A stretch of 58,444 nt of DNA. It comes from Oscillospiraceae bacterium (lineage in GTDB: Bacteria; Bacillota; Clostridia; Oscillospirales; CAG-272). Positions 1 through 58,444 of this stretch are shown here, one piece after another (positions within the stretch are counted from its first letter, which is position 1; every line of letters begins with the position of its first letter). Under the pieces are notes generated by a model. The model had not been told where the DNA came from. It saw nothing but the letters and a program-made list of their open reading frames with translations, and made no database searches. The position numbers and the translations under genes were made by a program. The stretch spans positions 1 to 58,444 of the forward strand of contig SVTW01000008.1 in NCBI GenBank assembly GCA_015063585.1. The letters are read 5' to 3'.

Positions 1-1
1 C

Positions 2-112
2 TTCTACCCGTTTATTCAATATTACCTCGAGGACGAGCTTGCAATGTCCTACACCGTGGCAAGAAAGCACATAAGACTTGCAAGATTCGCTTTGAGTAAA
101 TACATCGAATGA
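2..112 (+). CDS. C-terminal end of an unidentified protein (partial)
   Basis: An open frame enters from the left edge of the window and closes at a TGA at 110-112, giving the last 36 residues of a protein. The tail is basic and aromatic, ending KHIRLARFALSKYIE. I do not recognise a family from this much sequence. A strong intrinsic terminator begins about 35 bases downstream, which supports this being a genuine gene end rather than a chance frame. Confidence 0.5.
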   Translation, partial: FYPFIQYYLEDELAMSYTVARKHIRLARFALSKYIE

Positions 113-146
113 GGCATCTATTAAGGATGCACAAAACAAAAACGAA

Positions 147-196
147 GAGGCTGAGTCAAAAGCTTTTTAGAAGGCGATTGACTCAGCCCCTTTTTG
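147..196 (+). terminator. Intrinsic terminator
   Basis: An 11-bp perfect stem (GGCTGAGTCAA at 149-159 pairs with TTGACTCAGCC at 178-188) is followed by CC and a T run. It terminates the gene that enters from the left edge. Confidence 0.8.
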
Positions 197-385
197 CTCG
201 TGGTGTGTGGCTTGTGCCTCATGGTTGCAGGGGTATGAGCCCGAAAGGCGAATAACCCGGAGGTGGTGCGCAAAACGCGAAGCGTTATGCGAACGACCGA
301 GCGGTAGTGAATGACAGTCCGGGGGATTGTCAGAGTGCGATGTGACCGAAGCCAAATTCTCGCTTTTAACAACGCAAAAGCCTCA

Positions 386-414
386 TTGACAACGCTATAA
401 AGTTGTGATATAAT
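386..414 (+). promoter_or_regulatory. Consensus sigma-70-type promoter
   Basis: TTGACA at 386-391 and TATAAT at 409-414 are separated by 17 bp, a perfect match to the consensus. No start codon with a ribosome binding site follows before 745. The first product is therefore probably the structured RNA just downstream, not an mRNA. Confidence 0.85.
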
Positions 415-420
415 AACCGC

Positions 421-540
421 ATGCGGACACGCGGACGGCGCTATTGTGCTGACGGTAGGCTGAGGTAGAAATTTTAGGGTCTTACGTTCCCTATCCGTAA
501 TTCCGGGAGGCAAAACAGGGTCACCTCACTTCCGTTTTTT
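421..540 (+). ncRNA. Candidate small structured RNA of unknown class
   Basis: The predicted transcript begins about 7 bases after a perfect promoter and ends in TTTTTT at 535-540. The closing stem is ACGG (452-455) with CCGT (532-535), plus TGAGGT (461-466) with ACCTCA (523-528). Inside it, TAGGG (475-479) pairs with CCCTA (489-493). A further small hairpin lies near 437-450. The closing stem plus U run would serve as its terminator. It does not match the core motifs of SRP RNA, 6S RNA, RNase P or tmRNA that I can recall. Length, promoter and terminator fit a free-standing RNA of about 120 nt. A role as a leader for the gene at 745 is possible but less likely given the internal terminator. 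Confidence 0.45.
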
Positions 541-744
541 CGCTCTAACATGCGGAAAACGCTTGAAGAGATTCATAAAAAGCAAGGATACAGCAAAGAA
601 CACCGTATTCAAAACGTTCCCATTGATACCTCTTCCACAACGGCAAGCGATGCAACAGCTTGGAACATTGCAATAAAAAATCAATGAATTTGCAGAGATT
701 AAATTTATATAACAAATCACGTTTTCACGAAAGGCGGTAAAAGG

Positions 745-1590
745 ATGAAAATTCAATACTTAGGAACGGCTGCGGCGGAACGGATCCCCGCGATGTTTTG
801 CGCTTGCGAGACCTGCAAACGCGCGATGGCAGCAGGCGGAAGAAATATCATGACACGTGCGCAGATGCTGATCAACGACGACCTGCTCATCGACTTTTCG
901 GGTGATACGCACTCGAATTTTCTAAAGATCGGAAAGTCGCTTTGCGACGTTTCGTATCTGCTCATCACGCATGCGCACGAGGATCATTTTACCTTTGAAG
1001 ATTTTTTCTCCCGTTTCAAAGGAATCGCTTACAACGTCAAGTCGGAACGGTTGCAGGTGTATTTGAGCGACGTTTCCTATGGCATTATGAAGCGTTGTAT
1101 TGAAGCGCGTCAGATGAATGAAAAGCATCTTTTTGAACGTTTTGAATTTATTACGGTAAAGCCTTACACGTCCTTTGCGGTAGGCGATTACACGGTTACA
1201 GCCTTACCCGCAAGACACGCAAGCGAGAATGAAGCCCTCCTGTTTCTGATCGAAAAGGACGGAAAAACGGTCTTCTATGGAAACGACACCGGTACTTTTT
1301 CCACAGACATCGATGATTTTCTCGCAGACAAGGGCAAGACGATCGATCTCCTCTCCCTCGACTGTACAAAATGTGACACGGAATTCAACTATTATACGCA
1401 TATGTCTATGTCGGAAGGACGAAAGATCGCAGACCGCTTCATGGAAAAGGGGTTGCTCAAAGAAAGCACGCTTCTGTATTATACACACTTTTCACATAAC
1501 GGCGGCATGATCTATGACGATATGAAGAGCATCGCAAAGCAAAAGTACGGATTTGAGGTCGCATACGATCGCCTTACGATCAACCTTTAA
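745..1590 (+). CDS. MBL-fold metallo-hydrolase (PhnP-like)
   Basis: This 281-residue protein belongs to the metallo-beta-lactamase superfamily. The metal-binding signature is THAHEDH with H76, H78, D80 and H81. A later HARHAS and the C-terminal THFSHNGG supply further candidate metal ligands. An N-terminal cysteine cluster (C19, C21, C24) resembles the extra zinc site seen in PhnP-like phosphodiesterases. The start has a purine-rich ribosome binding site just upstream and no signal peptide, so it is cytoplasmic. The substrate, perhaps a cyclic phosphodiester or other phosphoester, cannot be told from sequence. It stands alone and has no obvious terminator after it. The family is secure, the activity is not. 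Confidence 0.85.
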   Translation: MKIQYLGTAAAERIPAMFCACETCKRAMAAGGRNIMTRAQMLINDDLLIDFSGDTHSNFLKIGKSLCDVSYLLITHAHEDHFTFEDFFSRFKGIAYNVKSERLQVYLSDVSYGIMKRCIEARQMNEKHLFERFEFITVKPYTSFAVGDYTVTALPARHASENEALLFLIEKDGKTVFYGNDTGTFSTDIDDFLADKGKTIDLLSLDCTKCDTEFNYYTHMSMSEGRKIADRFMEKGLLKESTLLYYTHFSHNGGMIYDDMKSIAKQKYGFEVAYDRLTINL

Positions 1591-1781
1591 CGAATAAGGG
1601 GGACCGACCGGAGCGAAACAATACCGTCATTTTGCTATGAAGCAGCTATTTTTCAGGTTGAAAAGGAAGAGGGCTCGTGCGATAATAGGCTTGCCGGAAC
1701 CGGCGCCGGCTTCGGAGAAACCGCACACGCTCTTGGGAATCTTGATTTTTTAATGATAAAAAACAATCGGGGGAGATTTGT

Positions 1782-1991
1782 ATGATCGTATTCAGCAAGC
1801 CTGTGTTGGATGAAATTTGCAACCGATATGCCATATCGGTTAACGGAAAACAGGTAGACGCCATCACAACAAGAGTGTCGGCTATGCCATTCAATCGCTA
1901 CTGGCCCGGCGCACAAAGGCCATTAGAACAAACCGAACGGACTTCATACATCTGTTTTCTCTCCCGCGAAATTCAGAAAATTTTTCTGTGA
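1782..1991 (+). pseudogene. N-terminal remnant of a GH28-type glycosidase
   Basis: A 69-residue frame starts at ATG 1782 behind GGGGGAG. Its middle, containing MPFNRYWPGAQRPLEQTE, resembles the N-terminal beta-sandwich segment found before the beta-helix in some clostridial GH28-like and related glycosidases. The frame then runs straight into the operator/promoter repeat of the next gene, and its stop codon directly follows the palindrome. The whole catalytic domain is missing. It looks like a gene cut short by recombination at a repeated promoter sequence. The family assignment is from memory of the motif and is moderate; the truncation is clear. Confidence 0.5.
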
Positions 1992-2027
1992 GAATAGAAT
2001 TGACAAATATAAAAGATATGCTATAAT
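1974..2027 (+). promoter_or_regulatory. Palindromic operator and promoter of the GH39-like gene
   Basis: The palindrome CAGAAAATTTTTCTG (1974-1988) lies 11 bp before TTGACA (2000-2005), which is 16 bp before TATAAT (2022-2027). Exactly the same arrangement occurs at 3560-3613 and, on the other strand, at 10454-10507. The palindrome centre lies about 53 bases before the likely transcription start, a position more typical of an activator than of a repressor. Confidence 0.85.
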
Positions 2028-2104
2028 GGAGGCAACCACAGTGGCAAAGACCCGTGTTGCGTCTACATTCTGTATCAACTTTTTTTGATTTGGAGGAGCT
2101 ATCT

Positions 2105-3454
2105 ATGAATACAGTTTATGTCAATTTTGAAAATATCGTCGGCAGGATCAAGCCCATGCATGCAGTGGGGCAACCTCCGTTCGCGGGTGGTTTTTTATGC
2201 TTTGATTTCTCGCATATGGAACACTTGAAAAAGGCAAATATTCCCTATTCCAGACTTCACGATGTTGGCGGCGCGTTTGGCGGGAATCGATTTGTGGATA
2301 TCCCCAATCTGTTTCGCAATTTTGACGCAGATGAAAATGATCCCGCATCCTATGACTTTGCCTTTACGGACGTACTGATTGAGGCAATGTATCAATATGA
2401 TCTCAAGCCGATCTTCCGCTTGGGCGTTACGATTGAAAATCAGGCGCATATCAAGGCATACAATATCCACCCTCCAAAGGATTTTGCGAAATGGGCGCGC
2501 ATTTGCGAACACGTGATTCGGCACTACAACGAGGGCTGGGCGAACGGATACCGCTATGAAATCGAATATTGGGAAATTTGGAACGAGCCTGAAAACAGTA
2601 TTCCCGCGAAAAATCAAATGTGGACGGGAACAGCGGAACAGTTTTACGAGCTGTATGACGTGACTGCAAAGCATTTGAAGGCATGCTTTGGCGATACGAT
2701 CAAGGTGGGCGGATACGGAGCCAGCGGATTGTACGGGCTTTATTATCACCCCGAAAAATACGGCGTTGACGTCCCCATGCGCGAGAAGGACGAGCGCTAC
2801 GAGGGAGATATCTACCGCGTTGACTTTTTTCTCGGCTTTTTGGAATATATCAAGGCGCACGGCTCTCCCATAGACTTCTTCACGTGGCATAGCTACGCAA
2901 AGGTGGAAAAAACACTAGTGCTTGATGCCTATATTCACCAAAAACTGACCGAATATGGGCTTGGCGATCTGGAACGGCATCTGAATGAGTGGAACAACGC
3001 TCATGAGAACCGACTGTTCGGCACCTCTGAGGCATCTGCCGCCAATGCCGCGATGATCTGTGCGATGCAAAACTCGCACACGGACATGCTTTGCTACTAC
3101 GATACCAGATTACAAGCGAGCGCCTACGGCGGATTCTTTGCTCCGCTTACCTATGAGCCGGTTTGCACCTACTACGCATTTGCCGCGTTTGGCGAGCTTT
3201 TTGCACTGAAGCATCAGGTGGAGTGCGTATTTGACCGCGGGGAAGCAGGTCTGTATGCGGTTGCTGCCACAAACGGAGACCGTAAAGCGGTGATGATCGT
3301 GAATCATTCCGAGGAACCGCGTCAACTTCACACCAATATAGCCGACGGCTGCTCGGTCTATCTGATTGATCAGGAGCATTTCATAACGAAAACGGATTCT
3401 TCTGCCGCCGTTTTTACCATGCAGCCAAATCAAATCGTTCTGATCAAAAATTAA
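2105..3454 (+). CDS. GH39-like glycoside hydrolase (beta-xylosidase type)
   Basis: This 449-residue (beta/alpha)8-type glycosidase resembles GH39 beta-xylosidases. The acid/base is probably E161 in EIWNEPEN and the nucleophile E295 in HLNEWN, the two glutamates expected for clan GH-A. A small beta domain follows from about residue 370. There is no signal peptide, so it should act inside the cell on short imported oligosaccharides. The start at 2105 is chosen because TGGAGG lies nine bases upstream; in-frame codons further upstream lie in the promoter leader. It is a close paralogue of the gene at 5600. The promoter carries the shared palindrome. GH39 is my best family guess; the exact sugar is unknown. 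Confidence 0.75.
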   Translation: MNTVYVNFENIVGRIKPMHAVGQPPFAGGFLCFDFSHMEHLKKANIPYSRLHDVGGAFGGNRFVDIPNLFRNFDADENDPASYDFAFTDVLIEAMYQYDLKPIFRLGVTIENQAHIKAYNIHPPKDFAKWARICEHVIRHYNEGWANGYRYEIEYWEIWNEPENSIPAKNQMWTGTAEQFYELYDVTAKHLKACFGDTIKVGGYGASGLYGLYYHPEKYGVDVPMREKDERYEGDIYRVDFFLGFLEYIKAHGSPIDFFTWHSYAKVEKTLVLDAYIHQKLTEYGLGDLERHLNEWNNAHENRLFGTSEASAANAAMICAMQNSHTDMLCYYDTRLQASAYGGFFAPLTYEPVCTYYAFAAFGELFALKHQVECVFDRGEAGLYAVAATNGDRKAVMIVNHSEEPRQLHTNIADGCSVYLIDQEHFITKTDSSAAVFTMQPNQIVLIKN

Positions 3455-3486
3455 AACACAAAAAACGATCGGGGCAAAAAAAATAC

Positions 3487-3546
3487 GGGGACGGTGTTGG
3501 TCTGCCTGCTTGATCGCGGAGCAGGCAATGCCGTCCTCTGTTTTGT
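3487..3546 (+). terminator. Intrinsic terminator after the GH39-like gene
   Basis: A two-part hairpin: GGACGG (3489-3494) pairs with CCGTCC (3531-3536) and, inside it, TGCCTGCT (3503-3510) with AGCAGGCA (3520-3527). A T-rich tail follows. It separates the first glycosidase from the next promoter. Confidence 0.6.
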
Positions 3547-3559
3547 CTCCCGTGAAATT

Positions 3560-3613
3560 CAGAAAATTTTTCTATGAGAATAGAATTGACATATACGAAA
3601 GATATGATATAAT
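3560..3613 (+). promoter_or_regulatory. Palindromic operator and promoter of the beta-helix operon
   Basis: The operator at 3560-3574 differs from the palindrome at 1974 only in its last base. TTGACA is at 3586-3591 and TATAAT at 3608-3613. Spacing (11 bp, then 16 bp) equals that of the other two sites. The surrounding 70-80 bp are nearly identical to 1950-2030, so this whole segment has been duplicated. Confidence 0.85.
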
Positions 3614-3645
3614 GAAGTTAATGAAGCTTGGAGGAATTTTTTTGA

Positions 3646-4746
3646 ATGTCTTTTTTTGGTATCAACGTTTTTGATTTTGGAGCAAAAGGGGACGGCATCA
3701 CCGACGATACTGCCGCGATTCAGGCAGCGATCGATTTTGCTGCGGAGCGAGGGGGCGGAAAGATCCTGTTTCCTTATACCAAGGGCGGCTATCGCATCGC
3801 GTCGCCCGCCATTGAGGAATACAACGGAAAGCCGCTTCGCGCACAGCTTATGATTCCGCCGGGAGCCGCCAACATTCAGCTGGAAGGCGAAATGCCCTGC
3901 AAAATGCTCAACGCCTATATTGTACGACCGCTCGATTCGGTAAAAAAGCATTTTACCCCCACCCGTTTTGTTGAATTTCTTGGCAAGCCGCTCAGCGCAT
4001 GTAATACGCGCATCTTTTCGGATTGGGACGCCCCCGAGGAACATGATGCCGTCGCGCGTCCATATTCGATCCTTGCGGCACCCGAGGGAACAATCGGCAA
4101 AGGAAAATTCAGCGCGACACAGTTTTCCATTACCAACCTCGATTTCAGAGTCCCCATGCGCCACGACAAAATGTACCCCACACAAAGTGCGGTCAACCTT
4201 CAAAACGTATGCCGCATCCATATCAGTGACAGCCAATTTGCGCTTTCCGAAAACGTTGGGGATACCGTTTTGGGAATGGAGCTTCAGCCAAACCCCTGCC
4301 ACACGGCGGGGCTGATTGCATCGGCGGATCAAAACGATAACAACGTATTGCGCAACGTGTCGATTCAGGGCTTCCGCTACGGCTTGGTAGCGGGGGAGCA
4401 CATCGTTGCCGACTATCTTTATATCCACAATTGCGAGGAGGGGATCACCTTCCACGATTGCTCGCATCTGTCGGTCATCAACCACATCGTAGCGCAGCAT
4501 AACACGGTCATTGTTTCCACCACCGAGACCGCTCTTTTCGGCATGCAAAAGGGTCCCTGCAACGTGGAGATCGGAACGCTCAATTTTGAGTGCGGAACCG
4601 GACTGAAGCCCGCGGTCTCACAGCTCCGATACGGAGTGCGTGACACCGACGGCAGATTGCACGGCTCCCTCAAATGGCATAAGCCCTGGGGCGCGCAGGA
4701 GTTCCCCGTCATTTGCACCGAGCAATTTAAAATAGAACGTTTTTAA
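3646..4746 (+). CDS. Pectate-lyase-like right-handed beta-helix protein
   Basis: This 366-residue protein opens with the hallmark of the pectate lyase 3 / GH28-like superfamily: INVFDFGAKGDG, then TDDTAAIQAAIDFA and GGGKILFP. Asn-rich stretches typical of beta-helix coils follow. No signal peptide is present. Members act on pectic or other acidic polysaccharides as lyases or hydrolases. I do not see a canonical GH28 catalytic aspartate pair, so whether it is a lyase, a hydrolase or inactive is open. ATG 3646 follows GGAGG closely. It leads an operon that continues through a gene remnant and a small anchored protein to the second GH39-like gene. Confidence 0.7.
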   Translation: MSFFGINVFDFGAKGDGITDDTAAIQAAIDFAAERGGGKILFPYTKGGYRIASPAIEEYNGKPLRAQLMIPPGAANIQLEGEMPCKMLNAYIVRPLDSVKKHFTPTRFVEFLGKPLSACNTRIFSDWDAPEEHDAVARPYSILAAPEGTIGKGKFSATQFSITNLDFRVPMRHDKMYPTQSAVNLQNVCRIHISDSQFALSENVGDTVLGMELQPNPCHTAGLIASADQNDNNVLRNVSIQGFRYGLVAGEHIVADYLYIHNCEEGITFHDCSHLSVINHIVAQHNTVIVSTTETALFGMQKGPCNVEIGTLNFECGTGLKPAVSQLRYGVRDTDGRLHGSLKWHKPWGAQEFPVICTEQFKIERF

Positions 4747-4749
4747 TAA

Positions 4750-5145
4750 GACGGAGCGGCAAAGGCAGAAGAAAGACATTGTATCTTAGATAGAAAGGGG
4801 CGGCTTGCGGAATTGGGCTACGAGCGGGCGGGCGATTACTACCGTGTCGTTGGCAATTCCACAAATCGGTCCGTGGCAATGTTCAGCCACGGTGGCGCAT
4901 CCGGCGCGGCGCTTTCCCATCTGTTCCATATTCCCTTCCCACAGCTTTGCGGTCTGCTCCATATTGATTTTACAGCCGTAACGGTGGTTGAGCTTGCCGA
5001 TCGGGTGGGCGAATTGGTGTACCCCAAGCTTTTGTCCTCGGACGCCCATCACATCGCGGGCATTGAAATTGAGAACGTGTACGGGAACGGATCGGAACAT
5101 CTTGAAATAACAAATGATAAAACTTTTATAAAAAACGGAGGGTAG
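4750..5145 (+). pseudogene. C-terminal remnant of a histidine phosphatase family gene
   Basis: The open frame begins right after the stop of the beta-helix gene and codes for the C-terminal half of a phosphoglycerate-mutase-like (histidine phosphatase) protein. Visible are a VAMFSHGGAS segment containing the second catalytic histidine, then the FPQLCGLLHIDFTAVTVVEL strand-helix-strand. The N-terminal half with the RHG phosphohistidine motif is absent and no convincing start codon with a ribosome binding site exists. Family proteins usually exceed 200 residues; at most 130 remain. Likely a decayed gene left by rearrangement. Confidence 0.6.
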
Positions 5146-5148
5146 ATC

Positions 5149-5559
5149 ATGAAAAAAGTTGTATTTTGGGGATTGGCGGCAAGCGTTGCGGTTGGCGTGA
5201 GTGCGGCAATTGTCGGAAAAATGCTGGTGGGCAAGGTTGTGAGTGAAATTCAAGGGGAAATGCTGGAACGGAGCTTCCACTCCCCCCAAGGCGATCATTG
5301 CGTCACCTTGACATACGGCGCATCGCAAACCGCAAAAGGACTAACCTATATCAAAATCCAGGCTACAGCAGAAGGCTCTGCGGACTGCTGCAAGCTGATC
5401 GTTTTTGCCAAGGAGGGTGCGGATCTGTTTACGGTTACGTGGCTTGACAACGATCACCTTCAGTTGCAGATCGGCAGCGGCGCGCGCAAGCAGTGCTGTG
5501 ACGTGAGCTTTGAGGAAGAACAGATCAACGCACGTTATTACCTGAGCAAGCGCGCCTGA
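5149..5559 (+). CDS. Small membrane-anchored protein of unknown function
   Basis: This 136-residue protein starts at ATG 5149 behind a strong GGAGG. Residues 5-28 form a hydrophobic helix rich in Ala, Val and Gly after MKK, so it is probably an N-terminal membrane anchor with the rest outside. The remaining 100 residues look like a small beta-rich domain with three cysteines (two adjacent, CC, in two places), ending in a charged tail. I recognise no family. It lies 40 bp upstream of the second GH39-like gene in the same orientation, so it may be cotranscribed. Confidence 0.6.
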   Translation: MKKVVFWGLAASVAVGVSAAIVGKMLVGKVVSEIQGEMLERSFHSPQGDHCVTLTYGASQTAKGLTYIKIQATAEGSADCCKLIVFAKEGADLFTVTWLDNDHLQLQIGSGARKQCCDVSFEEEQINARYYLSKRA

Positions 5560-5599
5560 CAAACGGCAATGACAACAAAAAGCAATATGAGAGGTATAT

Positions 5600-6955
5600 A
5601 TGGTCAACATTCAAGTCGATTTTGATAAAATTGTGGGGCGCATCAAGCCGATGCATGCAGTCGGTCAGCCCCCTTTTACGGGTGGCTTTAACAAGCTCGA
5701 TTTCTCCCCTGTGCAGGTGCTCCGAGACGCGCACATTCCCTATTCGAGACTGCACGACGTTGGCGGTCCCTTCGGCGGGAACCGCTATGTGGATATCCCC
5801 AACATCTTCCGCGATTTCGATGCCGACGAAAAGGATCCCGAATCCTATGACTTCGCCTTTACCGACGAGCTGATCAAGGGACTGATGGAATATGGCGTTG
5901 AGCCCTATTTCCGTCTTGGCGTCACGATCGAGAACCAGAGTCACATCAAGGCATACCGCATTTATCCGCCTAAGGATTATGCGAAATGGGCGCGCATCTG
6001 CGAGCATATTGTGCGCCACTACAACGAGGGTTGGGCAAACGGATTTCATTTCGGCATCAAGTATTGGGAGATCTGGAACGAGCCCGAAAACCGCGACGAC
6101 CCAAACCTCAACCAGATGTGGCGCGGAACGGCGGAGCAGTTCTACGAGCTCTACGACGTTGCCTCCAAGCACCTCAAGGCTTGCTTTGGCGACAAGATCA
6201 AGGTGGGCGGCTACGCTGCCTGCGGCTTTTACGGTATTTTCGCAAATCCCGAAAAGTACGGGCTTTCGGTCGAGCGCCGCGAGGGGGAGCGCTATACCTC
6301 GTCCAAGGAGGAATACCGTGTCAACTTCTTCCTCGGCTTTATCAAATATATCAAGGAGCACGGGTCGCCCATCGACTTCTTCTCATGGCATACCTACGGC
6401 GGTGTTGATATCGTTCCTACCGAGGCGGATTTCGTTGACCGTGTGCTCACCGAAAATGGCTACGGTCACATTGAAACACACCTGAACGAGTGGAATCTCT
6501 CGCATAACCGCAAGCTCAACATAGGCACCTCCTATGCCTCGGCAAACGTGATGGCGATGATGCTTGCGATGCAACACAAAAAGACCGACATGCTCATGTA
6601 TTACGATGCCAGATACATTTCTCTCAGCGCATACGGCGGATTTTTTGACGTTAACACCTATCAGCCCTCCAACGTGTATTACGCATTCCGAGCATTCGGT
6701 GAGCTTTACGCGCTGGAGAACGAGGTGGCATGCATCTGCGATGGGGACGGCGTTTACGCGCTCGCGGCAAAGAACGGAGACGCGTGTGCAATCCTGCTCT
6801 CGAATATCCAAGAAGATACAACGGTAAAGCTGGATCTTCCCGACGGATTTTGCGTGTATATCCTGGACCGCGACCATTTTATAACCAAAACCGACTGGGA
6901 TCCGAACGAATTTACGCTTGCGGAAAACACCGTGGCACTTCTCAAAAAGGATTGA
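5600..6955 (+). CDS. GH39-like glycoside hydrolase, paralogue of the gene at 2105
   Basis: This 451-residue protein aligns along its whole length with the gene at 2105. Long identical blocks include IVGRIKPMHAVGQPPF near the start and CEH-RHYNEGWANG in the middle. The likely acid/base is E161 (WEIWNEPEN) and the nucleophile E297 (HLNEWN). There is no signal peptide. The start ATG 5600 follows GAGAGG. It ends the operon starting at 3646; a 20-bp perfect hairpin follows at 7055. Keeping two such similar enzymes suggests different chain ends or linkages, but this cannot be read from the sequence. Confidence 0.75.
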   Translation: MVNIQVDFDKIVGRIKPMHAVGQPPFTGGFNKLDFSPVQVLRDAHIPYSRLHDVGGPFGGNRYVDIPNIFRDFDADEKDPESYDFAFTDELIKGLMEYGVEPYFRLGVTIENQSHIKAYRIYPPKDYAKWARICEHIVRHYNEGWANGFHFGIKYWEIWNEPENRDDPNLNQMWRGTAEQFYELYDVASKHLKACFGDKIKVGGYAACGFYGIFANPEKYGLSVERREGERYTSSKEEYRVNFFLGFIKYIKEHGSPIDFFSWHTYGGVDIVPTEADFVDRVLTENGYGHIETHLNEWNLSHNRKLNIGTSYASANVMAMMLAMQHKKTDMLMYYDARYISLSAYGGFFDVNTYQPSNVYYAFRAFGELYALENEVACICDGDGVYALAAKNGDACAILLSNIQEDTTVKLDLPDGFCVYILDRDHFITKTDWDPNEFTLAENTVALLKKD

Positions 6956-7054
6956 CGGCGCGATCTTGCTTTGACGGAATGGATCCAAAAAGGCGGCGGT
7001 AGGCTTTTGTAAGCCTGTATCTTTGCGTCTTAGCCGTCAAAGCAAAAAAAACGT

Positions 7055-7098
7055 GGGGGTGTCGCCCAAATGCACAATTGCATTTGGGCGACACCCCC
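7055..7098. terminator. Bidirectional terminator, perfect 20-bp hairpin
   Basis: A 20-bp stem without mismatch (7055-7074 with 7079-7098) has the loop CAAT. It lies between the convergent ends of the GH39-like gene (+) and the SGNH gene (-), with A/T-rich flanks on both sides. Its sequence is related to the hairpin at 10531-10572. Confidence 0.8.
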
Positions 7099-7120
7099 TT
7101 CTTACCGCACAAACAGTGCC

Positions 7121-8158
7121 TCAGCCTTCCCCTATTACCGCGCGGATCCGCGCGGTCAAAACGTCGGCAATGCGTTGAACACCGTAGATATTGGGGTGGA
7201 CCTCATCGGCGGACATGTATGCCATGTGATCGAGCACCTCCATTCCGTTGATATAGGTCAGATTTGGATAGCCCAACCGCGCCGTGATCGCCCCGATCAA
7301 GCGCCGCCAATTTTTTGCATTGTCCTGCGCTTTAAAATCATCACCGCAATGATAGAAAGGCGAAATAACAAAAACCGGCTTCTCCGCGTTTCGTCCCGCA
7401 ACCTGCCGCAGGATATTTTCCACGCGCGCAATTATTTTTTCGTCCTCCCATTTGAGCACGTTGATCCCCAGCTCCAAAACAGCAATATCCCATGCGCCCG
7501 CTTCGCCTTCCGCGGCAATATACTCTGCCATGGCAGGCTCGATCGCACAGCTCCCCGCAAGCCCCAAATTGCGTGTGTCCATGTTCAGGTTATGACCGAG
7601 AAGCGACACCCATGCGTGTGAGGCATCGATCGAATTGGAGCCGTGTGTGATCGAGGATCCGTACGCAAGCAGCGTCTTTTTGGGACATTGCAGCTTAGTG
7701 GGAGGCACAACGTCACCGATCACGTCATAGATTTTATAGCGTCCCCGATCAAAGATCACGCGCACCACCTCGCAATCCCAATCGTATCCGCTCCGCGCGG
7801 TCATTTCCTTCAGCCTTTGCATGTTGGGAGATCTTTCAATTACAAAATCCTGAATCTCCCCCGTTACGTGACGGTGTACCTCGTGATCGCTCCAACCGCC
7901 CTGAATTCCGCCCCGATATACGTGAAAGGTGGAAAATGATTTCGGATCCTTTTCGTAGGTGCTCATGCGGAGCGTTGCCGATTCGCCTCGAATCACAAAT
8001 CGGAGCTCCACGCCGGTTGAGCCGCAAGCCTGTCGGCTTCCCATCGGTGCCTCCAATTGGCTCTCCACGTCCGTGGGAACGCGTTTCCACGAAATGCCAC
8101 CGTCCTCATGGTAAACCAATTCGGCTACGTTATGTATTTCTATATTCTTATAGATCAT
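7121..8158 (-). CDS. SGNH/GDSL-type esterase, two-domain
   Basis: The 345-residue protein has an N-terminal beta-sandwich of about 155 residues and a C-terminal SGNH hydrolase domain. Visible blocks are LLAYGSSITHG with S169 as nucleophile, the oxyanion glycine in NLGLAGS, block III LGINV, and the acid-base pair D318 and H321 in ADEVHPN. This layout fits carbohydrate esterases that remove acetyl groups from plant polysaccharides. There is no signal peptide. ATG 8158 is chosen because AAAGGAGG precedes it; codons further upstream overlap the promoter. It is divergent from the alpha/beta hydrolase at 8351. The substrate is inferred only from the neighbourhood. Confidence 0.75.
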   Translation of the reverse strand: MIYKNIEIHNVAELVYHEDGGISWKRVPTDVESQLEAPMGSRQACGSTGVELRFVIRGESATLRMSTYEKDPKSFSTFHVYRGGIQGGWSDHEVHRHVTGEIQDFVIERSPNMQRLKEMTARSGYDWDCEVVRVIFDRGRYKIYDVIGDVVPPTKLQCPKKTLLAYGSSITHGSNSIDASHAWVSLLGHNLNMDTRNLGLAGSCAIEPAMAEYIAAEGEAGAWDIAVLELGINVLKWEDEKIIARVENILRQVAGRNAEKPVFVISPFYHCGDDFKAQDNAKNWRRLIGAITARLGYPNLTYINGMEVLDHMAYMSADEVHPNIYGVQRIADVLTARIRAVIGEG

Positions 8159-8222
8159 ATGGCTAAACCTCCTTTTTATCGCACTTGCCATGCCAAAGCG
8201 CGCTTTCGCGTTTGCTAAAACC

Positions 8223-8251
8223 ATTATATCATAAAACACCCGCCATTGCAA
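8223..8251 (-). promoter_or_regulatory. Promoter of the SGNH esterase gene
   Basis: On the minus strand, TTGCAA (8246-8251) and TATAAT (8223-8228) are 17 bp apart. It lacks the palindromic operator seen at the glycosidase promoters. It lies back to back with the promoter at 8260-8288. Confidence 0.7.
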
Positions 8252-8259
8252 GCCGAATC

Positions 8260-8288
8260 TTGACTTTCTCGGTATGCCATGCTATAAT
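8260..8288 (+). promoter_or_regulatory. Promoter of the alpha/beta hydrolase gene
   Basis: TTGACT (8260-8265) and TATAAT (8283-8288) with 17-bp spacing, divergent from the SGNH promoter. No palindromic operator is present. Confidence 0.75.
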
Positions 8289-8350
8289 ACAGATATCGGT
8301 CAGGCAGCCGCCCACGGGCGCGCGAATTTTAGAGAACGGAGGATCTTACC

Positions 8351-8962
8351 GTGGAATTTGACAAGACCTTGCAGCAAATGGATGCCGACGGCATCACGCT
8401 TGATTACGGAATCCTCCGCGGTTCGGATCATATTGTGTTTATCAAAAGCGGCAGAGGCGGCTCGCACGTTGGGGAGGAAGAAAAATATCTCAAAATGGCG
8501 CAGCGGATTCATGCCGCATTCGGCTACTCGGTGATCTGTGCCTCCAATCCAACCAACGCAGCCACGGATGAGGAAACCGACCGCCGCATGATCAAGGTCT
8601 ATGCTGATGACGCAGGATTTTCCAACTTTTCGCTCACCCTGATCGGCTCGTCCAACGGAGCAAGCCGCATTTTGCTTCTGGCAACCGTATTTTCGCAGAC
8701 ACGCAGACTTCTCTGTATCAATATGCCGCTTATGATCAACTACCACAAAACGGCAAAGCATCTCGCGCTCCTGCCAACGGTGGAAAAGCTCTTTGCGTAC
8801 GGCACGCGTGACCCCTCCTGCTCCTATCTCCCGCTCCTCGAGGCAAAGCAAGACCCGCTCTGCCGTGTGGTTCGCGTGCAGAACGCCGACCACACCTTCC
8901 ACGGACAACTCGACGAGCTGATGGCACTGGTTGACAGTTTCATGCACGGAGAGATTCTTTAA
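8351..8962 (+). CDS. Small alpha/beta hydrolase
   Basis: The 203-residue protein starts with GTG at 8351 behind GGAGG. It has an alpha/beta-hydrolase core: a GxSxG nucleophile elbow GSSNG with S101, a candidate acid D154 in YGTRDP, and a late catalytic histidine in ADHTFHG (H181 or H184). There is no signal peptide and no lid domain, so it is compact, like small carboxylesterases or dienelactone-hydrolase-type enzymes. The neighbouring esterase and glycosidases suggest work on acylated sugars, but that is inference. Confidence 0.65.
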   Translation: MEFDKTLQQMDADGITLDYGILRGSDHIVFIKSGRGGSHVGEEEKYLKMAQRIHAAFGYSVICASNPTNAATDEETDRRMIKVYADDAGFSNFSLTLIGSSNGASRILLLATVFSQTRRLLCINMPLMINYHKTAKHLALLPTVEKLFAYGTRDPSCSYLPLLEAKQDPLCRVVRVQNADHTFHGQLDELMALVDSFMHGEIL

Positions 8963-8983
8963 AAGCCTTCAAAAAGCAGAAAG

Positions 8984-9022
8984 ACAGCCGCTGTCTTGGG
9001 CGATTCCCGAGACAGCGGCTGT
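8984..9022. terminator. Bidirectional terminator between convergent genes
   Basis: The 17-nt arms 8984-9000 and 9006-9022 pair with one mismatch around a 5-nt loop. The hairpin lies between the alpha/beta hydrolase (+) and the GH28-like gene (-). Confidence 0.8.
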
Positions 9023-9062
9023 TTGTTATTTCGATTCATTCCTTTGGAAAAAGGCAATCCGA

Positions 9063-10415
9063 TCAGCGATATCGAAAGCTTCTCCCCAGCTTCAGATCCT
9101 CGGAGAAGATTCCGTGCGGGTGCGCGTCCAGACACTCCTCGAAGGTGGCGCGCTTGATTGTGATCGGCGTGGTGCGGATCAGTTCGACCTCGCCCTCGGT
9201 GCCAAGCAGAATCGTCGGCTCTCGGTAGCCCTCGATCACGCAGTCCTCGAAAATGATCTTTTCAAAGTTTCCTGCCACAAACAGCGGGACATCTTCCCGC
9301 CCCGCCTCGCAGGATATGCGCAGATTTTTGAAGTGGCAAAAGATCTTCTCGTTGGCGTCCCCCCAGACCATACCGGTTTCGCTCAACCGCTTGATTTCGC
9401 AGTTTTCATACGTGATCTGCCGCATCGATCGGTTACAGCACCAGCGGTGCAGACCGTCAAATTCGACGCGGATCAATTCGAACGCCTGCGCAAACGAGCA
9501 GTTGCGAATCGTGAAGTTCTCGATCGGTCGGCGGATCTCGGCGCGATGATCGCAGTAGTAGCTGAACGGTGTCTGCATAGCATGGCGGCAGTTTTCGTCC
9601 GCCATCCAACCGTTTGCTTTTGCCTCGTCCGAGAGCTTTTTGCGATGCCCGAAGGGAGATGCGCTCGTCTTACAGTTTTCGATCAACACGTTGTTTCCGC
9701 CAAAACGGATCGCGATACAGCCGGTATTCAGAACGCAATCACGCATCACCACGTCATGATTGTCAAAGCCTGCCAGCGCATCGTCGCCCACACTGAAATT
9801 ACAGTTCTCTATCAGCGCGTTGTCACAGGTGCGCAAATCGACTCCGTCGTGTCCGCCAAGCACCTTGATGTTTCGCACTGTGATGTCGCTGCTCTGGAAA
9901 ATGGCATGACACCAATTGGCACTGTTGAGAAAGGTATATCCCTCAAGATGAACTCCGCGGCAACGCCAAATGCTCATCCCGTGCGGTCCGCGGTACTTTT
10001 CCTCGCCCATCGGATCATAGCAATTCACACCGTCGATATAGGATCCGCGCTCACCGATCACGGCAATATTTTCGGCATCAATCGCACGGATCAAGCCGTT
10101 ACACCAACGGCTGGTTGCCCACGCGCTCTGTGCAACACCCTTGGGACATGCGGACAGATCAATCGGCTCAATCGTGTCCTCGGTAAAGCCGAAATAATCC
10201 TGCCAATCGCGGCTTCCCTTCAAGATCGCGCCGCTCTCCAGATAAAGCTCCACGTTGGAGCGAATGCGCAAGCCACCCGTGAGAAAAACGCCGCAGGGGA
10301 TCACCACGCGTCCGCCGCCACCTTGGTAACAGGCATCGATCGCGGCTTGAATCGCCTTGGTTTGCAAGGAGTCGGATTCAATCGCGCCAAAATCGCAAAT
10401 GTGATAAAGTTTCAT
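9063..10415 (-). CDS. GH28-like glycosidase (polygalacturonase family)
   Basis: This 450-residue beta-helix protein opens with DFGAIESDSLQTKAIQAAID and has the GH28 motifs GHDGVDLR (D190, D193) and GDDAL (D211, D212). These correspond to the usual NTDG and GDD catalytic aspartates, although the first motif is altered and I do not see a clear GHG or RIK motif. It may therefore be a GH28 variant cutting something other than plain polygalacturonate. There is no signal peptide. ATG 10415 follows AAAGGAG. Its promoter carries the same palindrome as the genes at 2105 and 3646, so the three are probably induced together. Confidence 0.75.
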   Translation of the reverse strand: MKLYHICDFGAIESDSLQTKAIQAAIDACYQGGGGRVVIPCGVFLTGGLRIRSNVELYLESGAILKGSRDWQDYFGFTEDTIEPIDLSACPKGVAQSAWATSRWCNGLIRAIDAENIAVIGERGSYIDGVNCYDPMGEEKYRGPHGMSIWRCRGVHLEGYTFLNSANWCHAIFQSSDITVRNIKVLGGHDGVDLRTCDNALIENCNFSVGDDALAGFDNHDVVMRDCVLNTGCIAIRFGGNNVLIENCKTSASPFGHRKKLSDEAKANGWMADENCRHAMQTPFSYYCDHRAEIRRPIENFTIRNCSFAQAFELIRVEFDGLHRWCCNRSMRQITYENCEIKRLSETGMVWGDANEKIFCHFKNLRISCEAGREDVPLFVAGNFEKIIFEDCVIEGYREPTILLGTEGEVELIRTTPITIKRATFEECLDAHPHGIFSEDLKLGRSFRYR

Positions 10416-10453
10416 GGGGGTCTCCTTTCCCTAATGTCTTACCTGATATCTTA

Positions 10454-10507
10454 ATTATACAATCTTTTCACGTTATGTCAACCCGAATCGGACAGAAAAT
10501 TTTTCTG
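10454..10507 (-). promoter_or_regulatory. Palindromic operator and promoter of the GH28-like gene
   Basis: On the minus strand the palindrome at 10493-10507 lies 11 bp before TTGACA (10476-10481), which is 16 bp before TATAAT (10454-10459). The geometry is identical to 1974-2027 and 3560-3613, but the sequence between the elements differs. That indicates selection on the operator rather than recent copying. Confidence 0.85.
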
Positions 10508-10530
10508 TTTCGGAACGATGAAAAAACATG

Positions 10531-10572
10531 CGGGGTGCCTCCAAAATGCAAAATCGCATCGGAGACACCCCG
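10531..10572. terminator. Terminator of the giant operon
   Basis: CGGGGTGCCTCC (10531-10542) pairs with GGAGACACCCCG (10561-10572) with one mismatch. Read on the minus strand, a T-rich tail follows. It ends the long operon just before the GH28-like promoter. The hairpin is similar in sequence to the one at 7055-7098. Confidence 0.7.
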
Positions 10573-10626
10573 TTTTCATATTCTCACGGACAAAGCCTTG
10601 GGATCAATCCGTGTTTGATCGCGCGA

Positions 10627-13600
10627 TCAGTCCATCCAATCGGTGAGACTGCGGCGTCTCTTACGCAGGAAAAATTCCACGATCAGGAATCCGCCGCCTG
10701 TCAGAACCGCTGTTCCGGCAATCGACATACCAACCGCAAAGCCAACCGTTTTTACAAGCGGGGTTTCGGTTGTTTCCACCTTGGCATCGATTCGAATATC
10801 GCCGCTCGGCATTCGGTAATCCTGCTTGATCTCGGTGCCGCCAACCTCCCAGCCGAGCACACGGTAGTTCTCGGTGGAGGGATATTCAAGGGTCAACGCA
10901 TTGCCAAAGGCTACCGCCTCGGTTTTATACAGCACCCCATTGATATAATAGCGCGCCTGATAGGTGTTGACCTCCAGATTTGCCTGCAACGTCAGATCCT
11001 GAGCGGGCATGGTGGCGGGCAGATCCGCCCAACCGCGGAGGGTGTAGCCCTCTTTGCTGTATGCCGGCGGGTCGATCTTCTCTCCGTAGCTGTAGGTAGC
11101 GGAGCCAACCTGCTCGCCGTCCACGTAATAGAACACGCGGTACTGATTGCGGGTGAAGGATGCATCAAGACGCACGTCGCGCTCCGGCATTCTGCGCGCC
11201 ACGTCGCCCCAACCGCTGAAGGTGTAACCTTCGCGTGTGGGATCGGCACGCTTTTCGATCAGCGCGTCATATTCGTAAAGGTCCGAATAGAGCAGCTGTC
11301 CGTCCACGTAGTAGTCAAGCCGATAGGTCTTGATCACCGTGGAGCCGTACACGTCGAGATTCCCCGCAGGCATCTTTTCGGGAAGTGCGACCCAACCGAG
11401 GAAGCTTCTGCCCGCGGCAGGCTGATAGGCGTGTGCCGTGATCGTGTCTCCATACTGACACGTGAGCGTCTTTACAAGCTCGCCATCCACGAAATAGCGA
11501 AGCGTGTAGTCGATCTTGCTTGTGGTGGCGTGCAGATCCACATCACGCGCGGGCATGGTTTCGGGAACGGTGCCCCATGCACTTACCGAATATCCGGTTG
11601 CGGGCTGATAGAGGAATGCCTCGATCGGGCTGCCAAAGGTAAGCTTCTGCTCATAAACCAGCGTTTGATCCACGTAGTACCGCAACGCATAAATCCGAAC
11701 CGACGTACTGCCGTAAACCTCCACGTTATGCGCGGGCATGGTCGTGGGCAGGTTCTTCCAACCGCTGAAGTCATAGCCCTCGCTCGGGGTAAAGACATGC
11801 GCTGTGACCGTACTGCCAAACGGCAACGACACGGTATGCACCGTCTTGGAATCCACGTAATAGGTCAGGCTATAGGAGTTTGCGGTAAAGCTTCCCGAAA
11901 CGCGAATGTTTTGCGCGGGCATCTTCCAATTCAGGATCGTCAAAGCGCCGCCGTTTTCGTCGCTCACCGAATTCCAACCGCCAAAGGTGTAGCCTTCCTT
12001 TGTGGGAAGGAGCGAGTGATCAATGGTAGCACCCTTCGGATAGGTCTGTGTGAGAAGTAGCTCTCCGTCCACGTAAAACGCGACCTCGTAAAGGTCCTGC
12101 GTCTCGTCGCCATAGACCGTGAGATTATACGCGGGCATGGTTGCGGGAATCGACTTCCAACCGTTAAACGTGTAACCCTCCTTGCTGTAAGCCAGGGGCA
12201 CGATGGGTTCGCCGAACGCATAGGTTGCCGATCCAACCGGCTCTCCGTTCACGATATACGTGAGCGTATATTGCAGGCGTGTTTCACGACCCGTGATGGT
12301 CATGTTTTTGGCGGGCATTTTCAGGTTGGTCTCCTTGGTGACCGCCGCGCCGCTCTCGTCCGTCCAGCCGCCAAAGCCAATGCCGAGGGCGGGGATAAAA
12401 TCGTAGTACGGGATCGCCGTGTCGTACTGCACGGGCGTTTGATATACCACGCGCATAACACCGTTGGGATCGGTTACCTGATAGGTTAGCACATACATGC
12501 TCTTTTGCATGGTTGCGTAAATCGCAACGTCATACGCGGGCATCGTGCGGAAGGAATGGCTCCACGCGCTGATCTGATACCCCTCTGCCACCGGATAGCT
12601 GTATGCCTCGATCGCAGCCCCGTAGGTATAGGTTTGCGTCTTTACGGGCGCGTCGTTGACGTAATAGGTGACCGTGTAGGTGTTCAACGTGAAGTCGCCC
12701 TCTACGATCAGATTCTCGGCAGGCATTGTGCCTCCCGCAAAGTCGGTAACACTGCCATCGGCATTTTCGATCGTCCAGCCGCTGAAGCTGTGTCCGATCT
12801 TGACCTCGTTTTTCCGCACCGAGATCGGGGTGCCGTATTCAACCGCGTCGCTGTATGCCAGCACGCCGTCTACATAGTAATGCACGAAATAGGTGTTGAG
12901 GTGATAGAATCCGTTAACCTCCACGTCTTGCGCGGGCATCACGGTCTTTTCCCCGTACCAACCGCTGAAGGTGTAGCCCTCACGCTCCATCGAGCCGACA
13001 GCCGCGAGGTCGATCGTCTCGCCCACGCGGTATTCGGCGGTGTAGTAGACCTCGCCGTCCACGTAATAGGTGAGCGTGTAGGTGGTGCCGTAGGAAACGT
13101 CCTCGTGCTTTTTCATTGAGGAATACACCACGTTATTGATGTGATTGTGCTCTGCCTCATCGGCTTGGATCGAGAAGGTTACGTATTCATCGGTAAAGTA
13201 GACCTTATTCAACTCCACCGTGTAGTAAACGTAGCTCTTTGCGTCGAGCCCCTTCTCATTTTTCACGGTGTAGAGCAGCTTGCGGCCCGAAAGGGGCTGC
13301 TCCACGTCCACAATTCCGTTTTCCACGTAGAGCGTGTACCCTGCCGAGGGGAGCTCACCAAGGTTTTGCACCAGAATCAAAAGATACTGCACGCCCGCAA
13401 TCTCCACGTGCTTTGCGCTTACACAGAGATCGGGATAAACAATGGCGTAATTGCAAGCATTGTTTGCCTTTTCCTCAGAAGATTCCTCGTATGCGGCATC
13501 GGTCTCCTCAACCTCCACGATGTACGACTCGATAAAGCAGTCGAGCGTCAGCTTGACCGTCAGCGTTTCGGTGCTGCCGGGCAGGATCATCTGATCTGTC

Positions 13601-16600
13601 AGCGACACGCGACGGATCTCCGCCTTGGTTGCGGGATCCCGCAGGATCACGTCAAGAGCGGTCAGGGGCTTGAGCGAGCGGTTGGTAACGGTGAGCGAAA
13701 GATCAAACGCTTCGTTTGCGGTGACCTTATCGTTTTCACAGCGAACGCCGTCCAGGATCAGATCATCGGGCAGCTTCACCTCGCGTTCCTGCACGCCATA
13801 GGTGCGCAATTCACCGTTTGCAGTGGAAAGCGTGTACAGCACGCGGAGCTCGTCACCGTAGGCATAGGTGCTGAAAAATTCCACAATGCCGTTCTCTCCG
13901 CCCGAGATCAGGGTAAGAGGAGATGCGAACGTACCGTCCACGTAGGGGATCACCGTGAGATCGGCTACCAGCTCTCCGCGTTGGACCAAGAAGCCGATTC
14001 CGAACAGGCTGCCGTCGGGGTTGTAGATGGGGCGGTATTCGTTGCCAAGCCCCTCGCATACCAATGCGGCGCTCCAATTTGCCTCCGCATTCGGTGTGCA
14101 GGTGTAGAGCTGATCATTGCATTCCAGATAGAGAATGCCCTTTTCACAGCGTACAGAGGCAATTGCCTGCCCGACCGCATTTCCGTTTTCGTCATAGGTC
14201 AGCGCGATCGGATTTTCCTCAGCGTCAACCGGTGTGACGCGGACAAGGCTCAATTGGCTGTTGGAGAGATCGACACGGTAGAGCAAGTGGTCCTCTGCCG
14301 AGATCATGTCGCAATCGGCATCCAGGAGCACGAGCAGTTCAACCGCGGATCCGATCTTGCAAACCTCAAAATCCGCGATCAGAGGCTGCTCGCCCAATAC
14401 GCGGAGCGGCTCCCACGCGCCGTTTCGGTAAACCGCGATGCAGATCGCGTTTGCGGTGGTGGGATAGATGGTGTAGTTGCCGTCATCGCTTTGCGTGTTG
14501 TCGGGGGACATGCCGAAGATGTTATTGTCGGCGTTTTCCGACCACGTAACGTACAGCACGCCGTCGATCGACTGAATCTCGGCATCGATCTTATAGGACG
14601 CCGTTTCCGAAAGCTTGACGGCAGGGGTGGTGTAGCCCTGTGCGTAGAGCGTTGTCTGCCATACCTCGGTCAGCCCCACGTACTGCTCGGCATTTGCCGC
14701 CGACATCACGTCGCGCGTGCGTCTGTAAACGATGTGAATTCCGTTTTCGTCAACGCACAGGTCAAAGCCGACCTCGTTGAACAGATCCTTGTTCACGATC
14801 TTGGGACTCGACCAGCTTCCGTCCTCCAGCAGCGTGGAATATACCAGCTTGAGAAAGTTGTACTCGTTGTAGGGAATGCCGTTGTTGACCACGTTCTTAT
14901 TCAGATATACGTTGTCGATATAGAAGCGGTAGGTCACGCCCTTATAGGTCACGATCTGCGATTCGGTTCCAACGTATTCCTCGTAGGTCGTGTCGGACGG
15001 ACGGAAGGTGGTATCCACACGACCGAGCGTGTAGGAAACCGCCTCACTGAAGGAGGCAAAGGTGCGGTTTGCCGAGTCACCCTTGAGCGACCACGTACTC
15101 ACACCCGAAGCGTCCTGCTTGTTCCAGAAGGTACATTCAAACGGAATGGAGAGCAACGGCCCCGATCCGCCGAATATCTCGTTTGCCGAGAAGTGCTTGA
15201 TCACCTTCCAGAATACGAGATCCAGCTTGATATACAAACCAAGATCCATGGAAAATTCGCCCGAAATACCGCTGATCTCCTTGGCAAAGGCGATCACAAT
15301 ATCCAGATCGGCACTGCCGTAAATACCAACCGAGATAAACGAGCAGCCAAGACCTGCGCGGCCCTCGGCGTGAATATTGAATTCCAGCTCAAACTCACGG
15401 CTGCCCCAGAAATCTCCGTTCTCCTCGTAGTTTTCCCAGTTCATGATCATACGGTAGGTTCCCGATGCCTCAAACTCGAATTCAAAGCGCACGGGGATCA
15501 CCCATACGAACACGGTGGTTCCGATCTCAAATTCATAGCTTACGGTTCCAACGATCTCGGAACGCGTGATGACACTGGAGCCATTCAGGCTTTTTTTCTG
15601 AAGTTCCAGAAGTCCGCTGATCTCGACCTTGACAGATGCCTCTTTTTCAAACTCATGCTTTTTCTTCAGCTCCTCGATCCGTTCATGGAAATCGTCCAGC
15701 AGATCCTTGTAGTAATCAACGTTTCCGTCTGCGGGATCCCCAAGCGGCTCAAACAGCTCGCCCATGTTGATACCGATATACATCTTATCACCCTCGTAAA
15801 TGATGGAGGGGGTGATAAAGCGTTGGAAAAGCTGCGCCTCAAACTCCATGCCGCCGATCAGCGGGATCGAGGGATCGATCTCAAATTCAACCTGATTGTT
15901 GATCTGGAAGCCGTTCAGCTCGTCCGGCCCCATTTTATAGTAGAACAGATCAACGTTCAGCTTCTCCTCCACGATGGTAGGCTCTCCCTCGGGTGAGAGA
16001 ACGGTCAACTGAACAAAAAATTCGTAGTTCACACCAACCGTGCGCGGCACGAGCGAGGGATCGATCTCAAAATTGAACACGCCTGCCATAAGCGATTGGG
16101 TGGCACTTCCCAGCACGGTCTCCTTGGTGCCGTCCGCAAAATACTCACGCTGGAGGATCCGCACCGATTGGAACACGTCGAGCGTATCCCAATGCGCGCG
16201 CACCGAAAGCTTGATGACCGCATCCTCATCCAGCCCCGCCGTGTTTACGCTGACGCTGCCCGTGTCGATGTCCTTGCCCTGACAGAGCAGACCCGACGCG
16301 CCGGGAATTGAGCGCAGGGTGATGTAGGAATAATCCGATACGAAATCGGGAGTGAAGCATTCAAGTGCCTCAAAACCATAGAACACACCCTTCGGATCGG
16401 TTACGCGAAGCGAGATCGCATTTCCGCCGAACAACTGCGTGGTGTCGGGCATGGTGAGCACCGCGTAGCCCTCGTCGTTGACGGTCAGCACCTTCCAAAC
16501 GGTTTTGGTCGGGTCGATCGCGCTGATATAGCCGTATTCCACGATCGTGCCGGGGAGGGTGTTTCCGTCGGTGTCGATGACGTAAACAAGATAGGTTTGC

Positions 16601-19600
16601 GGCGTTGGCAATGCCTGCTCGGGAACCTCTTGAATGGCTACGTACTTCTCCACCGTTTCCAGATAAGGCTCCCACATCTCCACGCGCACGTCGAACCATT
16701 CGCCGGGCTCGGGGATACAGTAGACGGTCAGCCCCTCGTCGCCGTTGAGCGCGCCCGTGCTGTTAAATACCTGCTCGCCGATCTTGGGCGCGGTGAGCGA
16801 ACGGAAATAGATCATGCCCAGACGCGTACAGCCGTTGAATGCCTTTGCGCCCACCTCAACGATGCCTTCGGGAAGGATCAAGCGTTGCAGATGCACGTTG
16901 TTTTCAAACGCCTCAATGCCGATCGCAGTGAGCGTGATCGGTGCCGTGAAGGTGATACGCGTAATCCCTTCGGCATAAACCAAAAGCAGGGTTTTATCGG
17001 CATTGTAAAGAATGCCGTTTGTATCCGAGCAATACTGCGTGTTCTCTGCGTCTACCCGAATCGCGGCGAGAACCGAACAACGGTCAAACACCTCGCGCTC
17101 GTAGACCTGCGCTTGATCGGGGGTAAAGAGATCGGGGGGGATCTGCTCCGACCACCAAGTCGTTCCCGCAATCTCAATTCCGATCGCGACAACGCCCTTA
17201 CCGATCGTGACCTCGCGCAGCTTTGCCGAGCTCGCGAATGCGGCTTTTCCGATATACCAAACCTCATGCCCTACCGTGATGTTTTCAAGGAAGGAGCCGT
17301 AGAAAGCGTAGGCTTCGATCTCGCGGATCGGAAGCGTGCTGTCAGCAACACCGCCCTTTGTAAAGCAGGTGATGCGGTAAGACGACGCAGAACGGTTTGC
17401 GGCAGGATATTGCAGAAGCACCGCATATCCTTCGCATTTTTCAAACAGCGCGCCGTTATCGTCGACGATGTATTTGGCGCTATCCGACGCAAACGCCTCG
17501 ATAGCGGTACAGAATTGGAATACAAAACGTCCGAGCGCCGTGCCCGCGCCAAGGGATACGTGACGGAGGAAGCTGTTGTTCGCAAACGCGTATTCCATCA
17601 CCGTGATCTCTGCGGAATTCAGGACCACCTGCGTCAAGCCCGTATTTTCAAAGGCATGCGCGCCGATCTTGGAAATATGAACAAAGTCAAAGGAAACAAG
17701 TCCCGTGCAGTTGGCAAAGGCATAATTTTCAATTGCCGAAACCATTTCAAAATATCCAACGTTTGCCGCGCCGAAGGACGTGACACGGTTGGTTGCCTTT
17801 ACGATCTTGGTCGCGCGCTTGACTCCGAGCGCGTCAACCGAGCAGGCATACAGGATCGTTCCGTCGGTGTCGTAGAATTGGTTCTTTGCGGAAACCGCAA
17901 AATCCGACAGGTTCGCGCAATTGCGCAACGCGCAGTCACCGATTGCCGCGTCGATCCACGCATTTCCCTCGGCATCGGTCACCTCCTGCCCCACAAAGGC
18001 GCCAAGCGTCAGCTTTGTGAGTGAATTGCAGTTGTAGAAGGCATATCTGCCAAGTCCAACCACGGGATAATAGCGCTCGCCGTCCGAGACGTAATCGGGG
18101 ATCACAGCGTGTCCCGATTCCCCCGAATAATAGCCGCTTCCGCTGTAGCGGGAGGTGTTGGCTTGCTCATCATCTCCGCGCGAAAGGTCTCCCGCGATCG
18201 CCACGCCGAGCGTTTTGTCGATCGTATAATAGATTCCCTGTTTATCGTAGGAATAGTCGTCCAATTCAAAGCAGGAATAGATGTGGGAGGCGCCGCTGTA
18301 TTTGACGCTTTCGGAAAGCACCACGCGCTTATCGGTCCAAACAGCGGTTACGCCAACGTTGGAGGAGTCGGTTCCGTCCTGAAACCACGCTTCGCCTTCA
18401 AAGAAATCGTTTTGGAGGGATTTGATATAAATGGACTCCAACGCAGGGAACGCGGCGAACGTTGTCGTCATATACAGAGACATTCTCTCAAACGACATCG
18501 TGCGGATCTGTTCTGCATTGTTTACGGTAAAGAAGATCGCCGCATACATTTCGAACACTTCTTCATCATACCAAACACAGGCAGGAATTTGAATGGCGGT
18601 GGGATCATTGAGGTTGCGCGATCCGTCATATGCCGCCACAACTGCCATATATGCCTCGCCGTCCGCAATGCCGTCATCATTGGCATCGGTATCATAGCTC
18701 AGGAGCAGGTAACCAACGCCGTTTGCGTCATAAACGATCTTATTCAGGTCGGGCTCGGCGTTCGCATCTCCAATGATATCGCCAAGGTCACCCTCAAAAT
18801 CGAGCGTGATACTATCCTTGAAATGCCAGCCCGCAAAATCGGGTTCACTTTCCCATCTGCCGTCGGGGTTGAGTCCATAGCAACTTCCCCACCCCTCCAG
18901 CGTTTCGGGGCGGTAGAGTACGGTGCGGTCAAAGTTGGGCTTGCCCGAACCGTCTACCGAATATTTAAAGACGTTCTCGCCCCAGGATTCGGCAGGACGC
19001 GGGAAGCGAATATCAAAATAATACAGCTCCTCGCAGAAAAACGCGCCGTCGCCAACGTAGCGCAAATTCTTGCCCGTGCGTACCACGCGCAGGTCGGCAT
19101 CGCGGAAGGCGTCCTTCCCGATCGTTTCCAGCGCGTCGTTGAGCTTGAGCGTCTTGATGCCAACGTCATAGAAGGCTTTTTCGCCAATGGTCTTTACCAG
19201 ACCGAGAGAAACAGACGTCAACGACGTACAGTCGGCAAAGGTGTCGTTTTTGATCTCACGCACACCGGCGGGAATGCTGATCGCCGTGAGCATTGAGCAT
19301 TTCTGGAAGGCACCCGCGCCGATTTCGGTCAGGGTCGTGCCGAGGTTGACCGAGATCAACTCCGAGCAGCCCTTGAACGCGTTCGCGCCGATTTCGGTGA
19401 TGCCGTCCGAAAGCGTGACACGGTTGATGCCCGCGCCCTCAAAAGCCCCCTCGCCAATCCCTGTGACGGCATAGCTCTGCCCGTTCACGTTGATCGACGC
19501 GGGAACGACTACCGCAACGGTAGACGCGTGATCCTTATAAAAATCGGTCACGCAGGCAGAGTCTCCCGTGATAGAGTAATACAAAACGTAGGACTTCCCG

Positions 19601-19764
19601 CTCACCTCGCAAACGTAGGACTCGTTATAGTCCGCCGCCGTAGGTGCAGGCTCTGCCGAAACGCCGTGCGCCAAAAGTCCGACACCGAGCGAGAGCACGC
19701 AGAGCAGGATCGCACACAGTGTCAGCAATCCGTAATTCGTTCGTTTCTTTTCTGAGCAGTTCAT
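10627..19764 (-). CDS. Giant surface protein: BspA-type LRRs, CARDB-like domains, InlB-type repeats
   Basis: The 3045-residue protein has a signal peptide (residues 1-37, MNCSEKKR then a hydrophobic core ending AHGVSAEP). BspA-type leucine-rich repeats (units such as IGANAFKGCSEL) fill about 100-260 and 570-980. A large beta-rich middle follows, including a stretch at about 1490-2000 with recurrent GVLYVTWSE-like strands that may be a propeller. Two CARDB-like domains lie near 1995-2210. Twelve InlB-type repeats (YYVDGE...GYTFSGW) span about 2225-2990. A transmembrane helix near 3008-3030 and the tail RKRRRS anchor it to the membrane. Such proteins bind host or neighbour-cell ligands. It follows the other giant gene after 95 bp containing a hairpin, so it may be partly uncoupled from that transcript. 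Confidence 0.85.
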   Translation of the reverse strand: MNCSEKKRTNYGLLTLCAILLCVLSLGVGLLAHGVSAEPAPTAADYNESYVCEVSGKSYVLYYSITGDSACVTDFYKDHASTVAVVVPASINVNGQSYAVTGIGEGAFEGAGINRVTLSDGITEIGANAFKGCSELISVNLGTTLTEIGAGAFQKCSMLTAISIPAGVREIKNDTFADCTSLTSVSLGLVKTIGEKAFYDVGIKTLKLNDALETIGKDAFRDADLRVVRTGKNLRYVGDGAFFCEELYYFDIRFPRPAESWGENVFKYSVDGSGKPNFDRTVLYRPETLEGWGSCYGLNPDGRWESEPDFAGWHFKDSITLDFEGDLGDIIGDANAEPDLNKIVYDANGVGYLLLSYDTDANDDGIADGEAYMAVVAAYDGSRNLNDPTAIQIPACVWYDEEVFEMYAAIFFTVNNAEQIRTMSFERMSLYMTTTFAAFPALESIYIKSLQNDFFEGEAWFQDGTDSSNVGVTAVWTDKRVVLSESVKYSGASHIYSCFELDDYSYDKQGIYYTIDKTLGVAIAGDLSRGDDEQANTSRYSGSGYYSGESGHAVIPDYVSDGERYYPVVGLGRYAFYNCNSLTKLTLGAFVGQEVTDAEGNAWIDAAIGDCALRNCANLSDFAVSAKNQFYDTDGTILYACSVDALGVKRATKIVKATNRVTSFGAANVGYFEMVSAIENYAFANCTGLVSFDFVHISKIGAHAFENTGLTQVVLNSAEITVMEYAFANNSFLRHVSLGAGTALGRFVFQFCTAIEAFASDSAKYIVDDNGALFEKCEGYAVLLQYPAANRSASSYRITCFTKGGVADSTLPIREIEAYAFYGSFLENITVGHEVWYIGKAAFASSAKLREVTIGKGVVAIGIEIAGTTWWSEQIPPDLFTPDQAQVYEREVFDRCSVLAAIRVDAENTQYCSDTNGILYNADKTLLLVYAEGITRITFTAPITLTAIGIEAFENNVHLQRLILPEGIVEVGAKAFNGCTRLGMIYFRSLTAPKIGEQVFNSTGALNGDEGLTVYCIPEPGEWFDVRVEMWEPYLETVEKYVAIQEVPEQALPTPQTYLVYVIDTDGNTLPGTIVEYGYISAIDPTKTVWKVLTVNDEGYAVLTMPDTTQLFGGNAISLRVTDPKGVFYGFEALECFTPDFVSDYSYITLRSIPGASGLLCQGKDIDTGSVSVNTAGLDEDAVIKLSVRAHWDTLDVFQSVRILQREYFADGTKETVLGSATQSLMAGVFNFEIDPSLVPRTVGVNYEFFVQLTVLSPEGEPTIVEEKLNVDLFYYKMGPDELNGFQINNQVEFEIDPSIPLIGGMEFEAQLFQRFITPSIIYEGDKMYIGINMGELFEPLGDPADGNVDYYKDLLDDFHERIEELKKKHEFEKEASVKVEISGLLELQKKSLNGSSVITRSEIVGTVSYEFEIGTTVFVWVIPVRFEFEFEASGTYRMIMNWENYEENGDFWGSREFELEFNIHAEGRAGLGCSFISVGIYGSADLDIVIAFAKEISGISGEFSMDLGLYIKLDLVFWKVIKHFSANEIFGGSGPLLSIPFECTFWNKQDASGVSTWSLKGDSANRTFASFSEAVSYTLGRVDTTFRPSDTTYEEYVGTESQIVTYKGVTYRFYIDNVYLNKNVVNNGIPYNEYNFLKLVYSTLLEDGSWSSPKIVNKDLFNEVGFDLCVDENGIHIVYRRTRDVMSAANAEQYVGLTEVWQTTLYAQGYTTPAVKLSETASYKIDAEIQSIDGVLYVTWSENADNNIFGMSPDNTQSDDGNYTIYPTTANAICIAVYRNGAWEPLRVLGEQPLIADFEVCKIGSAVELLVLLDADCDMISAEDHLLYRVDLSNSQLSLVRVTPVDAEENPIALTYDENGNAVGQAIASVRCEKGILYLECNDQLYTCTPNAEANWSAALVCEGLGNEYRPIYNPDGSLFGIGFLVQRGELVADLTVIPYVDGTFASPLTLISGGENGIVEFFSTYAYGDELRVLYTLSTANGELRTYGVQEREVKLPDDLILDGVRCENDKVTANEAFDLSLTVTNRSLKPLTALDVILRDPATKAEIRRVSLTDQMILPGSTETLTVKLTLDCFIESYIVEVEETDAAYEESSEEKANNACNYAIVYPDLCVSAKHVEIAGVQYLLILVQNLGELPSAGYTLYVENGIVDVEQPLSGRKLLYTVKNEKGLDAKSYVYYTVELNKVYFTDEYVTFSIQADEAEHNHINNVVYSSMKKHEDVSYGTTYTLTYYVDGEVYYTAEYRVGETIDLAAVGSMEREGYTFSGWYGEKTVMPAQDVEVNGFYHLNTYFVHYYVDGVLAYSDAVEYGTPISVRKNEVKIGHSFSGWTIENADGSVTDFAGGTMPAENLIVEGDFTLNTYTVTYYVNDAPVKTQTYTYGAAIEAYSYPVAEGYQISAWSHSFRTMPAYDVAIYATMQKSMYVLTYQVTDPNGVMRVVYQTPVQYDTAIPYYDFIPALGIGFGGWTDESGAAVTKETNLKMPAKNMTITGRETRLQYTLTYIVNGEPVGSATYAFGEPIVPLAYSKEGYTFNGWKSIPATMPAYNLTVYGDETQDLYEVAFYVDGELLLTQTYPKGATIDHSLLPTKEGYTFGGWNSVSDENGGALTILNWKMPAQNIRVSGSFTANSYSLTYYVDSKTVHTVSLPFGSTVTAHVFTPSEGYDFSGWKNLPTTMPAHNVEVYGSTSVRIYALRYYVDQTLVYEQKLTFGSPIEAFLYQPATGYSVSAWGTVPETMPARDVDLHATTSKIDYTLRYFVDGELVKTLTCQYGDTITAHAYQPAAGRSFLGWVALPEKMPAGNLDVYGSTVIKTYRLDYYVDGQLLYSDLYEYDALIEKRADPTREGYTFSGWGDVARRMPERDVRLDASFTRNQYRVFYYVDGEQVGSATYSYGEKIDPPAYSKEGYTLRGWADLPATMPAQDLTLQANLEVNTYQARYYINGVLYKTEAVAFGNALTLEYPSTENYRVLGWEVGGTEIKQDYRMPSGDIRIDAKVETTETPLVKTVGFAVGMSIAGTAVLTGGGFLIVEFFLRKRRRSLTDWMD

Positions 19765-19808
19765 GTTTTATCCGCCCTTCTTTTTTATGTAACAAATATT
19801 CGTTGTTC

Positions 19809-19838
19809 GGCATGCCTCGGAGACACCCGAGGCATGCC
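19809..19838. terminator. Hairpin between the two giant genes
   Basis: A perfect 12-bp stem (19809-19820 with 19827-19838, loop AGACAC). The T run is on the plus-strand side only; in the direction of the operon it is preceded by A and not followed by T. It may attenuate, process or protect the minus-strand mRNA rather than fully end it. Confidence 0.5.
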
Positions 19839-19859
19839 TTTTTGGTGTAGTTTGAGGTG

Positions 19860-22800
19860 TTACCCTCTGATGTTGGATTCGCCTTCTTTGGGGAGGTATT
19901 CGCTGATTAACATGAGCAATTCTTCCTCTGTGGTAAGACCCTTTCCAACGGCAACCTTAATATAAGGACCGTTGAAAGCAAGGAACTGCTCATAGGTCAT
20001 GTATGCACTCCACTCCTCGTAGGTGTATACACCATACTTTTCAAGGTCGGCTTGCATCTGTTCCTGATCAAACATCATATTCTCGCCATATTCAAAGCAC
20101 TTTTCGAAGAAGGAAAATTCCAACGGAGTCAACGACAGCATGCCGTTTGTGATAAAGTTGACGTTTTGCGCCGTCCATACCGAATAAGATCCGGTATATT
20201 CGACCTCAACGAAGGCATTCACAAGCGTCACGTAACTATACGCGCCGTTTTCGGAATCCACTCCGTTCATCTTTGCGAATCTGTGTCCGATGTAGTCTTG
20301 GCAATTTTCGCTCGTAATCAAAACGAATTGCTTCAGATCGGGATCGTAGAAGCCGTGCTCTCCAATCACCTCAATTGTGGTTCCGTCCGAGAATTCAAGA
20401 TTGATCAAAATATAGTTGCTGTCGCCGTGACAATACAAGAACACAATCGGACGCTCCACATAAGAGCCGGTTACGAAATCCCAAACCAGCAGAATTTCAT
20501 CACCCTTAAGTTCTTCCACGCGCTTGGTCGTACCATCTGCCAATGTCACAAGCGTTCCGGTTGCAACGCAAGGACCGTTATCAGGTTCCGGATCGGGTTC
20601 GGGAATCACCGTCCAGCTTGCAACAAAGGTTATGGTATCTCCGTTAACCGTAGTCAAGTTTTCGGAAACCTGAGCACCACCGGTCCATGTACGTCCGTTC
20701 CATGTCCAATAATTAAAGGTGTACCCATCTCTTCCGGGATTGGTCGGCAACGTGAAGGGCTGATCATATGTTACGGTAAAGGAGCTTACACTACCGCCAC
20801 CGTTGGAATCAAACTGCACCGTGTAGGTGATGGGTGTCCATTTTGCTGTCAGGATCACGGTTGCGCCGTCTATATCGGTCAGCCAGCCATCGTGCAAGCC
20901 GGGATTGAGAACGCTTCCGTCGGGAAGGATCCAACCTTGGAAAATGTAACCTGTGCGCGTGATTGCTTCGGGAAGCGTAATCATCTGCTCGTAGGTAATA
21001 TTCTCCATTGTTGCAGGCGTAGTGCTGCCGCCGTTTGCCGAAAATTCGATGCGGTAAACGATCTCGCGCCACTCTGCCGTGAAGGTAAAGATTGCCAAAT
21101 GCTCGGAGGTCAATCGGCTGAGCTCAGCACCTGCCTCGTAAAGGACACCGTCCGAGCCTCTCCAGCCGAGGAGTACGTAGCCTCTGCGTTCAAAAGCTTC
21201 GTCAAGACGGAATGTATCATCATAGGAAAGAAGCTTGGAATCCATCATCGGCTCGTCGTGACCGGGATAAAACTGTACCGTGTACTGTGACGAGGTGTAT
21301 TGTGCTGTCACAGTCTGATCGGTCAGAAGCGTCAGATCATATTCTGTCCAACCTGTGGGCACAAGTCCGATCTGTTCGGGTACGGCGGGATCGGCAATTT
21401 CAAGTCCGTCAAGCACATAATCAATCGTGTAGTAACGCTCGAAGGTGGGAACACCGAACACCTGATAGGAAATCTTATACAGGATCGGGGTGTAGAGCAC
21501 CGTGATCTCCAGATCGCCAACCATCTCGGCGGGAAGATTCCAAGCACCGTAGAAATGCGCCTTTTCGGGAACGGCGGGCGTGATCAGCTTGCCGTCCAGA
21601 ACCGTGTATTCGCTGTACTCGTATTCCTTTCCGTCCTCGTCGATCAGCTTTACAAGATCCCCGTTTTCATCATAGAAATATGCCTTGTAAGTAATGACTT
21701 CATATTGCGGGCGTACCGTGAGATCGCCCTCCACCGTTTCGGGGAGCATCCAGCTTCCGCGGTAGCCCTTCTTCGCGGGAACAGCGGGGAGCGTTCCGCG
21801 CAGAGCCTCGCCGCGTACCGCGAGCAACGATGCCACAACCTCACCCTGCTCATTCACAAACGTAATGATGCAATCCTCGGTTTCGGCAACGGGATAGATC
21901 GCGATGTCGGGCGTGATCGCCTCGGGCATGCTCCATGCGAGATAGCCGACGGGAAGCGGAGGCAGGTCGAAATCGGGTGCTTCCACCGTATACGTGCGAA
22001 CCGCAAAGATCTCGTTGTCTTCGGCACCGAATGCCTTTGCCATAAAGAGGACGCGGCAGACCGTGGGGGTCCACTCGGCAACCAACTCGTAGTTGCCCGA
22101 TTCGGTAACGAATGCCGAAACTTCGGTTTCTGCGCGGAAGAGTCTGTCTCCCATGCGCCAGCCAACGAAATCGTAGCCCTCTCTCGTAATGGCTGCAGCC
22201 ATGTTCCAAACGGTTTCATAGGTCGCCTCGATCGGATCGGGCGTGCCGTTGCCGCCGTTGGCATTGTAGGTCACACGGTAAGTGATCGGTGTATAGCAGA
22301 TCGAAACCGCGAAATCGGAAAGTGCGGAATCGTTTGCAAGCAGACCGCTGTAATCCTCCCATGCCGCCGTGTAGCCAACCTTTTGCACAAGCGCGGGCTC
22401 GGTCAAGCTCTTATTCTCCACCGTGTAGGTGCAGCTTCCGAGCATCTCTCCCTTTTCGTCAAGGAAGGTCACCGTGTAGGTGCGGATCTCCCAGATCGCC
22501 TCCACGAGAATGCTCTCGCCCTCAACCGAGCACAGGTTCACCAGCTCGTCGCCCGCCTGATAGCGAACGCCGTTGATATCCCAACAGATAAAGGTGTAAT
22601 TGAGACGTTCGGGAGCGGTAGGCAGAACAAAGGACTGATCATAGCTTGCGAGATAATCGTCGATCTCGGTGCTGCCGCCGTTCATCTGATACTCCACGGT
22701 ATAGCGGATCGGCTCCCAAACAGCCTTGAAGACGACCTCAACACCCTGCTTATTTGCAATTGCGTTGACGTCCTCCAATACCGAGCCTGCCGCATAGGTG

Positions 22801-25800
22801 CGTCCCGTTTCCGCGCAATACCAGCCGCGGAAGTGATAGCCGAGACGCTCGGAGGCAGCTCCGATGATCTGATCCGAAAGACCGTAGGTAATCCGGGTGG
22901 GATCCACCGCTGTGCCGCCTTGCGTGTCGTAAAAAATGGTGTACGTAATGGGGGTGTAGACCGCGTAAATTTCGATCTCCAGCTTTTGGTCGCCGATCTC
23001 GGCAAAGATCGCCTCGGAGACCGTTACGCTGTCGCCCAGCGCGCTCACGGTAAGGTAATCCTTCGGATTCTCCACCGCAACGCCATCGACCGTAACGTGG
23101 ATTCCGTCCATATCCCATTGTCCGAGATATCCCCTGAGGTAGGGTACGTCGGAAATGAAGAAGGTGCGGTTCTCCGCGCTGAAATAACGCGTTGCGATCA
23201 GCGTGGGCGTATCCGTATCGGTTCTTTGCTGATAGAATTTCACGGTCTGCTCGTTTGCCTGTACCTCTTGGCGTTTGACGCGAAGCTCGTTGTTCTCGTC
23301 GAATGCCTCGGGCTTGAGCTCATAAACGAACTTGCCCTCGGGTTCCTTCACAGCACCCGTTTCCACCGTCCACGCAACCTCGCGTAACTTAACACCCTCG
23401 GAATCCAAGAAGAAAATCTTGTATTGGATCAGATCAAACGCGGGGCTAACGGTCTGGCTCTCATAGACGAAGCCGTCGGAGAGATTCCATCTTGCATTTT
23501 CGTATCCGGCACGCGCCGCGATCGGGTAGGTTGCGCAACGCTCACGGATCTGCTCGATGGTATCCAGAACCGTAAAGGTTACACTGCCCACGGTTGTCTC
23601 ACCGTCCATCAGCGTGAGCGTGTATTGCGCGGGCGTCCAGACCGCTACCATCGTCAGAACGTCGCCGTTGGTCTCGGTGAGGTTGCGCAGGGTTGTGCCC
23701 GCGTCATAAACGCTTTCCCCGAGCTTCCAGCCGCCAAAGATATATCCGTGGCGAACGGGAGCTTCGGGCAGGATCAGGTCGGTGTCATAGGTTGCGGCTT
23801 GCGGTTTGATCTCCGCGCCGCCCTCGGTCGTAAATTCGACCTGATAAGAAATAGGTGTGTAGGTCAAGCGGTATTCGGTATCGTCTCCCTTGACCCAGCT
23901 TGCCGTGTAACCGACCCGATGGGTCAGCACGGGCAGAGTCAGCAGATCTCCATCGGTAACGTAGATGCGTTCCAGCACCTCCGCGGGATCTGCATCCGAC
24001 AGGAACCGAATTTCATAGACAACGGGAGTCCAGACCGCGCGAACCGTGATGTCGGACGCGCCGAGGGTATAGGTCTCCCAAGTGCCAACAAAATGCTCGC
24101 GTGTGGGAAGTGCGGGAGCGATCAGGTAGCCGCGATCGATATCACTTTGCGTAAAGATCACCTCGGCGATCACCTCGCCCATCGAAACGAAGGTTGCGGT
24201 GTAGCCCGAGCGTGCCTTTTCCCAAACCGCCTTGAGCGTGACTGCGGTTCCGTTTGCTACGTTGAAGCGACAAGCGATCGGCTCATCGGCACGGAATACC
24301 GTTCCGTCGAGCTCCCAGCCTACCAAGCGGTAGCCCTCGCGCGCGACCTGCGCGGGAGAGAACTCCGAGCCGTAGGGGAGCGTTACGGATCCGATCGGTG
24401 TTACACCGACGCCGAGATCAAAGGAAACCGTAAAGATCACGGGCGTGTAGGTGGGATATACGACCAGATCGGTTCCCGTCAGAGCGGGCAATTGCCACTG
24501 TCCGACGTAGCCGCTTCTCTGCGCGATCAATGCCGCCGAGGGCAGCTCGATCTCGGAAGGATGCATGTCGAGCGTGTAGATCACCTCGATGTCCTCCATA
24601 CCGCGGAAGAGAATGGTGTATTGGATCGGCTCCCAAACCGCTGTCAGCGTAACGGCGGTGGAAATATCCTCGCCGAGCCGATAGCAGAAGGTCTCGCCCT
24701 CGATCCGCTCACCGTTCAGACTCCAACCCAGGAAGCGGTAGCCAAAGCGGCTGATCGCATCTGCGGTGGGAAGCGTGTAGTCGGCATCGAATGCCATTTC
24801 AAACGTCAATACGAACGCGGGATCCTTCACGGTGCCGCCGTTCGGATCAAGCGTGAGCTGATAGGTCTCGGAATTCTGCAACGTGTATTTCGGATATGCG
24901 TTGTAGTTTCCATTTTCGTCCTTCACGTAATCCCATGCAGCCAGATAGCCCTCTTTTGCGGGGAGCGCGGGTGCCGCGGCTTGCAGTGCCGCAAAGCCCT
25001 CGTCGTCTGCGAACACACGGTATGCGCGTTTCTCACCAAGATGATAGATCAGGGTCTTACCGCCCTCGATCTGCACTTCATGGACCGTGATGCCGATTGC
25101 GGGTACGTAGCACTCCCAACCAACCGCGTAGCCGTTCTTGGCAAGCGGCAGGGGCTCGTTTACGAAAAGATCTTCCATGGTAAAGTTCACGCGGTGCATC
25201 TCCTCGGAGCCCAGATAGGTGTATTGGAAGAGAATTTCATACGCGTTGGGCTTCCACAGTGCCTTGAATACCACGGTGTCGCCGTCGGTTGCGCTGAGGT
25301 TCTTCATCGCGTCGCCGCTGTTGTAAACCTTGCCGAGGTATTCCCAACCGCGGAACTCATAATTGGCTCTTGTGGGCTTGGGCAGCTCGTTTGTTTGGTC
25401 ATAGAACCATTTCTGTGACTCCAGCGACGAGTCCTCAAAGATCACCGTGTAGGAAATGGCCTGCCACTCTGCCGTAACCGTTACACATGCAAGATCGGTT
25501 TCGGTCAGGTTGCTCAGCTGCTTTCCAGCCTCAAAGAGCGTCTCTCCGATCCTCCAACCGAGGAAGATATATCCCTCTCTTACAGGTACTGCAGGGAGGT
25601 GGAAGGTGGAGCCGTAGAGAACAGTCTGTGCGGGCGGGGGATTCTTTCCGCCCATAACGTCATAGCGTACCGTATAACGGATCGGTTCCCAAACGGGCGT
25701 CAGGGTCAGGATCTCACCGTCGATCACGGTCAGATTCTTCATGCCGCTTTCGTAGCGTGTCTCGCCAAGATACCAACCGAGGAAGCGGTAACCCGCTTTT

Positions 25801-28800
25801 TCGGGGGTGATCAGCGACAGCGCCTGCTCGTAGGAAAGGCTGACGTTGTATTCCTCATAGCCCTTGAGAACGACCGTATATTGGATCGCCTGCCATTTTG
25901 CCGTCAAAGTAACGGAAACGGCGGGAAGCGTTGCGGCATCTACGGGCTCGTCGCCAAGATACCAGCCGAGGAATTGATAGCCGTCACGCGTGAGCTTGGG
26001 AAGCACAACCGTTTCACCCTCGACATAGAGCGCGGTTTGCAGAATGGAGTCATAACCGTAGTCCAGCGTGACAGAATAGGAAAGGGTTTCGGACGGAATC
26101 CCGCGGACCGTAATATCGGTGAGCTGTTCCACCGTGAGTGTAAGCTTGCGCGTTTGCGCGTTATAGGAAGCAACGGGAACGCTTGCAACGTAACCGTAGC
26201 CCTCGCTCAGCGCGGGAAGGATCAGCGTGAGCGTGCCCTCCGCGATCTGCTCTACGGTGTAGGAATAGCGGGCGGTCTGCTCGCCGTTCTCTACCGTAAC
26301 GCTGTAAACGCGCGGCGTGTAGGTCGCCTTGCATACGAGCGTGGTCTCCTCGCCCTCCAGTGCCGCAATGCGGTCAAGCAGCTCTGTGCGGTCAAGCCCC
26401 CAGCTGCCGACGTAACCCGTGCGCGCGGGGATCGCGGGTGCCGCGATCGACTCATCCTCTACCGTGAAGAGGATCGAGCTCAGCTCCGCGCCCGCATCGG
26501 TTTGGAAGACGAGCGTATATTGGATCGGGGTGAAGATCGCGTGCAGGGTCTTGTCACCGAGCGTAGCCTTGTCAAAGGTCTCCCAAGCCTCGAATCGGTA
26601 TCCGAGTCTCGCGGGTGCGCTGTGCGGTGCCTCTACCCCGTCAAGGGTTTCAACCGTATAGGTCACGTTTTTGTAGACCTCTCCGTTCGCTACATATTTA
26701 ATAGTATAGGGAATGGCAACGTAAACAGCCTCAACGGTAAATTCCACCGTTTCGAACGAAAGCGATTTGAGACTGTCATAGTTCCAATAGGAGCGATAGC
26801 CGCGGCGAAGCGGAATATCGAATTGCTGATAGGAGGTCATTTCAACGTGATAGGTGGAGGTGGCAACCGTTTTGCCGTCGATGACATACGTGATCGGATA
26901 AAGGATCACCTTCCACTGTGCCACCAGCTCTATGCTGTCGCCGTCCTGCGCCGTCAGGTTGGGGATCTCCTCGCCTGCGCCGTAGATCGCATCGCCGTAC
27001 TTCCACCCCTCAAAGGTGTAGCCGAGACGCTTGACCGCGTTTGCGAACACAAGCTTTTCGGCGTTGTCGTAGGCAACCGTTTGCGATGCAACGCTGCCGT
27101 CGCCGCCGTTTGTATGGTAGGTTACGGTAAACCGAATGGGTGTGTATACCGCCTTGACCTCAAAGTTCTCGTTTACGCTTGCCAGCTTGGAGGCGAAGTC
27201 CTCCCATGCAACGAGGTATCCCGTACGCGCAACGGTTTCGGGGATATCAAAGGTGCGGTTCTCAACCGTATAGGTGCGCTCCGCAACGGTCTCACCCGTG
27301 TGATCGGTGAAGGTAACGGTGTAGGTTACGATCTCCCATTGCGCGGTCAACGTAACCTCGCCGCTCACGGCAAGATCGCGCACCGACGCACCCGCCTCGT
27401 AGCAGGTGTCGCCAAGCTTCCAGCCCACAAACCGATAGCCAACGCGTTCGATCGCATCGGGCAACCTGAAGGCTGTGCCATAGTATGCGGTCGTTGTTTT
27501 GGGTGTGGTCTTTCCGCCGTTTGCGTCGTAGGAGACCGAATAGCGGTTTGCCTCAAAAATGGCTGTCACGGTACCCGCCGTGCCAAACGGTGCCGTAACC
27601 AGATCACTCGGATAGCTTCCGTTTTCGGAGAAACGGTATTCGGTATCGCCAACCTTCCAACCCACGTGATGGTATCCTCTGCCCTGTTCTGCGGCAAAGA
27701 GGTCTTTGTAGGTTTTATCAAGCGATGCGAACACCGTGTTGCCGAGGATCAGCGTCACGGGGCTCGAAGTGCAGGGCGTACCCGAGGGGAGCGTAATGGA
27801 AACGTTGACCTTGCACTGATATTCTGCGTAGAGGCAGTCGATCGAAACAAGGTTGACAAGCGTCTGATCGCCAACGGTCGCCGTTACCCGCTCTCCGTCG
27901 TGGAGGTAATACCAACGTACAAGACTCCACGCGGCGGCATCGCCTGTTTTGATCAGGTCGGAATCAAGCGGCAGTGCCACGTTGATCGACGAAAGCGTTT
28001 GATCGCGTACAACGGTCAGCGTTTGCGCGCCGTCGGGCAAGCCAAAGCCGGTACCCGTTTGCAGCGTGATCGTGCGCGTCCAGCGCGACAGATATTTTTG
28101 ATCCGCCTGTTTGTAGGCGTCGATCACACCTTTTCCGTCTTCGGAAAGGCTGTCAAAGGTGAGTGCCTTTCCATCGGCATTATACCAGCCGTCAAAGTGC
28201 CAGCCGCCCTCATCGGCAAGGAGTCCGATCTCCCCGCGGAGACCGTAGGTGAAATACATCTCATTCTCATTGCCGTCAAAGTCGACAAACAGCACGCGGA
28301 TCGAATATTTTGCGTAAAGCGTGCAGTCATCTGCCAGCGTGTAGACCGTATCGGCCTTCACGGGCTTGGTATAAGCCGGATCGGCATACCAACCGTCGAA
28401 GGTATAGCCCGTGGGAACCTTCGGGGTGGGAAGCGTGCCGTACGCGCTGTCGTATGCAACCGTCAGATCGGCAAGCTGGGAACCGGTGCCAAGGTCATCG
28501 AGGTGAACCTTGTAACGGTTTGCCGTATAGGACACGGTGAGCGTGATGTTTTCAAACACACCGTCGGGAACGTACCAGACCGCCACACCGTCCTCTTGGA
28601 TCGGAGTGATCGCCTGCCCGTTATAATACCACTGTCCGCTGTAGCCGACACGAACGGGTACGCCCGGCAGCTCGATGCGTCTGCCGTTGAGTGTGCTGTC
28701 CGCGCCGTTGTTGAGAACATGGTCCTCATCACTCAGCGCAACGTCGTAGAAATCGCGCGTATAAAGCGTGTTGCCGTTGCGGTCCGCAAAAGCGATGCTA

Positions 28801-31118
28801 TAGCGGTTTGCCGTATACATGGCATAGACCGTTGCGTTTGCGTAGCCTGCCAGAACCGGCTTGCCGTCGGTGAGCGCGGTACCGCGCGCATTGAGATACC
28901 AACCGGCAAAGGTATAACCCGGAACCGCAACGTTATCGTAGGTTCCGACCGTAAAGCGACAGCCGTAGATCACCTTTCTCGTGCCGAGTGCGGTTTCTCC
29001 GCGGACTCCGCTCTTGACGGTCAAGGTGGACTCATAGATCGCGTAGAGCTTGGTCGTGCCAACGGTAAAGACCTCGTCACCGCTCACGATCAGAACGGGG
29101 TCAAGCACTTCGGTTTCAAAGCCCTTGCCCGTGCTGTAGATCTGCGACGTCCAGCCGATCAGGTGCCAGCCGTTTGCTTCTGCCTCGCCGGGCAGCACAC
29201 TGCCGGTCAGGGCAAGCGACTGTTGCAGCGTCTTTTGACAAACCACGGTGATCGGCGCGTAGGCATCGGTTCCGATCGCGTTGTGGTAATTCTCAAGCTC
29301 GATCGTATGCGTGAGCATCGCGTAAAGTGAGAGCGAGGTTGCACCGATCGCCCCCTCCAGAACAAACGCGTCATCGGGTAGGATTCGTGTACCCTCGGCA
29401 TAAGTCGTTGCGGTATACCAACCCGCAAAACTCCAGCCACCCTGCCCTGCCTGCGGCAGAGCGTTGCCGAGCGGCTTGCCGTAAACCACGTTTTGAAGCG
29501 TGACGTTATCGGCGACACCGTGATAATGCAGCGTCAGATCCGCCTCGTATTTTGCGTAGAGCGTGAGATCGTCGGTCAAGCGGTAAACGATGTCCTCGGT
29601 CACGCGCTCGGATTCCAGATAGCTGTCCGACAGATACCAGCCCACAAAGCGCCAGCCGTTTTTGGCGGGCGTGGGAAGCAGACCGATCGCCTGCCCATGG
29701 ATCACGCGCAAATTGCTCGCGCCCTCCACGTAATCCTCCAACGTGACGGTATAGAAGTTCGGAGTCCAGCGCGCGTAAACGTGGATCCCCTCGGTAAGTG
29801 CCGAAAGATCGGCATTGTCAAATGCCGCGCCGTTGGCATCTGCCCAGCCCGCAAAGCGATAGCCGTCAAAGCTGTATGCGCGAACCGAATAGCCCTCGCA
29901 TCGCGTATCCGCCTGCAAGCGGGGGGAAAGCGACGACACGTAGGTATAGGTATCGGCGGTGGCAGGTGTGTGGATCACCTTTGTGCCGCCCAACATTTCC
30001 AGCAGAGGAAGTGAGCCGTCTCCCGCCGCGTTGAGCAAACGGTAGGTATCCTCATTATGATACACCACAACGGGGAGCTCCCACGGCTCCACGGTCATTC
30101 CCTCGGTTTTTTCAAGATAGGGATAGATCAGCTCCTTCCGATCCTTCCAATCCTCCGACGCGGCATAGGTCTCATACAGTGCAAGACCGTTGACGCGGAA
30201 GACGGTTGCCTCGGAAACGAGCGAAAGCTTCTCCACGCTTACCGGCTCCCCGGCTTGGAACACCACGGTTTTGAGCCCCGTGAGCGCCTCCACGCCGTCG
30301 AAGGAAAGCGCGGTGACGTCCTCCGGAAATACCAAGCGTTCGATCGCCTGCACGTCGGACTGCTCCAAAAGTGTTTCCTCCGATGCCGCCAGCACGCTCT
30401 CTGTCAGCTTTGCGTCGGGCAAAGCGAGAGAAAAGGCGACGCTCTGGCGGAATTTGACGTTTCGATCCTTGTTTTCCAGCTCAAAGAACATGGTTCCGCT
30501 TCCAAGTCCCGTGGGAACCAAGCGGATCTCATTCCCCTCTACGGATACCTCGAACACCTGCTTTTCGGCTCCGCTCGCATCGGTAACCGTGAATTTGAAA
30601 TAGTCGGCGATCTCCACGGTACTCGGCAGTGTGATCACCTCAAAAACATACTCGGATCCCATCTGCATAACCGTTCCGTCGGAAGCGCGTTCACCGTCCA
30701 GGCGAACCTCCAGAACACCGTCCAGCTCGGAAATGATGCACAGGACGATGCTCTTTTCAACACCGGTTTTCCGCTCGGTGATCTTGATCGGGATCTCACC
30801 GCCCACGTTTTTCACAACCGTTACGTATCCGTCACGGTCGATCGTGATCCGATCACTGTCAAACGCATAGATAAATCTGCCCGAGACCTCGTTTCCGTCT
30901 CCGTCCACCAAGGTGGGGGTCAGGCGAAAGGTTCGGTCGGCAAAGATCTCGATGTATTCGTTCACAAGAATCTCATACTCGGGATCCCCTTCACCGTCCC
31001 CCGGAGCAATTGAGGACGTGTAAAGGTAGATGCCGCCCGCTACCATTCCGCAAAACGAAAGCCCGATGAGCGTTGCCAGCAGAATGATAACGATTTTTTT
31101 CGAAAATAAAGAGCTCAT
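19860..31118 (-). CDS. Giant InlB-repeat protein with C-terminal Hint domain
   Basis: The 3752-residue protein begins with an N-terminal hydrophobic segment (residues 8-33) that acts as signal or anchor. A beta-rich region to about 360 follows, then roughly forty InlB-type repeats recognised by GYxFxGW-like motifs. Long units (YDANGG...RVGYRFVGW) alternate with shorter ones ending in GYxxxW. A D/E/P-rich hinge then leads to a Hint domain starting at C3517 (GPCVATGTLVTLADGT, codon 20568-20570). It continues through SDGTTIEVIGEHGF to NFITNGML, and is followed by about 90 conserved-looking acidic residues. Hint domains cut their own N-terminal peptide bond through the first cysteine. No terminal His-Asn pair is visible, so splicing is unlikely. 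The start directly abuts the GLUG-like gene, whose last codons carry the AGGAG binding site. Confidence 0.85.
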   Translation of the reverse strand: MSSLFSKKIVIILLATLIGLSFCGMVAGGIYLYTSSIAPGDGEGDPEYEILVNEYIEIFADRTFRLTPTLVDGDGNEVSGRFIYAFDSDRITIDRDGYVTVVKNVGGEIPIKITERKTGVEKSIVLCIISELDGVLEVRLDGERASDGTVMQMGSEYVFEVITLPSTVEIADYFKFTVTDASGAEKQVFEVSVEGNEIRLVPTGLGSGTMFFELENKDRNVKFRQSVAFSLALPDAKLTESVLAASEETLLEQSDVQAIERLVFPEDVTALSFDGVEALTGLKTVVFQAGEPVSVEKLSLVSEATVFRVNGLALYETYAASEDWKDRKELIYPYLEKTEGMTVEPWELPVVVYHNEDTYRLLNAAGDGSLPLLEMLGGTKVIHTPATADTYTYVSSLSPRLQADTRCEGYSVRAYSFDGYRFAGWADANGAAFDNADLSALTEGIHVYARWTPNFYTVTLEDYVEGASNLRVIHGQAIGLLPTPAKNGWRFVGWYLSDSYLESERVTEDIVYRLTDDLTLYAKYEADLTLHYHGVADNVTLQNVVYGKPLGNALPQAGQGGWSFAGWYTATTYAEGTRILPDDAFVLEGAIGATSLSLYAMLTHTIELENYHNAIGTDAYAPITVVCQKTLQQSLALTGSVLPGEAEANGWHLIGWTSQIYSTGKGFETEVLDPVLIVSGDEVFTVGTTKLYAIYESTLTVKSGVRGETALGTRKVIYGCRFTVGTYDNVAVPGYTFAGWYLNARGTALTDGKPVLAGYANATVYAMYTANRYSIAFADRNGNTLYTRDFYDVALSDEDHVLNNGADSTLNGRRIELPGVPVRVGYSGQWYYNGQAITPIQEDGVAVWYVPDGVFENITLTVSYTANRYKVHLDDLGTGSQLADLTVAYDSAYGTLPTPKVPTGYTFDGWYADPAYTKPVKADTVYTLADDCTLYAKYSIRVLFVDFDGNENEMYFTYGLRGEIGLLADEGGWHFDGWYNADGKALTFDSLSEDGKGVIDAYKQADQKYLSRWTRTITLQTGTGFGLPDGAQTLTVVRDQTLSSINVALPLDSDLIKTGDAAAWSLVRWYYLHDGERVTATVGDQTLVNLVSIDCLYAEYQCKVNVSITLPSGTPCTSSPVTLILGNTVFASLDKTYKDLFAAEQGRGYHHVGWKVGDTEYRFSENGSYPSDLVTAPFGTAGTVTAIFEANRYSVSYDANGGKTTPKTTTAYYGTAFRLPDAIERVGYRFVGWKLGDTCYEAGASVRDLAVSGEVTLTAQWEIVTYTVTFTDHTGETVAERTYTVENRTFDIPETVARTGYLVAWEDFASKLASVNENFEVKAVYTPIRFTVTYHTNGGDGSVASQTVAYDNAEKLVFANAVKRLGYTFEGWKYGDAIYGAGEEIPNLTAQDGDSIELVAQWKVILYPITYVIDGKTVATSTYHVEMTSYQQFDIPLRRGYRSYWNYDSLKSLSFETVEFTVEAVYVAIPYTIKYVANGEVYKNVTYTVETLDGVEAPHSAPARLGYRFEAWETFDKATLGDKTLHAIFTPIQYTLVFQTDAGAELSSILFTVEDESIAAPAIPARTGYVGSWGLDRTELLDRIAALEGEETTLVCKATYTPRVYSVTVENGEQTARYSYTVEQIAEGTLTLILPALSEGYGYVASVPVASYNAQTRKLTLTVEQLTDITVRGIPSETLSYSVTLDYGYDSILQTALYVEGETVVLPKLTRDGYQFLGWYLGDEPVDAATLPAVSVTLTAKWQAIQYTVVLKGYEEYNVSLSYEQALSLITPEKAGYRFLGWYLGETRYESGMKNLTVIDGEILTLTPVWEPIRYTVRYDVMGGKNPPPAQTVLYGSTFHLPAVPVREGYIFLGWRIGETLFEAGKQLSNLTETDLACVTVTAEWQAISYTVIFEDSSLESQKWFYDQTNELPKPTRANYEFRGWEYLGKVYNSGDAMKNLSATDGDTVVFKALWKPNAYEILFQYTYLGSEEMHRVNFTMEDLFVNEPLPLAKNGYAVGWECYVPAIGITVHEVQIEGGKTLIYHLGEKRAYRVFADDEGFAALQAAAPALPAKEGYLAAWDYVKDENGNYNAYPKYTLQNSETYQLTLDPNGGTVKDPAFVLTFEMAFDADYTLPTADAISRFGYRFLGWSLNGERIEGETFCYRLGEDISTAVTLTAVWEPIQYTILFRGMEDIEVIYTLDMHPSEIELPSAALIAQRSGYVGQWQLPALTGTDLVVYPTYTPVIFTVSFDLGVGVTPIGSVTLPYGSEFSPAQVAREGYRLVGWELDGTVFRADEPIACRFNVANGTAVTLKAVWEKARSGYTATFVSMGEVIAEVIFTQSDIDRGYLIAPALPTREHFVGTWETYTLGASDITVRAVWTPVVYEIRFLSDADPAEVLERIYVTDGDLLTLPVLTHRVGYTASWVKGDDTEYRLTYTPISYQVEFTTEGGAEIKPQAATYDTDLILPEAPVRHGYIFGGWKLGESVYDAGTTLRNLTETNGDVLTMVAVWTPAQYTLTLMDGETTVGSVTFTVLDTIEQIRERCATYPIAARAGYENARWNLSDGFVYESQTVSPAFDLIQYKIFFLDSEGVKLREVAWTVETGAVKEPEGKFVYELKPEAFDENNELRVKRQEVQANEQTVKFYQQRTDTDTPTLIATRYFSAENRTFFISDVPYLRGYLGQWDMDGIHVTVDGVAVENPKDYLTVSALGDSVTVSEAIFAEIGDQKLEIEIYAVYTPITYTIFYDTQGGTAVDPTRITYGLSDQIIGAASERLGYHFRGWYCAETGRTYAAGSVLEDVNAIANKQGVEVVFKAVWEPIRYTVEYQMNGGSTEIDDYLASYDQSFVLPTAPERLNYTFICWDINGVRYQAGDELVNLCSVEGESILVEAIWEIRTYTVTFLDEKGEMLGSCTYTVENKSLTEPALVQKVGYTAAWEDYSGLLANDSALSDFAVSICYTPITYRVTYNANGGNGTPDPIEATYETVWNMAAAITREGYDFVGWRMGDRLFRAETEVSAFVTESGNYELVAEWTPTVCRVLFMAKAFGAEDNEIFAVRTYTVEAPDFDLPPLPVGYLAWSMPEAITPDIAIYPVAETEDCIITFVNEQGEVVASLLAVRGEALRGTLPAVPAKKGYRGSWMLPETVEGDLTVRPQYEVITYKAYFYDENGDLVKLIDEDGKEYEYSEYTVLDGKLITPAVPEKAHFYGAWNLPAEMVGDLEITVLYTPILYKISYQVFGVPTFERYYTIDYVLDGLEIADPAVPEQIGLVPTGWTEYDLTLLTDQTVTAQYTSSQYTVQFYPGHDEPMMDSKLLSYDDTFRLDEAFERRGYVLLGWRGSDGVLYEAGAELSRLTSEHLAIFTFTAEWREIVYRIEFSANGGSTTPATMENITYEQMITLPEAITRTGYIFQGWILPDGSVLNPGLHDGWLTDIDGATVILTAKWTPITYTVQFDSNGGGSVSSFTVTYDQPFTLPTNPGRDGYTFNYWTWNGRTWTGGAQVSENLTTVNGDTITFVASWTVIPEPDPEPDNGPCVATGTLVTLADGTTKRVEELKGDEILLVWDFVTGSYVERPIVFLYCHGDSNYILINLEFSDGTTIEVIGEHGFYDPDLKQFVLITSENCQDYIGHRFAKMNGVDSENGAYSYVTLVNAFVEVEYTGSYSVWTAQNVNFITNGMLSLTPLEFSFFEKCFEYGENMMFDQEQMQADLEKYGVYTYEEWSAYMTYEQFLAFNGPYIKVAVGKGLTTEEELLMLISEYLPKEGESNIRG

Positions 31119-31119
31119 T

Positions 31120-32064
31120 TTAATCTCCTCTTACCAAATCAAGTGAGGTATCACGCAGGATCCAAAGCTCCTCGTCAAAGCCAAGTTCAAAGAAGATCCG
31201 ATCCGCCTCAAATACCTCCTCCGCATCCAACGCAAAGGTAATTCCCGTTGCCTTCTGATCCGATGAATAGAGAGAGTCCTCTACCAATGCGACACAGTGA
31301 GAGATCCCGTTCTGGCGGTTGTTGATTCCAAAGATCGCGCCGATGTAGCTCTCGCCGTTTTGCGTGGTTCCGAACACCTCGTTGCGGTCGGCTTCGGGGA
31401 AGCTCTCATATACCACCGTTGCAACCGAGGAAAAGATCTCGCCGTAGTTGTAAGCGCAGATCGCCCCCGTTACCAAAAGGCGGGTGTTTTCCGTCTCGCC
31501 GGCCTGCAAGCGTTTGGTCATCATAACGTCGGCAACCGCGTTCTTGATGATGCCGCGGTTGAAGGCGACCATGCCGCCATAGGAGCCCTTGGCGCTCACG
31601 GTGGAATTTTGCAGTGTGACCTTGCAGTTGAGGATCTGACCCGCGTTTTCAAGCGCGAGGATCGCGCCCATCTTTTCATCAAAGGTTGCGCCCGCAACCT
31701 GAATATGCAGGTTTTTCACAACGCCGCCCTCGCCAATGTATCCAAAGAGCGAATCGGCGGTCTTACCCGAAAAGGTGACCGTGTGCCCCTGCCCGTCAAA
31801 GGTGCCGATAAAGGGACGCTCACGGCTTGCAAGTGCGCTCAGATCGTTGATCACGATGTCCTCTTTCAGGTAGTAAATATTGTTATAGAAGGAGTCAGCC
31901 GTTTCGATCAAGTCTTCCTCGTCGTAGATCAGGACCTCGTGAACCTTCTCCTCAAAGAAGGAGACACCCAAACGCATCGCGTCGAGCAGACCCATCAGGG
32001 AGCCGCCCACCGCCAATGCCGCAAGCAGGATCAGGCTGACCAAAAGTTTTTGTTTCTTACGCAT
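31120..32064 (-). CDS. Membrane-anchored GLUG-like beta-helix protein
   Basis: The 314-residue protein has an N-terminal hydrophobic segment (about 8-28, after MRKKQK) and an extracellular part with GLUG-like repeats: FIGTFDGQGHTVTF, then LFGYIGEGGVVKNL, GGMVAFNRGIIKN and IGAIFGINNRQNGIS. Such repeats form short beta-helices and accompany bacterial surface proteins. It ends one base before the 3752-residue gene starts, so the two are translationally coupled and it may be a partner or chaperone for that protein's display. This role is inference. Confidence 0.65.
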   Translation of the reverse strand: MRKKQKLLVSLILLAALAVGGSLMGLLDAMRLGVSFFEEKVHEVLIYDEEDLIETADSFYNNIYYLKEDIVINDLSALASRERPFIGTFDGQGHTVTFSGKTADSLFGYIGEGGVVKNLHIQVAGATFDEKMGAILALENAGQILNCKVTLQNSTVSAKGSYGGMVAFNRGIIKNAVADVMMTKRLQAGETENTRLLVTGAICAYNYGEIFSSVATVVYESFPEADRNEVFGTTQNGESYIGAIFGINNRQNGISHCVALVEDSLYSSDQKATGITFALDAEEVFEADRIFFELGFDEELWILRDTSLDLVRGD

Positions 32065-32074
32065 ATGACACCTC

Positions 32075-34543
32075 TCACAGGAAGAAATAGGTTAAAAGAT
32101 AGACCGTGGCATACAGGAAAACAGGAAGCAAGCCATACAAAAGCGTGAAACGGATCGAACGCTTGATCGACGCGAGACGGTCGTGCTTGGTAACGATCCA
32201 GCTAATGAAGTAGGCGAGGAAATTGAGCAAGCCAACGCCGAGGATCGCGACCAGGTGATACCAATTCAGGTAAGAGACCACACGCGCGATGACCGACGTG
32301 CCGAGCATGGACGCGATCAGGATCGGCGGTGTCAGAAGAATTACCGCGGCAAGCAGGATCGAAAGGATACTGAAACCGTAGGAGAGCATAAGCGTGCGTG
32401 AATCACGGTTGGAATGTCCTACCTTTCCGCTCTGTCCGCGATCCTTCATGGCATTGATGACCTCCTCGGTCACCTGCTGACGCTCCTGCGCGCCGGCATT
32501 CTCGTCCTCCAAAATATCGCGGATATCATCGGGGCCCGTGCCGTCGCGGCCGCCAAAGGAATAGGTCTTCTCGGCCTTCGCGCCGACCCGTTTCGCCACC
32601 CGCGCGCGCGATGCGGCAGAGAGGTTGCAGTAGCTTTCCAAAACGAAGCGGCGGCGGTATTCGGCAATCTCGTCGCCAACCTTGCCGGAGCGCTCCATGT
32701 ATGCCATGTGCGTACGGATCGCATCTGGACGTTCTCTGACGTCAAGCAGATTGAAGAACTTGGCGTACTCGCGAATGTTCTCCTTCGTAATGTTCGGAAT
32801 TGCCGTTTCCAAATCGGTCAGCCGCTTAACAAGCTCAATGTAGAGACGGCTGTAATCACTCGCCTTCGGATTCTTGGCATTGATCAGCGTCAGGCACTCG
32901 CCAAACGAGAGGCGATCCACCAAAGCCGCAACCGTTTGGTTGGGAAGGAACGCGAAATCCTCGGGACCGTAAATATCCACCCCGAGCTCGTTCGCGCATT
33001 GCTCCACGGCAATTTTGATCCACATCAGAGCCTGCATGCAGGCAAGCGGCGTTTTATATTGGGAGCCAACGTAAGCGATGAGCGCACTCAAGCGATGCTC
33101 GGTGCTGTGCCGCGAGATATTCGGCAGGTAGCAGGAGAGCAGGATCGTGCCGCAAAGCTTTTCGGCAAGCTTGCCGAATTCGCCCGCAACCTGAAAGAGC
33201 GCGGCGTCAAAATCCTCTTGCGAGAGCTGATAGCAGTTGTAGGTATCCTGAATATGAACGTAACGGTAGATCAGCGAGAGATACGCCTGCCGCTTGGTTT
33301 CGGCATACGCGGTGCAGAGCAGACGGAATACCTCCTTGTTGCGGTTGGTGGGCGTACCGAAGAGCGGCGCGAGCGCCTGTCCCTCCTCGCTCAGCTCCTC
33401 GTTTTTGAGCCCCTTGAGGAAGGCAAGCACGTCGGCACTTTGCACCTCGGTGAGCGACTTCCCTTTCGCGAGCTTTTGGAGCGCGTAATTGCCGCAACGA
33501 TCGCAGATGAGGCGATTGACCTGTTCGTCCTGACGCGCGCAGTCGATCAACGCCTCCTCCTCATCGGAGAGCGTGACGCGTTCCCGATCAAAGAGCAGGT
33601 TCACAGCCCCTACCACCGACATGTATTTGATCACCCCGCTTCGATCCTCGCGGTATGCGCGGAGCAGGGCGCGTGCGTTTTCTTCATTGCGATTGTTTTC
33701 AAAGGATGCGGCAACCAGGATCGAGTTGAGCATCTCATGGTTGACGCTGCCGTCAGACGCGAACGCGGGCGCAACGTTTTTATGAAGCTGTGTCACACGG
33801 CTCTCGTTGCCGGTGGTGATATAGCGTCCCATCTCCTCGATCATACGCGAGTAGGGATGCAGTGTGGAGAGATCCTCGTTTTCAAGTGTTGCCTGATCGA
33901 CTCGGATCACCACCCAGCCGTCTACCGGAACGATATCGGCATCGGTTGCCACAAAACGGACCCCTCGCCCCAATTCCTCGGAGCTGTTGCCGAAAAAGCT
34001 GGGAAGCGACGCGGGACAAACCGAAAAACCGACCGTTCGCGCGAATTGCAGCGGGAGCATGCGCAGAGTCAGCTTGACGTAGCTGATCAGCTCCTCGGTG
34101 TTCTTGCCAACCAGCACCACGGGCATGTCGGTATAAAGCAACGCCTCCACAAGCTGGGGCAGGATGGGTTTGAGGGTTCTTGCCAGCGTAAAGCTGCAAT
34201 TGGCAAGACGGCGCGGAAGCGCCCCCTGTGCCAGATGGACCCCGTCGGGATCCTTATCAATGCGTCCGAGACGCGTTTCAAGCTGTCCGATGTATTCCAC
34301 GGGATAGGTATCCCCCATCTCGCGCATTTCCACGGCAAAACCGTGCGAAAAGATATCGTCACCCGTTGTTACCTGCAGCATATATGCGGTGTTGCCCATC
34401 GGACAATAGGTGAAGCAGGACGCGTCTCTGCGGGTGAATGCGCCGAGCGTGGAAAAGACCGACATCGTTTCGGCTGTCTCACCGCGGCTGAGAAGATCCT
34501 TATAGCCTTCGTCAATATCGTGATAGTGCTTATATTGAATCAT
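32075..34543 (-). CDS. Large protein with C-terminal membrane helices, possibly GAP1-like
   Basis: The 822-residue protein has a soluble N-terminal and middle region and three hydrophobic helices at the C-terminus (about 725-815), so it is probably an inner-membrane protein facing the cytoplasm. The N-terminal 170 residues (YKHYHDIDEGYKDLL, then FTYCPMGNTAYMLQ and FSHGFAVEMREMG) are reminiscent of the N-terminal domain of GTPase-associated protein 1 (GAP1). The GTPase encoded just upstream would fit that. The middle is alpha-helical with a CxxC pair (ICDRCGNYAL). The resemblance is from memory and modest. A strong AAAGGAGG precedes ATG 34543. Confidence 0.5.
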   Translation of the reverse strand: MIQYKHYHDIDEGYKDLLSRGETAETMSVFSTLGAFTRRDASCFTYCPMGNTAYMLQVTTGDDIFSHGFAVEMREMGDTYPVEYIGQLETRLGRIDKDPDGVHLAQGALPRRLANCSFTLARTLKPILPQLVEALLYTDMPVVLVGKNTEELISYVKLTLRMLPLQFARTVGFSVCPASLPSFFGNSSEELGRGVRFVATDADIVPVDGWVVIRVDQATLENEDLSTLHPYSRMIEEMGRYITTGNESRVTQLHKNVAPAFASDGSVNHEMLNSILVAASFENNRNEENARALLRAYREDRSGVIKYMSVVGAVNLLFDRERVTLSDEEEALIDCARQDEQVNRLICDRCGNYALQKLAKGKSLTEVQSADVLAFLKGLKNEELSEEGQALAPLFGTPTNRNKEVFRLLCTAYAETKRQAYLSLIYRYVHIQDTYNCYQLSQEDFDAALFQVAGEFGKLAEKLCGTILLSCYLPNISRHSTEHRLSALIAYVGSQYKTPLACMQALMWIKIAVEQCANELGVDIYGPEDFAFLPNQTVAALVDRLSFGECLTLINAKNPKASDYSRLYIELVKRLTDLETAIPNITKENIREYAKFFNLLDVRERPDAIRTHMAYMERSGKVGDEIAEYRRRFVLESYCNLSAASRARVAKRVGAKAEKTYSFGGRDGTGPDDIRDILEDENAGAQERQQVTEEVINAMKDRGQSGKVGHSNRDSRTLMLSYGFSILSILLAAVILLTPPILIASMLGTSVIARVVSYLNWYHLVAILGVGLLNFLAYFISWIVTKHDRLASIKRSIRFTLLYGLLPVFLYATVYLLTYFFL

Positions 34544-34555
34544 AGTCCGCCTCCT

Positions 34556-36526
34556 TTACACAATGCATCCGAATTGCTTGAGCATCCAAAGCAGGGGCAG
34601 CTCCATGCGTTTTGTGGAGCAGGAATGCTTCAGATAGTTGACCTCTGCCCGTCCCGTTGCCTGCTCCTGATGGAACACGGCATCTTTTGCCGAGAACGAG
34701 GAAACGCCGAAATAGCGCACGTTTGCGCCTTCCCCGAAATTGGGGTTGATCTTATGCTTGAGCAGATACGCGTGGATCTCCTCGCTTGCCAGGTCGATAT
34801 GTTCCTCCAGAAGACTGCCCTCAAAGCTGTCTCCGATCAGATCGAATACGTCCGAGCGCAGGCAGTGGCAGTTGGGGTCAAATTCGTCCTCGAGCATGTC
34901 AAACTTGGTCAGAATGACTGCGATCGGGCAGTTGAGCTTGTTCTCGCGGATCGTTTCGTTGATACGGAGCAGCACGCGGTCATTGCCCGCCTCGTTGCTT
35001 CTGCCGTCCACCAGGTAGAAGATGCCCGTGGGCGCATTTGCCATCACGCGGGTCAAACGGTTCCCCGATTGCTCGGCATCCTCGCCCGCGATATCGTAGA
35101 AATACACGTAATCTCTGCGATCGACCTCATAAACAAAGGGGTATTTAAAGATATTCTTCTTCTGCTCCAATGCGTCCTCGCTGACCTTATCGGTCGGCTT
35201 CGGATAGTTGCCCTGTGCGATGTCGATCGAATACTGCGAATAGAACTCGTTGTTCTTATACCAAGAATTCCGTCCGAGATGCCAGCTATCGGTGCCGATC
35301 TCAAGACGCTTGAGCGAATACGGAACGAGCGAGCAGATCCCGCGCGTTGCGTTGGTCATCATTTTGGACGCAAGCTCGGTATTATTTGCCTGCCCCGTGA
35401 TGTCAAACATACGCGAGATAAAGGTGGTCTTGCCCGCGCGCTTCGATCCAACCACCGCAACCTTGAAGTGGTTGTGGCGCAAAAAGTCCTCGGGAAGCAC
35501 ACGTGCAAACGCCGCGGTGTTGGCATTGAAATCGCGTGCCGACTTTTTCTTGCCGCCTGCCGCGTCAATTCCGAAATCGTCACAGCAATAGATCGTATTT
35601 TTTGCGGGCTTGGTACGCGATTTGCTGTCCAAGATCACAAGCGGATTTCCGTCGTTTTGAAGATGCTCGCCGTTGCATGCAATGCCGCCCTTGCGATATC
35701 CGCTCTCAAACGCGGCGCTCGAAGCGAGCTCATTGTGGCAGTAAGGGCAGAACAGTTTTTGCACAGGGCGCACAAAATCACGCGTCTCAACACCAAGCGT
35801 ATCGTTTTCTTGACATTCCAGCAAATAATACTTCTCTGCCTCGCGTTCGGAGGGATCAAAGGCAAGATAAAGCGTCTTTCCTTGGAACCGCTCAAGCGAG
35901 ATCACCTTTTTCCCGCTCGGATCGATGCGGAACTCAAAGGAACGAACCTTTTCGGGGTCGGTGGACTCGCGGTCGCTTCGCAGACAAGGGTAGCGGTCGG
36001 GCAAGCAACAGATCCTGAGCTTGATCGAATCGCGGATATCGCGGCACTCAATGGTAAGCCGCTCGTTTTTGATCCAATAGCGGATCTTCTTTTTGAAGGC
36101 AAAGTTAACGGCAAAATACAAAACGCTTTTTTCCTGCGTTTTGGAGTTGAGCAAAATGATTCTGCCAACGCCCGAATAGTCGTTCTCGTCCTCCAAACCG
36201 AAGGGGAGACGGAAGCCGTGCAAACGCTCATATTCGTCGCGGTTGACCCGTCGGTTTTTGATCTCGATGCGCGCGTTCTCCTCAAACACCTCGGTGCTGA
36301 TGCCGCGTACGTCATAGGAAAGCGAAACAATATCAAAGGGAGCCGTTCTTCTGTCACCCTTTTGCGTGGCATCCCACTGCGGGATCACCATATACAGCAT
36401 GTATTTGACGTTTTCGTCCTTATAGTCGCGCTCCAGATAGAGCCGTGGCAGCCCGTTTTCGTTTTCACACACCCGAAGCGGATCGCTCAAGGGCTTTACC
36501 TGATACTCAAAATAGTATTCGGACAT
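34556..36526 (-). CDS. P-loop GTPase with N-terminal beta domain and zinc-finger-like insert
   Basis: The 656-residue protein has a beta-rich N-terminal region of about 230 residues, a treble-clef-like cysteine motif (CPYCHNE with CNGEH) near 255-285, and a C-terminal GTPase domain. That domain shows P-loop GSKRAGKTTF near 360, the Walker B/G3 element YDIAGED near 478, and G4 ILTKFDM near 540. Its size and layout recall GTPases of bacterial conflict or signalling operons with dedicated associated proteins. No transmembrane segment is seen. It lies 12 bp upstream of the membrane protein at 34543, its likely partner. The GTPase call is firm, the role is not. Confidence 0.8.
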   Translation of the reverse strand: MSEYYFEYQVKPLSDPLRVCENENGLPRLYLERDYKDENVKYMLYMVIPQWDATQKGDRRTAPFDIVSLSYDVRGISTEVFEENARIEIKNRRVNRDEYERLHGFRLPFGLEDENDYSGVGRIILLNSKTQEKSVLYFAVNFAFKKKIRYWIKNERLTIECRDIRDSIKLRICCLPDRYPCLRSDRESTDPEKVRSFEFRIDPSGKKVISLERFQGKTLYLAFDPSEREAEKYYLLECQENDTLGVETRDFVRPVQKLFCPYCHNELASSAAFESGYRKGGIACNGEHLQNDGNPLVILDSKSRTKPAKNTIYCCDDFGIDAAGGKKKSARDFNANTAAFARVLPEDFLRHNHFKVAVVGSKRAGKTTFISRMFDITGQANNTELASKMMTNATRGICSLVPYSLKRLEIGTDSWHLGRNSWYKNNEFYSQYSIDIAQGNYPKPTDKVSEDALEQKKNIFKYPFVYEVDRRDYVYFYDIAGEDAEQSGNRLTRVMANAPTGIFYLVDGRSNEAGNDRVLLRINETIRENKLNCPIAVILTKFDMLEDEFDPNCHCLRSDVFDLIGDSFEGSLLEEHIDLASEEIHAYLLKHKINPNFGEGANVRYFGVSSFSAKDAVFHQEQATGRAEVNYLKHSCSTKRMELPLLWMLKQFGCIV

Positions 36527-36539
36527 GGCTATCTTCTCC

Positions 36540-37121
36540 TTACGAATTCTTAAATTTTTCTATGTATGCGGCGTCGGGGATCCCCACGGCAAGCAGGGTA
36601 TTCCCGAGCGTCATTTCTTGCATGGTTCTCGCTTGTGCGGCGTATGCCTCGTAGCGAGGTCTGAGCGACGCGTCAAAATAATGGATCTTCTGATTGGAGC
36701 TGCCCGCAAGGTTGCCCTGCTGTGTATCCAGCTCCCGCACGTAGGGTCCGTCGATCAAGACCGAAATGCCGCGCAATGCCGCATTGGTTGCCGCATCGTT
36801 TCGCGCGGTCAGCTCGTCGAGCGTGTATCCGCTGTAGACCAGAATATCGCGTACCCCGCGTTCCCGAAAATAGCAAACCAATGCGGCAAGCTCCTCCGCC
36901 TGCTCAAAGGGCTCTCCCCCCGATACCGTTACGCCGTCGATGCGGTCCAAACGGTAATCGGCAAAGTAGGCAGGGATCTCCACCTCGGTTTCGGGATCCG
37001 CCTTTTGCAAGCGGGGGGACACGCACCCCGGACACCCGCGGCTGCACCCGTTGACCCAAACGCAAAGCCGCTTGCCCGGACCGAGCGCGGTCACATAATT
37101 GACGGCACGCTCAATGCGCAT
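36540..37121 (-). CDS. Radical SAM protein of the NrdG / activase type
   Basis: The 193-residue protein has the radical SAM cysteines C26, C30 and C33 (NGCSRGCPGC) and the SAM-binding VSGGEPF motif. Length and the opening RAVNYVTALGPGKRLCVWVNG match the single-cluster activating enzymes related to NrdG. No ribonucleotide reductase or glycyl-radical enzyme lies nearby, so its target is probably a protein of this operon. ATG 37121 is chosen because it overlaps the preceding gene by 11 bases and gives a normal activase N-terminus; a longer frame upstream is only antisense-like arginine-rich sequence. Confidence 0.8.
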   Translation of the reverse strand: MRIERAVNYVTALGPGKRLCVWVNGCSRGCPGCVSPRLQKADPETEVEIPAYFADYRLDRIDGVTVSGGEPFEQAEELAALVCYFRERGVRDILVYSGYTLDELTARNDAATNAALRGISVLIDGPYVRELDTQQGNLAGSSNQKIHYFDASLRPRYEAYAAQARTMQEMTLGNTLLAVGIPDAAYIEKFKNS

Positions 37122-39036
37122 GGCACGCTGCCTTTGCCTGTTGCTGCGCGCGGCGCAACGCGCCCGACGAGCTTCCGATCGCGGCACCGCCCGTTTGGAT
37201 CGCGCGTTTTGCGGGAACACGCGCCGCAACCTTTGCGGCACGCTGATCGGTTGCCGTGGGATCGGCGGTGCGTTCGTCGTAGAGCTTTGCCACCTCGGCA
37301 TTCATGTAGTGGTATCCGTTCTCGCGAATGGCTTCGTCCACGTTTTCGGAATCGTGGTCCACCGCCTCGCTCACGCTGATCTTCGCGCCCGTTGCGTCAC
37401 GGAAGCGCTCCAGAAATTCCTGCGGCTCGTTGGATTGCTCCATCTCGGCGGCAACCGCCTTGACGTATTCCACCGTGGTCTCGCTGTCTCCCTTATTGAC
37501 ACCGATCACACGGCGTTGCACATGTCCGTTGGCGTAGCTGATCACCTGCCACAACACGCCATTGTATCCTTTTTTGCAGAAGAGCGTCTCGCGGACGTAC
37601 TCCTCCTTGTCCCCCACCGTGGAAAAGACCTCATAGCCCATGTCCACCATGACCTTTTTGACCGCCATATCGGTACTGATCAGTTGGGATTTTTCATATT
37701 CGCGCTTTTGATAGCGCACCATTGCCGTCATCTCCTGCTTGAGGGCGGCATATTCACCCGCATGGTAGCGCGGGATCTCGTTCGGCATCACACCGTAGCT
37801 CTTGAGCTCCTCAACCAACGCGCGGTATTCCTCAAACTCGTGGCGGTGCATCTCGTCGGCATCCTTATAGTCGGCACACTCGGTCAAAAGTGCCTCCACC
37901 TCGTGCAGGACTTTTTCGCCCGCACAGTTTTGGTGCAGGATCTCCTCACACCGCTCGCAAACCTGCTCCATACGGATCCGCGAGCACGTGGTAAACTCCT
38001 GCTCGGACAGCGCACGGAAACTGCGCAGAGCCTCCTCGGCACGCTCCACGATCGTCTCACGAAAATCGTTTGCCGTATAGCTTCCCGAAACGGCAAGCTC
38101 CCCGATCTTGCGGCATGCCTCCATCGTTCCGTGCAGCTCGGACAGCGCGTCCGCCTGCTCGGCGATCCGACTTCGTTCCATGATCTGCGCCGCGCGCTCG
38201 GCACGGTCCTGCAAACGGTCGCAAAGCGCGCGCACGTCCTCGCCCGAGGAAACGCGGCAACCGCTCAGCTCGGCGATCGCATCGGTTGCGATCATCTCCA
38301 CCTCGCCGCCGCAGGCACGCAGACGCTCAAACTGCGCGCGTACCGCACCAAGCTCCGCAAGACGCTCGCTCACCGCCGATATGTCCGACAAAAACTGCTG
38401 ATTCTCATATTCCGAGGAGGTGGGACGGCTTGCCGCCAAGGTGATCTTGCGGCATTTGCCTTGCAGGGAACGGTATTCCTGCGCGGACAAACCGTCGGTC
38501 ACGCCCTTTTCAAGCCGATCCAGCTCGGAAAGCTTTTCGCGGCACGTTGCAACATCCTGTTGCCAATAGCCCTTTTGCTCGCGCGCCAAAGCCTCGCTGC
38601 GCTGTGTGAAGGCGGAAAAGTCCAAATCGCCCGCCGTTTTTTTCAGCGCGGTAACGGCGCGATCGCGCTCCGCCTTGCTCGCGTCCACAGAACGGATCCC
38701 GCTCTCTCTGCGTGCCAAAGCACTCTGCAGCTCGCGTCTCTTTTCTGCAATCGCACCCCTTGCCGCATCGCGCGCGGCAATGCGCTCCGCCTCAAGCATT
38801 TGCTTTCTCTGCTCCTCCGCCGCCTCGCGCAAGGCGCGCTGACGCGCCTCATAGGCACGGATCCCCTCGTTTACGATCTGCGTCTCGCCGGCATTGATGT
38901 AGCCGTAACGGTCGGCAAGCGAGAATACGACCTCGCCGTCGATGTATCCGTAAATCGTGTTGCCGCGCTTGACCACGCGCACGTTTCGGTTCAGCTGGTT
39001 GGCAACCTGCTCAACACCTTTATCAATTGAACTCAT
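37111..39036 (-). CDS. Coiled-coil protein of unknown function
   Basis: The 641-residue protein is unfamiliar. After a small beta domain (VVKRGNTIYGYIDGEVVFSL), residues 60-430 are highly charged and Ala/Glu/Arg-rich with heptads, a long coiled coil. The C-terminal part (about 455-600) is a mixed domain with GYEVFSTVGDKEEYVRET and GYNGVLWQVISY, followed by a basic Ala/Arg tail. There is no signal peptide or membrane helix. The coiled coil suggests a scaffold or filament-forming part of a complex with the neighbouring ATPase and GTPase, which is inference. Its last codons overlap the radical SAM start. Confidence 0.6.
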   Translation of the reverse strand: MSSIDKGVEQVANQLNRNVRVVKRGNTIYGYIDGEVVFSLADRYGYINAGETQIVNEGIRAYEARQRALREAAEEQRKQMLEAERIAARDAARGAIAEKRRELQSALARRESGIRSVDASKAERDRAVTALKKTAGDLDFSAFTQRSEALAREQKGYWQQDVATCREKLSELDRLEKGVTDGLSAQEYRSLQGKCRKITLAASRPTSSEYENQQFLSDISAVSERLAELGAVRAQFERLRACGGEVEMIATDAIAELSGCRVSSGEDVRALCDRLQDRAERAAQIMERSRIAEQADALSELHGTMEACRKIGELAVSGSYTANDFRETIVERAEEALRSFRALSEQEFTTCSRIRMEQVCERCEEILHQNCAGEKVLHEVEALLTECADYKDADEMHRHEFEEYRALVEELKSYGVMPNEIPRYHAGEYAALKQEMTAMVRYQKREYEKSQLISTDMAVKKVMVDMGYEVFSTVGDKEEYVRETLFCKKGYNGVLWQVISYANGHVQRRVIGVNKGDSETTVEYVKAVAAEMEQSNEPQEFLERFRDATGAKISVSEAVDHDSENVDEAIRENGYHYMNAEVAKLYDERTADPTATDQRAAKVAARVPAKRAIQTGGAAIGSSSGALRRAQQQAKAACHAH

Positions 39037-39077
39037 ATTCTGTCCTCTCCATTCGGTTCGTAAATTTCATGCGCCGC

Positions 39078-41138
39078 TCAAAGCCTTGCGTTTGAAGCAC
39101 TTTCCACGATCAGCCGCTCAATGTTTGCCATCGCCTCACGCTCGTCTCTCTGCGAGATCCTTGCCCTGAAATATGCCTGCAAAACGGGATCCTCCCCGCG
39201 CAGGTAGGCTGTCAGTCTGCGAACGTCGTCCCGCGCGTCGTCGCCGATCAGATCGGTCAGATAATCCGAAACCGTTACCTTTCCGCCGTTGATATACACG
39301 GTGTGCACGATATTTTCCAAGCGGAAATACATTTCCAGACTGATCCTGTCGTGCTCGATAAAATTCTGTTTGAGCGCCTGCAATTTTTCGGTCTCGCAAA
39401 GCATCTCATAATATTCAAAAACCCCGCGTGCGAAAAGACTCTTGAGCAGGTAAAATCCGCGGCTGTCCGCCGCATCGGCGGCGTTTTCCTCCGACAGATG
39501 CGCCCCCGCGGTTGCGATGATGTCCATAACCTCGGTATAGAAGCTCCGCGCGGTGAAGCGATAGGCACCGATGAAGAGCTGCTCGGGACGGAACACGCGG
39601 ATATACTCTTTGAGCAACGTGATGTACTTGTTATATGCCGTGGCGCATTGGGAGGTCTCGTAGTGCGTCAGCCCGACCGAATCGTAGACCGAATCGTCCT
39701 CCATGCCGAGCCGTTGGCTGATCGCCAACGGCTCGGTGCGCAAGCGCACATGATAGGTTGCGGTGATCTCAAAGCGCTCCAGGAAAGCTATGCGCTCCTC
39801 AAGCCGCTCCAGGGTGTCGGGCTTTGGCATGCTACCCACGAAGTCCGAGATCCGCCCGAGGTTAATCATCTCCAGTTTGCCGTCGGGGCATTGCCGCACA
39901 CAGCAAACGCTCTTTTTTTGCTCTGCCACAAGGCGCGGGATCGTGTTCATAAACCACTCGCGGTTGTCCGCCCCATCTTCGCCCGCGCGCAAAAACGTGA
40001 TCAGCTCATCCATGCAGCTATCAAACTTCGACAGAAACGCGGTGGGATCGGGCGCATAGGCAAGGCGATCGTAAAAATCCTTCAGATCCGTAAAATGCGG
40101 CACCACCTTGCGGTGGATCGAATCGCCCTCGTGCCAATAAAAGCCGTTGATCTGATTGCGGTAGATCACACGGTAAAAGAGACGGAAAAATTTATGGTTG
40201 ACGTCAAGCGTGGGATCCTCGCAGATCGCGCGGATCTGTTCCTCGGAACTGCGAAATCCTCTGAGCGCGAGCAAGCCGAGAAAATCCTCACGGAGTGTTT
40301 TCTCGTCCTCGCCAAAGACGCGCGAGACGTACCAGTGGCTGAAAATGTGACGCAACGCCGCCTGCGCGTTGCCTGCCGAACGTCCGTCCCGCACACCTTC
40401 GTAAAATACAAGCGCGCCGTCCTCAAAACAGGGCTCGTCGGGATTTCGCCGCTTTACCCTCGCAAAGAGGCTGTCGGCATCGGCAAGCACCTCATTGTAT
40501 TTGTCCAAAGTCTTATTCCGACGCTCAAAAGACGGCGGTACGGGATCCGCAACAGCGGGTGCGGCAGGCTCGGGATCCCCGAACACGTCTCCCATTTCGA
40601 TCACGTCGGGAGCCGCCGTTTCCGCCTCTGCCGCAAAAAGCTCCTCGCGGTAGCCGAAGCGTGACGAAAATGCCGCGGGCGCTTGCTCTGCCGCGAACGT
40701 TTGCGCCGTGGCAGGCGTTTGCTCTGCCGCAGAGGGGGGCACCGCGGAAGGAACCGCCGTGCGGCTCGCGCCGCCTCTGACGGGTGCCTCTCTCCGTGTA
40801 GCACCTCTAACAGGTGCCTCTCTCCGTGTTCCGCCTCGTGTCGGTGCCGCCGTGCGCGGTGTGGACCGCGTTCCCCCCGCCGCGCTTGCGTTGGCGGTCG
40901 CGTTTGCGGCGGCCGTCGGCTTTGCGGCTGCGGTTGCCTGCGCGCTTGTGGCGTCTGCCGCGTAGGGAATGTCGGGAACGACCGCATCGCTCAGCACCGC
41001 GTTATAGCGAAAGGTATTGTTGAAGCACTTGTTCTTCTGCTTGAGCGGGCAGTGCGCGGGACAGCGCGCCGCCCGTGTGGGAAGCTCCTCGACCTCAACC
41101 TTTTTGTTTTTCGGACATTTGACTTTAATCAGTTTCAT
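39078..41138 (-). CDS. Unknown protein with N-terminal cysteine motif and Ala/Pro/Thr-rich linker
   Basis: The 686-residue protein begins with a small cysteine cluster (KCPKNKK, CPAHCPLKQKNKC) that could bind zinc or an iron-sulfur cluster. Residues 60-205 are a low-complexity linker with a near-exact internal repeat (TRREAPVRG twice). The C-terminal 450 residues are helical and rich in aromatic and charged residues, with no motif I recognise. It starts with TGATG overlap to the previous stop, so it is translated together with the 196-residue protein. It appears cytoplasmic. The linker plus Cys head suggests an adaptor, but this is inference. Confidence 0.55.
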   Translation of the reverse strand: MKLIKVKCPKNKKVEVEELPTRAARCPAHCPLKQKNKCFNNTFRYNAVLSDAVVPDIPYAADATSAQATAAAKPTAAANATANASAAGGTRSTPRTAAPTRGGTRREAPVRGATRREAPVRGGASRTAVPSAVPPSAAEQTPATAQTFAAEQAPAAFSSRFGYREELFAAEAETAAPDVIEMGDVFGDPEPAAPAVADPVPPSFERRNKTLDKYNEVLADADSLFARVKRRNPDEPCFEDGALVFYEGVRDGRSAGNAQAALRHIFSHWYVSRVFGEDEKTLREDFLGLLALRGFRSSEEQIRAICEDPTLDVNHKFFRLFYRVIYRNQINGFYWHEGDSIHRKVVPHFTDLKDFYDRLAYAPDPTAFLSKFDSCMDELITFLRAGEDGADNREWFMNTIPRLVAEQKKSVCCVRQCPDGKLEMINLGRISDFVGSMPKPDTLERLEERIAFLERFEITATYHVRLRTEPLAISQRLGMEDDSVYDSVGLTHYETSQCATAYNKYITLLKEYIRVFRPEQLFIGAYRFTARSFYTEVMDIIATAGAHLSEENAADAADSRGFYLLKSLFARGVFEYYEMLCETEKLQALKQNFIEHDRISLEMYFRLENIVHTVYINGGKVTVSDYLTDLIGDDARDDVRRLTAYLRGEDPVLQAYFRARISQRDEREAMANIERLIVESASNARL

Positions 41139-41728
41139 CAGTACAACCTTTTATCATCATATCGCGTGTAGCCTCTCGCCACGTCCTCGATCACACGGTC
41201 GAGCGAGCGGGCATCTACCGACGGCGATACCTGAATTTTAATTTTTGCGTTTTTCTCAAGCAGAGCCGTCATGCCAAGGATCGGCTCACAGTCACGAATG
41301 CTCGGTCTGCCCTTGCCGGAAAGCCATCTGAAAAAGACGTCGGCGGCAAGATCGACTCCGGTCGCAAGGCAGTCGACGTTCCAATCGGGACCCGAAAAGC
41401 GGTTGAGCACAAGCTGCATCATGCGCATCGCGCACGCTGCAACGGTTGCGTATTCCACCGCCTCGCGATAGGTACGGATCGAGGCATCGTAAACATCCTC
41501 TCCGTAAAGAAGCTTCAGCGCGTCGTCTCCCGTGCTTGGGATCGTTGCCGCATCACGCACATACATCTTGTAAACACGCGCGGCATTCTCCCACTCGTCG
41601 CACAGCTCAAGCCGTGCGCCAAACTGTAAAAGCGCTTCGTTTTTTCGCAGGACTTCTTCCACCGCGGCGTTTCGGCTGCCGTTTGCCGCCGTTTCAACCG
41701 CGGTGCTTTTGCTGTTTCTTCTTGCCAT
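41138..41728 (-). CDS. Small helical protein of unknown function
   Basis: The 196-residue protein is mostly alpha-helical with a short Ser/Ala/Asn-rich N-terminus. It contains WENAARVYKMYV and YREAVEYATVAACAMRMM, the sort of sequence seen in TPR-like helical hairpins. The C-terminal KIKIQVSPSVDARSLDRVIE may form a short beta-alpha unit. I recognise no family. Start and stop overlap by one base with both neighbours (TGATG), so it is locked into the operon between the AAA+ ATPase and the Cys-headed protein. Confidence 0.55.
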   Translation of the reverse strand: MARRNSKSTAVETAANGSRNAAVEEVLRKNEALLQFGARLELCDEWENAARVYKMYVRDAATIPSTGDDALKLLYGEDVYDASIRTYREAVEYATVAACAMRMMQLVLNRFSGPDWNVDCLATGVDLAADVFFRWLSGKGRPSIRDCEPILGMTALLEKNAKIKIQVSPSVDARSLDRVIEDVARGYTRYDDKRLY

Positions 41729-43920
41729 CAGCGCACACTCCAGATCAGGTCATGTACCGTTACAAGGCCTTCCAGATCGGGGCGTACCGTGCAGTGCATG
41801 GACTTGCCGCGCAGCTCTGCGGGGGTATGTCCGTCGCGGAAGGTGACGTAGGGCTTGATCGCGTTTGCGAGACTGCTCTCGAATACCACGCCAACCGCCT
41901 TGCCGATACCGCGCGCACCCATGGAGCGCACACGCTCGGTCTGGCAATATTCCACGATCTTTTCGAAAACCGCATCGTCATAGGTAACCGAACGAAGCTT
42001 ATATTTGTCAGCCGCCGCCTCGATCAGTCCGCGCACCTTGCCCTCGCAGATCAGCGAAACCGCATCTCTGCCGATGTAATTGTAGTAAACGAGCGAATCC
42101 TCGATACGGCCGTAAAGTTCAGGGCGTCCGAGCGTGCAGCAGAAATAGTGCTTGACGTTATAGCGGAAATAAGAGCGCACCTGCTCATAGATCTCGTCGG
42201 GATCCATGTCCGCCGCCTCCATCTCGATCACGGCCTCCATGTTGATCTCGCGATCCGCGGGGCGATCGCCGCCCATCTTCTTTTCGATCTCGCGCGCCTC
42301 TCTCTCATTTTCGGGCGTGGGCGAGGTTACACCCGCGTTCGATGTGAACGCAATGATCGCGTCGGTGAAGCTGACCGTCTCGCCCTTACCGTCGGTGAGA
42401 CGACCGTCACTGAGGATCTGCAAGAACTTATCCATAATCGAGCCGTGTGCCTTTTCGATCTCGTCGAACAGCACCAGCGAGAAGGGCTCTCGCTTCATGG
42501 CATTCGTCAGCTTACCGCCCTCCTCATAGCCAACGTATCCGGGAGGCGCTCCGAACAGCTTCTGGTCGGAATGGTCCTGTCCATACTCCGACATATCGAA
42601 TCGAATCATGCGGTCCTCGCTGCCAAAGATTGCCTCGGCAAGCTGCTTACAGATCTCGGTCTTACCCGTACCGGTGGGGCCCGCAAGGAAGAGCACGACA
42701 CGCGGCGCGTTGGGGTTATCCAAGCGTCCGAGACCGATGGCGGCACGCGTCAGGATATTCTGAACGGTCTCCAGCGCGTGATCCTGACCCTTGATCTTTT
42801 TCTTAACCACCTCGGTGATGTTGAGGATCTCACGCACCTTCTCCTCGCGCTCCCACGGATTCTCAAGCACACCCGCCTTAAAGCTCGACACCGAATAGCC
42901 GAGATCGTCGGGCGAGGCAACCGTGTTGCCCTGTTGGAGATAATCCTGATAGTATTGGAGCTTCTTCATGGTGAAGTCGTTGGTATATGCCAGGAACTTG
43001 CGCTTGATCTTCTTCTCGGCAGGGGTTTCGGTCTCGCCCTCGTTGAGCGTTTCTCCCTCGCGGAGCGCGATCGCCTCGCTGTATTTCCGGTTGAATTCCT
43101 CACCAAAGCAGCCTTCCTCCACCATCATGTCAAAGAAAGCCTTCTTGTTATCCTCGTTGGGCTTATCCACCGTGAGCATCTTGACAAAGGGGTTTTGCAT
43201 GTCGTCGGTAAACCACGACGGCAGATCGGTTGCCTTGTTTGCCAGCACGATCAGCTTATGCTCGGGGTTGGAAACGATGTTTTGCGAGATGTTCAAAAGC
43301 TGACGGAACAGGAGCAGTTCTCCGCTCTCCAAACCGTTGGTCGCGCCGTGCGAGAGCAGACGCGAGGTCATTTTGATCACAAAAACGTAGCCCGTGGAGC
43401 GTGAGCCGCCCTCGGTGTTGAGCGTATCCCAGAAGCCGCGGAATGCCGAGAGCAGCTCGCTCGGCGACATTCTTCCGTTTTCGGTGACCGCGTAATGAAT
43501 ACGCGCCATATCGAGCGTTGCGCCGCCCGCGTTATGCCCGATCATCTGCTCCTCAAGCTCTTCCTCGTGAAGGATCTCCCAAAAATGCTGTGCCAGCCGA
43601 TCGCTGTAGGTGCGCTCATACTCAGGCTCCGCGTCGGGATCGTCACTTTCCTTGATCGTTTCGGTAAACTCACCCGCGATGTAAAAGCGCTTGTCGTCCG
43701 ACTCGGTGGGATCATACACGATCACGCACTTTTTATCGGTCTCGCGATTCTCGCTCAGTGTTCGGATCAGGTAGTCGTCCATGCGAACGTACTCCAAGCT
43801 GTCGTCGGGCTGGATCAGGGGCTGAATGTCGTCGATGTTTCCGTCGATCACAAACGTGCTGAACACGTTGATAAACGAATCAAAGTCAACCTGCCATTTC
43901 ATTCTTCTCTTGTCTTCCAT
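41728..43920 (-). CDS. ClpB/ClpA-like AAA+ ATPase with degenerate N-terminal AAA region
   Basis: The 730-residue ATPase has a C-terminal HSP100 D2-type module: Walker A GPTGTGKTE near residue 413, the pore loop PPGYVGYEEGG, Walker B LVLFDEIEKAH near 483, sensor 1 AFTSNAG, and a sensor-2/arginine region ARGIGKAV. The first 330 residues look like a second AAA unit lacking a P-loop: VFVIKMTS and NPEHKLIVLANKATDLP fit the strands and sensor 1 of a dead D1. Hence it resembles a two-tier unfoldase with one active ring. There is no ClpP-binding loop that I can see. ATG 43920 is chosen because GGAGG lies just before it. It should unfold or remodel a protein of this operon. Confidence 0.85.
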   Translation of the reverse strand: MEDKRRMKWQVDFDSFINVFSTFVIDGNIDDIQPLIQPDDSLEYVRMDDYLIRTLSENRETDKKCVIVYDPTESDDKRFYIAGEFTETIKESDDPDAEPEYERTYSDRLAQHFWEILHEEELEEQMIGHNAGGATLDMARIHYAVTENGRMSPSELLSAFRGFWDTLNTEGGSRSTGYVFVIKMTSRLLSHGATNGLESGELLLFRQLLNISQNIVSNPEHKLIVLANKATDLPSWFTDDMQNPFVKMLTVDKPNEDNKKAFFDMMVEEGCFGEEFNRKYSEAIALREGETLNEGETETPAEKKIKRKFLAYTNDFTMKKLQYYQDYLQQGNTVASPDDLGYSVSSFKAGVLENPWEREEKVREILNITEVVKKKIKGQDHALETVQNILTRAAIGLGRLDNPNAPRVVLFLAGPTGTGKTEICKQLAEAIFGSEDRMIRFDMSEYGQDHSDQKLFGAPPGYVGYEEGGKLTNAMKREPFSLVLFDEIEKAHGSIMDKFLQILSDGRLTDGKGETVSFTDAIIAFTSNAGVTSPTPENEREAREIEKKMGGDRPADREINMEAVIEMEAADMDPDEIYEQVRSYFRYNVKHYFCCTLGRPELYGRIEDSLVYYNYIGRDAVSLICEGKVRGLIEAAADKYKLRSVTYDDAVFEKIVEYCQTERVRSMGARGIGKAVGVVFESSLANAIKPYVTFRDGHTPAELRGKSMHCTVRPDLEGLVTVHDLIWSVR

Positions 43921-43925
43921 CTCTG

Positions 43926-44942
43926 TTAGTCCTCCATTCTCTTCATCAAGCAATTTCCAACGCCGTTCTCAACGACGTATCCAACAATTTCATATTCGGT
44001 TCCGCAACGCTCGGACAGGATCTCGCCCAGCATCTTTTGCAGGGCATCGTCGTCCAGATGCCGCCCACTGTAGCGGAAGCGGAACTTACCTTCCACGCGG
44101 CGGTAGCTGCACGAGGAAAGATAGCGGCGAAGCGAGGCTGCATCACGAAAGACCAATCGGTTTTTCTTGAAGTAGTTCTCCTCCCCGTCCACACATTCAA
44201 ACGCCTCATCGGGGGTAAAATAGGTCTCGATGCGCTCGGTCGATACAAGGAACATATCATACCGCACCATCGGCATGTTTGGATCCGCCAAGCCCTTGGT
44301 GATATCCACGTAGGAGCGCACGCCGTCGAGCTCCACTACGTTGACCATATGCGGGATCTCGCCGTACAGCCCCTTGACACAAGCCACCTCGACGCGGTAA
44401 TGATCCAACAGCATTTTGTATGCCATCGCCATGCCCATACAAACCGCCTTTTTCTCAACGATCGCTCCGTATGCGCAAAAAGCGTGTCCGTGCTCCCGCA
44501 CAAATGCCTCAAGCGCCGCGGCGTCGGATTGGTCGACCTGCAAAAAGGCGTTTTGCGCGTCGTCCGCCGAGCGGACCGTTTCGGCAAGGTAATCGTAGAC
44601 GAGTTTTGCAACCTCGTAATCGGTGGTATAGGAGTTTATTTTTTTGTCAAGCTCGGTAAGGATCTCATCAAAGCATTGATTGAAGCGCGCCTCATCGCAG
44701 TCGTAATAGCGAAGTTGCACCGTCACACTGCGAGACGAGCCCGTACCGCGCACGAATTGCAGGGCGCAAAAATAGGCATCGGCGTTCTCGCAGGCATAGG
44801 CGCCGAGGATACGCTCAAGCCCCGATTGATCAATGCCGTACATCACGCAATCGTCGCGATAGTTGCGCACGGCATCGTCCATGAGCAGGTACGCGTCGTA
44901 CAAATTCCCTTCCAAGCGATCGGAGTAGTAATTCTTTAACAT
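43926..44942 (-). CDS. Transglutaminase-like domain protein, first gene of the large operon
   Basis: The 338-residue protein carries the transglutaminase/cysteine-protease-like core: catalytic Cys near 167 (KKAVCMGMAMAYKMLL), His near 198 (IPHMVNVVEL) and Asp near 212 (SYVDIT). The N-terminal 150 residues form a helical/beta region (YYSDRLEGNLYDAYLLMDD) of the kind seen in clostridial proteins of this type. There is no signal peptide, so it is cytoplasmic, unlike the secreted relative at 51162. ATG 44942 follows the -10 element by a short leader; earlier in-frame codons lie upstream of the promoter. Function may be proteolysis, amidation or crosslinking. Confidence 0.75.
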   Translation of the reverse strand: MLKNYYSDRLEGNLYDAYLLMDDAVRNYRDDCVMYGIDQSGLERILGAYACENADAYFCALQFVRGTGSSRSVTVQLRYYDCDEARFNQCFDEILTELDKKINSYTTDYEVAKLVYDYLAETVRSADDAQNAFLQVDQSDAAALEAFVREHGHAFCAYGAIVEKKAVCMGMAMAYKMLLDHYRVEVACVKGLYGEIPHMVNVVELDGVRSYVDITKGLADPNMPMVRYDMFLVSTERIETYFTPDEAFECVDGEENYFKKNRLVFRDAASLRRYLSSCSYRRVEGKFRFRYSGRHLDDDALQKMLGEILSERCGTEYEIVGYVVENGVGNCLMKRMED

Positions 44943-44978
44943 ACCGTCTGACCCCTTAATAATAATTATACTAAATAC

Positions 44979-45007
44979 ATTATATATGTTAACATCATTT
45001 TTGTCAA
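44979..45007 (-). promoter_or_regulatory. Promoter of the large operon
   Basis: On the minus strand TTGACA (45002-45007) and TATAAT (44979-44984) are 17 bp apart, a perfect consensus, about 40 bases before the transglutaminase-like gene. I see no other comparably good promoter in the ten-gene run down to 19860. Confidence 0.85.
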
Positions 45008-45092
45008 TAATCAAATGCCTACTATTTTCATTTTCTTTGCTTTTTTTACAAAAAATGCAGTTTTTTTTCGGATGCGGAGACGCGATTATGCA

Positions 45093-45143
45093 GGGACGCG
45101 GTTTTTGCGGGGACGCGGTTTTTGCGGGGACGCGGTTTTTGCG
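45093..45143. repeat. Three tandem 17-bp repeats
   Basis: GGGACGCGGTTTTTGCG occurs three times in direct succession (45093-45109, 45110-45126, 45127-45143), with a degenerate unit before it. A GGGG/CCCC hairpin flanked by T and A runs follows at about 45143-45165. Confidence 0.85.
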
Positions 45144-45265
45144 GGGTCTTTTTGAAAAAAGCCCCCTGCACCCCAAAAACTTTTCCGAACAATTTTTATA
45201 GTGTGATGGGGTGCGCGTCGACTCAGGACTCAGGTACTACCGATTGCCGTCAGGCACCGCCAAGA

Positions 45266-45945
45266 CCCTGCCGGCACTGCCGTAAAAGATATGTTTCTTT
45301 TTCCGAGTCATTCTGAGCCGCGTAAGCGTGCGAAGAATCTGGTAGCTTTTCTAAAAAAGCAAAGCCTTTAAAAGAATGTTTCAAGATCCTTCGCCAAAGC
45401 GCTTGCGCTTTTACACGCATCAGGATGACCCAAGAAGGTATGTGTTCAGAGTATAAACAGCCCCTGCCGGCACTACCGATAAAGAAAAAATTACATTTTT
45501 CGAGTCATCCTGAGCGAAGGGGCGAAGCCCCGAGTCGAAGTTTTGCGTAGGTGAGGCATGCCGAACGGAGCAAAACCAACGAAAACAACCATGGGTTGTT
45601 TGAGGCAGGAATCTACTTAAAATCGCCATTGGCTTGCCGTATGAGAGTTGCTTTTTTGAAAAAGGCAAAGCCTTTAAAAGAATGTTTCAAGATCCTTCGC
45701 GGCTGCCGCCCCGCTCAGGATGACCCAAGAGGGGATTTTCGAAAACATAAACCCTGCCGGCACTGCCGTAAAAGATATGTTTCTTTTTCCGAGTCATTCT
45801 TGAGCAGAAAAGTGCAAAGCACTTTAGCGACACGCAAAGCGTTGTCGGGCGTGAGCGTGCGAAGAATCCGGTAGCTTTCCGGAAAAGAAAAAGCCTTTAA
45901 AAGGAAGTCGCGGGGGACTTTTGCAAAAGTTCCCCGCATAACAAA
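45266..45945. repeat. Three copies of a palindromic intergenic repeat
   Basis: Copies begin near 45266, 45461 and 45752, each with CCTGCCGGCACT(G/A)CCG, then TTTTTCGAGTCAT-like or TTTCCGAGTCATT-like sequence. They continue with GCGAAGAATC or GCGAAGG, AAAGCCTTTAAAAG and AAGATCCTTCGC, and end in TCAGGATGACCCAAGA. The parts GAGTCATxCTGAGC and GCTCAGGATGAC are inverted relatives, so each copy can fold on itself. It resembles mobile non-coding palindromes (ERIC/REP-like) rather than a gene. Confidence 0.75.
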
Positions 45946-45973
45946 AAGAGGTGCTTTTCTCGCAAAAAGCACC
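45910..45973 (-). terminator. Terminator of the uronate operon
   Basis: On the minus strand, GGTGCTTTT pairs with AAAAGCACC (45965-45973 and 45950-45958) and is followed by TCTTTTTGTT, a typical intrinsic terminator just past kdgK. A second hairpin (45910-45922 with 45925-45937) lies beyond. Confidence 0.75.
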
Positions 45974-46005
45974 CCCTGTAAATTATATCGCGTGGTTTTC
46001 TTATA

Positions 46006-47028
46006 TTATCTTTGGACTCTGCCGCTTCCGTCGCCGCCCGCGAGCTTTTCGACCTCGGAAACGCTCACACGGTTGTAATCTCCCTCCACGGTGTGCTTGA
46101 GTGCCGATGCCGCAACCGCGAACTCGATTGCCGCCTGCGTGCTCTTGCCGCTGAGGAGTGCGTAGATCAGACCCGCACCAAAGGAATCGCCGCCGCCAAC
46201 GCGGTCTACGATGTGCAGGTGATAGGATTTGGAGAAGCAGTAATTTTCGCCGTCGTAGAGCATGCCCGCCCAGTCGTTGTCATTGGCGGAGATCGATGTG
46301 CGAAGTGTAATGGCAACCTTTTCAAATCCGAATTTATCCGCCAATTGCTTTGCAACCGACTTATATCCCTCGTGATTGAGCTTGCCGCCGTAAATATCAC
46401 TTCCCTCTGCCTCAATTCCGAACACGTCCTTTGCGTCCTCTTCGTTGGAGATGCAAACGTCTACGTATTCGCAAAGCTCGGTCATAGCCGCGCGAGCCGC
46501 CTCACGCGTCCAGAGCTTGCCGCGGTAGTTCAGATCGCAGGAGACCCGAACGCCTCTTGCTTTTGCCGCACGGCAGGCCTCTTTGCAGATCTCTACAAGA
46601 TTGCCGCCGAGTGCGGGCGTGATACCCGTGAAATGGAACCAATCGGCTCCCTCAAAAATGCTGTCCCAATCAAAATCTGCGGGCTCAGCCTCGGCAATTG
46701 CCGAATGCGCACGGTCATAAATGCAGACCGATCCGCGCTGAGACGCACCCTTTTCCAGAAAATAGATGCCCACACGGTCACCGCCGCGCACCACCTTAGA
46801 GGTATCCACACCGAAATAGCGGAGCGAATCGACCGCCGCCTGACCAATGGCGTGCTTCGGGAGCTTGGTTACGTATGCGCTGTCCAAGCCAAAGTTTGCA
46901 AGCGAAACCGCAACGTTTGCCTCGCCGCCGCCAAAGGTTGCCTGCATCTGATCATTTTGAAAGAACCGGTAATAGCCATTGGGCGCGAGACGGAGCATCA
47001 ATTCGCCAAACGTAACAACTTTTTTCAT
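46006..47028 (-). CDS. kdgK: 2-keto-3-deoxygluconate kinase
   Basis: The 340-residue PfkB/ribokinase-family sugar kinase has the N-terminal FGELMLRL and FGGGEANVAVSLA substrate region and the catalytic signature RVGGGDSFGAG with D281 as base. It phosphorylates 2-keto-3-deoxygluconate to KDPG with ATP in the cytoplasm. Its start overlaps the aldolase stop (ATGA), so the two enzymes are coproduced, as expected for consecutive steps. It is the last gene of the operon and a terminator follows. Kinase family and pathway context agree well. Confidence 0.9.
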   Translation of the reverse strand: MKKVVTFGELMLRLAPNGYYRFFQNDQMQATFGGGEANVAVSLANFGLDSAYVTKLPKHAIGQAAVDSLRYFGVDTSKVVRGGDRVGIYFLEKGASQRGSVCIYDRAHSAIAEAEPADFDWDSIFEGADWFHFTGITPALGGNLVEICKEACRAAKARGVRVSCDLNYRGKLWTREAARAAMTELCEYVDVCISNEEDAKDVFGIEAEGSDIYGGKLNHEGYKSVAKQLADKFGFEKVAITLRTSISANDNDWAGMLYDGENYCFSKSYHLHIVDRVGGGDSFGAGLIYALLSGKSTQAAIEFAVAASALKHTVEGDYNRVSVSEVEKLAGGDGSGRVQR

Positions 47029-47582
47029 GCTTTTCCCTCCATTTTTTCAAGTGCTTCCTTCACGAAAAAGCTTCCGCCGATCGCGGCGATCTTATCGAAC
47101 GCGAGAAATTCATCCAGGTTGCTTCTGTCCACGCCGCCCGTGGGAATAAACTTGATCTGCGGGAAGGGCGCGGAAAGCGCTTTGAGCGCCTTGAGTCCGC
47201 CGTAAACATTTGCGGGGAAGAACTTAACGGTTGTGATCCCAAGCTCAAGCGCCGCCATGATCTCGGTAGGGGTCACACAGCCGGGATAATAGGGGACGTT
47301 GCGCGCGTTGCAGATCTCGGCAACGGCAGGCGAGAGCCCGGGAGAGACGATAAAGGTCGCGCCGGCGGCAAGAGCAGCCTCGCATTGCGCGGCATTGATA
47401 ACCGTGCCGGCACCGATCTCCATATCGGGATAATTTTTTACCGCGTAGGCAATTGCCTCTGCCGCACATGCCGTGCGGAAGGTGATTTCGGCACAGTGGA
47501 TGCCAACGCCCTTCAGCGCCGTGAGGATACGGTCGGTCTCACCCAGCTCCTTAATTACAACAACAGGAATAAACTTTTCCAT
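47025..47582 (-). CDS. kdgA: KDPG aldolase
   Basis: The 185-residue protein matches the KDPG/KHG aldolase family: AEITFRT, IGAGTVIN, and the Schiff-base lysine K120 in TTVKFFPAN, then FIPTGGV. It cleaves 2-keto-3-deoxy-6-phosphogluconate to pyruvate and glyceraldehyde-3-phosphate. ATG 47582 follows AAAGGAG and gives the usual N-terminus; a longer frame begins in the upstream gene. It overlaps kdgK by four bases. The family also includes eda-type enzymes, so eda is an equivalent name. Confidence 0.9.
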   Translation of the reverse strand: MEKFIPVVVIKELGETDRILTALKGVGIHCAEITFRTACAAEAIAYAVKNYPDMEIGAGTVINAAQCEAALAAGATFIVSPGLSPAVAEICNARNVPYYPGCVTPTEIMAALELGITTVKFFPANVYGGLKALKALSAPFPQIKFIPTGGVDRSNLDEFLAFDKIAAIGGSFFVKEALEKMEGKA

Positions 47583-47629
47583 ACAATAAACTCCTTTTTT
47601 TCTTTGAATTTTCAATACGTGATGCGAAA

Positions 47630-48475
47630 TTAAACGCCCGAATATGCCGCAAAGCCGCAATCGATGGGCAAAACAACACCCGTGATCGCCGACGCGGAGC
47701 GCTCATCACAGAGGAAAAGTGTTGCGCCAAGCAGCTCGGAAGCGTCCACGTAGCGGTTCATCGGCGTGCCATTGAGAATTTTTGCGCTTCTCGCGGTGGG
47801 GGTGCCGTCCTCCCCAAAGAGGAGCTTGTAGTTCTGCGCCGAAACAAGAAAACCGGGAGCAATCGCGTTGCAACGAATACCCGTGCCCGCAAAATGCGTT
47901 GCGAGCCACTGCGTAAAGTTGGAAATGCCCGCCTTTGCCGCCGAATACGCGGGGATCTTGGTCAGCGGGGTGTAGGCATTCATCGAGGAAATGTTGAGAA
48001 TGGAACCGGCTTTTTTGGCAACCATGTCCTTCGCAAAGACCTGTGTGGGAAGCAACGTGCCCTGAAAATTGAGCTTGAACACGAAATCCACACCCGCGGC
48101 ATCGAGGTCAAAGAAGGACTTTCCGCCCTCGCGTGCCTCGTGCTGATATTCGTTATCGGTGGTGGCTCTGGGGTTGTTTCCGCCCGCGCCGTTGACCAGA
48201 ATGTCACACGTGCCGAGGTCACGCAGCACCGCTTGGTGAACCTCCTCCAGCGCCTCGGGCTCCAGCACGTTTGCCGCATACCCCTCGCAAATAAAGCCCT
48301 CTGCCTTCAGCTCGTCCGCGAGCTTTTTCACGGCGTCACCGTTGAGGTCAAGGGCTGCCACCTTGGCACCCGACTGCGCAAACGCTCTCGTCATCGCGCC
48401 GCAAATGAGTCCGCCCGCACCGGTTACAACCACGACCTTTCCGCTGTAATCTACGTTCAGTGGAAGCTGTATCAT
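47630..48475 (-). CDS. uxuB: SDR-family D-mannonate oxidoreductase
   Basis: The 281-residue short-chain dehydrogenase shows the Rossmann motif TGAGGLICG, NAG-like VNGAGGNNP, and the catalytic Ser and YSAAK (Tyr, Lys). It probably interconverts D-fructuronate and D-mannonate with NAD(P)H. Many clostridia use an SDR for this step instead of the long-chain UxuB of E. coli. The place between kdgA and uxuA supports this. The SDR family is certain; mannonate specificity comes from context. Confidence 0.8.
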   Translation of the reverse strand: MIQLPLNVDYSGKVVVVTGAGGLICGAMTRAFAQSGAKVAALDLNGDAVKKLADELKAEGFICEGYAANVLEPEALEEVHQAVLRDLGTCDILVNGAGGNNPRATTDNEYQHEAREGGKSFFDLDAAGVDFVFKLNFQGTLLPTQVFAKDMVAKKAGSILNISSMNAYTPLTKIPAYSAAKAGISNFTQWLATHFAGTGIRCNAIAPGFLVSAQNYKLLFGEDGTPTARSAKILNGTPMNRYVDASELLGATLFLCDERSASAITGVVLPIDCGFAAYSGV

Positions 48476-48508
48476 ATTTCTTTCTCCTTATCCGTTTTCT
48501 TGTCTGTT

Positions 48509-49597
48509 TTATTTTTGACCAAATTTTTCAAGGCTGTCCCAAACGCCGAGCATATACATGATGCCGAGCGCGCGGTCGTAAAGCCCGTAGCCGGGGCGTA
48601 CGCTGCCGGGGCCCTCCCCCCAAAGGTGCCGTCCGTGGTCGGGGCGGATATAGCCCTCATAGCCGCAATCGTGATATGCCTTCAGAATCTCCAAAATTCC
48701 GGTGTCACCGTCACAATCACGGTGCGATGCCTCGGAGAAGTCTCCGTTTTCAAAGTGCTTTACATTTCTGATATGAGCAAATGCGATTCGGTCGCAATGC
48801 TTGCGAACGATCTCGGCTACGTTGTTGTTGGGATCTGCTCCGAGGCTTCCCGAGCAGAGCGTGAGGCAGTTGTATTCGTCGTCCACCATTTTCAAAAAAC
48901 GCGCGATGTTCTCCTCGTTGACAAGCAGGCGCGGCAAACCGAAAATATCCCATGGCGGGTCGTCCATGTGGATCGCCATTTTGATGTCGCACTCGCGGCA
49001 GGTGGGCATGATCGCCTCGAGAAAATACTTGAGATTTTCCCAAAGCTTTTCATGATCCACACCCTCGTAAGCACGGAAAAGCTCGTCCAGCTTCGCCATT
49101 CTCTCGGGCTCCCAGCCGGGGAAGGACATGTTATATTTTTCGGTGAAATCCAGAATATACTTCGCCATGGCGTTGTAGTCGTCCTGAATCATATTCTTTT
49201 CATAAAAAAGTGCGGTCGAGCCGTCTCCCACAGGATGGAACAGGTTGCTTCGCGTCCAGTCGAAGATCGGCATAAAATTGTAGCAGATCACCTTCACACC
49301 GAATTGGGAAAGATTGCGGATCGTGGTCTTATAGTTTTCGATATAGCCGTCACGCGTGGGCAGACCGATCTTGATGTCGTCGTGCACGTTGACCGACTCC
49401 ACCACGTCCATGTTGAAGCCGTATTCGTCCAGCTGACGCTTGACCTCGGCAATCTCCTCAACCTCCCATACCTCGCCCGGCATCTTGTGGTGCAGAGCCC
49501 AAACGATACCGTCCACACCGGGAATCTGTTTGATGTCCGAGAGCTTGATGCGGTCGTTTCCTTCACCGTACCAGCGGAATGTCATTTTCATTGGCAT
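48509..49597 (-). CDS. uxuA: Mannonate dehydratase
   Basis: The 362-residue protein matches UxuA: MTFRWYGEGND, PGVDGIVWALH, the CYNFMPIFDWTR segment, the IHMDDPPW metal-binding part, LCSGSLGADPNN and RPDHGRHLWGE. It removes water from D-mannonate to give 2-keto-3-deoxygluconate, the KdgK substrate, using a divalent metal. The start ATG 49597 follows AGGAGG; an ATG two codons later is the alternative. It stands 12 bp after the glucuronate isomerase gene. Confidence 0.92.
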   Translation of the reverse strand: MPMKMTFRWYGEGNDRIKLSDIKQIPGVDGIVWALHHKMPGEVWEVEEIAEVKRQLDEYGFNMDVVESVNVHDDIKIGLPTRDGYIENYKTTIRNLSQFGVKVICYNFMPIFDWTRSNLFHPVGDGSTALFYEKNMIQDDYNAMAKYILDFTEKYNMSFPGWEPERMAKLDELFRAYEGVDHEKLWENLKYFLEAIMPTCRECDIKMAIHMDDPPWDIFGLPRLLVNEENIARFLKMVDDEYNCLTLCSGSLGADPNNNVAEIVRKHCDRIAFAHIRNVKHFENGDFSEASHRDCDGDTGILEILKAYHDCGYEGYIRPDHGRHLWGEGPGSVRPGYGLYDRALGIMYMLGVWDSLEKFGQK

Positions 49598-49609
49598 ATG
49601 ATGTCCTCC

Positions 49610-51013
49610 TCAGTTCAGTTGAAAATAGCGCTTCGCGTTCTCATAGCAGATCCCGCGCACAATATCGGCAAGCGCGTCGGGGTCATTGGGATATTCCCCG
49701 CCCTCGACCCATTCTCCGATCAGACCGCACAGAATGCGGCGGAAATACTCGTGGCGCGTATAGCTCAAAAAGCTCCGCGAATCGGTGAGCATTCCGATAA
49801 AGTTGCCGAGCAGACCGAGATTTGCTAGGCTGATGAGCTGATCGCGCATGCCGGCTTTATGGTCGTTGAACCACCACGCGCTGCCGTGCTGGAGCTTGCC
49901 TGCCGTTTCGGGTCCTTGGAAGGAACCGATGAGCGAACCGAGAAAAGCGTTGTCGGCGGCATCAAGGCTGTAGAGCACCGTGCGGGGCAACGCACCCTCG
50001 CGGTTGAGGCGGTCAAGCAAGGACGCCAGCTTGCGGCTTCCGTTGTTCGGTCCGATGCAGTCAAAGCCCGTGTCGGGACCCAACCGCTCAAACGCCTGCG
50101 AATTGGGATTGCGAATGCAATTGTAATGGAGCTGCATGACCCAGCCGCGCTTCGCGTACTCTCCCGCGCAAAAAACAAGCAACGCGGTTTTCAGCGCCTC
50201 GGCATCGGCACAGGAGACCGTCTCGCCCGCAAGCCCACGCGCGATGACGGCATTGATCGCCGCCTCGTCGGCTTCCGCATAGACCATAAAATCCAAGCCA
50301 TGGTCACTCGCGCGGCAACCGTGCGCCGCGAAATATTCGATGCGGACACCGAGCGCGCGCTTGAGTGAGGCGAGGTCGCAAATTTCGATCCCCGAAACAG
50401 CGGACAGCGTGGCGATATATTCGCGCCAGCCCGCCTTATCAATGTTCAGTGCCTTGTCGGGACGGAAGGAGGGCGCGACAACGGTGGAAAAGCTCGCATC
50501 GTTGGCAAGAAGCTTGTGATATTCCAGCGAATCAATGGGGTCGTCGGTGGTGCCGATGAACGCCACGTTGCTCTGCCGGATAATGCCGCGAACCGTCCTA
50601 TTTTCCTCGCGCAGCTTTTTCTCGGAAAGCTCCCAGACGGCGCGTGCGGTGTCGCCGTTCAGCACCCCCTCATAGCCGAAATATTTTTTCAGCTCCAGAT
50701 GGCACCAATGGTACATCGGGTTGCCGATTGCGCGCGGGAGCATTTGCGCGAATTTCAAGAATTTCTCATAGGCGGGGGCATCACCGGTGATATAGCGCTC
50801 CTCCACGCCGTTGGAACGCATCAGACGCCATTTGTAGTGATCGCCCGCAAGCCACACCTCGGTGATGTTGGAAAAACGCTTGTCCTCCCAGATCTCGCGC
50901 GGGCTGACATGGCAATGGTAATCTATGATGGGCAGGTCTGCCGCATGCTCGAAATAGAGCTTTTTTGCAGTGGGGGTGTGCAAAAGAAAGTCATCGTTTA
51001 AAAATTGTGACAC
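49610..51013 (-). CDS. uxaC: Glucuronate isomerase
   Basis: The 467-residue amidohydrolase-superfamily protein has the UxaC opening FLNDDFLLHTPTAKKLY and the metal-binding DYHCHVSP. Typical segments QLHYNCIRNPN, GSAWWFNDHKAGM and MLTDSRSFLSYTRHEYFRR follow. It converts D-glucuronate to D-fructuronate (or galacturonate to tagaturonate). It is the first gene of the operon; the start is GTG at 51013 behind AGGGAGG. No tagaturonate reductase or altronate dehydratase gene follows, so the glucuronate branch is the one supported here. Confidence 0.93.
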   Translation of the reverse strand: MSQFLNDDFLLHTPTAKKLYFEHAADLPIIDYHCHVSPREIWEDKRFSNITEVWLAGDHYKWRLMRSNGVEERYITGDAPAYEKFLKFAQMLPRAIGNPMYHWCHLELKKYFGYEGVLNGDTARAVWELSEKKLREENRTVRGIIRQSNVAFIGTTDDPIDSLEYHKLLANDASFSTVVAPSFRPDKALNIDKAGWREYIATLSAVSGIEICDLASLKRALGVRIEYFAAHGCRASDHGLDFMVYAEADEAAINAVIARGLAGETVSCADAEALKTALLVFCAGEYAKRGWVMQLHYNCIRNPNSQAFERLGPDTGFDCIGPNNGSRKLASLLDRLNREGALPRTVLYSLDAADNAFLGSLIGSFQGPETAGKLQHGSAWWFNDHKAGMRDQLISLANLGLLGNFIGMLTDSRSFLSYTRHEYFRRILCGLIGEWVEGGEYPNDPDALADIVRGICYENAKRYFQLN

Positions 51014-51100
51014 TGAAAAACCTCCCTACAGTGTTATTTTTGAGGGACTGCCGCGCATTGGAGATGCCGCGCGGATTCCCGAAAAAGAAAAGGAAAACAG

Positions 51101-51129
51101 TTGATTTTTTCAAAAAGATATGATATACT
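51101..51129 (+). promoter_or_regulatory. Promoter of the secreted transglutaminase-like gene
   Basis: TTGATT (51101-51106) and TATACT (51124-51129) with 17-bp spacing lie about 32 bp before the start codon at 51162, which has AAAGGAG. An inverted TTGA/TCAA pair overlaps the -35. Confidence 0.65.
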
Positions 51130-51161
51130 GAAATTGACTCTTTGGAAAGGAGACAATTTTT

Positions 51162-52709
51162 ATGAATCCAAAATACCGCTCGCGGGGCTATCGGACGCTC
51201 CTTGCCGTCACGCTCCTCTTTGCCCTGCTCTGCGCCGCTCTGCCGACAATGGCATTTGCCGAGCAGCCGAACGAACCGATCCGCTACGGATATACCACCG
51301 CCGCGGGAAACGTGCGCTACGTTTACGATCAGCTCGTTTCCGGTGTGATGCGCAACCAGCCGCTTGAAACACTTTCCCTCGATTCGCAGAAAGGCGTTAC
51401 AGAGGAGGAAGTCAGAGCCGCCGTCACGCTCTTTTTGAGCGACTATCCCGAGTGTTTTTGGATGCGCAACGGCTACAGCTTCTCACACACGGGAACCACC
51501 GTTGTGAGTATTTCACCGAATTATGCCTTCATGGGGAGCGAGCTCGTTGCCGCACGCGCGGCACTGGATGCCGAGGTGGACCGCATTCTCGCCGATCTGC
51601 CGAGCGGTGACACCCATGCAAAAGCGCTTTACCTGCACGATGCCGTTGCGAAACGCACCGAGTATATAAAGGTGGGGGAACACCAAACGGCATACGGAGC
51701 GCTTGTTTCGGGCAAAGCCGTTTGCGCGGGCTATGCCGCCGCTTATCATCTTCTCCTGCGCAAAGCGGGAATTGCGGCATGGACGGTTTCGGGAAGCAGC
51801 CGGAACCCTGCCACGGGTGAATCCATTCCGCATGCGTGGAATCTCGTTTGGCTGGATGAGAACACCTGCGTTTACACCGACGTGACCTGGGACGACCAGG
51901 GCGACACGCTTTACCACGCGTATTTCCAGATCAGCCTTGCCGAAATGGAAACCGACCACGTGGTGGACACTGCGATCTTTTCGCTCCCCTCCTGCAATCA
52001 CAGCGGACAAAGCTATTTTGACCGTTTGGGCGGCAATATAACCGACCCCTGCACGCCCGAATCGCTGGCGGCGCTCTTTGGCGCGGTACGCAACGGCGCA
52101 CGGAGCGCGGCATTCCGATACACGGGAGCGTCGGATTTTTCGCAATGGCTCAACACCAACCACGGTGCGCTCTATCAGGCACTTGGCGGGCTTCCCGGAG
52201 CTTACAGCTACTCCATGTCAAGCCTTGGCAATGAGATCCAACTCACGATCCTTGGCAGCTTTGATGCAGAAACCGCGTCTGACACCGAATCCGAAACGGA
52301 GTCCATAACGGAGTCCGAAACAGAGTCCGAATCCGAAACAACCACCGAAACGGAATCGGTAACCGAGCTGGAATCCGTAACCGAAACCGCGCGCGATGAG
52401 GGCACAGAATCGGGATCCGAGCCCGTGTCCGACAATGAGACCGATCATGGGTCGGAAACCGAAACACAGACCGACAGCGAGACCGATCATGGGTCGGAAA
52501 CCGAAACACGGATCAACAGCGAGACCGGCGACCGCGACGCGCAAACCACGTCTGCGGAAAAGACCGACACCTCCCAAAACACCGACAACAAGCCTACAGA
52601 CCTCCGGGAGATGTTTGGGTGCGCATCCGGCACGTCGGTTGAAGTCTCGATGCTTTGCCTGCTCCTCGTTGCGGCTTGCTGCATTCGAAAAAGAACCAAA
52701 AACACGTGA
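51162..52709 (+). CDS. Secreted, anchored transglutaminase-like protein
   Basis: The 515-residue protein has a signal peptide (residues 1-33, hydrophobic core ending AFAEQ), then a transglutaminase-like domain. Its catalytic Cys lies near 187 (GKAVCAGYAAAYHLLL), His near 223 (IPHAWNLVW) and Asp near 240 (YTDVTWDD). A small domain to 365, a Ser/Thr/Glu stalk (370-470) with two exact 42-bp DNA repeats, and a C-terminal hydrophobic segment ending RKRTKN follow. It is thus a cell-surface enzyme that could crosslink or cleave peptides or peptidoglycan crossbridges. It lies divergent from the uronate operon and convergent to the Gfo/Idh operon. Confidence 0.75.
   Translation: MNPKYRSRGYRTLLAVTLLFALLCAALPTMAFAEQPNEPIRYGYTTAAGNVRYVYDQLVSGVMRNQPLETLSLDSQKGVTEEEVRAAVTLFLSDYPECFWMRNGYSFSHTGTTVVSISPNYAFMGSELVAARAALDAEVDRILADLPSGDTHAKALYLHDAVAKRTEYIKVGEHQTAYGALVSGKAVCAGYAAAYHLLLRKAGIAAWTVSGSSRNPATGESIPHAWNLVWLDENTCVYTDVTWDDQGDTLYHAYFQISLAEMETDHVVDTAIFSLPSCNHSGQSYFDRLGGNITDPCTPESLAALFGAVRNGARSAAFRYTGASDFSQWLNTNHGALYQALGGLPGAYSYSMSSLGNEIQLTILGSFDAETASDTESETESITESETESESETTTETESVTELESVTETARDEGTESGSEPVSDNETDHGSETETQTDSETDHGSETETRINSETGDRDAQTTSAEKTDTSQNTDNKPTDLREMFGCASGTSVEVSMLCLLLVAACCIRKRTKNT
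52437..52520 (+). repeat. Two tandem 42-bp repeats in the stalk coding region
   Basis: 52437-52478 and 52479-52520 are nearly identical 42-bp units coding for ETDHGSETETQTDS-type stalk sequence. A recent in-frame duplication that lengthens the Ser/Thr/Glu stalk is the simplest reading. Confidence 0.8.
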
Positions 52710-52724
52710 GAAAAAGAAACACGG

Positions 52725-52756
52725 AAAGGCACTTATGAAATTTCATAGGTGCCTTT
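52725..52756. terminator. Bidirectional terminator
   Basis: Arms 52725-52740 and 52741-52756 form a 16-bp near-perfect palindrome with A-rich and T-rich flanks. It lies between the convergent transglutaminase-like (+) and Gfo/Idh (-) genes. Confidence 0.85.
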
Positions 52757-52807
52757 TCTTTTGCAATTCAACCTTTTTAGATGAACCGCATCACACGTCA
52801 GCCTTGA

Positions 52808-53980
52808 TTACTGCGTTCCGCCAAACGACATTGAGTTGTCGATGAGCTTGTCGCCGCCCTCTTTGAGGCGAGAGCCGGCAACACGTTTGCTCAGTTCGGC
52901 ATAGTATTCCTCGTCGTCAACGGGGAGCGTTACGGTCTTTCCGGTGAAAGCCGAGAGCAGCATCGCGTTGATCAACTGTACGCAATGGATTCCTTCGCGG
53001 CCGTCCACGTAAAGCGGCTCCAGCCCAAGGATCGCGTTGGAGAAATTATTCAAAATGCCCACGTGCTGGGTATTCTTTTCCTTGCACTGCTCCACGACCT
53101 CGGTGGTGAACTTAGGCTTTGCGAATGCGTCGGGCGAAGTGTTCAGATATTCCTGCAGATCGTAATCGAAGCGGTCGATCGTTAAGGTATCCTTCTCGCA
53201 GATCATACGTCCGCGCGATGCCGTGATCTCAAAGCGGTTGCTTCCGGGAGCGTCTGCCGTGGTGGTGATAAACGCGCCCGTTGCGCCGTTGGGAAATTCC
53301 ATGTAAGCCGTTACGTCGTCCTCGGTTTCAATGTTATGCCACTTTCCGAAATGACCGAAGGCATGGATCTTTTCGGGCATCATACCGCAGATCCACTGCA
53401 TCAGATCGAGCTGATGGGGGCACTGGTTCATCAGAACACCGCCGCCCTCCCCCTTCCAGGTTGCGCGCCACGAGCCGGAATCATAGTAGAATTGGGTGCG
53501 GAACCAGTTGGTGATGATCCAGTTGACACGGCGGATCTCACCCAGCTCACCCGACGCGATCACATCGTGCATCTTGATATAGAGCGGATTGGTGCGCTGA
53601 TTGTACATCATGGTAAAGAGCGTGTTGCAGGAATTTGCAACCTCGTTCATCTCCTTGACCTGCTTGGTATAAACACCCGCGGGCTTCTCGCACACCACGT
53701 GCAAGCCGCGCTTCATGGCACGGATCGCAAGTTTCGGGTGGTCGTAGTGCGGAACGGCAACGATCACCGCGTCCACGTTGGCACGGTCGATCAGCTCGTC
53801 GCCCGTCTCAAACACCTCGTATTCGCCGGGGCAGGTCTCAAGAGCCGCCTTGATCTTAGCGGGATTGAGATCGGCAAACGCGGTGCAAACACCGTTTTCG
53901 ATCTTGCCCGCATAAAAATTCTTCAGGTGGATCAATCCCATATTACCAACGCCGATAATGCCGTATCTTACTTTTTCCAT
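52808..53980 (-). CDS. Gfo/Idh/MocA family oxidoreductase
   Basis: The 390-residue protein has an N-terminal Rossmann fold (YGIIGVGNMGLIHLKNF) and the family motif with the conserved lysine in EKPAGVYTKQ. It continues into a C-terminal beta-sheet domain containing MNQCPHQLDLMQW with the usual substrate-binding histidine. Members oxidise hydroxyl groups on sugars or inositols using NAD(P). The neighbouring TIM-barrel isomerases suggest a pathway for a keto-sugar or cyclitol, but the substrate is unknown. The start at 53980 overlaps the upstream gene by 13 bases. Confidence 0.85.
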   Translation of the reverse strand: MEKVRYGIIGVGNMGLIHLKNFYAGKIENGVCTAFADLNPAKIKAALETCPGEYEVFETGDELIDRANVDAVIVAVPHYDHPKLAIRAMKRGLHVVCEKPAGVYTKQVKEMNEVANSCNTLFTMMYNQRTNPLYIKMHDVIASGELGEIRRVNWIITNWFRTQFYYDSGSWRATWKGEGGGVLMNQCPHQLDLMQWICGMMPEKIHAFGHFGKWHNIETEDDVTAYMEFPNGATGAFITTTADAPGSNRFEITASRGRMICEKDTLTIDRFDYDLQEYLNTSPDAFAKPKFTTEVVEQCKEKNTQHVGILNNFSNAILGLEPLYVDGREGIHCVQLINAMLLSAFTGKTVTLPVDDEEYYAELSKRVAGSRLKEGGDKLIDNSMSFGGTQ

Positions 53981-54822
53981 GTCCGATTCTCCTCTGTATA
54001 ATTTAATTTTTTCAAGATCTTCTTCAAAGCATTTACAGCCGCCGCGAAGGACTCCTCGGCAGAAGCGTAAACGTATTTGTTTTTGAGCTCGGTATCGTCA
54101 ATTCCGCCATAGCCGTCAAAGACCTTCAGGTGAGGCTCCAATGTGAGCACCGTGTCCCGCGTGATGCCCGCCAGCATCTGCTCCACACAGCCGTCGCCTT
54201 CTCCCGCGGGCACAACGGCACCGTCGGCATAGAGTGCGTCCTTGATATGATAGTAGGCAGTGCGTTCCTGCAAAAGCGAGAGTGCCTCGGGGATATCCTG
54301 TCCGCATTGCACGTAGTTCGCGGGGTCAAAAACCGAGCGAAGTGCGGGAACGCGGTCGAGGATCTTGGCGCACTTGGGTGCCAGATCGCCCCAAATGCCC
54401 TTTTCGTTTTCGTGGTAAAGTGTAATGCCGTAGCGTGCCGCAAGCTCGCAGAGCGCGGTCAGATTTGCGTAGACCGTTTCCTCGTCGTCGGGGTTGGAGG
54501 TAAAGAAGGAGAACATACGCACCTTGTCGCATTCGAGCACGTTGGCAATGCGGAAGACGTTTTCCGCCAACGCAAGATGCTCCGAAAAGGGCTTGTCAAG
54601 CGAGACCTTTCCGACCGGCGAGCCGATCGACCAAACACGGATCCCGCCCTCGTCGAGCTCACGCTTCCATTCCACCGCCTCCTCGGGCGTGCATTTGCTT
54701 ACATTTTTCCCGTTCACACCGCGCAGCTCGATAAAGGGAATGCCATGGCGGTTGAGCGCGGCGATCTGTTCGGACAGATTGGGGGACGCCTCATCGGCAA
54801 ACGCGCAAAGCTGAAGTTTCAT
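53968..54822 (-). CDS. Sugar phosphate isomerase/epimerase (AP-endonuclease-2-like TIM barrel)
   Basis: The 284-residue protein starts KLQLCAFADEASPNLSEQIAAL and shows the xylose-isomerase-like TIM-barrel pattern: FIELRGVNG, VRMFSFF, LYHENEKG and SVFDPANYVQCG, with metal ligands E, D, H and E spread over the strands. Such enzymes isomerise or epimerise keto-sugars or inosose. ATG 54822 has GGAG before it; a longer frame upstream only covers antisense of the neighbour. Middle gene of the three-gene operon. Confidence 0.8.
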   Translation of the reverse strand: MKLQLCAFADEASPNLSEQIAALNRHGIPFIELRGVNGKNVSKCTPEEAVEWKRELDEGGIRVWSIGSPVGKVSLDKPFSEHLALAENVFRIANVLECDKVRMFSFFTSNPDDEETVYANLTALCELAARYGITLYHENEKGIWGDLAPKCAKILDRVPALRSVFDPANYVQCGQDIPEALSLLQERTAYYHIKDALYADGAVVPAGEGDGCVEQMLAGITRDTVLTLEPHLKVFDGYGGIDDTELKNKYVYASAEESFAAAVNALKKILKKLNYTEENRTWKK

Positions 54823-54835
54823 AGTCTGTTCTCCT

Positions 54836-55603
54836 TTATTCCTCATAGCCGAGTCCGCGCACGTAACGCAGGCTCTTTTCCAAACAAGCAAAGGGATCCT
54901 CGCCGTAGCACTTATCCTGCTCCACAGCGGCATATTCCACACCGATCTCGGTAGCAACCTTCAGGATCTCCTCAAAATCCATATTGCCCGATCCAACGGG
55001 CGCGAAGATACGGTTGCGCTCGGAATCCAGCGCGAAATCCTTGAGATGGATCACACGGATGCGGTCGGCATGCCGCTTGAGGAAGGCGGTAGGCGAAACA
55101 CCTGCCGCAACAAGCCAATGCACGTCCACAAGCAGACCGAACAGCGAGGGCTCTGTGTTCTCCAAAAGGATCTCCATCGGGATACGTCCCGTTTCAAGAG
55201 GCGCAAATTCATGGTGATGGTTATGATACACAAACCACAGCCCTTTATCACGGATCTTGCGCGCAACGGGCAGGATCTCGTTCAAAAACGTGTAAACGTC
55301 GGCCTCAACCGCAAATTTCCGCATGCCCAAGCCAACGTAGGGGATTCCGAGAGCCAAGTGCTCCTCGATCACGGCATCGGTCTCGTTGATCAGACGCTCA
55401 TAGGGGGTATGCGTGGCACAAACGGTCAAGCCGTTCTTGGCAAGCTCCTCGCGCATAAAATCCACGCGATAGGGGCCGAGTGCCGAGATCTGCACGTTGC
55501 GGTAGCCGCTTTCACGGACACGGCGAAGGGTTGCGGCAATGTCCTCTTCGGTTTTTGCAAACTCTCGAACAGTAAAAAGCTGTGCGGAAATGATGGGTTT
55601 CAT
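54836..55603 (-). CDS. Sugar phosphate isomerase/epimerase (TIM barrel)
   Basis: The 255-residue protein (ISAQLFTVREFAKTEEDIAA at the start) is a second xylose-isomerase-like TIM barrel, with FVYHNHHHEF, LLVDVHWLVAAG, IHLKDF and the C-terminal AAVEQDKCY. The HNHHHEF strand is typical of this family. ATG 55603 is the first in-frame codon after the promoter and gives a family-like N-terminus. It leads the operon and is divergent from the AraC regulator, which likely controls it. Confidence 0.82.
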   Translation of the reverse strand: MKPIISAQLFTVREFAKTEEDIAATLRRVRESGYRNVQISALGPYRVDFMREELAKNGLTVCATHTPYERLINETDAVIEEHLALGIPYVGLGMRKFAVEADVYTFLNEILPVARKIRDKGLWFVYHNHHHEFAPLETGRIPMEILLENTEPSLFGLLVDVHWLVAAGVSPTAFLKRHADRIRVIHLKDFALDSERNRIFAPVGSGNMDFEEILKVATEIGVEYAAVEQDKCYGEDPFACLEKSLRYVRGLGYEE

Positions 55604-55640
55604 ATCAAAGATTCCTTTCTGTGTTGATAAGTCCATTCTT

Positions 55641-55720
55641 ATTATACAACAGCATAAAATAAAATACAATATCAAAATATGTGATAATATCTTGCATTTT
55701 ATGCTGAAATGAGATATAAT
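55641..55720. promoter_or_regulatory. Divergent promoters with paired AraC-type half-sites
   Basis: On the minus strand TTGTAT (55664-55669) and TATAAT (55641-55646) drive the isomerase operon. On the plus strand TTGCAT (55692-55697) and TATAAT (55715-55720) drive the regulator; both spacers are 17 bp. The inverted pair CAGCATAAAAT (55650-55660) and ATTTTATGCTG (55696-55706) puts one half-site in each promoter, a layout suited to control of both by one regulator. Confidence 0.75.
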
Positions 55721-55781
55721 ATAAAATGCAGAACGCAAATGAGCCCCTTTTGGTACAAAAAAACGCTTTGGGAGAACTCTC

Positions 55782-56561
55782 ATGGGATATAAAAGCAATA
55801 CCATCAGCTATTCCGAGGATCTCACCCCCGCCTCGGAGCAGAAGCAATTTTTCAGCCACGTTCACACCACCTATGAAATGCTCTTTATTTATCACGGGCG
55901 CGGAGATTTTCTGATTGAGGATGCAGAATACCCTTGCAAGCCCAATACGCTGTTTCTGATCCCGCCCGGAAAATACCACGTGATCCGCAACATAGGAGGC
56001 GCCGACTACAAGCGTTGCGTGGTCAACTTTTCCACGCGTCTGCTTCCCCGCCCCATCGAGCGCGGAAAGAGCTATTACCGTGTCACCGACGACCGCGTGC
56101 GTTCGCTCTTTTATAAGCTTGCCTTTTATTCGCAAACCTACACGGGGGAGGCTTTGCAAGCCTTGCTGGAGGCAGGCATCACTGAAATTTTGGTCAGCTC
56201 CTTTTTTGAAAACGAAGAGAACGCCGAGGGTAAAAAGGTTCCCGCGCTGGTGAAAAACGCAATCGATTATATCAACGCGCACCTAGAGGAACCGCTCTCG
56301 GTTCCGAAAATAGCCGACGCGCTTTTTATTTCCGAAACACACCTGTCGCACCTGTTTTCCGACACCATGAATACGGGACTGATGCACTATGCGGCGATCA
56401 AAAAAATGTATGCCGCGAGAGAACGCCTGCGCGAGGGTGCCTCGGTAGGTGAGGTCTGCGAGCGGTTCGGCTATCGAAGCTACCCCACGTTCCTGCGCAA
56501 TTACCGTACACACTTCGGAATCAACCCCTCTGAGGAAAAGGAGCGGCGCTCCAAAGGATAA
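55782..56561 (+). CDS. AraC-family transcriptional regulator
   Basis: The 259-residue protein has an N-terminal cupin-like sensor domain (FFSHVHTTYEMLFIYHGRG, LIPPGKYHVI) and a C-terminal double helix-turn-helix (about 155-255; ISETHLSHLF, then SVGEVCERFGYRSYPTFLRN, ending HFGINPSEE). It should bind the half-sites upstream and respond to a sugar-type ligand. The start ATG 55782 follows GGGAGAA. It is divergent from the Gfo/Idh operon, the usual sign of a local regulator. Confidence 0.88.
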   Translation: MGYKSNTISYSEDLTPASEQKQFFSHVHTTYEMLFIYHGRGDFLIEDAEYPCKPNTLFLIPPGKYHVIRNIGGADYKRCVVNFSTRLLPRPIERGKSYYRVTDDRVRSLFYKLAFYSQTYTGEALQALLEAGITEILVSSFFENEENAEGKKVPALVKNAIDYINAHLEEPLSVPKIADALFISETHLSHLFSDTMNTGLMHYAAIKKMYAARERLREGASVGEVCERFGYRSYPTFLRNYRTHFGINPSEEKERRSKG

Positions 56562-56670
56562 GGGGGGATTCAGGATTCTCCCTATGTCCCCTTTCCACTG
56601 TTATTGCTGCCAAAAACAGACGATCGTTACAAAAGCGAGCAAAAAAGCCAAACTTTTTTCAAAAAAGGTA

Positions 56671-56699
56671 TTGCAATTTTGCGAGAGATGTGATATAAT
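56671..56699 (+). promoter_or_regulatory. Promoter of tRNA-Trp
   Basis: TTGCAA (56671-56676) and TATAAT (56694-56699) are separated by 17 bp, 29 bases before the mature tRNA. Confidence 0.75.
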
Positions 56700-56728
56700 A
56701 CTAAAAGTTACAGAGATGATCTGTACAC

Positions 56729-56804
56729 AGGGGTATAGCTCAGCTGGTAGAGTACCGGTCTCCAAAACCGTGGGTCGCGGGTTCGAATCCTCCTGCCCCT
56801 GCCA
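56729..56804 (+). tRNA. trnW: tRNA-Trp (CCA anticodon)
   Basis: A 76-nt tRNA with acceptor AGGGGTA pairing to TGCCCCT, discriminator G and encoded CCA. The anticodon loop CTCCAAA gives anticodon CCA, so it is tryptophan. The T loop is TTCGAAT. Two arms carry weak pairs: the outermost anticodon-stem pair (C/T) and one C/C in the T stem. That is unusual but the fold is otherwise complete. A terminator hairpin follows directly. Confidence 0.92.
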
Positions 56805-56846
56805 AACAAAAGAACACCAAGCCTTTGGCTTGGTGTTCTTTTGTTT
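56804..56846 (+). terminator. Terminator of tRNA-Trp
   Basis: An 18-bp perfect stem (56806-56823 with 56827-56844) around TTT begins immediately after the CCA end. Confidence 0.9.
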
Positions 56847-56897
56847 CGTAGTGAGCTTGCACGATGAAGAGCCCCGCAAATGCTTGCATTTGCCAAG

Positions 56898-56973
56898 AAC
56901 GTGCGCCCAAAAAAGCTTCCATGTTACGTGTGATGGGCGCACGTTTGGGTTCTGAATCCTCCTGCCCCTGCCA
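56898..56973 (+). repeat. Partial duplicate of the tRNA-Trp 3' end
   Basis: 56947-56973 repeats the T-loop-to-CCA part of tRNA-Trp (56779-56804) with one inserted T. An 11-bp inverted repeat lies just before it (56898-56908 with 56935-56945). It cannot form a full tRNA. It resembles one end of an attachment site or a decayed tRNA copy. Confidence 0.8.
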
Positions 56974-56975
56974 AG

Positions 56976-57009
56976 AAAAAAGCCGTTTGCTTTCGCAAAC
57001 GGCTTTTTT
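56976..57009 (+). terminator. Terminator after the duplicate tRNA end
   Basis: A 15-bp perfect stem (56976-56990 with 56995-57009, loop TTTC) ending in six T. Thus the duplicate end, like the real tRNA, has its own terminator. Confidence 0.85.
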
Positions 57010-57010
57010 C

Positions 57011-57175
57011 AATGATGTTTGCCTTCGGCAAATGATGACGGCTTCGCCTAATGATGTTCGCTTCGCGAATGATGCGTGGCTTCGCCACATTTTGAGGCAA
57101 ACATCGCATCATTGCGAAACGAAGTGGAGCAACATCATTTTGAGCGAAGCGAAAAACATCATATCGCCGTAAGGC
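57011..57175. repeat. Tandem short stem-loops separated by ATGATG
   Basis: Four small hairpins with TTC loops (stems TTTGCC/GGCAAA, CGGC/GCCT-like, TTCGC/GCGAA and GTGGC/GCCAC) are separated by (A)ATGATG between 57011 and 57090. Inverted relatives (AACATCATTTT, AAACATCAT) continue to about 57165, so the whole block is palindromic. Confidence 0.75.
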
Positions 57176-57256
57176 GATGCTTCATTAATTAGTTCCCACG
57201 CAATCACGCGCGATTTGGCTCGAAACGGTTAAATGTTCAAGGAATAGTGGTATAAT

Positions 57257-57294
57257 AAAAAAGCGGAGCTTTCGAAAGATTTCTCCGCTTTTTT
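57257..57294 (+). terminator. Terminator directly after a -10 box
   Basis: AAAAAAGCGGAG (57257-57268) pairs with CTCCGCTTTTTT (57283-57294), with CTTTCGAAAG as an inner palindrome. TATAAT at 57251-57256 touches it, so any transcript from that box would be only about 35 nt. Confidence 0.7.
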
Positions 57295-57550
57295 CGCGCC
57301 GAACTTTTTTCGAATTTCCATAGATCCATTTTCGAGTTTTCTTCGAGTCGAAGGATTCAAACTGCCGAAAATGAAATTTTTCAAGAACTGAATACGGAAC
57401 GCAAGCGACCGGAAGGACTTGAACCCACGACAGGGTTTCAAATTCTTCCGGTTTTTTGCGTTCGACACAAATTGTTTACAAATAGTTGCTTCTAAAACGG
57501 ATCCGCCCCTTCTTCGAGAGGATCCGAACCCACGAATTTTAAAAAAGCTA

Positions 57551-57597
57551 TTGACAAACACAGACTATTGTGATAGTATATACTATAGCAATAGTCT
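57551..57597 (+). promoter_or_regulatory. blaI promoter and self-operator
   Basis: TTGACA (57551-57556) is 18 bp before TAGTAT (57575-57580). A near-perfect 36-bp dyad (57562-57597; outer arms AGACTATTG and CAATAGTCT, inner ATAGTAT/ATACTAT) covers the -10 region. This is the expected place for BlaI-type repression of its own operon. Confidence 0.85.
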
Positions 57598-57610
57598 GGA
57601 GGTTACCAAT

Positions 57611-57964
57611 ATGCAAAAATTATTTGACAGCGAATTAAAGGTTATGGAGCTGATTTGGGCAAATGAACCCATCAGCGCGAAAGAATTAAGTATGCTTGCA
57701 GATAAGGAATTCGGATGGAATAAGAACACCACGTACACCGTTATTAAGAAAATTGAGGCAAAAGGTTATATCAAGCGTACCGATCCCGGTTTTATATGTA
57801 TTTCACTTATCTCTAAAAAAGATGTTTGTGAAAGCGAAACGCAGACCTTGATTGACAAGCTCTTTGGCGGTTCAAGAAAAGCACTTTTTTCGGCTTTGAT
57901 AGAAGATGAAAAACTAACAAAGGATGAAATCGAAGAGCTTCGAAAATTGATCGACAAGAGGTGA
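57611..57964 (+). CDS. blaI: BlaI/MecI-family transcriptional repressor
   Basis: The 117-residue winged-helix protein (MQKLFDSELKVMELIWANE; NKNTTYTVIKKIEAKGYIKR recognition segment; C-terminal dimer helices) matches BlaI/MecI/CopY repressors. It would bind the dyad in its promoter and be inactivated by BlaR1 protease signalling. ATG 57611 follows CTGGAGG. The gene stops five bases before blaR1 starts. It looks more AT-rich than genes left of the tRNA. Confidence 0.88.
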   Translation: MQKLFDSELKVMELIWANEPISAKELSMLADKEFGWNKNTTYTVIKKIEAKGYIKRTDPGFICISLISKKDVCESETQTLIDKLFGGSRKALFSALIEDEKLTKDEIEELRKLIDKR

Positions 57965-57968
57965 TACC

Positions 57969-58444
57969 ATGCTTGGAGAAATCTTTTATTGGATATTCAA
58001 TATGAGTATCGCCGCAACGATTTGTGCAATACCTGTATTGCTTCTTCGCTTGTTCAAAAAAATCCCCCGTCGGATTTTCATTTGGCTGTGGCTTGTGCCA
58101 TTTGTTCGAATGTGTATTCCCGTTGGAATTTCAAGCAAATACGGTATTATGGCTTTGCTATCCAAGTTTACCACTAAAACAGTAACTATCGTTCAAATAG
58201 GCGACGATTCGGCACTTACTATGATGAATTACGTAATGGGTGCAAACAGTTATTTCCCGATCACTTATAAGGTCAATCTTCTTGAGAATCTCTTTCATAT
58301 TGCTTCTGTGATATGGCTTATCGTAGCATTGGCAACAATCCTTACTTTGACGATCATTTATTTCATTACGCTTGGCGAAATGAAGGATGCCAAAAAATTA
58401 AAGGATAATATCTATATCTCAGACAAGATCAAAACACCTGCGGT
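57969..58444 (+). CDS. blaR1: BlaR1/M56-family sensor protease, N-terminal part (cut by window end)
   Basis: The first 158 residues are present. They show N-terminal membrane helices (FNMSIAATICAIPVLLLRLF; RIFIWLWLVPFVRMCIP) and the conserved GISSKYGIMALLSKFTTKTV segment. A further helix (IASVIWLIVALATILTLTII) and the start of the cytoplasmic domain follow. The HExxH zinc protease site lies beyond the window. With blaI it forms a signal-responsive pair; beta-lactam sensing is usual, but the clostridial M56 members may sense other envelope stress. Confidence 0.85.
   Translation, partial: MLGEIFYWIFNMSIAATICAIPVLLLRLFKKIPRRIFIWLWLVPFVRMCIPVGISSKYGIMALLSKFTTKTVTIVQIGDDSALTMMNYVMGANSYFPITYKVNLLENLFHIASVIWLIVALATILTLTIIYFITLGEMKDAKKLKDNIYISDKIKTPA

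Follow-up and report, generated by a model that had tools for sequence, protein, structure and literature searches.

The operon at 10627..44942 of a 58,444-nt stretch of DNA from an Oscillospiraceae bacterium (GCA_015063585.1, contig SVTW01000008.1; hereafter the window) appears to belong to a poorly understood family of bacterial switch systems, as a branch not yet described. Comparison of gene order with relatives shows a genetic link between a DO-GTPase2-like GTPase and three partners: a membrane protein, an anchored protein labelled 'GLUG-like' and an anchored giant protein with a predicted Hint domain at its end. The preferred reading, held at about even confidence, is a transenvelope NTPase switch, a variant of DO-GTPase/GAP1 systems that combines a remodelling ATPase within the cell with Hint-tipped stalks on its surface. 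A role in defence or signalling is favoured mainly because of the likely kinship to DO-GTPase/GAP1 systems. Passages of Kaur et al. (2020; PMC7159879) describe zinc-ribbon GTPases with a GAP1 gene just downstream, C-terminal transmembrane segments in GAP1 and chaperones as partners; they put forward a role of such systems in conflict close to the membrane. The functions, in the portions of PMC7159879 and PMC11237479 dealing with them, are predictions from sequence. The initial annotation knew of no described system with the present gene set. A literature search, with most subscription journals outside it, likewise found no paper on this set, while the GTPase and the transglutaminase-like protein (TGL) do have kin in DO-GTPase/GAP1-N2 systems.

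Operon layout and gene order in relatives

All eleven open reading frames were confirmed on the minus strand, to which the feature coordinates below refer. The intergenic gaps from first to last gene are 5, -1, -1, 41, -11, 13, 12, 10, 1 and 95 bases, calculated with start codons that relatives support; they agree with the tight packing first described. Two starts were corrected. The AAA+ gene begins at ATG 43920 (730 aa, versus 741 aa for the TTG frame), the radical SAM gene at 37121 (193 aa, versus 253). The announced promoter-like site, TTGACA-17-TATAAT (44979..45007), was recovered ahead of the first start codon (44942). It matches the consensus, its sole basis, at 12/12 positions, which is no proof of function because an equal 12/12 match occurs at 10481-10454, beyond the last gene. 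A 12-bp inverted repeat (19809..19838, no strand assigned) lies between the two giant genes and is not followed by a T run on the minus strand. The scanned neighbours in the window are sugar-metabolism and glycosidase-like genes.

Three relatives (L037/G818, G978 and G908) keep the order TGL, ClpB-like AAA+ protein, small protein, Cys-headed protein, presumed coiled coil, radical SAM protein, GTPase, membrane protein, 'GLUG-like' protein and giant, with eight same-order genes in L037 and ten each in G978 and G908. Two further relatives, G917 and G846, retain the GTPase, membrane protein, 'GLUG-like' protein and giant next to another cytoplasmic set, composed of VPS4-, RuvB- and FtsH/Clp-type AAA+ proteins and a trypsin-like protease. 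The giant gene lies downstream in 5/5 relatives found via the GTPase. The expectation that the parts travel together with a giant surface protein is thus borne out, and homologues scattered without shared order were not seen among the relatives compared. The sample is small, comprising six genomes. Upstream genes were scanned in two relatives, and both have defence-like or mobile neighbours.

A chance run of unrelated machines beside unrelated adhesins could be suspected from the rarity of the GTPase, which, in searches of 394 genomes from the order and 398 from the phylum, was matched in the window's own genome alone. Such a run is refuted by the conserved gene order, shared by L037/G818, G978 and G908 and in part again by G917 and G846, and its probability is negligible. 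On these comparisons the gene set is a rare, conserved and real system. No GTPase relatives were found in the plasmids and viral contigs searched, and a PHROGs search gave weak matches only. The surroundings of one weak GTPase match (G1057) show no family of the operon; a further weak match lies in G984, and G861 and G862 have short GTPases. Generic matches of ClpB/ClpC type to the AAA+ protein in 59 other genomes were set aside; none of those listed covers more than residues 261-618. That search also gave five long AAA+ frames, which are not kin of the window operon as such and match the Clp/FtsH/M41 fusion of G846.

The GTPase and its cytoplasmic partners

The GTPase (34556..36526, 656 aa) consists, by alignment and hhalign, of an N-terminal domain, a four-Cys site and a G domain. 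Twelve residues are invariant in 6/6 members: C260, C263, C284, C314, G360, G365, K366, T368, D478, G481, K541 and D543. The four Cys among them indicate a putative zinc ribbon ahead of the G domain. The Walker B region has D-x-x-G-E with its Glu in 5/6 GTPases; G846 deviates or is misaligned. Against a reference of three GTPases from Hsp70-type systems, hhalign gave 99.0% (E 2.5e-18) with six members and 98.2% with the four nearest members; the highest of 13 control pairs reached 0.3%. These alignments argue for a relationship of the G domain to the DO-GTPases. Alone, the window GTPase stays under the Pfam DO-GTPase2 cut-off (17.6 versus 27 bits), and the G851 GTPase, the sole reference scanned, barely exceeds it (27.2 versus 27 bits). 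Solved structures yielded weak P-loop matches only (E 0.029 or worse).

The TGL (43926..44942, 338 aa) matches an NCBIfam family of transglutaminase-related lipoproteins at E 2.9e-12 (45.8 bits, cut-off 450). In hhalign it scores 99.3% (E 3.7e-20) against the transglutaminase-like proteins of two DO-GTPase systems of the Hsp70 type, confirming the fold first assigned. Scores with non-GTPases in the full-length hhalign matrix were at most 6.4% for the GTPase; those of the TGL were at most 0.8%. The window copy has Cys, His and Asp, which in four members occur in 2/4, 3/4 and 4/4, respectively, so that the triad as a whole is not constant. The TGL is probably a binding fold, because the catalytic Cys is missing in two of the four.

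The ClpB/ClpC-like AAA+ protein (41728..43920, 730 aa) carries a single intact AAA_2 module in its C-terminal half (AAA_2 1.2e-43; ClpB model 1.2e-63 across one module). It is 53-63% identical in three relatives, with invariant Walker motifs. The N-terminal ~350 residues have no P-loop and an unmatched fold; their interpretation by eye as a degenerate first AAA+ module was unsupported by hhalign (at most 0.5%). A small conserved protein (41138..41728, 196 aa) takes the same position in relatives according to tblastn, with 33% identity in L037 and 33% in G908; the G978 copy was reached only from L037 (1.7e-4). The Cys-headed protein CysH (39078..41138, 686 aa) has an N-terminal Cys cluster, a linker and a mostly helical body. 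C8, C26, P27 and C30 are invariant in 4/4 members, as the description of a Cys head had implied. The structure predicted for it has low confidence (pLDDT 55), and no match was obtained against solved structures. A 641-aa protein (37111..39036), first labelled a coiled coil, is conserved in its N- and C-terminal parts, with 33% identity to L037 over 669 columns and matches also in G978 and G908.

The radical SAM protein (36540..37121, 193 aa) is of the NrdG/PflA activase type, as proposed initially. Fer4_12 was matched at 2.7e-29, scored on the longer frame, and CxxxCxxC is present in 4/4 members. Its profile matches PflA structures (3e-7) and remains under the NrdG cut-off (89.5 versus 126.1 bits). 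A partner glycyl radical enzyme was absent from the operon's Pfam matches.

The membrane protein and the surface proteins

The GAP1-like membrane protein (32075..34543, 822 aa) has three hydrophobic C-terminal segments by hydropathy. Its GAP1-M match (0.019) is under cut-off, and GAP1-N2 was not listed by Pfam at E up to 1. Four pairings of N-terminal parts with GAP1 gave hhalign scores of 41, 29, 42 and 3.4% (controls at most 0.3%), and the full-length score of 3.2% is within the noise of unrelated pairs (2 to 6%). Canonical GAP1 produced two chance-like matches against solved structures. For the membrane proteins of G917 and G846, agreement is limited to position and the hydrophobic C-terminus. 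A relationship between the membrane protein and GAP1 is at most weakly indicated, and confidence in the switch reading is lowered because the match depends on the pairing and the full-length score is within noise. The adjacent 'GLUG-like' protein (31120..32064, 314 aa) has one hydrophobic N-terminal segment by hydropathy and a homologue at the equivalent position in 5/5 relatives. Pfam, which yields no family for it at E values up to 1, did not confirm the label.

The giant stalk protein (19860..31118, 3752 aa) comprises an N-terminal hydrophobic anchor, InlB/Listeria-Bacteroides repeats (Flg_new 1.6e-141, 18 stretches) and a C-terminal Hint domain with a tail. The stalks measure 1132-3983 aa. 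The Hint and InlB features given for the giant were both recovered. The Hint domain (intein/Hedgehog fold; 20118..20570) was found by Pfam in 5/6 members, the window's piece alone being unmatched. Its catalytic-type Cys is residue 236 from the C-terminus. This first Cys is present in 16/16 aligned sequences (of 19; gap in G107, G203 and G112), and the block-B His in 18/18 aligned. Intein-type splicing is unexpected, since, as judged by eye in the alignment, the Hint part does not close with a terminal His-Asn. The tail of ~85 residues (19863..20117) is conserved in an alignment of 6/6 members and mostly helical in a predicted model.

A second giant protein (10627..19764, 3045 aa) carries LRR_5 (BspA-type) repeats (3.7e-67), InlB repeats and hydrophobic segments near both ends. 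It had been counted among the fixed parts of the operon. A relative matching along the full length occurs in G818 only (31% over 3178 columns), and by this comparison the protein is accessory.

A stalk with repeats and a Hint domain ahead of a C-terminal domain is typical of polymorphic toxins according to passages of PMC3482391, and the giant might present a contact-dependent toxin freed by Hint cleavage. This is very improbable and was rejected, as the short tail after Hint is conserved rather than variable: it is shared by 6/6 GTPase-linked giants and by 13 more proteins, the latter found with the tail in the query. Pfam finds no toxin family in six C-terminal pieces. Among all window genes, no toxic effector domain was recognised, save AAA+ P-loop cross-matches.

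Hint-tail proteins of ~1100-2000 aa also occur in other genomes of the order, where 13 besides the window's reach the tail. They bear on an explanation in which the surface protein is product rather than sensor: AAA+ unfoldase, GTPase and adaptors would keep, modify and export the stalk, which Hint then cuts or anchors. Stalks of such length may be difficult export cargo, the radical SAM and transglutaminase-like genes might act in protein modification, and the giant follows downstream both in the window and in every GTPase-found relative. The 13 proteins speak against such a biogenesis machine, being without a GTPase-family match in the stretches fetched, which reach at least 11 kb upstream in 7/13 only; 12/13 of their genomes first appeared in the order-level search where the GTPase was matched in the window's genome only. 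Three stretches of Hsp70-type systems contain no Hint-tail gene, and proteases are present in the second cytoplasmic set. Biogenesis is a less likely rival explanation.

Proposed mechanism and relation to described systems

In the transenvelope switch, the stalk would be held by its N-terminal segment with the Hint tip exposed. The Hint Cys may form a thioester as in Hedgehog, by which the stalk would be cleaved or linked to an acceptor. Altered by contact or envelope damage, the tip would signal to the GTPase through the 'GLUG-like' and GAP1-like proteins. Via CysH, the 641-aa protein and the TGL as adaptors, the GTPase would have a target loaded on the AAA+ unfoldase and remodelled. The radical SAM protein probably matures one partner. 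Its likely purpose would be to respond when the envelope is attacked or touched. A more specific and rather speculative version is a contact sensor with Hedgehog chemistry outside the cell, in which the Hint thioester covalently captures a neighbour or wall molecule; the 'GLUG-like' and GAP1-like proteins would sense the resulting pull, or loss of the tail, and switch the DO-GTPase and thereby the unfoldase in the cytoplasm.

The variant would supply DO-GTPase/GAP1 systems with a constant outer partner, the Hint-tipped stalk, and with a testable model leading from an outside event over the membrane protein and the GTPase to the unfoldase. A Hedgehog-like domain tipping an anchored bacterial stalk and tied to a GTPase would interest the fields of adhesion, protein splicing and bacterial immunity.

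The Hsp70-theme DO-GTPase/GAP1-N2 systems (example L152) share with the window a DO-GTPase2-like GTPase, a Cys-rich site and a membrane protein gene just downstream, as well as a transglutaminase-like protein (L152, L154) and a protein-remodelling chaperone. The system in G851 matches GAP1-N2, DO-GTPase2, Hsp70, GrpE-like and Transglut_core; G818 carries both window-type and Hsp70-type systems. In contrast, ClpB-like or other AAA+ sets replace Hsp70/GrpE here, and GAP1-N2 was not detected. Unlike the Hsp70-theme systems, the window operon has a single GTPase together with radical SAM, CysH and 641-aa genes and the giant Hint-tipped stalk. For the FNIII-repeat protein of those systems, no match was listed at E up to 1 in any of the eleven proteins of the window. 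The combined sets suggest that the cytoplasmic remodelling module is exchangeable between Hsp70/GrpE, ClpB-like and VPS4/RuvB/FtsH types.

FtsH ternary systems, in passages of Kaur et al. (2020), resemble the operon in AAA+ remodelling enzymes and, in some, a radical SAM protein; an FtsH/Clp fusion also belongs to the second arrangement described above. They differ in that the window proteins show no vWA match and the GTPase is the presumed switch. The AAA+ protein resembles ClpB/ClpC (Hsp100) in its second AAA+ module with intact Walker motifs; compared with ClpB, the first P-loop is lacking, the N-terminal half is unmatched and the score is 215.8 bits versus a curated cut-off of 1232.1 bits. 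The radical SAM core with CxxxCxxC is that of NrdG/PflA activases, which differ by their glycyl radical enzyme, without counterpart among the operon matches. Compared with inteins, BIL domains and Hedgehog, the Hint domain here is carried C-terminally on a giant anchored stalk, ahead of the short conserved tail.

Operon layout and conserved gene order

Eleven tightly spaced open reading frames lie between 44942 and 10627, all on the minus strand, as the initial annotation had stated. They encode, in order, a transglutaminase-like protein (TGL), an AAA+ protein, a 196-aa protein, a protein with a Cys-rich head (CysH), a 641-aa protein labelled coiled coil in the initial annotation, a radical SAM protein, a GTPase, an 822-aa membrane protein, a protein labelled GLUG-like in that annotation and two giants of 3752 and 3045 aa. 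With start codons backed by relatives, the intergenic distances are 5, -1, -1, 41, -11, 13, 12, 10, 1 and 95 bases. A promoter-like site upstream of the first gene matches the consensus at 12/12, which is weak evidence because another 12/12 site lies past the last gene. Between the giant genes lies a 12-bp inverted repeat that no T run follows on the minus strand. The GLUG-like protein matched no Pfam family at E up to 1. Upstream of the operon, short repeated segments were seen by eye in a long stretch (45200-45950).

A stretch of an uncultured Clostridia bacterium (L037, genome G818) was the one relative found in a scan over 84,980 species, which works by short peptide patterns and detects close relatives only. 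It keeps the order from TGL through the start of the membrane protein, with identities of 35% (TGL), 62% (AAA+), 33% (196-aa), 34% (CysH), 33% (641-aa), 64% (radical SAM), 37% (GTPase) and 30% (membrane protein start). The remainder of the membrane protein opens another G818 contig, with a 25-residue identical overlap; after it come genes for the GLUG-like protein, the giant and an LRR-type giant. A full-length LRR-type giant was seen only in the window and G818. Searched with a single GTPase sequence (E up to 1e-5), the order (1/394 genomes) and the phylum (1/398) yielded the window's own genome each time; such a query found no relatives in the plasmids and viral contigs searched. Five genomes in a set of 201 related to G818 matched a two-GTPase profile, namely G818 itself, G978, G908, G917 and G846. 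G978 and G908 carry ten genes from TGL to giant in the window's order, the 196-aa protein of G978 being detected by a weak match only (1.7e-4). The AAA+ protein gave only generic matches in 59 other genomes (34 of the window's genus), covering residues 261-618 at most. Overall, we judge this to be a genuine system, rare but conserved in its relatives.

The scanned genes on one flank of the window operon belong to sugar metabolism (PfkB, KDPG aldolase, dehydrogenase, UxuA). Those on the other are lactamase-fold, GH39 and pectate-lyase-like; the glycosyl hydrolase family 39 matches lie in two proteins (2054-3454 and 5600-6955) with a pectate-lyase-like gene between. Scans of the genes upstream of the operon covered two relatives and revealed a SIR2_2 and an HTH gene in G978 (L072 567-2642), and a recombinase, a Bro-N/Fic and an AAA_21 gene in G908 (L074 2-4241).

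A second arrangement and the wider distribution of its parts

G917 and G846 retain the GTPase, a membrane protein in equivalent position, the GLUG-like protein and the giant. According to Pfam assignments for G917's proteins and the G846 fusion, two small proteins, a VPS4-like AAA+, a trypsin-like protease and a RuvB-like AAA+ are encoded upstream, and a Clp/FtsH/M41 fusion downstream. Among 1880 ORFs, profiles from the first arrangement alone recovered, for G917 and G846 respectively, the GTPase (9e-78, 4e-21), the GLUG-like protein (5e-34, 7.5e-19) and the Hint tail, i.e. the C-terminal Hint domain plus conserved tail of the giant stalk protein (2e-70, 3e-86). The membrane proteins of these two genomes were not recovered; they resemble those of the first arrangement in position and hydrophobic C-terminus only.

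One locus of G029, a genome of the window's genus (L138, G029:C114), combines a VPS4-like AAA+, a trypsin-like protease, a RuvB-like AAA+, a Clp/FtsH-type fusion and a divergent Hsp70-like protein; the GTPase profile had no match on its 16-kb contig. Open frames of 1003-1234 aa that encode long AAA+ proteins in the window's own genome (L032 6286-9963, G000:C98) and in stretches L033-L036 match the Clp-AAA+/AAA+/M41 fusion of G846. In L036 (genome G056), a TIR and FHA protein (13819-15636) lies near the Clp/FtsH-type fusion, with a TrkA_N protein on the same stretch, which looks like a defence locus.

Across 295 genomes of the order, the Hint-tail alignment matched 22: the window's, 13 reaching the tail and eight covering the Hint part or less. 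The 13 tail-reaching proteins (L117-L129) are surface proteins, the majority around 1100-2000 aa long. Several of their genes adjoin, by eye, what we take to be SipW/TasA-like genes. The operon's GTPase, membrane-protein and AAA+ families were absent at E up to 1e-4 from the stretches fetched around them, which held at least 11 kb of upstream sequence in only 7/13 loci; the GLUG-like family matched once (8e-5, G107), as did the LRR giant (2e-7, G234). By handle numbers, 12/13 of these genomes come from the order-wide GTPase search, where the sole match is the window's genome. The stalk type is therefore wider than the system, and the long GTPase was never seen without the stalk (window and 5/5 relatives).

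Motifs and proposed mechanism

The AAA+ protein has a single intact module, and 4/4 members keep both of its Walker motifs. It probably remodels and does not degrade, because no ClpP-loop tripeptide was seen by eye. The radical SAM protein keeps CxxxCxxC in 4/4, and CysH keeps C8, C26 and C30 in 4/4. The TGL triad is incompletely kept (Asp 4/4, His 3/4, Cys 2/4), whereas a TGL kin in G851, a genome with a short GTPase, has a Transglut_core match; the operon TGL is therefore probably drifting to a binding role. We propose that the parts form a switch spanning the envelope, in which we infer the extracellular steps (Hint chemistry) and the steps between parts. The main rival is a machine for stalk biogenesis.

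Kinship to DO-GTPase/GAP1-N2 systems

DO-GTPases and GAP1 were defined by Kaur et al. 2020 (PMC7159879). The accessible text of that paper describes GTPases with zinc ribbons, a GAP1 gene located downstream of them, transmembrane segments at the C-terminus of N2-type GAP1, and system themes of tubulin-like proteins, Hsp70/GrpE or kinases; conflict roles are its proposal, and its mentions of radical SAM and transglutaminase there belong to other systems. A DO-GTPase has been predicted to act in membrane stress (PMC11237479, 2024, on phage-shock proteins), and Hint occurs in polymorphic toxins (PMC3482391).

All 6/6 long GTPases conserve four Cys and the G motifs without exception. Their alignment matched 9/141 genomes related to G917 and 5/131 related to G978, revealing, besides the long form, short GTPases in G851, G861, G862, G865 and a second site of G818; G984 and G1057 matched weakly. 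The three short-form loci read, in G851, G818 and G865, comprise Hsp70 genes, a ~1030-aa protein, the GTPase and a GAP1 gene, after which the G818 contig stops. In G851, the one short-form locus assigned by Pfam, the matches are GrpE-like (below cut-off), HSP70, HSP70 with vWA, zinc ribbon, DO-GTPase2 and GAP1-N2, besides two more DO-GTPases and Transglut_core. A transglutaminase-like gene is also present in G865. Of the Hsp70-type DO-GTPase/GAP1-N2 systems on stretches L152, L153 and L154, those of L152 and L154 have such a gene after them, an association not described in the accessible text of Kaur et al.

Using hhalign, the long GTPase aligned with the short forms at 99.0% (E 2.5e-18; 98.2% minus G917 and G846), and TGL with the transglutaminase-like proteins of short-form systems at 99.3% (E 3.7e-20); 13 control pairs reached at most 0.3%. 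The N-terminal part of the membrane protein gave 41% (six members) or 3.4% (four members) against canonical GAP1, and 29% and 42% against GAP1 of the short-form systems, running mostly over GAP1-M. At full length it gave 3.2%, where unrelated pairs give 2 to 6%. On these alignments, the membrane protein is called GAP1-like rather than GAP1. The literature searches yielded nothing on this gene set, and within their reach no description emerged of such a GTPase coupled to a Hint-tipped stalk and to a ClpB-like enzyme. The GTPase of the window operon belongs to the DO-GTPases as a divergent member.
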